This document shows positions 1 to 64,000 of a stretch of 64,000 bases of DNA, piece after piece (within the stretch, counting starts at the first letter, position 1; every line of letters begins with the position of its first letter). Source of the DNA: Agelas oroides (taxonomy: Eukaryota; Porifera; Demospongiae; Agelasida; Agelasidae); the NCBI GenBank assembly GCA_949130485.1, contig OX422188.1, forward strand, positions 2,255,722 to 2,319,721, read 5' to 3'. The position numbers were made by a program, and so were the translations under genes. The notes beneath the pieces are model-generated. The model was not told the origin of the DNA. It ran no database searches and worked only from the letters and a program-made list of their open reading frames with translations.

Positions 1-24
1 GCATGCAAGATGTTATTGTTTTTG

Positions 25-135
25 CACAGCAGGCAATAGGCATAACCTGGTGATTATGGTGCAGCAAACATTAGGCATAAGCTGGTGGTTATGGTACAGC
101 AAGAATTATGCATAATATTGCGGTTATGGTGCAGA
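25..135 (+). repeat. degenerate ~35-bp direct repeats (left block)
   Basis: About three imperfect copies of a ~35-bp unit. Recurring parts are GGCATAACCTGGTGATTATG and GGTGCAGCAAACATTAGGCA. The same unit recurs in the same orientation at 1611-1800, so the two blocks flank the transposase remnant at 505-1012. They may be subterminal repeats of that element, which is inference. Confidence 0.5.
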
Positions 136-504
136 GGCAATAGACCTTTACCAATTGTTACTTAATTATGATATCTGCAGGGGAAACAGTAGGCATTAAT
201 TGGAATACGAAGCAATGGCGGTGAGGCAAACGGAGCCCAAAAACATCAATTCTCTGGAGCTCAGCAACTGCAGACGAGGATAAAACCCGTGGAAACTGTT
301 GCTAGCTAAGTTGCTTAGTTATGTAGTTGAGTTTATATTTCTTATGATAGGGTACTGAGAATGAAATCGCGTGATTTGTTAGGCTAAGTGTTAGGTTAGT
401 TTGCTAAATCTGTTTGATGTCTTTCAACTTTGTATTGTGGATGTAACTTTGAACAAGATCTCGAAATTATAGAACACTGAATTGAACACTTAAGCTACAT
501 CCCA

Positions 505-1012
505 TGCCTTGGTTATCAGATTTGCAGCATACCTGGATGTTCTAGCAGCAGTGATAGGAAAGAGTTTCTGGCTGGGGTAAAATTTCATCGCCTGCCTCAA
601 GACTCTGTTCTGAGGTACAAGTAGTTGGTATTAAGAAGGCAATTAGTGTGAGTGATAACACCAGAATTTGCAGCCTGCATTTTGAGGGGAGTGAAAAAAC
701 TGCTGATTGCCCAGTACCAACCATTTTTGCATGGAGTGTGCCACTTAAACACCGACAATCCCCAGCCATTCGTAATCCCATAACTTGCAAGAAACGAAAA
801 CATGAGGAGTCTCCATTAACAGCAGAAGTAGCAAGGGGAGAAATTGAAGAGCAAATTTCTCAGTTACTGGCCAATGTGTTGCGACGTGAAGAAGTAAAAA
901 TAATGTTGTTGCAGCGTTTCTGCCTAAAGCGATTTGAAGAAAGTGATTTAGATATTCAGTTTTACACTGGCCTTCCATCGTACACTGTGTTTATGTGCCT
1001 ATATCTCTATTA
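505..1012 (+). pseudogene. remnant of a THAP/DDE-type transposase
   Basis: Translated in the right frames this shows a THAP zinc finger followed by the start of a transposase. The first zinc ligands are in CSIPGC (523-540). FHRLPQDSVLRYK follows at 583-621, where a TAG at 622-624 sits in the place usually held by Trp. A 2-bp shift near 649, an apparent duplicated TG, moves the reading to VSDNTRICSLHF, which carries the last Cys and His. Further on, FYTGLPSYTVFMCLYLYY (about 960-1012) matches the helix-turn-helix segment that precedes the DDE domain in THAP-bearing ISL2EU/PIF-Harbinger-type transposases. No DDE catalytic domain follows. The copy is dead through a nonsense codon, a frameshift and a 3' truncation. 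The assignment rests on recalled family motifs. Confidence 0.72.
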
Positions 1013-1610
1013 TGTCATCTACATCTATGTCGCAGTGATACTAAGAGTACCTCTACCCAAGCAGTTAAACAGCATTGCAACCCATTCATGAACTATTCCT
1101 GGTATTAATAAGGTTATGATTAGGATTATTGGAACAAGATGTAGCGCATACCCTATAAATAAACCAGTATTATGTTTTCATGTGGTAATTTTTACTAACT
1201 GGAAGGGAGGGTTGAAATTCTTCCACCTATGGGGCGCTAGTGACCAAGTAATGTTCTAACTTTGCTACAAGTTCATCCTTTATCATCCCAGAATAGCTAG
1301 CTCAATCCGTGGACCTTAAGCCAGGTTCTGAGCACAGCGCATGTCCACTCATGGACTGGGGCAGTGGTTCAAGATCGCAAAGGGCCAGGTGAAGAGTGGT
1401 CGTCGTCTACTTCTGCTTTAGTTACCATCGGTTCTCGAAACAAAACTATAGGAAAACAACTGAACCTTGCAAAAGAATAAACAGTGAGAGACAGCTGAAA
1501 AGCGCAAGAAAAACTCAAAGAGTAGAGATAGTCACACCATTTACCTACCATCATATTCAATTAATGCCTACTGTTTCCCCCCACAGGTCATAATTAAATA
1601 AAGGTCTATT

Positions 1611-1800
1611 ATGCATAAATTGGGAGTTATGGTGCAGGGACATGCACTGGGTATAACCTGGTGGTTGTGGTGCACTGGACATTAGGAATCTCCTGATTCT
1701 GATACAGCAGGCATAGAAAATAACCAGTGATTACGGTGCAGCAGGAATACTGTGGGTGTAGGGCACAATTTAGTGGTTACAGTCATGGCAGTAGACAAAA
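1611..1800 (+). repeat. degenerate ~35-bp direct repeats (right block)
   Basis: Several diverged copies of the unit seen at 25-135, for example GGTATAACCTGGTGGTTGTG and TAACCAGTGATTACGGTGCA. The stretch from 1013 to 1610 shows no supportable gene. Confidence 0.45.
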
Positions 1801-2161
1801 CCTGCTCATGTGACTGTGTAAAATGTGCACTACAATGCTTTACCAAGAAGTCCAGTTGACAATAGTACATCCTCAAAATTTTATTGGTGTATTTAATACG
1901 GTATCATAGTATCACCATGGCAATGTGTGCACAAGTGACAATGCCAAAAGGCAACAAATGATTGATATTTTTATGTGTAGGGATTTGGAGTATGGTGATA
2001 GCTAACAATTATAACTAGACAGATGATCATCATTGTTGGGGGCGAGCCTGAGCTGTCTTGTGGCATGGCGCGGCGCGGCATGGCTAAGCGAGAAGGTGGG
2101 GTCTGTGCACGCCCATACGCGTGTGCAAGTCTTGTCCACAATGCGATGTGACGTGCCCGGA

Positions 2162-2400
2162 GTATTGCCTCTCGCTGTTGTTGTGTTTCTTCTGCCCTCC
2201 TGCGACTGCCTTGTTCCTACGTGTCTGGAGTCTTGCCTCTCGTTGCTCCTGTGTCTCTTCTGATCTCCTGCGACAGTCTTGTTCCCTGCGTACCTGCTGT
2301 CTTGTCTCTCGTTGCTCCTGTGTCACTTTGGCTTTCCGACGCCTGCGTTGATCCCTGGCACGCTGGAGTCTAGCCTACCGTTCCGCCTCACTGCACTGTT
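2162..2400 (-). repeat. 69-bp tandem repeats encoding 23-residue STPR-like repeats
   Basis: Units start at 2162, 2230, 2299 and 2368, giving periods of 68, 69 and 69 bp. On the minus strand they read as 23-residue repeats with the pattern EETQEQREARL and TQEQRETR. This matches the score-and-three amino-acid peptide repeat, which I also recall ahead of helicase domains in some invertebrate Helitron proteins. The units carry frame breaks, so this is a fossil of coding sequence inside the element. Confidence 0.55.
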
Positions 2401-2474
2401 CAAGACCACACTTGGCATGGCGCGATAGTGTGGGCACGTGCAACGTAACAGTATCACGTGACTGGGACGGACAC

Positions 2475-2531
2475 GGTCGGTCCGTCGGTCGGTCAGTCGG
2501 TCGGTCAGTCGGTCGGTCGGTCGGTCGGTCG
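2475..2531 (+). repeat. tetranucleotide microsatellite (GGTC)n
   Basis: GGTC repeats with GTCA variants, lying just inside the right end of the element at 2033-2589. Confidence 0.9.
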
Positions 2532-2589
2532 AAGCACGTGTTCCCGTAGACCACATTAGTGTGGGGCTCGCTCAGGCTCGCCCCAATTA

Positions 2590-3386
2590 TACATACCGTC
2601 ATTAGAACGGTAGGAAATCAAATAATTTCAAATCTGGTTTCCGCAAGATTAGATTCACCAAAAATTCCAGGAACCCACTTTCTTCCTCTGGATTAGATCT
2701 ACTGCTGTAATGGAAGCACATTTTCCAAGAAAAGCACTAGCCACGCACAGAGGCCTCTTCGCCCAGCAACTATTCGTCTGTACTTGTTTTGATAAGAACA
2801 CAGTCTGAGTAAAGTACAACGCCTCTGCTATATAGTGACTTCACAAGTGTTGTTTTGATAAGAACGCTTCCTTGTGCACTAAATAGACTCGTTCTGCCTG
2901 TGACTTTGCCATTTGTTTGGTAAGAATGCTTTGTAGTGTCTACTACGGGCTCTTGCTAAATTGAATTCACTTGAAATAATTAGTGCAGTGGTCTTTCACA
3001 TAATTGGATTAACAAAAATCCCAAGAATTTAATTTCTTCCACTAGATTGGATCTACCATTCTATTAGAATAATGACGGTACCTCCTTTAAGCATTAAAAC
3101 AGCACACATGACTTATATAGTACTAATACCTGTTTGTTGCGTAACTTGTAATGTACCAATGAGCTTGTAATGCATCTACTACATAAGCATTTTTGTCTGT
3201 GGTATTAGGGCAGATTCTCATGACTTAAATAGTATATAAACTGCACATACCTACAAGGATTTCCTATTCTTAGGTGCATTAAGGCATGACTACTATACCT
3301 AAAACATTAGGCAGTGTTAATCACAATAGATTCATACTGTGATCTTGATATTTGATGAGAGCTATAACCTGCCATCAAACTAAACC
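2590..3386. other. no gene seen; diverged internal duplications
   Basis: No coding signal. The block at about 2640-2700 (AAAATTCCAGGAACCC ... GGATTAGATCTAC) recurs at about 3000-3053 in altered form. TGTTTTGATAAGAACGC-like strings appear near 2783, 2850 and 2917. This looks like an old tandem duplication. Confidence 0.45.
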
Positions 3387-4503
3387 TAATGGCCGACTTG
3401 CACTATAGGATCACGTGATACAGCTGGGGGTCAGGATCCGTGGGATTGGCATAGAAAATGTATGATGAGTGCTGACAGCGCGGCACAAAGTCAGCTGCCG
3501 TTCATGATCAAGAAGATTATGTGGCTGTTCTAGGGTGGACTACCTTGACTGTGAACACTATATTAACCAATCTTGGGATGCCAGCTGACTCAGGTGAGCC
3601 AAAAGCCGTGAAAGCTTGGCTGCTAGCCTTTCTGTACACGTTATTAATGGGCAGGTGCAGGGGAAGGAAGCCAGTTTCAGCTGCTGTACAAAGAGCTCTT
3701 CAAATCTAGCTAGTTACTGTTGGCATTAGAGTTTCTGTGTGGAGTCATCTGCAAGAAATATGATTCCCCACTGCATGCTACTTTATAGACGTCATTGTGT
3801 CTATGTAGGTACACTGATTTCATGATGAAGCATGCTTATCACCAGAGTGGACAGTGGGGCAGTTAACCATCCATGAATGGGGTTGAGGAAGACCACAGAC
3901 CTGAGTTATGATTGGAGACGTTCCAGCTTCTGTGGACCACTTGGCGTGTTGCTAGCATTAATGCTTGTAGTGTACTGTTTCCAGGCACTGTGATACTTGT
4001 TCTTGCCTCTCTTCCTGTGCACAGGTTGACTCTGGTTGTGTATGTGCTTGTAGTTGTGTGGGGATGTGTATTGTATGTGTGTGAGTCATTAAAATTTGAG
4101 GGTGGGACTGTGATGGTCATGGTTCTGCGACAGTACTTTCAACTTAGTAACTGTGTGGGTCCTGCTGTGCAGTTAAACCCTGGGAACATCATCTTCACTA
4201 GCTGTCGAAGTATAAGTCGTGTAAGTCGGTTTTTATTCGGTCTAGCCGCTGTTCCACAATCATGGCAGTAGTGTTTTTGCCGCATAACGAAGAGCTTTAA
4301 CGTATTGGCTATATACTGTAGCAGAGCTTATGGTATCTGCAATAGATAATCTCAAAACGGTGGCTGGAGGACAAGCTGTACACAAGCGGCAAGCTATTTT
4401 ATAGACCACGGTAGTCATTTCCCATACATTTTGTACGGAGAGCGAGAAGGAGCTGACCCCCAGAGGGGCGTGGCAGTAATCACGTGATCCAAATCGGCCA
4501 TTA
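3387..4503. mobile_element. 1.1-kb element with imperfect terminal inverted repeats
   Basis: The left end reads TAATGGCCGACTTG, then GGATCACGTGAT, then CTGGGGGTCAG. The right end gives the same blocks in reverse complement: CTGACCCCCAG, ATCACGTGATCC and CGGCCATTA. Similarity continues inward (AAAATGTATG near 3459 and its inverse near 4430). Both ends carry TA, so a TA target duplication is possible. The open frames inside (3521-3709, 3912-4271) match nothing I recognise. The superfamily is unassigned. Confidence 0.6.
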
Positions 4504-5140
4504 TCCTGCCATCTTTGGCAACACCCACATCTGCCTTTTAAGTGAAGAGAAACAATGCTGTCAGAAACACAGAAACCAGACAGCTCCCCCTAGTGCTAGG
4601 GTCCCTACATTTGCTACCACCAAGAGGAACAACAGTATAGTAACTAGATCTCACAGGGGATCCTGAAATTCCTACCTATACAGAGTTTGCATCTTACCAA
4701 TTCAGGAAAATAGCCGTTTTCAATAACAAAATCACACCATATCTCTCTCAAATCTTCACCCTTCATGATCCCCCATGAGATTCTGTAAGAACTTGAGATG
4801 GTGAAGCTAACTGACAGAGTAAACATGAATATTTCGGTGGAGAACTGCTCCAGGTAAGCTTCATTTTACGAACAACAGCACCAAAGTGGATGCTTTATAG
4901 CCAAAGTAGGCGAAGACTGTTCCTTCCCACACTCAAATACCTTTCATCATAGGTACTAACTAGTGACTCACATGCTGGAAGATCAATACTTTTGATGGCA
5001 GAAACTGGCACTGAACTTGGCTACCTCACATCACTAGTTTCCGTGGATATGAAACCTTGTTCGCGATATGTAAAATCATCTGATTTGACACCAGTACATT
5101 TGCAATAAGTTAGAGGTAGCATTCTTCAACCTATACTTAC
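4504..5140. other. no gene seen; may hold 3' exons of the death-domain gene
   Basis: No exon could be proven. If the strong donor at the lower edge of 5141-5211 is used, further minus-strand exons of the death-domain gene should lie here. Confidence 0.3.
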
Positions 5141-7255
5141 CATTGTTTCATCTGTACCTGCTCTTCAGTCACTGCCATGGCCTGCTTGTGCTGTTCAGAC
5201 AAGGTGTAGTTCTGTGAAGATAGAAAGTGAGCATATTGTATATAATACATCTAATGGAATGGCACTACTTATACTGGGCATTACTTGAAAAGGGACTTCT
5301 TCATATAACGTGCACATCATGACCCTCAGCTGCTTCACTCCAATGTGCATTAGCTGCTCTTGCTGCTGCTTATTGCTGACAGTAATCTCATTCCTCAACC
5401 AAGATGGTATTCTGAATACAACTGTCACACATCCATCAGTCACCTCACATAGTTGCAAAGTGTACTTTGAAAGTCCAAGGATTTCCGATACAGATAATTG
5501 AAACTCTTCAACACGATTCAAATTGTATATATTGAAATCATCATCAACTTTTAGGGTAAGAGGTACAAACCCTTCAGAATGGGGGTTAGAAAACAAGCTT
5601 TTTGGACATTCAAAAGTTCTGCGTCTACAATACTCATGAAAGTCCTTTTTGTAATTATTCAGTCTTTCATCACTTCCAGTTTCCTCCCCACAGAAAAGAA
5701 ATTCCCCCCTCAGAGCCTCAATCATGCCATAATTAAACCAAGAATAGTACCGTTTTAGGATGATAAATAGAGAATCAAAATCTTTAACTCTTTCAATCTT
5801 GTCCCTCTCCTGCAGTAGCAGTGGCTCACATTTGTAGATTGATTCATTGAATGCAGCACCGAGGATGAGTACATAGTTCTTAACCTCATCAATGGAGAAC
5901 TCTTTCCTTTTCAACATGGAAATGGTATTGTGATCAAGAGAAGCAAATTTTAGCACAATTTCTTGGGATGCTTTTCGCAACTTTGACTTAAACATTCTAA
6001 ATTCAACCTTACTCAATCTCTTAGGAAACAGATAAGGAAACTCATTGTCCTCCAGGGAAGAGGGGCAGCCTTCTTGCAGATAAGTGGCAAGATCGCATTT
6101 ACCACAGGCACAGCCAAATACACATTCTGGATCATTTACTGTACTTTTATCCCCTGAAAGACTAAAGTCACACAATGAAGCACAGTCCCCTGTGTATACT
6201 GCAGTGAGTGGATCTGTGTTTGCATCTACAGAATGTAGGAACAGTACTTGACATTTACTCTACCACTCTTGTATCCAAGCTACCATGCACTCTTCCTTTC
6301 CACTGCTTGGGTATGAGGCTACTCTGATTTGTTAGTTACATATGCGTAATGAGTGCCAATCCAGCTAGTCTATAAAGAATTGCTATTGTATGTAGTGCTG
6401 GCTTACTAATAACCATTTAAGTAGGCAGGAGCATGATGGCATAAAAAACAAGAAGAACAAAAAGGTGCATATGTACAATCATCACAGATTTGATCCAATG
6501 CATGATAGATCCATACTGGATTGAAATTGTCTCACAGTTTAATCATTTGATGCATCAAATCAATTTCATCATAAGCACCCATGCCCAATGTTTTGTAAAA
6601 GAGGTGAGTAGCATGCTTTTTAGTAACTGCACTTACCAGAGAGATTGTATACTTACATGTTTTGCTTTTGGTTAATAAAAATGCAAATGCCCTAGCCTTG
6701 TGCATGGGTTTTCCCCACACGAAAACAAAAATAAATGTCCCTACTGGAAGTAACAGAAAATAAGATTGGACCTGGAAATGAGGCTACGAATGGCCACTGC
6801 CCATCTAAAAAAATATTCACTTACGAGTGACAGTAGAAGAGCGGCAGTACTTCGTTAGGATCCCATCAGCAACCGCTTTCTCTTGCATCAGATGTAGAGC
6901 TGTAACAACAGCTTCCCATGTACAATTTTTAGAACTTCCAAGCCAGACGTCCAGCATCTCATTCTTGCAACGTTTGCTGTCCCGAGGGTAATTCTGCTCT
7001 ATTTCACGCAACTGGTGCCCCTGCAAGCCCAGATTCACACCAAGACAATGCCAATTCTCAATCGAATGCAGCTCATTGGAGAGCTGTTGCAGGGTGGGCG
7101 CTATTGGTAGAAAAGTATTAAACTCAGAACGGGTTTTAATTCTTTAGTTTTACCATATGTCCAAACGTTCTTGCACGTATGAAAGTCAAGTCTCGGATGA
7201 TAAACTCACGATGTGCCAGACTTTGTCCCGGAGTGGGATCTGCTCCTTCCGCCAT
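5141..7255 (-). CDS. death-domain protein with an uncharacterised helical C-terminal region
   Basis: Four exons join in frame by GT-AG rules: 7210-7255, 6825-7100, 5285-6189 and 5141-5211. The ATG at 7255-7253 opens MAEGADPTPGQSLAH, and a GTGAGT donor follows. Exon 2 encodes a death domain (about residues 15-100): Trp in NWHCLGVNLGLQ, then REIEQNYPRDSKRC, EMLDVWL and TWEAVVTAL, the usual six-helix pattern of these adaptors. Exon 3 encodes about 300 residues starting DCASLCDF with a CACGKCDLATYL motif. It is probably mostly helical and ends with a segment around GCVTVVFRIP. I recognise this combination from sponge proteins but know no function. The C-terminus is unsure: TAA follows the Trp codon at the edge of exon 4, or a GTAAGT donor there leads to more exons. 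Death domains act in homotypic signalling complexes, so a cytosolic adaptor role is likely but inferred. No signal peptide or membrane segment is seen. Confidence 0.75.
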
Positions 7256-7275
7256 CTTGACTAACTTCTTGTCTC

Positions 7276-7309
7276 GTGTCCAGACCCATCCCAGGATGGG
7301 TCTGGACAC
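7276..7309. repeat. perfect 16-bp hairpin
   Basis: GTGTCCAGACCCATCC is followed after two bases by its exact reverse complement. It lies beside the start of the death-domain gene and abuts the element at 7313-7628. Confidence 0.85.
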
Positions 7310-7312
7310 ATG

Positions 7313-7628
7313 TAGTCTCGTGACCAGCCGGATATACCTACGGAAAGTCCGTCTGGTAACGTTGGGCTCGATTCTGGGGCTTTTCTACTTACGACGGAGT
7401 TATTTGAACGTGCCAATCAAATTGTAGTATGTCCAATTATTCGGGCGGCCCACTGGCGCCCTAGCGCTTGTGCGGATGCTAATTGGTGATAATTGAAGCC
7501 ATGTAGAGGTGAGAACGTCCATATATGGCCGCTTTCAAACCCTGCTGACGTGTGCAAAAGCCCAAGAAAGGCGCGCAATGTTACCAGACGGATTTTCCGT
7601 AGGTTATTTCCGGCTGGGCACGAGACTA
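7313..7628. mobile_element. 316-bp MITE with 9-bp target duplication
   Basis: Terminal inverted repeats of about 60 bp start TAGTCTCGTGACCAGCCGGA and end TCCGGCTGGGCACGAGACTA. The flanks are identical 9-mers, GGACACATG, at 7304-7312 and 7629-7637. A 9-bp duplication suggests a Mutator-like source. It sits about 60 bp upstream of the start codon of the minus-strand death-domain gene. Confidence 0.85.
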
Positions 7629-7733
7629 GGACACATGCGGAGGTTGGACCTGCTTACGGACCTGCACGGAACTGCGTGTCACGTATGGTTAGCAAGATCA
7701 GCCGTGGCGACGGCTGTCGAAGTGCGTTTTTGG

Positions 7734-7913
7734 TAGCCTCGTTCCCAGGCCTACCCCGTTTTTTGTTCTTCGGTTTGCGTCCAGTATAATACACGGAGGC
7801 CTCCGTGTATTATACCATAGATATTATAGACTGGTTACTAGTCTATAATATCTATGATTATACTGAACACAAACCGAAGAACAAAAAACGGGGTAGGCCT
7901 GGGAACGAGGCTA
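7734..7913. mobile_element. 180-bp foldback MITE with 9-bp target duplication
   Basis: Nearly the whole element is inverted repeat. The ends are TAGCCTCGTTCCCAGGCCT and its reverse complement, and flanking 9-mers CGTTTTTGG lie at 7725-7733 and 7914-7922. Inside are two further hairpins, including the palindrome ACACGGAGGCCTCCGTGT and arms of ATAGATATTATAGACT. The termini resemble those of the element at 7313-7628. Confidence 0.88.
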
Positions 7914-7961
7914 CGTTTTTGGCATGTTTACTGCTGCATGCACTGGGTGTGGCCGGCAAAA

Positions 7962-8032
7962 GTCGAAGGTTCAAAATCAACCTTCGAAGTTTAATAGTAA
8001 GCCTCCGAACCCAGCGAAGGTTCGAACCTTCG
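7962..8032. repeat. CGAAGGTT palindrome cluster
   Basis: Contains TCGAAGGTTCAAAATCAACC followed by TTCGA, which is a hairpin, and the perfect 18-bp palindrome CGAAGGTTCGAACCTTCG at 8015-8032. Confidence 0.7.
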
Positions 8033-8159
8033 TCCCAGCCTTAATAAATATGACTTGGAGGAAGGTACTTCGAGCAGTTGTAGCTCCGAAACGCAGCGGG
8101 CTATGAAGCTCGGACTCAGTGCGTCGAATGAAGGTAAAAAGACAGCTGATTCCAGTGAT

Positions 8160-9000
8160 GTGCATTTGTGGAGGTGACACCCCCATTGGTTTTGGAGCTA
8201 CAGAGCTTTGAAAGTTGACAAGATTTGGAAAACATGAACTACGGTACAATTTAGGAGCCCATATCTTCCGTTCAGATTATGCTATTGCCGTGACAGGACT
8301 TGTACCAAAATGAAGCCCTTTCCTTGTACTTTGTGATTATATTCACATTGTTGGTGACACCCCATACATGCAGATTTGGAGCTATGCAGCATTAAAGTCA
8401 ACTGTGATTAAAGAAGATCAAATTATGGGTAAAACTCAACCACCTGTATCTGCTCAATCAAGAAGACTATAGCGATGAGAAAAAGATGCCCTTATCATCT
8501 GCTTTCTGATGATATCTACATTGTTGTTGACACCCCCTACAGATTTGGAGCTAGGTGGCTTTGAGTCAATCATGTTTGTGCAATATCAAAATATGGGTAA
8601 AATCCAACCACCTATATCTCCTCAACAAAGAAGACAAAACTAAAACCATAAGGTTCATACTCTGTAAATTGTGCCATTATGTTTACATTGTTGGTGACAT
8701 TCCATGTAAATTTTGAGCCTTAAGGCCTTGAACACAACTGTGGTGGCAGTATTAAAGTGCATGTGGGTATAGCTTAACCACCTGTACTAAACAAAGAAGA
8801 CTTACATGGATTTGTACACACATGATGCACTGTCTATCTACTTTCTAAATGATACCCATATTGTTGGTGACAGCCTGCATAATATTAGAGCATTGAAGTC
8901 CACTATGTGTAATCTCAATAAGAAAACAGTAGTGATGGAACTTATATCATAATGTGAGTACATGTGCTTGAAAAGAAAAGTCCTTAAGTGGATACATTAT
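8160..9000. repeat. ~172-bp tandem array, about five diverged copies
   Basis: The motif ATTGTTGGTGACACCCC followed by CAGATTTGGAGCTA recurs near 8174, 8346, 8518, 8686 and 8859, at spacings of 168-173 bp. Other parts of the unit (TGGGTAAAATCCAACCACCT, CAAAGAAGAC) repeat in register. Divergence increases toward the edges. No coding frame is kept. Confidence 0.8.
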
Positions 9001-9062
9001 GCTGTTACGAACAGTAATTGTGAACTTGTAGGGCTCGTGGACAGGGGAGTGCAGTAGGCCCA

Positions 9063-11050
9063 CTATGAAACTGGAGACGCTAGCTTGGACACACTGTCTA
9101 ATCTTTTATTGAATTCAATACATATCTTCATCCATTCATCCTGTTCCCTCTTTAGGGTAAAGGACTTGCCCACTGTGTCTCTCATGACGCAAAAAAAAGC
9201 ATTCAACATCATCAGTTGTTGATGCATGTGGGTGTTCTGGATTCAAGTTGGAATGTACTCTTTGCCTTCTAATCCACTCAGTACTCTCAATGTTGGCAAT
9301 GAGGGCAGTGGTCGTTTCTCTGCTGAATCCTTGGATCCCATTTACAGGTCTGCAATGGTGTAGCCCTAGACAATTTATTATAATAAGTATGAACATCTTT
9401 AGAACATCTTGTAATATCACTGAAAACTAACCTATTAACCTCCAGAAGACTGAAGTCATAGCAATGTTTATGCCATGGCATCCAGTCATCAAGAATGTAG
9501 TTTAGCATTTCATAGTAGAATTGGCTTCTTTGGAACTCAGATAGCCCTCTCTCATCAGCTGGACGACGCCAGTTCCTAACAACCGTGATGTACTTCTCTT
9601 CCTCATAGTAGCCATTCAGTTTGAACCACTCCTGGAGGTTGCCATTGAAGAGCCTTTCTGCGTCCTTGACTGATTGTTTCCGCTCTCCACTCAGTGCCGG
9701 AAGGGTGAGTCCAGCCCTCCTGTCAGTCAGGGCCTCCTCCAAACGAATGGAAGGATGTTGTCCTCCTCTGGTACATGTTGCAATTCTCTGTGGAAACAGT
9801 CCATATTTAGTGAGCTGTACTTGAAGTTATACATGATCATATTAATAACCTTGAGCAAATGAGCGTGATCCTCCCTCTCGTGAAACTCTTCCTTCGTTAT
9901 GGGATCACATTCAGTTACATAGGCATGCAACCTGAATGGCACTCCTTTGGCATCCCACTCATGAATCCTGTAGGCATACTCAGGTTGAGCTAGGATTGAC
10001 CTCAATTTGTCTGCGCGAGTGGGAGATCTTCAGGAATGCCTATACCAAATCAATAGCCAAGTAATTGCAGGAAGGTACGTAACAAGAATTCAAAGATGTC
10101 ATGATTATATACCTTCCCTCCACCAACATGGAGTCAGTGTACAGTTCTGGAACTGTTGTTGGTTGAAGTACATCAATTCTTATTGAAACTTCGGCCTTGT
10201 GTCTCCAGTGCTTTGATTTTGGCCAACATCTTTTGGCTAATAGCCGGGTTGTGTTGTTGTTTTTTTAGTAAAGTACCATCTGCAGAGATACCTGTCCAAT
10301 GTACAATTTTTGTATAAACAATTTTTGAATATTTAAAACACGATTAAATTTTTGTAAAAACAATTTGGATAGTTTATTACTAGTAACAGTCAACATCCCC
10401 CTTATCTTGGCCTCACTCATCCTTGCATACTTCTTCCGACTTTCACTTCAGATATCTGCACAATGGAAAGTGGTCTTGTACTCCCTTTGGAGCACAAAGA
10501 GTTGTACTCCCCATCAGTCACTAGTCCTAAAATTATGGTAACAGTTATGACTGCAATATTATTTTGACCCAATAGCTAGATAATTTAATTTCTTGCCTTC
10601 TACTTTCATTCCAATCTTTGTCATTTCAAGCTTGATTCCATCTGCAATAGCTCGGACTAGCTTCTTGGTCTAGTAGACGAGCATGAGGAATGCACTGTAC
10701 TGGGATTGCATAAGGCTTCTTTGCACGTGTACTTTCGCTAATCAGGAAGACTAGGATGTCTGTTGCAGGCTTAAGCTTGTGCTTCTTGAATAGATATTTT
10801 TGATAACTCTGTAGTAATGAACGCAGTTTGGTTAAAGCAAGTGGAACATTTGTACCTGGCACATACAGTGTCACGTGATGAGCCTGCTTCTAGATTGCTT
10901 AGTACAGTGTTGAGATTCTGGAGTATATTCTGACCAGTCTGATGAAGCTGGTGGTAGTCATCTACATTCCATGCAGCCTTTTTCATTGGTTGTGGACATC
11001 TGCAGATGTTGTTGGTATAGTTGTGGTGCCACTTGCAGGTCTGTACAATC
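9063..11050 (-). pseudogene. frameshifted copy of a repetitive gene family of unknown function
   Basis: Conceptual translation gives segments VPGTNVPLALTKLRSLL, KKPYAIPVQCIPHA, GLVTDGEYNSLCSKG, PEYAYRIHEWDAKGVPFRL, FHEREDHAHLLK, ERKQSVKDAERLF, NWRRPADERGLSEFQRSQF, IESTEWIRRQR and DDVECFF. Introns resolve cleanly in places: donor after HAHLLK at about 9850 with acceptor TTTCCACAG near 9790, and LLEVNR to PVNGIQGF with acceptor near 9351. Frame is lost at least three times: before LVRAIADGIKLEM (about 10660), between GIPEDLP and RADKLRS (about 10025), and at an eight-base homopolymer near 9190 where seven would restore MRDTVGKSFTLKR. I recognise the pattern as a multicopy family in marine invertebrates but cannot name a domain. 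A transposon origin is possible. Confidence 0.6.
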
Positions 11051-11589
11051 ATTTTTAGCATAAATGTTAATGGTGCAGTATTGTTATGATCACTTAAAAT
11101 TTATAACTCACCAGTTGATATGTACTCCAGATCTGATGATATAAATATATGCATCCATGCCGTGGACAAAACAGGAGTCAATTCCAAGATCCAAATTCAG
11201 CATAGCTATAAAGACTGCAAGCACCTGTTGGAATATTTTCATAACTTGTGCAGATGTTCTTGGTTTGACAAAGAAGAAAGCACGATTTACATGAACAATG
11301 TTGGCATAAAAGATGAGACCATTGATTGTTCCCATGGAAACAGTGAAGTTGTAGACAATCAGGAACAGCACTAGCATCAGGCCAGCTAGTGCAAATGGTA
11401 GGAGAAGAGTGAAGTGGGTGTTTGTGCACTCCAAACACTGGGATGTTCCAATTGCCAGACTAAGGTTAGACTTGCATATTCCACAGAGAAGTCCTGAACG
11501 TTTGTATGCACACTGTTCATCTGAGAGGTTAAGCTGCAGCCAAAGTGGAGTGGGTTTACAATAGTCCAGTGGACAATTGTCATGCAATT

Positions 11590-11641
11590 GTCATGCAGTA
11601 TGATATTGGGTCAGAACTGACCCAATATCATACTGCATGAC
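11590..11641. repeat. perfect 25-bp inverted repeat inside the coding region
   Basis: Arms 11590-11614 and 11617-11641 are exact reverse complements separated by AA. The arm starts GTCATGCAGTATGATATTGG. It lies inside the reading frame of the beta-helix gene just before the CPLDYC segment and disrupts it. A short direct repeat, AATTGTCATG, lies at its left edge. Confidence 0.85.
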
Positions 11642-11702
11642 TGACCCATATTAACTTGGTTCTTCATACCAGTGGTACTGAACCAGATATGTTGCAGAGT
11701 AG

Positions 11703-11868
11703 ACCTCTGTGTTTCAGTAGTGGCACACTGGGCAGTGGCGGATCTAGAAATTTAGAAAGGGGGGTTGAGTCACCGGCGCGCGAAGCGCGCCGGAAATTTA
11801 TGGGGTTGCCACGCCCACTTTCGGTCACGTAAACGCATTCTTACAATAAAATAAAATATAGCTGGAAG
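11703..11868 (+). repeat. 166-bp direct duplication, copy 1
   Basis: Nearly identical to 13241-13406. It runs from ACCTCTGTGTTTCAGTAGTG to AATATAGCTGGAAG and spans the left end of the hAT-like element plus about 30 bp of host sequence, so a host-element junction has been copied. Confidence 0.85.
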
Positions 11869-11922
11869 ATACATGTGTATTAAGTATAAAGCCCTCATCC
11901 TAACACACACTCGTAATTTAAA

Positions 11923-12430
11923 ATGCGAATGAGCTTCACACCCATAACGTAACTGTAGTAACTCAAGTGTGAATGAGCTTCAGACTCGTAACGTAACTGT
12001 GAGTGAACCTCACAGTAGTAACTCAAGTGTGAATGAGCTTCACACTCGTAACGGTGAATGAGCCTCACAGTAGTACATGTAACTGAAGTGTGAATGAGCT
12101 TCACACTCATAATTTAAAAATGTGAATGAGCTTCACACTCATAATTTAAAAATGTGAATGAGCTTCACACTCGTAACATAACGGTGAATGAGCCTCACAG
12201 TGGTAACTCAAGTGTGAATGAGCTTCACACTCATAACGTAACTGCGAGTGAGCCTCACAGTAGTAACTCAAGTGTGAGTGAGCCTCACACTCGTAATTTT
12301 TAATGTGAATGAGCTTCACACTCGTAACATAACGGTGAATGAGCCTCACAGTGGTAACTCAAGTGTGAATGAGCTTCACACCCGTAATTTTTAATGTGAA
12401 TGAGCTTCACACTGTGAGTGAGCCTCGCAG
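11923..12430. repeat. minisatellite of about 17 hairpin-forming units
   Basis: Each unit centres on GTGTGAATGAGCTTCACAC, a 7-bp stem with a TGAGC loop, joined by spacers such as TCGTAACATAACG. Some units change to GTGAGTGAGCCTCAC, where both stem arms changed together. Others have only one side changed. Confidence 0.85.
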
Positions 12431-13240
12431 ATAACACAGAGCAGCCCCAACCCCTAGCTCAGCCTTATGGAACCGACTACAGCCCTAGGCGTACCGTTAC
12501 TATAGTAAAGCACACGCCATAACTAGCGTAACAATGCCGTTACTAGGATAGGTACGCCGTTACTAAGAGAAGCACGCTCCCATTTAAAGCCCGTCGACCG
12601 AGTATCACACACAAACAACTAATAATACTCACCGTGAGATGGTCGCCGCAGTACAGACCCGAATTATCTTCGGTACAGGAGCGCCTACCAGCGAAGAACA
12701 AGCCTCCCAGACGTTCCACCAAGACGACACGATAGCGAGCCAGAATCCCGTACGTTAACCGTTCGACCATCCCCCTAGTTATTATAAGTTAATATGATAA
12801 CTCCACCCATTGAGCCCCACCCCCAAATTGTTTAGTAATTTGAATATCTACAGCACTGTGAATGCCCATAGCACTATGTGCCAACCAAAAGCTGGGCTCC
12901 TCAAAGCAAACCTTAGGCGGGGAGTGGTCCCGCCCTTTCTGTAGTAGGCCACGGGTCGGGAGTTCAAAGGGACCGAAACCCGTGGTCATGCGAGGACCGG
13001 AAAGGGTACTCCCCTGAAGACCAGTATTTTTTGAGCATATCTCCCAAAAACAGTAACTAACCGCCCCATCCATTTGAGCCATAAATGCCCCACCCATTTA
13101 AGTCATAAATACCACACCCATTTAAGCCATAAATGCCCCATCCCCATCTCCCTTTATGTTTTAACTTCACACTTTATGTATGTGTGAAATTTTGAACATC
13201 GATGTGCCAGCGGTGTTGGTGCTCCCCCACTCGACATACA

Positions 13241-13406
13241 ACCTCTGTGTTTCAGTAGTGGCACACTGGGCAGTGGCGGATGTAGAAATTTAGAAAGGGG
13301 GGTTGAGTCACCGGCGCGCGAAGCGCGCCGGAAATTTATGGGGTTGCCACGCCCACTTTCGGTCACGTAAACGCATTCTTACAATAAAATAAAATATAGC
13401 TGGAAG
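13241..13406 (+). repeat. 166-bp direct duplication, copy 2
   Basis: Second copy of 11703-11868, lying inside the hAT-like element. Confidence 0.85.
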
Positions 13407-13413
13407 GCCGAAC

Positions 13414-13729
13414 CGAGGGGTCCGTCCCAAAAGAAATCTCGTACACTGTCCGACGGTGTTGTTTTAGTCAACTATAACTTTAACTAAATACATTTCAGTA
13501 TGGCCTTTTTAAAATTTAGTTAGCCAAAACTACAACTAGCTAAAATTTTTTGCTAAGCTGGGAACTAATATCCAAGAACATACAAGAAGAAACCTGTCGG
13601 CAGAAATCCAAACTGATATCCAGAAATCCACTGTGAAATCCAGAAATCCACTGTGAAATCCGAAATCCACGTCAAATCCAGTGGATTTCGAAATCTCGTA
13701 CGCCGAGGCGCGCCGTGGCGGACCCCTCG
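13414..13729. mobile_element. nested 316-bp MITE with 8-bp target duplication
   Basis: The ends CGAGGGGTCCG and CGGACCCCTCG are exact inverses. Flanking 8-mers GGCCGAAC lie at 13406-13413 and 13730-13737. AAATCTCGTAC occurs near each end. Inside is a short tandem, AATCCACTGTGAAATCC. Confidence 0.8.
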
Positions 13730-14439
13730 GGCCGAACTGAATATCTCGAAGCAACTCTAGGCCTAGTCAAACGTCTGGAGATCAGTAAGGAACTGATATG
13801 TGAGTGTGTAGCTGTGCCTGGTTGTTGTTGCTGCATGCCACTGCTGCATAATCATTTGATGGACTCGTGCAGTTATGTACGCAAAATACATTACTAGCCG
13901 CCAAAGGGGGGTGCATTTGCACCCCCCTTACCCCCCCTAAATCCGCCACTGCTGGGCAGTGTGGCTGGATAGTTGGAAGCCAGGTGGACATGGAAGAAGC
14001 GTGACATTGATTGTAGGACGGCTTTCTTCTGTATCTGCCCTTAACTCTATCAATTCATATTGTCCAGAAGAAAAGATGTTATTTAGATTTGTACATGAAT
14101 ATTCTGTTTGTTTTTTTGAGTTTCTTGCAGTGGAGCAAAGTGGGCACTTGTGTTTACCAGTTTTAAGGTACTGTTCACAATACCAGGAACAGATCCATTT
14201 CTTTGTCCATACAGTACTATTGGAACCTTAAACAACTGTCCAGGATACACTCCACAACTAGGAAGGATCTTATGGTTACAAACATGTACTGCAACAGGAT
14301 TTGATGATACTTGTGACACAGGCGAAAAACTGTTGTCTATAATTTGCAGTATGCTAGAGAATATGTAAGTTCCAGAATATATAAACACTGACTGGTGGCT
14401 TCTGGTTTGAAAAAAACAACACTCGTCAAGGGTTCCACC

Positions 14440-14735
14440 CAGTGTTGTTTTAGTTTAATGTTAGGACTCTTAGTTTAGTTCTAGTTTAATTAGGCTACAG
14501 GTTCAAATTGTTAGTTTAGTTATAGTTTTAATTACTAAATCTAAAAAGGGCTAGTATCGGTACTTTTAGTTGTAGTTAACTACCATTTTTGGGTGATATC
14601 AAACTGGTTTAGTTATAGTTTTTAATTAACGGACGAAGACAACATCGATTTTAGTTTTAGTTTTAATTACTAAAAGGTTTTATGCCTTACTAAAACGCAT
14701 TTTAGTTTTAGTTTTAGTTAACTAAAACAACACTG
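14440..14735. mobile_element. 296-bp hAT-like MITE inserted in an exon
   Basis: The ends CAGTGTTGTTTTAGTT and AACTAAAACAACACTG are exact inverses. The 8-bp target duplication GTTCCACC lies at 14432-14439 and 14736-14743. The inside is rich in TTAGTTTTAG. Removing one target copy and the element restores the reading frame from SAVYGGT to LDECC in the minus-strand gene, so the insertion is in coding sequence. Confidence 0.9.
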
Positions 14736-15577
14736 GTTCCACCATAAACTGCACTACCAGCCTCATCAGCAGTGGTGTTCTCTAAGGTAATCACTACATC
14801 AATAGCCAAACAGGGAAGCTGCAGATTGAATGCCTGAAAGAAACATGGAATTGTTGTCACTGTAATTTCATCCTCAACATAGATGCCACCCCCTCTCCTT
14901 GCATGATTGTGAGTGATTTGATTAATACTGGCAGATACTCTGGATCCATAATAAAGGTACATATTTCCTCCCCTACATGTTCCCCTGCCATAGGAACAGT
15001 TTGTTGAACTCAATGTATAGTAGTTGTTGAATATAAAGCTTGAGTGAGATACTGATGAATTGCCCAGAATGTTCACACCCAGTACTGCGTATCCAGTGCT
15101 GTTTTCCACAGTGATATCTGATAGCTTCAGTGAAGTGATATGCATTAATGCCACTGCTACACTTGATCGCATCTTGTCTTTAGTATTTAAACGCACTACT
15201 GGATAGCCACAGTAAAGTATTGATAAATGTTTTACCACCAAATTTACAATGTTTTCAAATCTCAAGGCTGCTGGTTTCATACATATGATCGTTGCAGCAT
15301 GTGAAGTTGATGCATTGTATTTGGTAAGGATGAGGTTGAAAACTTGTTTGATACGGAACACCCCAGATTTACTAATTTTATGAACACCATGCAAGAAGCT
15401 TATTCTGGTGTTGGATGTGAAGTACTCTGTGGTGTTCTCCAGATAGTGGGAGAGGGTGTGGCATGGGAGTGCAGTGCATGGAGTACCCTCGCTGGGTGTT
15501 ACAAAGTATTCAGTGTGGATGGCATGGCCCAACATCAGGAGTGTCACCAGGACAGCTACTACCTGCAGAGCTTGCAT

Positions 15578-16507
15578 TGTTGTCTCTGTGGATGTCTGTG
15601 GTAGCTAATAGGACCATACATGTTAGGTGTACTGTGAATATGCATGGTAGGATCAATAAAAACTACAAGCATGTATTATATCTGTACAAGGTCAATTTTT
15701 TATTTTTATATTCTTTTCATAAAGGAAGACAGTCAGCTACAGTGACCCATAGATGCACTGTTGCTGCATCCACCATTGAGAATTGATAGGGCTACAACAG
15801 TTAATTAGTTAGTTGATTAGTTAGTTGCAACAAAAGTTGTTGACTAAAATAAATTGTTTGTGTTGTGACTTTTAAGTGCATTCATCACCACATACTATTT
15901 TGTGTCTTAACCAAATAGTTGGACTGGTTATATACATGTGTTAAATTGGAAAACAGTCGATTATAAACAACTGCTAGTCATTTGGTCCCTGATTGTAGAT
16001 GGTTGTATAAAGTCATCCAACACACTTCAGCCATTACCAAGCCCTGTGCACTACGAATTTATAGTAATAAGATGGTACGTAGCTGGAGGCTGGGATAAGT
16101 AGGATTACTATTAGTTACAGTAGCTAACAGTGCTCTGCTTTTAAGAAGTGAAACAATAAGTTTGGAAGAGATGACTTTATTCATTATTCTGTACTGAATC
16201 TAACTGTTTCTAACTCACACAACTTCCCACAAATTGAAATATAGAACAAGTGATTAACATGCTCAAATGCAGTCTGAACTTAATGCATTGTGTCATTTTT
16301 GTATGCATATGTTTATCAGAGTGCATAAAACTAACAAGTCATAATGATAGCAGATATTATCAATGACATGGACAGACACATCATGGCAATCATAAAGTTT
16401 CCCAAAGTGTCATTGTTGTCAAAACAGTAAGTCCTTTTGGTAGCCACTGATTTCGTTTCATATTCACCTTTACCTAATTTAGAAACTTTTGTAGTCCCAA
16501 ATGAAAG
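15578..16507. other. no gene seen
   Basis: Upstream flank of the beta-helix gene. Only a short TTAG-rich run near 15799-15826 stands out. Confidence 0.4.
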
Positions 16508-16715
16508 TAGTCTCATGCCACCCTCTCATGAGGAAATGGGTCTGGTGATCATTGAGCACTTCACTGGTTGTGCCAAGTCAGCAGTCTTGATTCTGAACAA
16601 ACCTCATGAAAGTGTAATCATTTTCTTTTCAAAAAACCAAGCAATACAATATATTCCACACAGTAGTCACCAGACCCCTTTCCTTGTGAGAGAGTGGGGT
16701 CTGGGGATGAGACTA
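16508..16715. mobile_element. 208-bp MITE with 9-bp target duplication
   Basis: The ends TAGTCTCATGCCACC and GGTCTGGGGATGAGACTA form long imperfect inverted repeats (inner ATGGGTCTGGTGATC against AGTCACCAGACCCC). Flanking 9-mers AAATGAAAG lie at 16499-16507 and 16716-16724. Same terminal family as 7313-7628. Confidence 0.87.
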
Positions 16716-17169
16716 AAATGAAAGCAGTAAGTTTCTGTCATGTTCATAAGATGTGCCATGGCAATTCTCACATATTTCGGCCAATACCCGCACTGTAAAA
16801 ACAAAATTGTTGTTTCAGCAAGTTCTTTGGTACTATAATTGCGTTACTATCCTTCCTATGCTGATGTAGTGCTTGTGAAACATTTGTGGGAGGCTAGTAA
16901 AGTTTAGTCAAGTATCAGCTCCCACTGCATGAATCCTTTTCTAGCATTGCATTCATAAAATTTGCATACTAGTAAAGATAGTCACGCAATTGTAGTAACC
17001 AAATACTTTGCTAAAACAACAACTTTGTTTTTGCAATGCGGCCTCATCAATATCAGTTAACGTTGCTGAATGTGCAGGGGTGACTGAAAGATGTATGCAA
17101 TATTAAAAACCCACTATGGAGAGCCTAGGAATGAGGTTATTCTGGGTACATCATACAATTAACCTCTGA

Positions 17170-17571
17170 AACACTGTACATGACCTTTTGCTGATGTCAT
17201 CCTTGTTTTCTCCTGAAATATTTTCTTGGAGTATTCGATATCCCCTTTCCAGAAATACAGTCCATACATGCATAACTATTTGTCCAACAACAAAGATATG
17301 TAGATCTTCAAATACTTCACACACACTTGACCTAAGTACTAAAATCATCCTAACAATTGATTTTTTTTGTATGTTTACAACAACAAAAGTGAGAGTCCTA
17401 CTTACAAATCTGTATAGATATCAAATTCCGCACAAACTGTTGGTGTCAAGCAACTATATACAAAGTTTTGAATGGTGGTATTACAATACTATTACACAGT
17501 CTAAGCATGGATGATACGGATGATATAGATGATACATTGGAAAACTACACAAAAATCTACACATCATAAAT
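17170..17571 (-). other. 3' flank shared by both helicase paralogues
   Basis: On the minus strand this stretch aligns by eye with 37577-37992: AGAAAATATTTCAGGAG, GCATCAGCAAAAG and CACCATTCAAAA occur in order in both. It marks how far the gene duplication extends beyond the stop codon and probably includes the 3' UTR. Confidence 0.65.
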
Positions 17572-20500
17572 TCAAACAAATGCACCATGGGACTGCTTTA
17601 AATGTGCATAGCACTTCTGGTCCGAATCAAAGTATGCCAGACACACCCAGCAAATACTTGTACGACAATGCACACAGTACACATTATTACATCCGTCGAT
17701 CTTTTCAATAGGTGCTGTACACTTGGGGCAACGTTTACGCATTCTTGGATTTTCACGAAGCCATTCCTCAAATTCTTTTTCACCGTGCTTTCCAGCTTGA
17801 TACATAGCACAGGTCAGGCCATCATGATACTGATCATGACATTTGGTGCAGAGGTGGATGCCACAATGACCGCAGATAAATCGTTTTCCATCGTCTGAGG
17901 CAACATATACCATGTCACAGTTTGGTGTTGGGCAACTACGTACAGCATGCTTGTTTGCCATCATGTAGCTTTTCACAGATGTTGCAGCAAGTTGCTGACA
18001 GGTGATATTTGTTCTCTGGAAGAGATTTACACAGTCTTGCCATACGAATGGGTGAGAGCATTCAGCACACTGTAGGGGAAATGTTATTGCATTCGGTGCA
18101 ACTTGCAACTGAATGCAGTCAAGGCAGTATGCATGACCACAATATTCCAGTCGAAAGATACTTTGGGGGTTATCAACTGGGGTGAAACAAACACAGCACT
18201 CAACCTCATCCTCTTCTCTGTTTGGCATAATGTCTCCAGCATAGCTTTTGATTACCTGGTTAATGTATGTGTGAGCTTCACTAGTGGCAAATACAGTGAG
18301 GGTGTGCCTGCGAGGGTCCAGTACAGCCGTTGTGATACCTTCCCGACTTGTCAAGCCCTGTAGATCTAGGCCAAACACGTTTATCAGGTGCTTCATTAGA
18401 CCTGGTGGCTTTTCAGGAGCTTTGAGCGGGTAACACTGTGATTCATGGCCCTCAAGTTTACAGAGTTTTCCATTCAGTTCAACTTTGGCACGAGTTACAT
18501 TTGCTTCTGTTCCATATATTTTGATGGTCATGGTTCTCCAATCAGCAAATATGTAGGTTGATGTAGATGACTGTATCTCATCTAACTCTTGGTGACAATT
18601 GTGAGCAAACAGGAATTGACGAAGGATTTGAGATCGACATTCAGTCACATCTGGTTGTATGACTGTGTTTAGAACATTCTTAGCAACTGCAAATGTCTGG
18701 ACATCATCAGACATTATCTGAATAATGGTGTTTCTCCATTTGTCCTGTTTTTCAGTGATCTTTACTGATGTCCCATACCTATTTTGGAGTTCTGCCTTCA
18801 ACTCTTCAACAGCATCTTTGATGACTTCATACACTGCAGGGATGTAGCGAACAGAAGAAACAAGTGCAAGTTTGACATCCAAGGGTTTTCCTCCAATTGC
18901 TTGTGGTCTTAAACCATCAAGATTTTTTTGGCCTTCATCTGGATCTTGAAAGGAGGCTGTTGCCCGAAAAGTCTTGTAATAATTCATCGGAGGATGTACT
19001 TCCAAGCTGTATTTTCCCTGCGTAGCGTCAATAAGGCCTTCCAGCTGCTTTTTGATAGCATCTAGTTGTTCAGGGGTAGTCTCAAATGACTTTTCGAAAC
19101 CTAGATGCACAGTAAAATTTACATCAGGTACACGTGACTCGACAGCAGCTTTAAGCGCCTGTTCTGTCACTTGTTGTCCAACATTTGTAACAAAAAGCTG
19201 AATTTTGTCTTCATATTTTGAAGGATGGATCTTCAGATATGATCCAAACACAACCAGAGGATAATGAAGTAGGCTCCCCTTGGCAATCTCCAAATCTTCT
19301 GGATGGTTAAAGTCAATAAAGGCAAAGTTCTTACGCTGTCGTCGGCACCACTCAATTTTCAAAGTGAACTTTGCTCCTGCTTCTCCCCTATTGTGTTGCT
19401 CAATAAAGATGCCTTCTGGGAATTTCAGCAACCTTACTGCATTGACAGCATCATCAGGGTTGTAAAACGTAACAAGCAAACGACAATTCTTTTTTCCAAT
19501 TTTAGAATACTCTTTTACTATTTCTCCATACTGAGAAAGGGAGGTCATTGTTGCTCCCAACCAGTCTCCATCTGGTGGGCCTTTTACCACAACTGTCCGG
19601 TAATGGTATGGCATCAGCACATGCTGGACAGACCCTCCCAAACCCATCAAAAGCTTTACGTCATCATCTTGTTTTGTCAGTCCCATTTCATGCTGCTCCT
19701 TCTTCAGGTTCTGCCTTACATAACTCAAATGCCCTTCTATCACTTGCAATGCTTGAGCATGATAGCTGCTGTGTGAAAACACTGTAATTACTCCCTTGTC
19801 ATATTCGTGCTGTAGTGTATATGGAGTCTCCCCACACACGTCCTGCAGTTGCTTTTTGATTTCTGGTAAGGAGTTTTTATTGGTTACTCTTCTGAAGACA
19901 TACTGCCCAATGTTTGTAATACTTGTTGGGGAAACCATAAACTTGCTGAGACTCTCAGATGGATGACATGCAAGCTTCCCTGAGTCAATAGCCTCTTGTA
20001 TCCACTCTTCTCTCACTGGCACAACTTGGAGAAGAAAGTGCTGGGTTGTCTTCAATGTTTTCTCATAGATGACACACTTAGGAATCAAGTTGAGTTGACG
20101 AAGTGCTGAGCCTGGAAAAATGACAAGTGGCTCTCCAGGCATGCTTTCTGTCATGTATCCAACTCTCTCATGGCCTAGAAATATACTAATATTTCGGATA
20201 AAGGTATCAAAATAGAGTTTTGGTAGTTTGTCTTCAGCATTCTCCAGGTTTGCTACTCTGGGGGGCAGTTGGATAGAAAGATGGTGAGATAGGGTGTCTC
20301 GGAGCTCTTTAAGTGTTTCTTCAACTATCCTCATGCTCTTGGCATTGACATAGTTGTCCACACACCACTTTGTTCGCTGGTCTTTTTTTTGCTGCACCCA
20401 ATTTTGATAAGCAGAAAGATACGTCATTTGGTCACCTGCTGGATGACAAAACTGCGTTTTTTTCTTGTCACTTTCACTTTTCATTTCATCCGTTCCCCCT

Positions 20501-23500
20501 CGGAAGAATACATTGCCGGCAAGACTGGATATTGCTACTGCCATTGCAGCTTCCAGACCAATACCTGCATCAATGCCATCAAGAAGCACTTTTGAAAGCT
20601 GTGGATCAAGAGGTAGGGCAGCTATCTTCTTGCCTAACTCTGTAAGTTGACCATCTTTTACTGCCCCAAGAAACGTGAGTGTTTCTGCTGCTGCTGTTAG
20701 TGCTACAGGATCAGGCTGCTCAACAAAATCAAATGCCAAAATATCTGTGATGCCAAACTCATACAATCTTAGTATAGCATGAGCTAGCTGAACACGCAGT
20801 ATCTCTGGTAGCATCCTGTCGGGCATATTGTCATTGTAGAGGTCCTGGCTGTACAGCCGGTAGCACTTACCTTCACTTGTCCTACCTGCTCTCCCTTTCC
20901 TTTGCTCAGCTGAGCTCCTGCTGATAATTCGTACCTCTAGAGAATTCATGCTCCTCTTTGGGTCAAAACAAAGTTCTTTGGCCAAACCGCTATCAACAAT
21001 GTACTTCACACCAGGAATTGTAACTGATGTCTCTGCCACATTGGTGGCAAAAATAATCTTTCTTTTGCCTTCAAAATTATGAAAAACCTTTTGCTGCTCT
21101 TGTGGTTGCAGTTTGCCATGTAGAGGAAGTACTACTGCTCTGTCATCCATTTTTCCACTAAGAATTTGGCAGGCACGCTCAGTTTCAGCTGGAGATGTCA
21201 GAAAGATTAGGATGTCTCCTTCATTTTCGTCTCTGTGGATTTGCTGTGTAACATTTATCGCCTCAGATACATAGTCCATTGTGATGGGTGAGGTTGGAAC
21301 ATCTGCAGTTGTAGATGACTGGGGGTCAAGATGCGCACTCCATATTACATCTACTGGAAATGTTCTTCCAGACACCTTCACTATGGGGCAATTACCACCA
21401 AAGTGTCGATTAAAGAGAGCAGGATCAATGGTGGCTGAGGTGATGACAACTCTCAGATCCTGTCGTCTCAGAAGAAGCTTCTTTATAAAGGATAAAAGCA
21501 GGTCGGTATGCAAACTTCTCTCATGGGCTTCATCAACAATGATACAAGAATACTTTGACAATTCTTGGTCAGCAATGAACTCATTCAGTAATGCATGGTC
21601 CGTCAGATACAGAACTTTTGTATGCTTGCTGTACTTGCCAGACATCCCCACCTTGTATCCAAGAACTGTACCAAGTTTTACACCCATTTCAATGCTCACA
21701 TGAGCTGCCAGTGTAGTAGCAGCAACTTTCCTGGGTTGGGTGCATGCAATGAGACCCGGCTCTGCAAATCCAGCATCATATAAATATTGCACAATTTGTG
21801 TGCTCTTCCCTGATCCAGTTTCTCCAACTAGAATTGTAACCTGGTTTGCTTGGACTGTTTCCACGATCTCTCTTCTTTTAGCATATATGGGAAGTGCTTT
21901 CAAGAATCGACTGCACTCTCTGCCAAAACCTTTTCTCATAGTGCTAACCCTTTCCTCAAGTGGTTTTCTTGTAACAGGTGCTGAAGATTCAAGGTGCTTC
22001 AAGTCTTCCAAAAGGGTCTTGCAATACTCTGAAAACTCATTCTCTTGAAGTTGACATTCTTCAAGTTGCTGTTGCACTACATCTCTCTGCCCTTTCAGTC
22101 TTTCGTATGTGTGTAAAGGACAACGCTTTGGGAGTTGTAAAGATTTCTGTTTTGCCATGAGCTGTTCAAGCTTTTCTTTGTGCTGTGCTAAGAACTGTGT
22201 TCTTTTCATTTCAATACTGCCTCTGAAATTCTCAATCTCAGAGACTAGGGGCACAGTAGAATGTTCTGTGAGGGAAACACTAAAATCCTTGCTTCTTGTG
22301 TCCAAAATCTTTAGGGCCTTCTTGGCTTTTTTAAAGCTTGTGAACTGCACTTGACATGTGAAACCATCTTTCTGTTTTTTAAACTCATTGATGCAAAACC
22401 CTCCTGCTTTGGAATGAAGTTGTTTTGTGAGGTATTCATGGAAGATCTTCGCTGTGATGGCATGATCTGGTATGCAGAAGTAGAGAATTGTTGCTTTTGC
22501 TTTTGTGTCTGGTTGTGTAGGATGCTGCACATCTACAGACTGCACTGGGGCAGCAGGTGATACAAAACCTGCTGGATATTGCACCTGGATATTTAATTGC
22601 CTTCCTCTGAGGACTGTGTTTTGTAATTTTCCACATGTGGCCTCCGCCTCTTTCAGGGTGTAGAAGTTGACAAATGCATATGGAGGATTACCAAAAAGTT
22701 CAACGTTACATATCCTTCCATGGCATTCAAAAACTTTTTGGAGTTGCTGCCTATGAATTTTTTGTGGCAAATTCGTAACCTTTACTTTCACAATTTCATT
22801 GCTTGCAGATAATGGAGAGGGTAGAATAGCTGCTTGTGTGCATGATGAAGTCAATGGTTTGGACTCAGCTTCAAGTGGAGTGGGATTAAGTGAAGTTGGA
22901 TGAAGTAGAGTAGCAGATACAACTTGACCATTGAGTTTCTTGCCATCTATTGTGGTGAGTGCGGCATGAGCATCATGTGGAGTAGACAGCCTCAGTGTCA
23001 CTTGGGTGCTGCTTGGTCCAGTCTTCTGAAACATGCAACTTACAATGGGGACTCTTATCATGGCTCTGATTTTCTTCTCATCAATGAGAGGGTGTAGATT
23101 TTTCACTTGAATTGTATCAGAGAACTGAGGGACGATCTCTTGGAGTAAAAGAGAGGGTCCAGTGGCCCCCATAGTCACTTCTTGAGCATGGTCACTAGAC
23201 TTTTTTTTTGGTTGTAGATTTTCACTTTTCATGACACCATGCAGGTTAGGATCCACTTTGACTTTGCAAAAATCTCTGGAAGCACTACTTGAATCACTGA
23301 ACTTGGGCACTAGGACAACTTTGGATGTGCAAACACCAGCAGCCTGAGCTTTTTCTTGAACTGTCTTATCTTTCCAATAGCAAGAGGGATTTGTTGGGTT
23401 TTGAGACATACATTTAGGAGTGGGAACGTGAAATGGCCTTCCCTTTCTTGTCAAGGGTGCATTGGGTTGCTTTTTTCTTTTGCAAGGACTTGCTGGTCCT

Positions 23501-23880
23501 GTAGCTCTCTTCTTTTCAGAGTGTTTTGTTTTATGTTTGAATGGCCGGACAACTAACCTGTGATCACCAAGCAGGGTGGTACCATTCAGTTTTTGAATGG
23601 CTTCTTGCGCATGCTTAGTTGAGGTAAATGAAACATACCCACAACCCTTTGGCTTGTGGTTGTCACTGTGGTAGAACATTGTAACCTTGCTGACAGACTC
23701 ATCAAAGCCATGCTTAGCAAAATGCTCTCTGATGTATTTCCCAGTAAAATATGAGGGTAGTTTTGATCCAAAGTACACCTTACAGGATGGCTCTCCTCCA
23801 GTTGAACTAGCTTCACTCAGAGTGCTACAAATTGATTCAGTGTCTGATTCATCCTCGCTCTCATCTCTGGCTGCCATCAT
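17572..23880 (-). CDS. RRM-DEAH helicase-RBR ubiquitin ligase fusion (copy 1)
   Basis: A single open frame of 2,102 codons. RRM-like modules lie at about 33-114 (KVYFGSKL, KGCGYVSF), 255-330 and 362-438 (VKVTNLP, YAFVNF). A coiled, charged linker follows (550-660). The helicase core is complete: GETGSGKST at 686-694, TQPRK at 714-718, DEAH at 783-786, SAT at 815-817, FATNVAETSVTIP at 944-956 and QRKGRAGR at 993-1000. HA2-like (about 1027-1130) and OB-like (1222-1295) regions come next, then RRM/KH-like modules (1425-1880). The C-terminus is RING1 (C1895-C1941), IBR (C1983-C2024) and RING2 (C2051-C2080). The presumed thioester cysteine is C2064 in GCNNVYC, where a His found in most RBR ligases is Asn. 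It should unwind or remodel RNA and transfer ubiquitin. The closest architecture I know is plant DEAH11/DEAH12. The frame lacks introns, but TAATTTAG at about 23893 looks like a 3' splice site, implying a 5' UTR intron. Target RNA and ubiquitination substrate are unknown. Confidence 0.93.
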   Translation of the reverse strand: MMAARDESEDESDTESICSTLSEASSTGGEPSCKVYFGSKLPSYFTGKYIREHFAKHGFDESVSKVTMFYHSDNHKPKGCGYVSFTSTKHAQEAIQKLNGTTLLGDHRLVVRPFKHKTKHSEKKRATGPASPCKRKKQPNAPLTRKGRPFHVPTPKCMSQNPTNPSCYWKDKTVQEKAQAAGVCTSKVVLVPKFSDSSSASRDFCKVKVDPNLHGVMKSENLQPKKKSSDHAQEVTMGATGPSLLLQEIVPQFSDTIQVKNLHPLIDEKKIRAMIRVPIVSCMFQKTGPSSTQVTLRLSTPHDAHAALTTIDGKKLNGQVVSATLLHPTSLNPTPLEAESKPLTSSCTQAAILPSPLSASNEIVKVKVTNLPQKIHRQQLQKVFECHGRICNVELFGNPPYAFVNFYTLKEAEATCGKLQNTVLRGRQLNIQVQYPAGFVSPAAPVQSVDVQHPTQPDTKAKATILYFCIPDHAITAKIFHEYLTKQLHSKAGGFCINEFKKQKDGFTCQVQFTSFKKAKKALKILDTRSKDFSVSLTEHSTVPLVSEIENFRGSIEMKRTQFLAQHKEKLEQLMAKQKSLQLPKRCPLHTYERLKGQRDVVQQQLEECQLQENEFSEYCKTLLEDLKHLESSAPVTRKPLEERVSTMRKGFGRECSRFLKALPIYAKRREIVETVQANQVTILVGETGSGKSTQIVQYLYDAGFAEPGLIACTQPRKVAATTLAAHVSIEMGVKLGTVLGYKVGMSGKYSKHTKVLYLTDHALLNEFIADQELSKYSCIIVDEAHERSLHTDLLLSFIKKLLLRRQDLRVVITSATIDPALFNRHFGGNCPIVKVSGRTFPVDVIWSAHLDPQSSTTADVPTSPITMDYVSEAINVTQQIHRDENEGDILIFLTSPAETERACQILSGKMDDRAVVLPLHGKLQPQEQQKVFHNFEGKRKIIFATNVAETSVTIPGVKYIVDSGLAKELCFDPKRSMNSLEVRIISRSSAEQRKGRAGRTSEGKCYRLYSQDLYNDNMPDRMLPEILRVQLAHAILRLYEFGITDILAFDFVEQPDPVALTAAAETLTFLGAVKDGQLTELGKKIAALPLDPQLSKVLLDGIDAGIGLEAAMAVAISSLAGNVFFRGGTDEMKSESDKKKTQFCHPAGDQMTYLSAYQNWVQQKKDQRTKWCVDNYVNAKSMRIVEETLKELRDTLSHHLSIQLPPRVANLENAEDKLPKLYFDTFIRNISIFLGHERVGYMTESMPGEPLVIFPGSALRQLNLIPKCVIYEKTLKTTQHFLLQVVPVREEWIQEAIDSGKLACHPSESLSKFMVSPTSITNIGQYVFRRVTNKNSLPEIKKQLQDVCGETPYTLQHEYDKGVITVFSHSSYHAQALQVIEGHLSYVRQNLKKEQHEMGLTKQDDDVKLLMGLGGSVQHVLMPYHYRTVVVKGPPDGDWLGATMTSLSQYGEIVKEYSKIGKKNCRLLVTFYNPDDAVNAVRLLKFPEGIFIEQHNRGEAGAKFTLKIEWCRRQRKNFAFIDFNHPEDLEIAKGSLLHYPLVVFGSYLKIHPSKYEDKIQLFVTNVGQQVTEQALKAAVESRVPDVNFTVHLGFEKSFETTPEQLDAIKKQLEGLIDATQGKYSLEVHPPMNYYKTFRATASFQDPDEGQKNLDGLRPQAIGGKPLDVKLALVSSVRYIPAVYEVIKDAVEELKAELQNRYGTSVKITEKQDKWRNTIIQIMSDDVQTFAVAKNVLNTVIQPDVTECRSQILRQFLFAHNCHQELDEIQSSTSTYIFADWRTMTIKIYGTEANVTRAKVELNGKLCKLEGHESQCYPLKAPEKPPGLMKHLINVFGLDLQGLTSREGITTAVLDPRRHTLTVFATSEAHTYINQVIKSYAGDIMPNREEDEVECCVCFTPVDNPQSIFRLEYCGHAYCLDCIQLQVAPNAITFPLQCAECSHPFVWQDCVNLFQRTNITCQQLAATSVKSYMMANKHAVRSCPTPNCDMVYVASDDGKRFICGHCGIHLCTKCHDQYHDGLTCAMYQAGKHGEKEFEEWLRENPRMRKRCPKCTAPIEKIDGCNNVYCVHCRTSICWVCLAYFDSDQKCYAHLKQSHGAFV

Positions 23881-24156
23881 TCCTCAGGATCGCTAAATTA
23901 ACAGATAAGACAATATCTCAATGCAACACATTAATCATGGAACTGAATTCAAATTACACCTCAAGATGCATAATAAAGGACTGATTCACATAAAAAACAT
24001 GGTATGTACACCTAATATGTGAATAAAACTTTCATTCATCAACGAGCTTGGGATGCTACACCACCCTTATACCTGCTTAAGAAAGGTTTCCTTCATCTAT
24101 ATGATATCACATACGTAAAATGATGCTGTACATTGAGTGTGCTATAAGTAGGCTCC

Positions 24157-24601
24157 CGCACATTATGCTTCATTGCTATCCTATTATGCTATTCCTTTAT
24201 TCCTGATAATTTTACCAATTATGCTCAGTTATCTTCCCCATTATGCCCAATATGTACACAGCGTTTACGAGACAGTTCTGATTGCGTAGGAGTCTTGAGT
24301 CGGTCCAGCAATGATACAGTCGACTCGGAAGATGTGGACTCCGCCTCCTTCGGCATACTACCCGAGCTCTGATATGAGCTGTTGCAGAGTCAGACGTTGC
24401 GATCCTCGTGCTAGTAGTACCTAGCGTGAGCGGTATATATGTATACTACAGTTACTTTACACGTGGGCATTGTTTAGTATTCTTACTAGGTTCAAAGGTT
24501 AAATAATTACGTAAGTGCGTTGCGCTTACCTATTATGCTCAAGGTTGTGCTTATGCTAATAGCTGCCTATTGTGCTTTAAATTATGCTGGCATAATGTGC
24601 G
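24157..24601. mobile_element. 445-bp element with 12-bp inverted ends
   Basis: Starts CGCACATTATGC and ends with its exact inverse, GCATAATGTGCG. TTATGC or its inverse recurs many times in the outer 100 bp on each side, like subterminal repeats. No target duplication was found. Confidence 0.5.
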
Positions 24602-25929
24602 CATGTCTAGCTATAAGGTGCTAAAGTTACAATCGTAAAGGGGGCCTATTCATCCCTGCCATTTTCTCAAAATATCATAATACTTCTTAACTCTCCTACG
24701 TTAATGTATAAGATCTCCGTTCACAATTGCTTCTTTTAATTTAACTGCTACTTCTGGAACGACCATGTGCATTGTGCAACAAGTATTCATATGTAAAATA
24801 CTTTACATGTTTGTTACCTCCCAAAATAAAAGGAAGAGTTTCAAAAAGTAGCTTGTTAAGCTTGTGATGTCACAAGCTTGTGCACTGCAATGGGGAGATA
24901 TTCTCTGTTCAAGTAATTAGGGGGATGTGGGTTATGTCATCCAGAGGATTGACAGTGCATGGTGGCCTTATGCTAGGCTGCTCATTTAGCACTGGGTAGG
25001 CCATTTTTCTCTCTTGCATTAAGCTCAATTTCTAGCTGAACATGTGGCTAAGAGACTATTGGCAAAACGTTTCAGGTAAGTGTTGTGAGCATCATGAGGT
25101 GCATTTTTTCACTTGTGGCAAGAGGGTTTTTTTATATTGTCTGCTGAGTCATCTTAAAACTGTATGTACTCACCATAAATATATATATGGGGGTTAACCC
25201 TGAGGTCAACCCTAATGCACCACTGAGATAAAATTATTGCATGCTGCTTGCTGCACTGAGCATGCATAAAGTCGAACAAAGGGCATGCACTTCAGTTGCG
25301 CACCCAGTTGGCCTTGATCTTGGTTTAGCTTCGTTTACCCTTACACATTTCCCAATGTCTATATGGGGGTAGGGTTTGGTACATCCCAGTACTTCCTACA
25401 TCTACATTTAATGTGATTGGTCTGGGTTGGACAGGGGTAAAGCCCAGAGATGGGGTTCTACTCCCAAAAGCAACACTCTCGTATGATTTGCAAGCATCCT
25501 CTAGGCCACAACCTAACTTCAGGGGGCATGCTCCCCGGGGAATTTTTGTGTCCATAAGAAGTGATCTGAGGCCACTTTCAACTAAATACACATTCATGTT
25601 GGATAAAATTTGGGGTATTTCATGAGTTGGTCTGTCTGCACCCACAAAAGTAAAATTATGTGTGCTATGCGAGTTAGTATGCAGTGTGCACATTGTGAGG
25701 TTGTGAATTGCAGATACCGGTACTTGGTTTTTCGTGAAATATCTCTGCAAAAACTTCAATGTGTACACACATACACTAGCTCAGACTAATTTTTGGTCAT
25801 CCCGGGAGCCTTGCTAGTAAACTCATCAGCTTCACTCAACACTTAGTGACATGAAGAGTGCATCAATGACATGATGTACACATAAGTTATGCACTCTAGC
25901 TGGAAACATGGGGGAGGCTGTGCCCCCCA
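24602..25929. other. no gene seen
   Basis: The open frame at 25325-25768 (minus) matches no family I know. A small palindrome, AAGCTTGTGATGTCACAAGCTT, cut into two arms, is at about 24859-24880. Confidence 0.4.
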
Positions 25930-27175
25930 GCCGCTCGGCGCACCCTCCCCATTAAACATGCCAGCTTGGTATCTGCTTCGGCTGGATCCCTGGCAGCTCA
26001 ACCATAAGTACTCGAACTCAGCCACTGAGATGCTGAATGACTCGGTAGCTCAGTTGGTTAGAGCATGGCAGGCCATTTGCCAGGTCGCGGGTTTGAGTCC
26101 CTCCCTGGGTCACTGTCATTTTTCCCCCTCTTTCTTTTCCATCTTTATTTCTCACCTTTCTTTCTCTCTGACTTTGACTTGGGTTTTTAAGGTCTGACTG
26201 TCAGGTCTGGAGCATGTTTAAAAATCTGAGCATTCATGCGCCTTGCGCTTCACACTCGCCGCACCCTCCCCGTCGAATATGCCAGATTGGTATCCGCTTC
26301 GGCTGGATCCCCAGCAGCTCGGCCTTAAGTACTCGAACTCAGCCACTGAGTTGCCGAGTGACTCAGTAGCTCAGTTTGTTAGAGCATGGCAGGCCATTTG
26401 CCAGGTCGTGGGTTCGAGTCCCTCCCTGAGTCGCTGTTATTTATTTCCCCTCTTTCTCTCACCTTTCTTTCTCTCTGACTTTGACTTGGGTTTAATGTCT
26501 GACTGTCAGGTCTGGAGCACGTTTAAAAACCTGAGCATTCATGCGCTTCGCGCTCGCCGCACCCTTTCCATCGAACATGCCAGCTTGGTATCCACTTTGG
26601 CTGGATCCCAGGCAGCTCAGCGTACTCGAACTCAGCCACTGAGTTGCCGAGTGACTCGGTAGTTCAGTTGGTTAGAGCATGGCAGGCCATTTGCCAGGTC
26701 GCGGGTTCGAGTCCCTCCCTGAGTCACTTTGTCTTTTTCCCCTCTTTATTTTCTCATCTTTATTCCTCACCTTTTTCTCTGACTTTGACTTAGGTTAAGG
26801 TCTGACTGTCAGGGCTGGAGCATGTTAATATCTGAGCCTCATGTGCCTCGCGCTTTGCATTCGCCGCACCCTCCCCATCAAACATGTCAGCTTGGTATCC
26901 ACTTCGGCTGGATCCCTGGCAGCTCAACCTTAAGTACTCGAATTCAGCCACTGAGTTGCCGAGTGACTCGGTAGCTCAGTTGGTTAGAGCATGGCAGGCC
27001 ATTTGCCAGGTCGCGGGTTCAAGTCACTCCCTGTGTCACTCTGTCTTTTTCCCCTCTTTATTTTCTCGTCTTTATTCCTCCCCTTTTTCTCTGACTTTGA
27101 CCTAGGTTAAGGTCTGACTGTCAGGTCTGGAGCATGTTAAAATCTGAGCCTTCATGCGCCTCGCACTTCAGTTCT
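25930..27175 (+). repeat. four tandem copies of a ~300-bp tRNA-derived repeat (SINE-like)
   Basis: tRNA-like cores start at 26039, 26360, 26653 and 26965, so the periods are 321, 293 and 312 bp. Each has an A box (TAGCTCAGTTGGTTAGAGC), a B box (GGTTCGAGTCC) and a pairing acceptor stem (GACTCGG with CTGAGTC). The anticodon arm TGGCA-GGCCATT-TGCCA has G instead of U before the anticodon, so these are not normal tRNAs. Body and pyrimidine-rich tail (CTCTGACTTTGACTTGG, GGTCTGACTGTCAGG) repeat too. Pol III transcription from the boxes is plausible. Confidence 0.8.
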
Positions 27176-27278
27176 CGCACTGTCTGTGTGAAGAACCATC
27201 CAGTGCTTCCAACACGAAACAAAACTGTTTTGTTGTAACTCACAAATCAAATCTAACTAGATGGCAATATGTACTTGG

Positions 27279-27895
27279 ATTGTGGGGCGAGTCTGAGCAA
27301 GCAGTGGCACGAAGGGGAAAGAAGCAACAATCTGGTTTGTTATTGGTTTTGCACTTACGTAACCAGGGTAGGTGGAGAATGTGCAAGTGTGTTCGCACTC
27401 ATCTGTCGTACTCTGATCTCTGGAGCCTCAGTAGTAGTCTTGCGTGGCCACACCCCGTTCAACGGAGCATGGCTACGTGAGACTACCTCAGCAGCTGCAC
27501 AAGCAGCACGCCTTGCTCTATCTTTGCTTACTCAGTCTGTGTTCTTTTTGCTCTGCTGTTTCAACAGTGTCGCATGCTCTGTCACGTTTGATTCTATGTT
27601 TCCTACTCTCCTCCGTTGTTTGCGGGGTCCTTCGCGGGTCACTTCGAGAACACGCTCCATGGCTCCATATAACCTACCCCTTACGTTTACGTTGAGAACA
27701 TGGTTGTGAGACTCCCGAGAAATAGCTACATGTGCATTTTCAAATTTTTCACAATGCGGCTATTGTTATTCAACAAATACGAATGTATTTATGGTACGAC
27801 GTACGAATATATACATACATTCATACATACATACATACAAGCACCGCTTGCGTTCAACATGTTAATGTGGGGCTCGCTCAGCCTCACCCCAATTA
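27279..27895 (+). mobile_element. non-autonomous element, Helentron/HINE-like or MITE (copy 2)
   Basis: Left end ATTGTGGGGCGAGTCTGAGC, right end GGGGCTCGCTCAGCCTCACC then AATTA. A CATA microsatellite lies at about 27810-27840, and a small hairpin, ACAT-GTTA-ATGT, precedes the right end. The minus strand contains VETAEQKEHRLSKQR, an STPR-like repeat as in copy 1. Confidence 0.7.
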
Positions 27896-28453
27896 ATGGT
27901 TCCATATCCTTATAATTATGCATGTGGCCAACATCTTTGTACAGAAGCCAGTAAGCTCACACTACACTGTTTATTTCATGCTTACATCAGGATTTTCATA
28001 TCAAACTGAACGTAACTCACGAACAGAGACACACTGATTACTTAATTTTGCTTGCATATGTGTGGACTACACATATTCCCTATGGTTTGACCTAAGGACA
28101 TTTGGATTCCCTACTTCCACTGTGAGTATATGAATATCTAACACTGTGGCAATGATTTAGATTCACGTTATCTAGGATTGAGTGGGTTTTGACTTACTAC
28201 AGTAACAGTCTTGAACTAACTCTACTGCATTTGAGAACACAGCCTGCTTTGCCATATATTCTCCACTTCACCCTTGTATCTATAGTAACAAGTGGGTATT
28301 ATTTTCCATAATTATTATACTGACAGGAAGTTGTAGATTCTGTTCCTTTTTACCAAGTTGTAAATTCTGTTTCAAATTTGTAAAAAACGATATTTCTGTA
28401 AAATACTTGTATGTTTACTAATAACAAGGACCAATCAGGTTGGAGAGTACAAC

Positions 28454-28563
28454 ACATAATGCATGGTAGGCTGGGATTTATGGTTTATAATAATCACCCT
28501 TGTCCTCGCCGCCCTCGAGTTGGGTGGTTATTGACCATAAATCTCAGGCTCCATGCATTATGT
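28454..28563. mobile_element. 110-bp foldback element
   Basis: Arms of about 45 bp: ACATAATGCATGGTAGGCTG on the left and its near inverse CAGGCTCCATGCATTATGT on the right, with a TAATCACCC/GGGTGGTTA inner match. No target duplication was seen. Confidence 0.7.
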
Positions 28564-30139
28564 AGTGTATGCACAGAATCCCCCCTCTTATAGGGAGGGT
28601 ATATATAAAAGAAAATAAAAAGAGAACTGCAATAAAAATAAAAATACAAGCTCAGGGTCGGAAATTAGTTGGATGTGTTCTGAGGATTGCAGCCGCATTC
28701 ACCTGCTGTATATATCTATCACATGTTGTTCCATATGTCTTTAAAACACTGTTACTGTAATTTAATGCAACAACTATGTACTCTGTATGGATAACAAGTA
28801 AGATTTCACTCTGCTGCTGTTGATAGCATAATGCCAGCCATTATAGTTTCTACAAAATTTTTTATGCCCAAATTTTTGCTTGAAGTATTGAGGCAAGATC
28901 TACCGCATAAATTTGAAAAAGCAGATGAGTAAACAACAACCCAATGAGCAGACGCTTCAAATTGACATTGTGAAATGAATGCACTGCACTACCACTGTAA
29001 CCTCAATCCATGTCGATTGTACCCAGGACTTCTAGCCCAGCACTCAATTTCATCATGAGCATTATTGAATTAACCCTCCAGGCAAGTCAGTTTTAATTTT
29101 TGCAAGCTAAACAATCCATGATTGGCTATTGAAAAATTTTGTGAGTTCAATTTTCGTTGCTGTCTAGGCCTACAACATATTATAACCCTGGTAGACTGAA
29201 TAAAGGGACGAGCCTGAATACATTTTTAGCATGATGTTAATAGTAAGCATGAAGAGGTGGGCACAACACACTTTTCTAACTTCTAAGTGTAAGTGCTCTC
29301 GAGACAACTACAGACTTTTACGATGTGATAGTATTAATGGCTGGCGGCACTGGAATGGCGGTAACGGCCATGGCTGTACTGGTTTTTGTGAGAAGAAACG
29401 GTATCACCTGGATTCTAACATTATGATGTAGGCTACCCCAGTGTCTTGCTGGATGTCTAAAATTTGATGAGGCCTTTCTCCGGACTTTTTCAAGGCTTTG
29501 AGTGTTCAAAGTGGCAATTAACTATAGGATTAACTCGGTTTCCATATGACATTCGAGTGCGAGACCAGTTCACAAAAAAGGAAGCGGGGCTAATGTGTGC
29601 GCTAATAATGCGTGCCAGCGAATGGTAGCAACCTTTCACATTTCGACATTGATAAATGTTACTGTGAGATGGTCATTTCAGGTGTGGCTTTACTAGCTAC
29701 CATATTAAACTAGCTACAGGCTGGAGATTCTAGTAGCATTTAGGCCAAAACATAACATTAGAAATAATTTCAGAACACCAAAATTTTCATGGTGGATCAT
29801 GCCCTTAGACCCACCTAGTTTTGTGTGCTTACACATATGATCATCATTACCATGGCTGTACTAGTCTAAAAGAGCTGCCTCTGGCCCTGTTTTAGTTTCA
29901 GTGAATTAAATTTCCCATGTACATGTACAACTGGTTGTGTGTGCTGTGTTTGACTCCTTGACAATCTACATGTACTACATTGTGCTTTACACTGATTGCT
30001 GTAGCAAAACTGTTGTAGCACCATCATAGCCATGTATGTACTTGCACAGGCTCTGAACTTGATTGGTGGTGGGGGATCCTTTGAGGGAGAATAGTACAGT
30101 GCCAATTTCCCTGAAGGGATATAGTAGACAGTTTGCACT
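28564..30139. other. no gene seen
   Basis: No coding or structural signal that I can support. Confidence 0.35.
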
Positions 30140-30181
30140 AGGAGCTTATGAACCGCTGCTTTGCGGTGCTCACAAGCTCCT
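30140..30181. repeat. 42-bp hairpin
   Basis: AGGAGCTTATGAACCGC pairs with GCGGTGCTCACAAGCTCCT, with small mismatches. Confidence 0.65.
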
Positions 30182-30680
30182 GTTTGCACTGTGCATTTAG
30201 GTTATACAGCTTATAAATACATTGGCTATATCAGATAGATAACAGTAATTTATAATTGTGCATTACATAGGCAACACCACTGTAGAAGAGAGATATGGCA
30301 ACATTCTTATATGTTGCCAAGGAAGTGGGTTATAATTATTGTCTCTATCTAAAAGCTGTTAAAACTGTACCTATGATGATCTTATAAGGCACTAATAAGG
30401 AGCAATACCAGTGAGCAATACTTGTTGTGTGATAACTGCCGCATAGGAACAATGGTGCAGGTTCAAGTAGACACAACATCTGGTTATAGCCATCAGACAA
30501 TGCCATTATGCCCTATTCGTTGCATAACATTTTCTCATTATCAACCTTCCCTGAAGCGAGTGTCTATTACCCTAACACTTTATTTGTCCAATAGGCTTGT
30601 CTTCTGTACTCATGAAGTTGTGGTGTAGTTAGCTAAGTAGAGATCCACCCCTCTTGATTATGCAGTGTCCATGTTATAGA

Positions 30681-30764
30681 TAAACCACCCCCTAGGTGTG
30701 TTTACCAGTAATACTGGGAACTGTCAAGTGTATTACTAGGTAAGCACATCTAGGGGGTGGTTTA
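30681..30764. mobile_element. 84-bp foldback element
   Basis: Arms TAAACCACCCCCTAGGTGTG and CACATCTAGGGGGTGGTTTA continue inward through AGTAATAC and GTATTACT. Confidence 0.7.
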
Positions 30765-30925
30765 CCTGGTTTGTTGTAGCAGGGAAGCCATACAAATCGA
30801 AGGCTAGCACTTAGCAACCATTGCATAGAAATTGCTTATGTAAAACAGTTCTGAACTTATACTGGTGAATGCTGATGTAATTTAATTATCCCACAGTTTG
30901 AAAGCAGAATCCTAGAATCGCTGCA

Positions 30926-31215
30926 ACGAAGAAGAAAGTTTGTGTTATTTCTCCGCCTTTATTGGCAAACATCGATGTCAACAAGGTGCCGGAGAGATTC
31001 AAGCTTGGGATGAGTGACTGGTGCGATTCTGAAAGTGAGAAAGAGAACGATGACGACTTTCAACCACAAAAAAGCGGCGTGTGAAGTCGTCTGCTCCTAA
31101 CGGGAAGCAGCGCTTTGCTGAAGCAGTATATCGTCAGAAGAGCTGAAGACTATTTCCAAGGGGTACGTTCCAAGAAAAACATGAAGTGGACGGTCTCAAC
31201 GTCTATTGCAGCCCA
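30926..31215 (+). pseudogene. decayed fragment resembling the N-terminal part of QRICH1/ZMYM/Crypton-related proteins
   Basis: The frame starts KKKVCVISPPLLANIDV and PERFKLGMSDW, with an acidic stretch after it. One shift in an A run near 31070 is needed to continue as QKKRRVKSSAPNGKQRFAEAV. A second near 31128 gives SSEELKTISKGYVPKN, and then MKWTVST. The pattern RFAEAVSxEEL then VPKN and a Trp resembles the segment ahead of the recombinase-like domain in that group. Too short and broken to be certain. Confidence 0.4.
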
Positions 31216-31646
31216 CCACAGTGTAGGCAGTTCATTTCATGCCACCTCTGTGGTGCCATCAGCTCTGTTTGGTCCTCATCAAAAACTGCACAATCAACAT
31301 GCAAGTATTCAACCAGCCATCGATCCAGAACTTTCGTGGAATCAGCACCATAGTTGATACTAAAGATGATGATTGATGTGTTACTGGACTCAGTTTAGCT
31401 TCTAGTGACATACAACTGTAGAAGGGTCAGTAATGCAATGCACTTCGGTTTGTACTTTAATTAATTGTTCTGCATTCCTGTGTTCTAACTGCCATGATAC
31501 TGTACTAATTGATGTGTTCTAATTGATGTGTTCTAACTTAATTACTATGTTCTTGGCATCTACACTAGATAAACAGCAGGGAGTGCCTTTGATTTGTATG
31601 GCTGCCATGCTACAAACAATCATATACCACTAGAAGATGCTTTAGC

Positions 31647-32163
31647 ATTGTGGGGCAAGCCTGAGCAAGCAGATTGTGCTGATTTGCATCATGGCACACA
31701 AACCATGAATAGCAGGAGGGTTTGCGACTGTCTGCTGTCAGTCAGGGCAGCTACTATGGTTACACATGCATGGACTAAGCTTCACACCCAACTTGTGAGC
31801 TGAATCTGGAGTGTAGTTTGTGCATGGCCCTTAACCTGAAGCGACTTCAGCCACCGTGCGTACTGTCTGTGAGTAGTCTCCAACGAATTGTCATGGTTCG
31901 TAGCCAGAGTCTTGCCTGCGAGACTAATAAAAGTTGCCTTCACTCAGGGCTTCTTTCATGCCAATGCTGTACTCTGGCAGTAGCCCTTCACTGTCACTCT
32001 TGACAGAGCTAAAGTGCATTCGTGAAATATTTATCTGCACTTATTTAAATTTACGGTATGTGGCCGAAAGCAAGCAAGCAAGCAAGCAAGCAAGCAAAAA
32101 TACACATGCACGTGTGCAATGCAGTCACACTAGTGTGGGGCTCTTTCAGGCTCGCCCCAATTA
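31647..32163 (+). mobile_element. non-autonomous element, Helentron/HINE-like or MITE (copy 3)
   Basis: Left end ATTGTGGGGCAAGCCTGAGC, right end GGGGCTCTTTCAGGCTCGCC then AATTA. An AAGC microsatellite lies at 32066-32097. The palindrome CACACTAGTGTG precedes the right end. I saw no STPR-like repeat in this copy. Confidence 0.7.
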
Positions 32164-35074
32164 TAGTATGAGTTAGCCATTTGTTTACACGTTACAGGTC
32201 TTTCTCCAAGGATCACTGAGCCAAGTGTTCTGAAGAAATGGTGTCCACATACAAAGCTGCTGATTGTGAACTCATGACATAATTATGCGCATGGTAGTGA
32301 GGTGATAGCAAAGCTTGCTTTGATAAAGCCTTATGGTAAAGTAAAGCCTTCAGCTAGGTAGCAGTGAACTTGGGCTTAAGGCCAACTGATAAAGCTTTTA
32401 GCTATAAATAGCACTGAACTGTAGCTAAATTAAATCTCTGTAGCTAAATTAAATCTGCAGTAGGTTCTATGAGCATCTTGGGGTGCAGTTTAATTGTGCC
32501 AAATTAAATTTATGCCCTTTTTGGGCAATCTGCCAAATTTAATTACAATCAACTGAATAGTAGCCCCCCCCCCCCAAAACATAATTACCTATGAATATTG
32601 GTACCATCACCCGCAGACCAGTCTGTGGGTGCAGTTTCATTGAAGACTAAACATAGATAGCAGTAGCTAGCTGTCTCAGGAGCAGCAGCAGCAGCAGCAT
32701 TACTGGAGCCTGGGTTCCATTAAGGAGATACTACTTCACGCAGCTGACTACAGTCTGGTCAACTGCCCCAATGTCAACGACACTGCGCGATGAGCTGTGT
32801 TCGGGTGGTTGGTCATGTGGCCATTTTTGGTCAAAAGCAGAACATTCAAGATTGGCAGCAGTAGGTCTGTTCATAAGCGCAGACTAGTCAAGCAGCCCAC
32901 TCTAGCTGTAGCCTTGTTGGTGACAGCTGCCTTTGCACTGCTGTATATTTAACCCCGTATATGGTACCCCAGGATTATAAGTACCCCACGTTATCGGTGC
33001 CTCTAAAAGTGCATGAAATAGAAATACTGGCTCCCAAGTTACGCTTAAACAGCATAAGATTGATAAACCAACAGTGTACATTCTGTATCACCATAGAAAT
33101 GGGGCCCAAAAATTGGTGTTAGAGGAGGGACTAGAACTAATATGCAAATCTATAGTACCCTAATTGGGTGGGTCACCACCGACTCTGGTCCATTCATGCA
33201 CCATACTATCTTGAACACTAGCAAACTCTTAAAATTTGAATCTGTTGTCTAGCCCTTTGTAATATGTCTAGGTAACTTCCTGCTCCCATGTAATTTTGTA
33301 CTATTGAGATGGATCATAGCAAGCTTATGTGTTACAAAAATATTCAAACTGTGGGCTTTGAAAACCATGTACATGTAAATGGGTCAGAAGAAACACAAAG
33401 TTTTGTCTAGATCAATTACTGGACTTACAAGTACTAATGAAGTGCTAATTTAAACACAAACAACATTATGACATCATTACAATTGTTGCATCATCATTGA
33501 TAGCCTCAGTTTGAGTGTTTGACAGTAACTAGCTACAAAATGGGCATACAGGTAACTTCATTTACTCTTGAGAAAAAATGATGGCTTACAAATGCTACCA
33601 TGCTAGGTGTAGTCACTTATCTCTGTAGAGTTTACTGCGATTACCCTTAGGCTTACACACAACAGCATTGCAAACACACCATGATAGCCAAAGTTATGAG
33701 CAGCATGGCCTTCTGCTCATACATTGTGTACATTGTGTACTGCAAGTGACAAATGTTGCGTACATGAGCCCCAGAGACAAAATAAAAGAGGCTGCTTCTC
33801 TCGAGGAGAAATGTCCGCTATACAGCTGCCTCTTGATTGCGTGCCCTCTGGAAGTAGGACGCTTAGTTGACATTTGTGAACCGAACCATCTAGAAGCTGG
33901 CGTCACTTGAAAACTGATGGGCTGACAGCAGAAACAAAGCAACTAGGGTTAGGGCTACATCGGTCTTGGTTGGAAATTTTACCTAGAATTAGAGCCCTTA
34001 CACACCTAAATTTGTTACACTTGAGACATACGTATACCTTTAGCATACACATGCCTGTAACGCACCATATCTTGCTTTCTGTCTGAGCTCCGACTCTAAA
34101 AACGAACCCAAGTGGACTTTGAGGCTTAATAAGCAGACTCGTGACATTAACCACACCCACTCATTAACGAGCATGCAACAGTCAGCACTCTCGGCTGGCA
34201 AACACCCGATTAGAGCCCAAGAAGCCTTCCCTGCCAGAAATGAACCCCCTGAAAGGTGAGAGTAGCGTTTTCTAAGCCTGGTCATGCAGCTAGGGCGAGA
34301 ATTGCCCCCCCCCCGGTGCCAACCGTGGTCCTTTTACAGCCAAGCCTAGCAGCTGCCATGTTGCACAGCACCCTGCGGGTGACCCCACCCATCTCCCCCT
34401 ATCCCACCCTTTCTGCTGACGCAGAACCTGTGCGCCAGCGCGCAGAGACTACCTTTTCTGCACAGTATGACGTTATCAAAAGTGTACTATAGGGTTTAAA
34501 GGGTTTTAAACATGAGTAGATGTTGAAGTGTGATTACGCACTGTAACGTGAGTATGTGACAGTCAACTGCATGGTGGTTTATGGCCCAAAGACAGAGCAG
34601 AGCAGTAACATGACATAGATTTAAAGCAAGCCAATGATACTTACCGTTTTTGATAACTTGTCTCTCTTATCGCAAGTATCTAGGTTGAGTCCATGGTAGT
34701 TTTCCAGTACTGCTTGAAATCTGGGCACTACGCATATTTTAAGTAGCTTTCTCTGTAAACCACAACAACAAAGCTGTTTTTGATGGTTTGTCCTCCAGTT
34801 ATAGTTTGTCAAGTCGTCCTAGAAAACTTAGTATGGAAGGCCGTAGCATTGTGATTTCCACAACAAATAAAACTATTTTGCTAAATTGACGCAAAGTTAG
34901 TATGGTAGGAGTGTATTGGGCCAGCCAGTATGGAGTATGAATAGGATTATAACAACAGTGCACACACAAGTTGTTCATATATCTTGCCATTGCAGAGTTT
35001 TTTCATAAAATTGCCTCATTCCCAGGCCTTCCCCAACTCCAAGAGGGGAGAAAGGGTTCAAATGATCTTGAGGC
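32164..35074. other. no gene seen
   Basis: Contains a C run at about 32563-32575 and an AGC run at about 32682-32699. No supportable coding sequence. Confidence 0.4.
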
Positions 35075-35079
35075 CCTTA

Positions 35080-35375
35080 CAAGGGGTAGTCACTTATATG
35101 TCGCCTGTAGAAGCGTTTGCGACCGTGATCAAGTTTTTTGATCGGCAAAAAGTGTGCTTGATCGCTTGATCGGCCCCTTCTGAGGCTCTTGATCGCTTGA
35201 TTTTCAAGGGTCAAAGGTCAAATTGCAGCCGCGCGTTCTTGATTGTTGATTTTTAGCAGTTCGTAGGTCACCTTGATCCCTTGATCGGCCCCCCAAAAGG
35301 GCTTTGATCGCTTGATTCAGTTTTGATCCCGGTCGCAAACGCTTCTACACGGGACATATAAGTGACTACCCCTTG
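35080..35375. mobile_element. 296-bp MITE with long inverted repeats
   Basis: Ends CAAGGGGTAGTCACTTATAT and ATATAAGTGACTACCCCTTG. Inverted similarity extends about 50 bp (AGAAGCGTTTGCGACC and GGTCGCAAACGCTTCT). Flanking CCTTA lies at 35075-35079 and 35376-35380. The inside repeats TTGATCGCTTGAT. Confidence 0.8.
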
Positions 35376-35776
35376 CCTTACGTGTGGCTGTTCAAGCTAA
35401 AACATTACCACTCATTCAGGACAAACAATGCATGCATGAAACACACTGAAATACGTTCTTTTGGTCGGGAAACCCTCTGTCTACCCAAGTAGACCGTTGA
35501 AGTCATTCACATAAAGAAATCTCCCAAACCTTTCCCCCTTTAGTGGTGCTATGTTCAGCAAACGATCCTGAACCTCCATTTTGCTAATCAATATGAGGGC
35601 CCCAAAACATGCCACCAAACCTTATGCTATGTAACCAACCTGAAAACGTCAAGAGATAAGGATTCCAGGAGGTAGAACGAACAGCTTTTTTTGGCACAGA
35701 CGAGAACGGCTACATTGGTCTCATGCTCAGACATCCGGGGCGCGGCCAAAATGAGTGCGTTGCGGAGTAATAGACC

Positions 35777-36027
35777 CAGAGGAGGTCGGACACGGTTGAA
35801 CTTTACTAATTAAAACGGCTGAGGTCACACTAATTGATCTTGGATATTGCTAGGTAGAAAGCTTTTTAGCTTTTTCTATGACTTGCCCCAGCCTTGAATC
35901 TTGATTTGAAAACTGGGGCCCCCCTCAGTAAAAGTCGAGCGAACCAGTCTGTTGAGATACGAAAAATCAATTAGTGTGACCTCAGCCATTTTAATTAGTA
36001 AAGTTCAACCGTGTCCGACCTCCTCTG
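35777..36027. mobile_element. 251-bp hAT-like MITE with 8-bp target duplication
   Basis: Ends CAGAGGAGGTCGGACACGG and its inverse, with arms of about 65 bp. The target duplication AATAGACC lies at 35769-35776 and 36028-36035. Confidence 0.88.
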
Positions 36028-36035
36028 AATAGACC

Positions 36036-37475
36036 GCCCCAAGACGATGAATCATCTCATATTATGCAGAGACAGCAAGTACAATTTTCCGTGAAATGCA
36101 GGGCCGCCGATACAGCCATAGTGCTTGTTTTACAATGTGTAAGCTAGGGGGTCTGGGCATCACATCCAAACAAAATTTTACTGAGGCACCCGCCGTAGAT
36201 ATTTCATCGTTGCCGATCACATGTGTTGCGGATCTGCGCCCGACTTGAATTATATTTACATGAGTTTAGCGTGAGACATACATCAATTTCGTGAGACTCA
36301 CGGAAAATCCGACTATTATGCCATATAGATCTACTGATACAGTTATTTCTAGCGCTGTTAGCCGGGGATTCTCCTAGTATACGAAAGGGAGGCACACAAT
36401 CCCATGTGGTACCGCCCTAATTGGTCATGTGATTTCCGGTGCAACTTGTACGGCCAAACCGTCAAGATCGGGCGTCTGGCACGGAACCATAAAACACTAC
36501 ATCCAACCTGCCAGATAGTAATGCCAAGTTTAACTAGTCAAATAGAGTCATGATGCATGCATTATTATAACTGATTAGCTAGTAGCTAAGTTGCCTAGCT
36601 ACGTCAGTCTCTCGGTGGACCTAGGTTAGACTCTTGCAGCATGGAACTAGCTAGATGACTTCTTTCAGCGTTAGTGCATGCGCATGACGTTATAATTATG
36701 TTCTTTATCAAAGTAGCCTGCATAAAGAATAAGGCTGATATTAGTTTGTTTTACTGGTTAAGTTGTTCAGTGACTGAAATTCAACCATGCAAGTTGATGC
36801 AAACCAGAACTGATTGTAAAATTTGACCAACCATACTTACAAAAAATTAACATCCTCATACCCAGGCTTCTAATCATGCATTAGTTTCTTGCAGTATGCC
36901 TGACAAGCACTGGAGTAAGAAAGACTGAGGCTAACAAAAATTGACTAGATACCAAAAAAATGACTACATACAACATGACAGCATTGAGGTCATGCATCTA
37001 TGTCTTCACGTGGGAGGATACGACAGGCAGATCTTGAATGAAGCTTCTGCACTTCTGCAAAGAGAAAAATAGAAACAGTTCCCTATCATTCAACTCCTGG
37101 ACGCTTGTATACCTAATAACAGGACACCATAGGATTAAGTTAGTTGAAAAGGGGTCTGATCCAAGCACAACCCAGCAGGATTGCCCACTGTGATGGTCAG
37201 GGCTAGCAGTTTATGTCTGGATCACCAAGAGTGTTCAGCCCATACCCCACAAGTAGGATACTGCGAACCACCAGCATTAGACCAGTCCAAAAGCGAAATC
37301 TGTCCTATAATTTGGACAGAAGATTCATGCACCAACTTTATAAGTCAAGGGACAGAAACATACAAAAACGTACAGAAAAGTGCATCAGCTGACCATATGT
37401 AAGCAATCTAAGAAATATCAAAAGCTACTCTGTCTGGTTACAACATACAACAAACCAGTTCAGCAAGACACATGC
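36036..37475. other. no gene seen
   Basis: No coding signal that I can support. Confidence 0.35.
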
Positions 37476-37583
37476 CACATGGTACAGGCACATGGTACCA
37501 TGCACATGGTACAGACACATGGTACAGGCACATGGTACAAGCATGCACATGGTACAGCCTAGGCACATGGTACAGCCACATGA
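37476..37583. repeat. minisatellite of CACATGGTACAG units at the duplication edge
   Basis: About seven copies of CACATGGTACAG with 1-6 bp spacers. The similarity between the 3' flanks of the two helicase genes stops here, so it marks the breakpoint side of the duplication. Confidence 0.75.
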
Positions 37584-37992
37584 TCTTTTGCTGATGCTAT
37601 CCTGAATTGCTCCTGAAATATTTTCTTGAAGTACCGGGCTTTTTAATATTCACTTACGTAGTAAAACGTTTTCACAAAACTTCCACTCCATTTTTGAGTT
37701 CCACACATGTATATATACATCAATTAGTTAACTAACAACAAAGTATACAAATTTTCACAGACTTGACATTAGTATTAAAACCATCCACACAAACTCGATA
37801 GTAATTTTTTGGTGCAAACAACAAAAATGGGAGATCTACTTATAAAGGTAAAAATCTGTGTAGATATCTAGCTAATAAATTTCTGTACAAACTGACAAAC
37901 TTTTGAATGGTGATATTACAACTACACAATTTAGGTCTCAGCACATACATTGGAAGACTACATACTACTTTCAAAGTGTACACAACCTAAAT

Positions 37993-40900
37993 TCAAAAAC
38001 ATCCTCCATGGGATTTTTGTAAATGAGCATAGCACTTCTGGCTGGAGTCAAAGAATTTCAGGCACACCCAGCAAATACTGGTATGACAATGCTTACAGTA
38101 CACATTATTGCATCCTGAAATCTTTTCAAGTGGTACTGTACACTTTGGGCAACGTTTTCGCTTTGCTGTATTCTTCTGAAGCCATTCTTCAACCTCTGGT
38201 TCAGCATGTCTTCCAGCTTGATACATGGCACAGGTCAGACCATCATGGTATTGAACATGACACTTGGTGCAGAGGTGGATGCCACAATGGCTACAAATAA
38301 ATCGTTTTCCATCATCTGACACAACATAAACCATGTCACAGTTTGGTGTTTGGCAACCGCGTACAGCATGCTTGTTTGCCATCATGTAGCTTTTTACAGA
38401 TGTTGCAGCGAGTTGCTGACAGGTGATATTTGTTCTCTGGAAGAGATTTACACAGTCTTGCCATACGAATGGGTGAGAGCATTCAGCACACTCTAGGGGA
38501 AATGTTATTGCATTTGGTGCAACTTGCAACTGAATGCAGTCAAGGCAGTATGCATGACCACAGTATTCTAGCCGAAAGACATTCTTGGGATTATCAACTG
38601 AGGTAAAACAGGCACAACAATTGATTTCATTCTCTTCTCCCTTTGGCATAACATCTTCAGCAGCATAGCCTTTGAGTATCTGGCTGATGAATATGTGAGC
38701 CTCATTGGTAGCAAATACATTGAGGGTATGCCTGCGAGGGTCTAATGCAGCTGCTGTGACACCTTCCTGACTTGTCAAACCCTGTAGATCTAGACCAAAC
38801 AGGGACATCAGGTGTTTCATTAAACCTGGTGGTTTTCCAGGAGCTTTCAGTTGGTAACACTTCGATTCATGGCCCTCGAGTTTACTGAGTTTTTCATTCA
38901 GTTCAACTTTGGCAAGAGTTACATTTGCTTCTGTTCCATATATTTTGATGGTCATGGTTCTCCGATCAGCAAATATGTAAGTTGATGTGGACGACTGTAT
39001 CTCATCTAACTCTTGGTGACAGTTGGGTGAAAGTAGAAATTGACGACATATTTCAGATTGACAATCAGTAACATTTGGTTGCATGACTGTGTTCAGTACA
39101 TTCTTAGCAACTGCAAATGTCTGGACATCATCAGAACTTATCTGAATAATAATGTTTCCCCACTTGTCCTGTTTCTCAGTGATCCTCACAGATGTCCCAT
39201 ACCTACTTTCAAGTTCTGCCTTCAACTCCATAATAGCATCTTTAATTACTTCATACACTGCAGGGGTGTAGCGAACAGAAGAATGAAGTGCAAGTTTGAC
39301 ATCCAATAGTTTTCCTCCAATTTCTTGTAGTCTTAAACCATCAAGAGTTTTTTGACCTTCATCTGGATCTTGAAAAGAGGCTATTGCTCGAAATGTCTTG
39401 TAAGAATTCATCGGAGGAATTACTTCCAAGTTGTACTTTCCTCTTGTGGCATGCTTTTCAATAAGGTTCACAAGTTGATTTTTTAAGGCAGCTAGTTGTT
39501 CAGGAGTAGTCTCAAATGACTTTTGAAAACCAAGATGCGCAGTGACAGTAACACCAGGAACACGTGCTTCAACAGCAGCTTTAAGTGCTTCCTCTGTCAC
39601 CTGTTGGCCGACATCCTCAACATAAAACTGCATTTTGTCTGGCTTATTTGAAGGACTGAACATCACCAGTGATCCAGATACTTCCAAATCGTTTTGAAAC
39701 AAATATCTCTTGGCAAATTCTAGATCCTCCAAGCAATTAAAGTCAATAAAGGCAAAGTTTTGACGTTTTCGTCGGCACCAATCAATTGTCAAAGTGAAAT
39801 TTGCTCCTGTATCTCCACTACTGTGTTGCAGGTATGGTTCAATTGTGATGCCCTCGGGAACTTGCAGTGATGTTACTGCATCAACAGCATCAACAGGGTT
39901 GCGGAATGTAACAAACAGAAGGCAATCTCGTTTTCTTAATTTGGAAACTTTCTTCTCCATTTCGCCATGCTGAGACAGGGATGTTAGCATCATCTCAAAC
40001 CAGTCTTCATCTGGTGGACCTTTGGTCATTACTGTCCGGTAATGGTATGGCATCAGTACATGCTGGATGGAACCTCCCAACCCCATCACAAGCCTGACAT
40101 TATCAGATTGTTTTGTCAATCCCATTTCATACTGGGTTTTCTTAAGGTTCTCCTTTACATTACTCAAATGTCCCTCTATCAGTTGCAACACTTGAGTATG
40201 GTAGCTGCTGTGTGCAAACACTGTTATTATTCCTTTGTCATATTCATGTTGTACTGTAAGTGGAGACTCATCACATACTTCCTGTAGTTGCCTTGTGATT
40301 TCTGGTAGTCCTTTGCGGAACTCTCTTAAGACACACTGCCCAATGTTGAAAATACTTGCTGGGGAAACCATGAACCTGCTAAGCCTGTCAGCTGGATGAC
40401 ATGCAAGTTTCCCTGAGTCAATAGCCTCTTGTATCCACTCTTCTTTCACTGGCACAACTTGGAGAAGGAAGTGCTGGGTTGTCTTCAGTGTTTTTTCGTA
40501 GACAACACACTTGGGAATCAAATTGAGTTGACAGAGTGCAGAGCCAGGAAATATGACAAGTGGCTCTCCAGTCATCCTTTCAGTGAGGTATCCTATTTTC
40601 TCGTGCCCCAGAAAGACACCAATGTTTCGGATAAAAGTATCAAAAAGGATTTTTGGCAGTTTAGCTTCAGCTTTCTCTAAACTTGCTACTCTGGGGGGCA
40701 GCTGGATGGAAAGATGCCAAGAGAGGATATCTTTGATCTCGTTCAGTGTTTCTTCAACCATCCTCATGCTCTTGGCATTGACATAGTTGTCCACACACCA
40801 CTTTGTTCGCTGGTCTCTTTTTTGCTGCACCCAATTCTGATAAACTAAAAGAGATGTCATTTGGTCACCTGCTGGATGACAAAACTGTGTTTTCTTTTTA

Positions 40901-43900
40901 TCACTTTCACTTTTCATTTCATCTGATCCCCCTCGAAAGAAAACATTGCCAGCAAGACTGGATATTGTTACTGCTACTGCTGCCTCCAGACCTACACCTG
41001 CATCAATGCCATCGAGAAGTATTTTTGCAAGCTGTGGTTCAAGGGGTAAGACAGCTATCTTCTTGCCCAAATCAGTGAGCTGATCTTTATGTATTGCCCC
41101 AAGAAATGTGAGTGTTTCTACTGCTGCTGTTAGTGCTACAGGATCAGGCTGCTCAACAAAATCAAATGCCAAAATATCAGTGATGCCAAATTCATACAAT
41201 TTTAGTATAGCATGAGCTAGCTGAACACGCAGTATCTCTGGTAGCATCCTGTCGGACATGGTATCATTGTAGAGGTCCTGACTATACAGCCGGTAGCACT
41301 TACCTTCACTTGTCCTACCTGCTCTCCCCTTCCTTTGCTCAGCTGAGCTCCTGCTGATAATTCGTACCTCTAGAGAATTCATGCTCCTCTTTGGGTCAAA
41401 ACAAAGTTCTTTGGCCAAACCGCTATCAACAATGTACTTCACACCAGGAATTGTAACTGATGTCTCTGCCACATTGGTGGCAAAAATGATCTTTCTTTTG
41501 CCATTAAATTTCTGAAAAACCTTTTGCTGCTCTTGCGGCTGCAGTTTGCCATGTAGAGGAAGTACTACTGCTCTATCATCCACCTTCCCACTAAGAATTT
41601 GGCATGCACGCTCAGTTTCAGCTGGAGATGTCAGAAAGATTAGGATGTCTCCTGCACTTTCTTCCATGTGGATTTGCTGTGTAACATTTATTGCCTCAGA
41701 TACATAGTCCATTGTGATGGGTGAGGTTGAAACATCTGCAGTTGTAGATGACTGGGGGTCAACATGAGCACTCCATATTACATCTACTGGAAATGTTCTT
41801 CCAGACACCTTCACTATGGGGCAATTACCACCAAAGTATCGATTAAAGAGAGCAGGATCAATGGTAGCTGAGGTGATGACAACTCTCAGATCCTGTCGTC
41901 TCGGAAGAAGCTTCTTTATAAAGGATAAAAGCAGGTCAGTATGCAAACTTCTCTCATGGGCTTCGTCAATGATGATACAAGAATACTTTGACAATTCTTG
42001 GTCAGCAATGAACTCATTCAGTAATGCATGGTCCGTCAGATATAGAACTTTTGTATGCTTGCTGTACTTGCCAGACATCCCCACCTTGTATCCAAGGACT
42101 GTACCAAGTTTTACTCCCATCTCAATGCTCACATGAGCTGCCAGTGTAGTAGCAGCAACTTTCCTGGGTTGGGTGCATGCAATGAGACCCTCCTCTGCCA
42201 ATCCAGCATCATATAAATATTGCACAATTTGTGTGCTCTTCCCTGATCCAGTTTCTCCAACTAGAATTGTAACCTGGTTTGCTTGGACTGTTTCCACGAT
42301 CACTCTTCTTTTTGCATATATGGGAAGTGCTTTCAAGAATCGACCACACTCTCTGCCGAAATCTTTTCTCATAGTGGCAACCCTTTCATTAATTGGTTTT
42401 CTTGCTGCAGGGGCTGAGTATTGGAGGTGCTTTAAGCTTTTCAGAAGTGTCTTGCAGAATTCTGAAAACTCATTCTCTTGGTGTCGGCACTCCTCAATCT
42501 GTTGTTGCACTACAGCTCTTTGCTCAGTCAGCAATTCAAAAAGGTCCTCCAAAGTACACTTCTTTGGAAGGGATCTCTGTTGTGCAATTAGCCGATCTAG
42601 TTTTTCTTTGTGCTTAGCTAAGTACTGTCTTTTCTTTGTTTCAATACTGCTTTTGAAATTCTTGATCTCAGAGACTACGGGTACAGCAGAGTATTCTGTG
42701 AGGGAAACACTAAAATCATTGCTGCTTGAGTTCAAAATTTTCAGGGCCTTCTTGGCTTTGTTAATGCTTGAAAATTGCACTTGGCATTCTGTTCTATTTT
42801 TCTGTCTTTTTAGTTCAAAAATGCGAAATTCTCCTGTCTTTGCCTGAAGCTGGCTCTTGAGGTATTCATGGAAAGCTCTCTTACTGATAGGATTTAGCAA
42901 TCTTTTGCTAGTATGATCTGGTATGCAAAAATACAGAGTTGTTGCTTTTGCCTTTTCATTTGCCTGTGTAGGATGCTGCACTTCAGTAGGCTGCACTTCA
43001 GTAGGCTGCACTTGGGCAGAGGCTTGTACAATACCTGCTGGGTATTGCACTTGTATGTGTAGTTGTCTTCCCCGGTAGACCGTGTTTTGCAATTTTGCAC
43101 ACATAGTCTCAGCCTCTTCCAGAGTGTGGAAGCTGACAAATGCATATGGAGGATTTGCTTTATCAAAAAGCTCAACAGCAAATGTCCTTCCATGCTGTTC
43201 GAAAACTTGTTTCAGTGCCTTCTTGTGGATCTTATGAGGCAAATTTGTAACTCTTGCTTTCACAATTTCATTGTTTTCAGATAATGAGCAGGCTGGACTA
43301 GTTGCTGGGTATGATGGAGCTAATGCAAGAGGAGTGGGGTGAAGTGAAGTTTGATGAAGCTGAGTAGCAAAAACAACTTTTCTATTATCTGTAGCATCAG
43401 GTTGACTAGACGCTCCCTGATTACCACTTGGTTTTGTCATCTGAAACGCACAACTCTCGAATGGGACTGGTATTGTGGTCTTCATTTCTTCCTTGCTGAT
43501 GAGAGGGCGAAGAAGTTTCCCTTGATTCATATCAGATGACTGAGGGTTGATGTCTTGGAGTGATGGAGAAACTTTTGCGGCCTCTACAGTCACTTTCTGA
43601 GTATGGTAACTGGATATTCTTTGTGATTGTGGATTACTGTTTATGGAGCCATGTAGTTCAGGCTTGACTCTGACTTTGCAGGAGGTTCCAGATGTTGGAC
43701 TTGAATCAGTGAGCTCAGGCACTAGGACACATTGGGACTCACAAACACTTGCAGCCTGAGAGCTACTTTGAAGTGTTTTGCCTTTCCAATTACAAGGCTG
43801 TTTTCCCAAAGGTATACTATCACTTACTGGTTGTGATTTACCTTGAGGAGTAGCAATGTTAACTGTTTTTCCTTTTCTTGTTGAATGGGCCTTGAGTTGC

Positions 43901-44307
43901 CCTGTTCTTTCGCAAGGACTTGCTGGTCCTGTAGCTGTCTTCTTCTCAGAGGGATTCTGTTTAAATGTGTAAGGCCGGACAACTAACCTGTGATTGCCAC
44001 GCAGGTAGGAGCCATTCAGTTTCTGAATTGCTTCATGGGCACATTTCTCTGAAGTAAATGAGACATATCCACAACCTTTTGGCTTGTGAGTAACACTGTT
44101 ATGAAACATTGTAATTTTGGTGACAGAGTCTTCAAAGCCATGCTTAGCAAAATGTTTTCTGATATATGTTCTTGTAAAAAAAGGCTTTGATCTAAAATAC
44201 ACCTTAGGAGATGACTCTTCTCCAGCTGAGCTAGCTTCACTCAGAGTACTGAACACTGATTCAGTGTCTGATTCATCCTCACTGTCATCTCTTGATATGG
44301 CTGCCAT
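37993..44307 (-). CDS. RRM-DEAH helicase-RBR ubiquitin ligase fusion (copy 2)
   Basis: A single open frame of 2,104 codons, paralogous to the gene at 17572-23880 and in the same orientation. RRM-like modules lie at about 35-112 (KVYFRSK, KGCGYVSF) and 347-425 (ARVTNLP, YAFVSF). The RRM seen at 255-330 of copy 1 is degraded here by a deletion around residues 296-310. A short repeat, QPTEVQPTEVQ, is at about 434-444. The helicase motifs are intact (GETGSGKST at 684-692, DEAH about two residues earlier than in copy 1, QRKGRAGR), as are HA2, the OB-like region and the later RNA-binding-like modules. The RING-IBR-RING is complete, with CPKC at 2053 and the presumed catalytic Cys at 2066 in GCNNVYC, again with Asn in place of His. 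The helicase core is almost identical in DNA to copy 1, while the N-terminus and middle have diverged. CTTATGTTTAG at about 44324 looks like a 3' splice site just before the start, as in copy 1. Both copies being open over 2,100 codons argues that both are functional. Confidence 0.93.
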   Translation of the reverse strand: MAAISRDDSEDESDTESVFSTLSEASSAGEESSPKVYFRSKPFFTRTYIRKHFAKHGFEDSVTKITMFHNSVTHKPKGCGYVSFTSEKCAHEAIQKLNGSYLRGNHRLVVRPYTFKQNPSEKKTATGPASPCERTGQLKAHSTRKGKTVNIATPQGKSQPVSDSIPLGKQPCNWKGKTLQSSSQAASVCESQCVLVPELTDSSPTSGTSCKVRVKPELHGSINSNPQSQRISSYHTQKVTVEAAKVSPSLQDINPQSSDMNQGKLLRPLISKEEMKTTIPVPFESCAFQMTKPSGNQGASSQPDATDNRKVVFATQLHQTSLHPTPLALAPSYPATSPACSLSENNEIVKARVTNLPHKIHKKALKQVFEQHGRTFAVELFDKANPPYAFVSFHTLEEAETMCAKLQNTVYRGRQLHIQVQYPAGIVQASAQVQPTEVQPTEVQHPTQANEKAKATTLYFCIPDHTSKRLLNPISKRAFHEYLKSQLQAKTGEFRIFELKRQKNRTECQVQFSSINKAKKALKILNSSSNDFSVSLTEYSAVPVVSEIKNFKSSIETKKRQYLAKHKEKLDRLIAQQRSLPKKCTLEDLFELLTEQRAVVQQQIEECRHQENEFSEFCKTLLKSLKHLQYSAPAARKPINERVATMRKDFGRECGRFLKALPIYAKRRVIVETVQANQVTILVGETGSGKSTQIVQYLYDAGLAEEGLIACTQPRKVAATTLAAHVSIEMGVKLGTVLGYKVGMSGKYSKHTKVLYLTDHALLNEFIADQELSKYSCIIIDEAHERSLHTDLLLSFIKKLLPRRQDLRVVITSATIDPALFNRYFGGNCPIVKVSGRTFPVDVIWSAHVDPQSSTTADVSTSPITMDYVSEAINVTQQIHMEESAGDILIFLTSPAETERACQILSGKVDDRAVVLPLHGKLQPQEQQKVFQKFNGKRKIIFATNVAETSVTIPGVKYIVDSGLAKELCFDPKRSMNSLEVRIISRSSAEQRKGRAGRTSEGKCYRLYSQDLYNDTMSDRMLPEILRVQLAHAILKLYEFGITDILAFDFVEQPDPVALTAAVETLTFLGAIHKDQLTDLGKKIAVLPLEPQLAKILLDGIDAGVGLEAAVAVTISSLAGNVFFRGGSDEMKSESDKKKTQFCHPAGDQMTSLLVYQNWVQQKRDQRTKWCVDNYVNAKSMRMVEETLNEIKDILSWHLSIQLPPRVASLEKAEAKLPKILFDTFIRNIGVFLGHEKIGYLTERMTGEPLVIFPGSALCQLNLIPKCVVYEKTLKTTQHFLLQVVPVKEEWIQEAIDSGKLACHPADRLSRFMVSPASIFNIGQCVLREFRKGLPEITRQLQEVCDESPLTVQHEYDKGIITVFAHSSYHTQVLQLIEGHLSNVKENLKKTQYEMGLTKQSDNVRLVMGLGGSIQHVLMPYHYRTVMTKGPPDEDWFEMMLTSLSQHGEMEKKVSKLRKRDCLLFVTFRNPVDAVDAVTSLQVPEGITIEPYLQHSSGDTGANFTLTIDWCRRKRQNFAFIDFNCLEDLEFAKRYLFQNDLEVSGSLVMFSPSNKPDKMQFYVEDVGQQVTEEALKAAVEARVPGVTVTAHLGFQKSFETTPEQLAALKNQLVNLIEKHATRGKYNLEVIPPMNSYKTFRAIASFQDPDEGQKTLDGLRLQEIGGKLLDVKLALHSSVRYTPAVYEVIKDAIMELKAELESRYGTSVRITEKQDKWGNIIIQISSDDVQTFAVAKNVLNTVMQPNVTDCQSEICRQFLLSPNCHQELDEIQSSTSTYIFADRRTMTIKIYGTEANVTLAKVELNEKLSKLEGHESKCYQLKAPGKPPGLMKHLMSLFGLDLQGLTSQEGVTAAALDPRRHTLNVFATNEAHIFISQILKGYAAEDVMPKGEENEINCCACFTSVDNPKNVFRLEYCGHAYCLDCIQLQVAPNAITFPLECAECSHPFVWQDCVNLFQRTNITCQQLAATSVKSYMMANKHAVRGCQTPNCDMVYVVSDDGKRFICSHCGIHLCTKCHVQYHDGLTCAMYQAGRHAEPEVEEWLQKNTAKRKRCPKCTVPLEKISGCNNVYCKHCHTSICWVCLKFFDSSQKCYAHLQKSHGGCF

Positions 44308-44330
44308 CAGTTTTCAGGAATTGCTAAACA

Positions 44331-45344
44331 TAAGAAATGAGCGCATAAAAATGAGCACAGTATCGTTTCATCAGGCTGTTGAAATGTAAGTATATAATAT
44401 TATACCTACTGATGTACAGCCATGTACAATGATACTAGGTAGATACATGACACAGTGTGCCTCAACCAACACATGGTTTTAGCCTCATTTTCAATGTGTA
44501 TATAGGCAATATTCATTCACACTATTGTAAAGCTTGTGGGGTAAGTAGTGAAAAATACAGTGTATAATATAATATTCACTTAGGTTTGTCTGCTCACTGT
44601 CTTACACTTATTACTGGTATTGGTATTTCTGCTTTAGACCTTCCAATAACCTTCATTTGCATGCTATAGATGTGATGTTTCTGCCGGCTTGTGATTATCA
44701 TAATATAATGCATTTCTGACACTTTTTTGATTTTGATGATAAATGGTAGTATGAATACTGAAGGATGTGAAACCCTGAGGTCAGAGGAGCAGTAAATACT
44801 GTGTTGGAGGTAGACAATGTCACAATCACTACAGTGATGTTATTCTAGAAGAGGTGATCAGTCTCATGGTGGATTTCACTTTGGAAATTATTAAAGGTTG
44901 TTAATTTTTTATAAGAGTGGATGGAGGCATGAAGCTATCACCACTGAGGGTACAACTGGATCACAAAGATTATACCTCCGGAACAGTTCAGGATGACTAC
45001 CTACACCAGAACATAAATATCATGTCAAAAATTTACTTAAGCTTCTACTACTGCACCACAGTGAATGCTTATATTTGCCAACACAAGCACATTTAGTGTC
45101 AACTTTACACTTCTAGCTGCATCGAGGAGATGCTTAAATCAGGTAAAGGTTGTACCCTACATTGAAGTTGAATAATGATCAAAAATCAACACACGGGTTA
45201 CACTGTATATGAGTTTTAAAACTGTGCTGTTGAAGAATAGTATTGTAAATAATGGAAACAAAGACAAGGTTTCATTAATTCTGGACTTAGCTAATGTCCA
45301 GCATTCATAGTCTTCTTTAAATGGCAGAACTAGAACACTATCGA
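44331..45344. other. no gene seen
   Basis: Upstream of the second helicase gene. It may contain the non-coding first exon and promoter, but I cannot place them. Confidence 0.35.
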
Positions 45345-45410
45345 ATCCCAAATCGAGTCCATAATCTAGTCCATAGTCCAGTCCAGAGTCAAGGTTTTGT
45401 ATACCTACCC
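45345..45410 (+). repeat. dispersed repeat with CCATAGTCCAGTCCAGAGTC (copy 1)
   Basis: Shares ATCGAGTCCATAATCTAGTC and TAGTCCAGTCCAGAGTC with 46170-46250, in the same orientation about 830 bp away. Confidence 0.55.
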
Positions 45411-45679
45411 ACTTATTGAATGACTATAAAGCTTGTATAAATACCAACCAAAACTGTATGCAAACCGATGATTCACAGAATGGCAGGCTTATTCCTGTAG
45501 CCTTTGACATCTTTCCTAACATCTATTCTCATGAGAGGTGATTTCAAATCCAAATGTTGAGCAACAGTAGGAACGGACATTTGTGCAACTTGCTCATACA
45601 GCCTCCCAACCCAGCTGGTTGGCAAGGACTCATAGGAGTTGCATTATAAAGCTTTAGTAGGAAAGAAAATCCACAGAGA

Positions 45680-45750
45680 TCCAGCTTGCAGTCAAACCTG
45701 GGACCTTGTGAATACTAGTCAGATGCTCTTACCACTGAGCTACTGGACCC
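45680..45750 (-). repeat. tRNA-derived repeat (SINE-like)
   Basis: The minus strand reads GGGTCCAGTAGCTCAGTGGT, then AAGAGCA (A box) and later GGTTTGACTGC (B box). The anticodon arm does not fold well, so this is a degraded tRNA-like head, not a gene. Confidence 0.5.
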
Positions 45751-45940
45751 ATGGCAGAGGAGTAGAAGCAAGCCTTGTATCAGCCAGGCTAGAGGCCTCA
45801 GTGACTTCAGCTGTGAGGTACACTGCCTATAATTTGTAAATGGGGATCCCCTGCGAAAGGGGTTGTTGGTCTGGGGTAGACTGGCTGTACAAGCACATTG
45901 CCTGAGCAGATACACTCACTTATCCACCACCTCAGCCTCT

Positions 45941-45989
45941 TGTCTCACAAACCACACCCTTCACATAGGGTGTGGTTTGTGAGACTATA
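45941..45989. mobile_element. 49-bp foldback with flanking direct repeat
   Basis: TGTCTCACAAACCACACCC and GGGTGTGGTTTGTGAGAC are inverse. CTCAGCCTCT lies on both sides (45931-45940 and 45990-45999). Termini are similar to the TAGTCTC elements. Confidence 0.65.
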
Positions 45990-46169
45990 CTCAGCCTCTA
46001 CCTCTATCTCCCAACGCATTGTCTAGACCTTAAACGCTGACATATATGCTGAAAAACTCCATAGGAATCTGTATAATCACAACCTTTGGCACAAGACTGT
46101 AAGCGATCAAAAAGTGGATGGTGGGAAGGCCTGGAAACGTGAGGTTAGTTCATAGATTCTGCTTTCCAG

Positions 46170-46250
46170 TCTAAAATCAAGTCCAAAATCGAGTCCATAG
46201 TCCAGTTCATTGTCCAGTCCAGAGTCCAGTTTTGTACCTACCTTCAATAA
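46170..46250 (+). repeat. dispersed repeat with CCATAGTCCAGTCCAGAGTC-like sequence (copy 2)
   Basis: Second copy of the repeat at 45345-45410, with additional GAGTCCA-type short tandems. Confidence 0.55.
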
Positions 46251-46264
46251 GCTGCAAAATTACT

Positions 46265-46425
46265 ATTATGTACACTATCAACAAAGTTTGATAGCTGAAG
46301 ATTTTGTTTTGATAGCGTATAAGTGGACTGAAAGGACAAAAACTGCCTTAATTAGCTTCAGTCCACTTATACGCTATCAAAGCAAAATCTTTAGCTATCA
46401 AAACTTCGTTGATAGTGTACATAAT
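46265..46425. mobile_element. 161-bp foldback element
   Basis: Arms of about 70 bp: ATTATGTACACTATCAAC on the left, its inverse on the right, and TTTTGATAGCGTATAAGTGG against CCACTTATACGCTATCAAA inside. Confidence 0.8.
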
Positions 46426-47144
46426 ATATTGCCAAAGAGGAGTAACAACTGATTTAGTTTGGCAGTTTGGTAACTATGCCTATATTGCTCAGCTTGTAGT
46501 ACTTCAGAAACCTAACATAAAGCTCCAAGCAAACTGTAAACAAGCTACAAATACTAAAGGTAGGTATGACAAGTATATTTCCAAGCTTGTACTAAGTGTG
46601 AAACCTACGCTGTAAAAACACTTGGGTTACTTCAACCACATTTTTAGGTTGCATCCATCGGTATGACTTTATTCAAGGATGCTAACGTTTCCTTGAAAGT
46701 CCATTGAGAAGCTTTTTAGTTAAGTCAGTCTCTTCTTTCAGAAGACTTATTTGGTTACATTCCTGGCATTTCTACCATAATCGTGCAAAAAAAAACACAA
46801 AAAAAACTGCAGGTGCAGATGTGTATATGATCAAGGAAACACCAAAGCTCACCACCACAGTGTACAGTGAGGAGAGAGATATAACACAGAAGACACAACA
46901 TGTAGTCTTGACCCCTTCTTTTGTGATAATTATGGTTGTCCACATTGTAGTAACACGTCATGGTTGGTAAAGAGCAATAAATTTCATGACCCAAGTACAG
47001 AGTACACTATATACATAATAGCAGCACCTTAATTTGCAGAAAGCCATTCACGAGTCTAATAAGTCTCACCATAGCTTGTACTCTTATTGCTAAATTATAC
47101 CGTGAAATGGCCGTAGAATTGGTAATGGATGTTAGATAGATATT

Positions 47145-47314
47145 AGCTATAATAAGGCAGTACATTTAGTCAAGTACTAGTACTTTTCACAAATTACTTT
47201 ACTCTGCTTGGTTACTACATACCTATAATAGCTATAATAAGGCAGTACATTTAGTCAAGTACTAGTACTTTTCACAAATTACTTTATTCTGCTTGGTTAC
47301 TACATACCTATAAT
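47145..47314 (+). repeat. 85-bp tandem duplication
   Basis: Two almost identical copies start at 47145 and 47230 (AGCTATAATAAGGCAGTACA ... TACATACCTATAAT). One C/T difference was seen, so the duplication is recent. Confidence 0.9.
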
Positions 47315-47860
47315 AGCTAGGAAGGCAGGCAGTCAAGTAACTAATCTCAGATTCTAAGTCTGATCGAAGTCGCAAGATAACCAAAAAATAACCGATGCTA
47401 TATACGGCTAACCTGAAACGTTGAAAATGGTGATGTAAAAAATCCGAATAAGAGTCGTACTGGCTTCAGCTCTGAACGGTCAACTCAAATTCACTTTGGT
47501 GATAAACAAGGAAGTGAGTCTCGTGCCGAGGGCGGGGAGTAGTATAGTTCGCGTGTGGCCACACCCAGTTTCACGAGAACTTGCTTTGCGCCGCAGACAA
47601 AACAAAAACATTAGTTTCCTAATCAGCACTCACTTGACCAAAGACTATCACCCCCCTCCGTTGCACTGGTGTCAAAGGGACGCCAGGGTGAATGAGTTCC
47701 CGCTCATTGGTCCCTAAGGGGGCCCCCGGGGTTAGAATGACTCCCCATCAAACGTCTAGATACAGCGTATTGAACGTCCTTTAGCAAAGTGTTGGTCGCA
47801 GCACGGTGTATTGCGTGGTTACACTTGTTGTCAGAGACAGTCATCACTGCCGACATTAAT

Positions 47861-48956
47861 TAGAGTAAGTGACCAATTGTCGGACGGACTAATATTCGGA
47901 CGCTTGTTTCAGGCAAACGAAAGGTTTTCTGCATTTCATCTTGCGCCAGTTTGTAGACCTACTTGCATACTATTTGCAATCCAAAGATGAACTCGCTGCG
48001 GTATCGCTTCGCGGTACTACAGGCTAACGAAATTAGCGTCCGAAAACTGCAGATTTCGGACGATACGATCAATTTTCGGACGTTGCTTATACATAAGCTG
48101 GAGAAAAGCATAGAGTTACCAAATTCGGTAGGCAGGTACTCCTATCCTTCTCCTCACAAAGCTCCAAATTTTGGGTTCTGCTGCACTTGGCCGATGTAAT
48201 AGCAAGACGTCATTCGCAGGCTATCGCCTGATCAATGTTCAGACACACGTAAACAGAATTCATGCAGCAGTTAGCCTCGTACCCATGCAGGCACCTCCCC
48301 AGCCTGAGTACGAGACTATGCAGCGGTATTTACCGCGCTATAAAACGTGATATAAATACTTGCTACCTCTATTCTTGTGTGAATTTGCAATTGAATCAGA
48401 AATCTCAGGTACTGGGACCGTCCATTATGCCTTCAGTGATAGTGTGACTAGTCTGTATGAGTATTCATATCACTATATTGTGTTTTACGGCATGGTAAAT
48501 AGTCTGCATGGTCTCGTACCTAGGCTGGGGAGGTGCCTACATGAGTACGAGGCTAACTGCTGCACACGTGTGTCCGAATATTGATCAGACGATAGCCTGC
48601 GAATGATGTCTTGCTATTACATCGGCAAAGTGCAGCAGAACCCAAAATTTGGAGCTTTGTGAGGGAAAGAATAGGAGTACTTGTCTACCGAATTTGGCAG
48701 CTCTACGCTGCTCTCCAGCTTCTATTTAAGCAATGTCCGAAAATTGATCGTATCGTCCGAAATCTGCAGTTTTCGGACGCTAATTTCGTTAGCCTATAGT
48801 ACCGTGAAGCGACACCGCAGCAAGTTCATCTTTGGATTGCAAATAGTACGCAAGTAGGTCTACAAACTGGCGCAAGATCGAAATGCAGAAAATCTTTCGT
48901 TTGCCTGAAACAAGCGTCCGAATATTAGTCCGTCCGACAATTGGTCACTTACTCTA
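47861..48956. mobile_element. 1.1-kb foldback with ~450-bp inverted arms
   Basis: Left arm from TAGAGTAAGTGACCAATTG, right arm ending CAATTGGTCACTTACTCTA. Arms stay alignable for about 450 bp (AAATTAGCGTCCGAAAACTG and its inverse CAGTTTTCGGACGCTAATTT) around a spacer of about 190 bp. TTCGGACG recurs in both orientations. No target duplication was seen. A TAGCCTCGTACCC ... GTACGAGACTA unit (about 48272-48318) lies in the left arm, with near-identical 9-mers TGCAGCAGT/TGCAGCGGT beside it, and in inverse in the right arm. No protein is encoded. Confidence 0.85.
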
Positions 48957-49044
48957 CTGGGAGAGCTACGTGCTATTTTGTGGCTGCCGAGAGCTATCTT
49001 TTGTATATGGCAAGTACGCTGAAGGGCGCGATGACTTTCTTTTT

Positions 49045-50480
49045 TAAAGTTTTTTTATAACAGTTCTGCAAGATGCAAGGATACAATAATAGCAAAGTGC
49101 TAACTGATGATTGTACCGTAGGTAATAAAGGGGGATAAATACTTACATTATACATAATTGAGTTGCAATAAAGGAGTATAAAGAGTCACAACCATGTACT
49201 GGAGGGGGGAGGGAGTACCATAAGTCAATAGTGTGGGGAGAAAAGGAGAACTGATGTGCATTAGAATAGGTAACAGGTCTCAGAAGTAGAAAGGTGCTGT
49301 TGTTTCTCAAGTTTAGAGGCAGGTTTCTCCAGACAACAGGTGCGCTAGGGAAGTCAAGCTGCCCTTGAATGACTTGGTAGAGGAAGCACAGTTTATGTAA
49401 CGCCTTCTGCTTTCTAGAGTGAGCAGATTACTAGACTGCAATAGTGTGGCATAGTCAGCATTCCAATCCCTCATACACATCCTGAGTGCAAATTTCTGTA
49501 CTCTCTCCAGTGAGTCAGAGAGGCCTTGTTGGTGGGGGTCCCAAACTGGAGCTGCATATTCAAGGTGTGGTCAAACAAATGTTAGATAAAGTTGCAGCAG
49601 GGTCGAGCTGCTTGTATGGCCATAAAACTTCTGATAGATGATACCGGCCTGTCGCCTAGCCCTTGTACAGATTTCAGAAATGTGGGTAGACCAGTTCAGA
49701 GTGGATGTTATCCATACACCAAGATATTTATAGGAATTGACTCTCTCTAGACAGCAGTTGTTGATAAGAAGGGGGGAGTTAGGTATGATGGGCTGTTTCT
49801 TTCTAGATATGATCATGTACTTGCATTTGGTAGTGTTAAATTACCATCAGTCCAAGCACACAGAATGTTGACATCACCTTGCAGATCATGATAGTCGACA
49901 GATGTGTAAATTGGGTGGAAGCTAAAGCAAGATGTCATCTGCATAAAGAGACATAGTTCCATCAGACAAGGGGATCATGGTGATGTCATTGACATCAGCA
50001 ATGAACAACAATGGCCCAAGAACAGAGCCTTGAGGAACTCCAGAGTAAACAGGCAAGATGTCTGATGAGGAGCTGTTTACGCAAACATACTGATGCCTAA
50101 AGTTTAGGTAGTGAGTTAACCATTTCAAGATGTGAGAATGGACATTAAGGTCTTTGAGCTTCTGTAATAGGGGTCGGTGGGGGACTGTGTCGAACACTTT
50201 ACTAAAGTCAAAGAATGCAGCGCAGATGTCAAGTCCTGAGTCGAGTAGTCTGTGCCAGTTATCAGTAGCGGCGAGTAAAGCTCCATGCAGTGGTGGATTT
50301 ACCACGGGTAAAGCCCCACTGTTGGGCAGAGAGAGGATGGAATTCTTTAGTGGTCAACCAGTAGGTTTCTCACATGCTTTTCCAGAAGTTTGCTCAACAC
50401 AGAGAGCAGTGAGATTGGGCGGTAGTTTCCTGGATTGGACTTGTTGTGTGATTTTGGAATGGTGAATGCACCAAACTCCC
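49045..50480 (-). pseudogene. LINE reverse-transcriptase remnant, 3' part
   Basis: Minus-strand translation gives IPKSHNKSNPGNYRPISLL, FDFSKVFDTVPHRPLLQKL, GVPQGSVLGPLLFI and YADDILL (the catalytic YADD box). Then come YKYLGVWITSTLNWSTHI, PHLEYAAPVWDPHQQGL and RDWNADYATLL. This is a Jockey/CR1-type non-LTR reverse transcriptase C-terminal half. Stops and frame changes interrupt it (TAG after DDILL, a stop near 50340). An A-rich tail in the minus sense lies at about 49045-49065. Confidence 0.85.
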
Positions 50481-50539
50481 CACCCACCTCCTCCTTCTCC
50501 TCCCCCCATGTCATGGTAGCTAGTTATTCACTTCTATAT

Positions 50540-50870
50540 TCACTTTGTGTCTTGTGTTGTATCAATACGTGTGATAGAACAGTATAGGTGCTTCGCACTG
50601 TGCCTTCACAGATATACCTTCCGCAATATATTGAAGGATATACCTTCCTCGTACCCAGGCTTCTTATGCTCTGAAGACGAAGTCTATGAGCTACTGTGCA
50701 CTCTTGATACCACCAAAAGCAGTGGTGATGATGAAATCTCTGCACGTATGCTCAAAGAGACCGCCTTGCATGAGCATTACTCCTGTTGTCACTCAACGTT
50801 TCAACATCTCACTTGAACTTGGTGAAATTCCTGATGAATGGAAGATTGCCCGCGTTTCACCCCAGACTTC
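50540..50870 (+). pseudogene. inverted 5' part of the same LINE
   Basis: The plus strand reads SEDEVYELLCTLDTTKSSG, DDEISARMLKETA, FNISLELGEIPDEWKIARVSP, the reverse-transcriptase stretch that precedes NYRPISLL. A small frame change lies near 50765. It meets the minus-strand remnant head to head. Confidence 0.8.
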
Positions 50871-51313
50871 CATCATAAGCCATGCAGTTTCGCCTCTGCC
50901 ACCACTTCTATTCTATCTCCCACCTCTCTCTCCCCCAACTACAATGCCATCTTTCTCTCGTACCCAGGCTCCTCCCCATGCCCTTTTGGGCCTAAATATT
51001 GGTAGTAACACAACTACAAAGGTCAAGTTTATAGAACAGACATTTCCTTAGTGCAAGCAAAAGTGCTGCCAAGGGAGTGACTATAAGTCGTAACAAAAAA
51101 TATTGTTGGCCACCATGCACATGCAGTCACTGACTGAACGTCCACTCACTGTGGCAAGAAAATAACATTAATTATCCTTCAGTTATTTGTTGACCATACC
51201 AAGCAATGAATTTAGAATATAGGGTCAGCAGGTATAAAATATTTTACAGTACTGTATAGTGAACAGTTTGTGGTCAGTCTATAATTATAGAGGTTTATAT
51301 ACAAATACTGAAG

Positions 51314-63900
<12,587 letters not shown>

Positions 63901-64000
63901 ATGTACCAACAGAGCTTTTGTACTGACTTGTACAATGTAGTATTATGCATGACTACAAATGCAGTATGTCTGAGCGCATAACAATAAAGCCAGCATCCAT

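Follow-up and report, generated by a model that had tools for sequence, protein, structure and literature searches.

The 64,000-nucleotide stretch of Agelas oroides DNA analysed here (the window) raises the question of what kind of protein joins RRMs, a DEAH helicase and a RING1-IBR-RING2 (RBR) ubiquitin ligase in a single animal polypeptide, and whether such a fusion is new. Wnt genes mark the genome as that of an animal. The locus consists of two minus-strand frames without introns, copies A and B, each coding for RRMs, a DEAH helicase, KH domains and an RBR module (Table 1). The initial annotation described an uninterrupted chain of about 2,100 residues, and this is borne out by open frames of 2102 and 2104 aa that are unsplit in the genome and share 76% amino acid identity over aligned columns. 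It also counted two genes, a number that has to be revised, as a third copy, 95% identical to copy A, lies just outside the window, approximately 12 kb to its left; the genes form a tandem array of three, not a pair. All three frames exceed 2,100 codons and none contains an internal stop. With codons drawn at the local base composition, the probability that a run of 2102 open codons arises by chance is approximately 10^-57, and we therefore rejected a chance frame for copy A. Long plus-strand frames oppose the helicase, for example at 42137-42847 (+); similar frames are found opposite both copies and were not accepted as genes. At the right end of the window, an immunoglobulin-like gene appears by eye to be divided into short exons.

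Table 1. Features of copies A and B in the window (position 1 is the first nucleotide of the window; aa, residues of the respective protein)
Feature	Position	Strand	Residues	Basis or remark
Copy A	17572..23880	-	2102 aa	Intron-free coding frame, RRM / DEAH helicase / KH / RBR; purifying selection
Copy A RRM1	23566..23763	-	aa 40-105	Pfam RRM_1; translation checked
Copy A RRM-A	22891..23142	-	aa about 247-330	Boundaries set by homology; degraded in copy B
Copy A RRM-B	22576..22794	-	aa 363-435	Weak RRM_PARP14_3 match below cut-off
Copy A stretch of raised identity with copy B	20731..21933	-	aa 650-1050	Probable gene conversion
Copy A DEAH helicase core, HA2 and OB region	19987..21900	-	aa 661-1298	PDB matches and motifs
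Copy A KH_DEAH11 domains	18238..18858	-	aa 1675-1881	PF24641 and PF24471 pass the cut-off; PF24638 weak (E 0.036)
Copy A RING1-IBR-RING2	17587..18198	-	aa 1895-2098	Pfam, ARIH1 alignment, patterns
Copy A presumed catalytic cysteine codon	17689..17691	-	C2064	GCNNVYC; ARIH1 alignment, codon checked
Copy B	37993..44307	-	2104 aa	Intron-free, architecture as copy A
Copy B RRM1	43993..44175	-		RRM match at C6:2299714-2299896
Copy B RRM-B	43057..43251	-	aa 353-417	
Copy B DEAH helicase core, HA2 and OB region	40426..42348	-	aa 654-1294	Pfam and motifs
Copy B KH_DEAH11 domains	38677..39282	-	aa 1676-1877	Pfam
Copy B RING1-IBR-RING2	38008..38619	-	aa 1897-2100	Pfam and patterns

Pfam searches placed RRM_1, DEAD, Helicase_C, HA2_N, KH_DEAH11, KH_DEAH11_2nd and IBR above cut-off in both proteins. 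The DEAD, Helicase_C, IBR and RRM families, by which the initial annotation proposed to check its reading, were thus all recovered, and its expectation of HA2 and OB_NTP_bind held in part: HA2_N passed in both copies and HA2_C in copy A only, while OB_NTP_bind, together with KH_DEAH11_1st, stayed below cut-off in both. At E up to 10, the families listed (all 24 for copy A and the best 25 of 26 for copy B, HMMER filters dropping most weak matches) include no macro, WWE, PARP catalytic or DTC domain. Only generic helicase and RRM models of NCBIfam matched, every one below cut-off, and PADLOC yielded three helicase matches, all of them weak (best E 4.8e-05). Scans of viral contigs with the full protein and with the KH-RBR alignment returned 4 and 79 pattern-matching stretches, respectively, none of which encoded a relative at the sensitivity of tblastn. 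Neither of two AlphaFold predictions with 3 sequences each gave a good model (mean pLDDT 38.9 and 49.9).

The best explanation for this locus, which we consider probable, is a tandem set of animal RBR ligases of the Helicase (Plant I, DEAH11/12) type, in which the substrates of ubiquitination would be chosen through RNA binding. Once the RRM and KH arrays have taken hold of an RNA, the DEAH motor would use ATP to remodel either this RNA or the proteins bound to it, and proteins on the RNA would then be marked by the C-terminal RBR, which would carry ubiquitin on Cys2064. Judged from sequence, RNA-guided ubiquitination of this kind is plausible.

The added RRMs of the initial annotation are supported by RRM_1 matches above cut-off in four stretches of copy A and two of copy B, the middle RRM of the latter carrying deletions. 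In the same genome, the acidic tail and RRM1 of copy A match the N-terminus of a PARP14-like gene with 44% identity over 133 aa, and a second match of the RRM module to this gene extends over 194 aa at 31%. Beyond the three copies, the module has six matches, all of which are located on one contig (C19), within or next to frames that encode PARP domains, despite at least 101 RRM matches genome-wide. The common module suggests a role in stress or antiviral defence rather than in splicing, and the antiviral idea of the initial annotation draws its sole new support from this sharing. It is possible, and compatible with RNA-guided ligases, that the helicase-RBR proteins act together with PARP14-like ADP-ribosyltransferases, in parallel to vertebrate DTX3L, the shared RRMs recruiting both to the same RNA. 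Besides the distribution of the module, this partnership is favoured by the RRM-KH architecture that DTX3L has in common with PARP14 and PARP9, according to two papers (PMC10810221, PMC13224862). However, common domains do not prove a common pathway, and the KH/RBR half does not match the KH half of the PARP14-like gene (best E 3.6 between the two KH halves). Moreover, three genes on C19 match the module and other domains were scanned in one of them, which is PARP14-like, and the match at 6186404 lies approximately 5 kb off a PARP frame rather than inside it.

The complete RBR module claimed previously is present in both frames as RING1-IBR-RING2 with a catalytic cysteine. RING1 and IBR patterns fit all three copies, RING2 was identified by eye and by comparison with ARIH1, and the module aligns to ARIH1 from RING1 through RING2 with the catalytic cysteines aligned (E 1.2e-12). 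We constructed a tree of nine RBR units, comprising the three copies, human ARIH1 and five of the nine IBR loci examined in the same genome (L012, L013, L017, L020 and L025; L014, L021, L028 and L029 were omitted, as the whole unit is in no single frame). The copies form one clade, joined to L013 (95/97) by a very long branch that makes the placement little informative. Two residues past the catalytic cysteine, all three copies carry Asn in place of the His of ARIH1 (HHARI), and in the third copy Arg also replaces the Gly preceding the cysteine. Catalytic strength is uncertain because of this Asn, and both substitutions would suit an RBR that serves as a scaffold or weak ligase, only binding ubiquitin or an E2 and leaving the helicase as the working part. 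We regard this as unlikely, since the zinc-ligand residues and the catalytic cysteine are invariant in the three copies and dN/dS between copies A and B is 0.17-0.28 over the RBR windows. Furthermore, not every RBR has a His at this position behind the catalytic cysteine, and RNF144-type enzymes are active without it.

All of the motifs familiar from DEAH-box (SF2) helicases, namely I, Ia, Ib, II (DEAH), III, IV, V and VI, are present, in agreement with the earlier claim that every one is kept: the searched motif strings are identical across the three copies, and motif III (ITSAT) was read by eye in copies A and B. The best 60 of 127 PDB matches are headed by an entry named only as a putative pre-mRNA splicing factor (E 1.2e-132) and include PRP22 (E 7.6e-128) and DHX8 (E 4.3e-127). 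By its motifs, this is a complete DEAH helicase, and of the solved structures it most resembles Prp22/DHX8. Between HA2 and the RBR lies a gap of approximately 740 residues (741 aa in copy A) with KH domains, which the initial annotation did not mention. PF24471 and PF24641 are above cut-off in all three copies, KH_DEAH11_1st (PF24638) is weak in two (E 0.036 and 0.0013) and unlisted at E 0.01 in the third, and a search with the KH_DEAH11 model matched these three genes only. For aa 1425-1680, secondary-structure prediction resembles RRM-type repeats; profile matches to RRMs are weak (PUB1, E 0.0059; nucleolin, E 0.011), Foldseek had no match within its threshold of E 0.001, and its best 50 rows contained no RRM protein, so we do not claim extra RRMs here.

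Arabidopsis DEAH11 and DEAH12 belong to the Helicase (Plant I) RBR subfamily. An RBR module preceded in the same chain by DEAD/DEAH, Helicase_C and HA2, as found here, is the domain order of that subfamily, which the literature describes from plants and animals and considers ancient (PMC2904391, PMC3087547, PMC3904995). Marin reports its presence in animals and plants with losses in multiple animal lineages (PMC2904391, PMC3087547), as one of three RBR subfamilies common to both (PMC3087547). An animal member is thus not the surprise that the initial annotation suggested, and on its domain content the fusion is not new, being a known, ancient and little-studied protein type; our search of the open-access literature, in the text available, returned no functional study of DEAH11/12. 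The proposed likeness to the plant proteins is strengthened by the KH domains that separate helicase from RBR, which Pfam names after DEAH11 and which probably mark the subfamily. One ancient fusion is favoured because of the position of these domains, two of which exceed the Pfam cut-off and one of which is weak. If a Prp22-like helicase and an Ariadne-like RBR had been joined separately in animals, with no more than a resemblance to DEAH11/12, this would account for the separate best solved-structure matches of the two parts (Prp22/DHX8 and ARIH1), but such an origin is quite improbable given these KH domains, the single Helicase subfamily of Marin, and a helicase-RBR spacing near that of the soybean proteins HELRP1/2, for which about 750 aa are reported from HA2 to RBR (PMC3904995). 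What appears to go beyond the description of the subfamily is the RRM module related to the PARP14-like gene and the apparent gene conversion of the helicase core.

Overall dN/dS between copies is 0.24-0.35 and internal stops are absent; therefore, the three copies are kept by selection. One window between copy A and the third copy has dN/dS of 2.10 at a dS of merely 0.015, and was not taken as positive selection. That the copies are functionless retrocopies or decaying duplicates, as three intron-free coding regions, in contrast to a seemingly split immunoglobulin-like gene, might suggest, is scarcely credible given three intact frames under such constraint, and was rejected. Synonymous distance between copies A and B is 0.06-0.14 in windows of the helicase core and 0.27-0.77 elsewhere, and the core looks homogenised, probably by gene conversion, a claim that rests chiefly on these windows. 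The trough is less sharp when copy B is compared with the third copy, as its range (0.029-0.201) touches the lowest other window (0.210). In 2000 run-length shuffles, which assume exchangeable codons and are weaker evidence than the dS windows, no shuffle equalled the longest run shared by copies A and B (aa 946-992, 8 codons) or the longest shared by copy B and the third copy (aa 1110-1138, 9 codons, slightly beyond the core), and a single one equalled the longest shared by copy A and the third copy (aa 1527-1591, 44 codons).

The copies offer a natural contrast between a motor seemingly kept uniform by conversion and an RNA-binding front end with freedom to diverge. Together, the three-copy array and the PARP14-like module give a concrete hypothesis for innate immunity outside vertebrates, in which RNA-guided ubiquitination would operate beside ADP-ribosylation. 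More speculatively, the helicase-RBR of this animal lineage may have acquired, or donated, the N-terminal RNA-binding module of PARP14-like antiviral ADP-ribosyltransferases. Its three copies and the clustered PARP14-like genes would then make up a paired system by which RNA-protein complexes of foreign or stress origin receive both ubiquitin and ADP-ribose, comparable in early animals to PARP14 with DTX3L/PARP9. The front ends of the copies would diversify while conversion kept the motor uniform.

Compared with known systems, the proteins share helicase core, HA2 and OB regions with the Prp22/DHX8 splicing helicases, but have another N-terminus and additional KH and RBR parts. ARIH1 has the same RING1-IBR-RING2 with its catalytic cysteine, whereas the copies have Asn for the following His and no Ariadne domain among the Pfam families listed for copies A and B. 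PARP14 (RRM-KH-macro-WWE-PARP) is linked by the N-terminal RRM module, through a PARP14-like gene in this genome, and differs in its macro, WWE and PARP domains, none of which is listed for the helicase-RBR copies. DTX3L (RRM-KH-RING-DTC) is likewise an E3 ligase with RRM/KH architecture shared with PARP14 (PMC10810221), whereas the copies have an RBR in place of RING-DTC, plus a helicase, so that the likeness is one of kind. The closest correspondence is with the Helicase (Plant I) RBRs, in which DEAD, Helicase_C and HA2 are likewise followed by about 740-750 residues and a C-terminal RBR, with DEAH11-type KH matches here. From these the sponge proteins differ in that RBD_DEAH11 is not among the Pfam families listed for copy A or copy B, in their RRM module with an acidic SDTES tail, related to that of the PARP14-like gene, and in their arrangement as three tandem intron-free copies.

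Copies A and B are two minus-strand genes, each coding for a helicase and a RING1-IBR-RING2 (RBR) ubiquitin ligase unit. The initial annotation described each as an uninterrupted chain of about 2,100 residues retaining every helicase motif, and both points were borne out: such an open run has a chance probability of ~10^-57 at this base composition, and the full motif set is present in both proteins, with motif III reading ITSAT. Pfam searches gave an identical domain order in the two copies (see table) and recovered the helicase, RRM and IBR matches proposed for both proteins, but OB_NTP_bind, also anticipated, stayed under the cut-off in each. HA2_C passed the cut-off in copy A only, and two of the three DEAH11-named KH models passed per protein, the first of the three being weak (E 0.036 and 0.0013). 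RRM_1 passed in four stretches of copy A versus two of copy B, whose middle RRM carries deletions. Among the best 60 of 127 solved-structure matches, the helicase is closest to a putative pre-mRNA splicing factor (E 1.2e-132), with PRP22 at E 7.6e-128 and then DHX8 at E 4.3e-127. The RBR unit is closest to the known RBR ligase ARIH1 (E 1.2e-12). The RING2 catalytic cysteine is present (C2064 in copy A, codon checked), whereas the position two residues after it, a histidine in ARIH1, is an asparagine here.

Positions of the helicase-RBR gene copies, their Pfam domains and related features
Feature	Position	Strand	Details
Copy A frame	window 17572-23880	-	2102 aa, open over full length
Copy B frame	window 37993-44307	-	2104 aa, open over full length
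Copy C, complete	C6:2237072-2243374		~12 kb left of the window; 95% identical to copy A
Downstream pieces common to A and C (n = 5)	window 11156-17404, downstream of copy A		recur downstream of copy C, 75-91% identity, over ~6 kb
RRM_1 matches	first 440 residues		copies A and B; Pfam
DEAD, Helicase_C, HA2_N, HA2_C, OB-fold region	residues ~660-1300		copies A and B; Pfam
Three KH models named for DEAH11	residues 1675-1881		copies A and B; Pfam
IBR matches	C-terminus		copies A and B; Pfam
667-aa frame	C19:6228464-6230464		holds four of six C19 matches to the N-terminal module

In the A. oroides genome (259 Mb, 141 contigs; window at C6:2255722-2319721), identified as animal by eight Wnt gene matches, the KH_DEAH11 model identified only copies A, B and C (3/3 candidates scored). 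Copy C, a third gene on the same contig, has the domains of copy A save KH_DEAH11_1st, which was not listed at E 0.01. Because five downstream pieces are common to copies A and C, these two arose by a segmental duplication more recent than the origin of copy B; two frames tested in the copy C flank had no Pfam hit at E 0.01. Copies A and B match each other from ~20 nt upstream of the start codon to ~250 nt beyond the stop. The motif TTTAG occurs on the minus strand at window 23893-23897, ending 12 nt before the copy A start codon, and at 44324-44328, ending 16 nt before that of copy B; since the latter follows a pyrimidine-rich stretch, the motif may be a splice site for a 5′ untranslated exon.

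Whole-frame dN/dS is 0.24 (A-C), 0.34 (A-B) and 0.35 (C-B), and the A-B ratio is below 1 in 22/22 windows of 100 codons. Nucleotide identity between A and B rises abruptly around residue 650 (0.79 to 0.95), and their synonymous distance is 0.057-0.139 in four windows (residues 670-1069) versus 0.270-0.774 in the other 18, with a similar, less sharp trough for C-B (0.029-0.201 versus 0.210-0.766). The A-C distance is raised at, or just beside, the A-B low region (0.164-0.252 in four windows, residues 870-1269; 0.014-0.139 in 17 of the remainder and 0.413 in one), the pattern that incoming copy B sequence would be expected to give. The simplest reading of these distances is that the helicase core is under gene conversion, with the RNA-binding front end and linker left to diverge.

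Residues 1-460 of copy A gave nine matches in the genome at E up to 0.001 (19/19 candidates scored): copies A-C and six others, all on contig C19. The 667-aa frame is adjoined on the same strand by an exon-size frame and by one of 1491 aa that carries Macro, WWE and PARP domains and is closest in the PDB to PARP14 (E 5e-45), and we infer that the three form one gene split by introns. The acidic tail and first RRM of copy A share 44% identity with this PARP14-like gene over 133 residues; for the two RRMs that follow, in conserved order, the value is 31% over 194. The fifth match lies in a 1110-aa frame which, judging from its strand, position and length, contains a PARP match as well, and the sixth ~5 kb upstream, on the same strand, of another PARP frame; both genes are presumably PARP14-like. 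Counting those to the module, at least 101 RRM matches occur in the genome (150 of 198 candidates scored), so the resemblance is not a general feature of RRMs. No match was obtained between the KH-RBR half and the KH half of the PARP14-like gene. PARP matches cluster in large frames at C19:6049188-6224129, several with RRM matches, the one scanned gene being PARP14-like; multiple PARP14 paralogs are already reported in sponges in passages of one study (PMC13224862).

On contig C16, 1386-1494 kb (loci L037-L043) holds at least six large genes in an array, each made up of two frames. The first frame, 809-895 aa long in the four cases where no locus end truncates it, starts with MGVKGLL in the five with a visible start and continues into the beginning of a DEAH helicase; the second (1295-3326 aa) has helicase matches. 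The single first frame that was scanned gave a weak XPG_I_2 match under the cut-off (E 7.6e-4) and the single second frame Helicase_C, and the array resembles a tandem family of fusions between an XPG-like nuclease and a DEAH helicase. Within the window, 25932-27170 holds ~four 312-bp tandem units, in which ARAGORN scores two places as tRNA-Trp and Rfam scores one as tRNA; they probably represent a repeat of tRNA origin, not tRNA genes. At 58904-59312, within an apparent immunoglobulin-like exon, a 204-bp unit occurs in two copies of 100% identity, which reflects either very recent duplication or an artefact of the assembly. The minisatellite at 54024-54779 (~51-59-bp units, 159-bp higher unit) leaves several frames open on both strands, and its long frames were rejected as genes, being repeat artefacts. 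By eye, a reverse-transcriptase-like fragment at 49922-50353, its frame ending LYADDILL, is a retroelement remnant.

Copies A-C show predicted RNA-binding folds, a motor and a ligase in a single chain under purifying selection. In such a protein the RRM and KH domains would select RNA, the motor would pull on the RNA-protein complex or strip it, and the RBR unit would ubiquitinate proteins on that complex via a thioester on Cys2064. Lucas, Arnau and Marin reportedly proposed in 2006, by their title, a link between ubiquitination and RNA metabolism. The module that these proteins share with the PARP14-like gene hints at a setting of stress or antiviral RNA, and we hypothesise that helicase-RBR and PARP14-like proteins may be functionally paired in this animal. 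In the open-access papers searched we found no study of DEAH11/12 function, none linking DEAH12 to an RRM, none on IBR, DEAH RNA helicase and RNA recognition motif together in an invertebrate E3 ubiquitin ligase, and no title fitting a PARP14, RRM, DEAH and RBR combination.

This kind of protein is already known. The domain order and spacing of the genes here, together with the DEAH11-named KH domains, make membership of the Helicase (Plant I) subfamily of RBR ligases likely. Passages of the Marin surveys place that subfamily in animals and plants, and hence as ancient, with several animal losses (PMC2904391, PMC3087547). In soybean, a passage of PMC3904995 puts DEAD, Helicase_C and HA2 ~750 residues ahead of the RBR, comparable to the 741 residues from HA2 to RBR in copy A. 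A precedent for an E3 with a PARP14-resembling N-terminal part, as in copies A-C, is DTX3L, whose N-terminal part, according to passages of PMC10810221, resembles that of PARP14 and PARP9 and which at full length binds single-stranded RNA.
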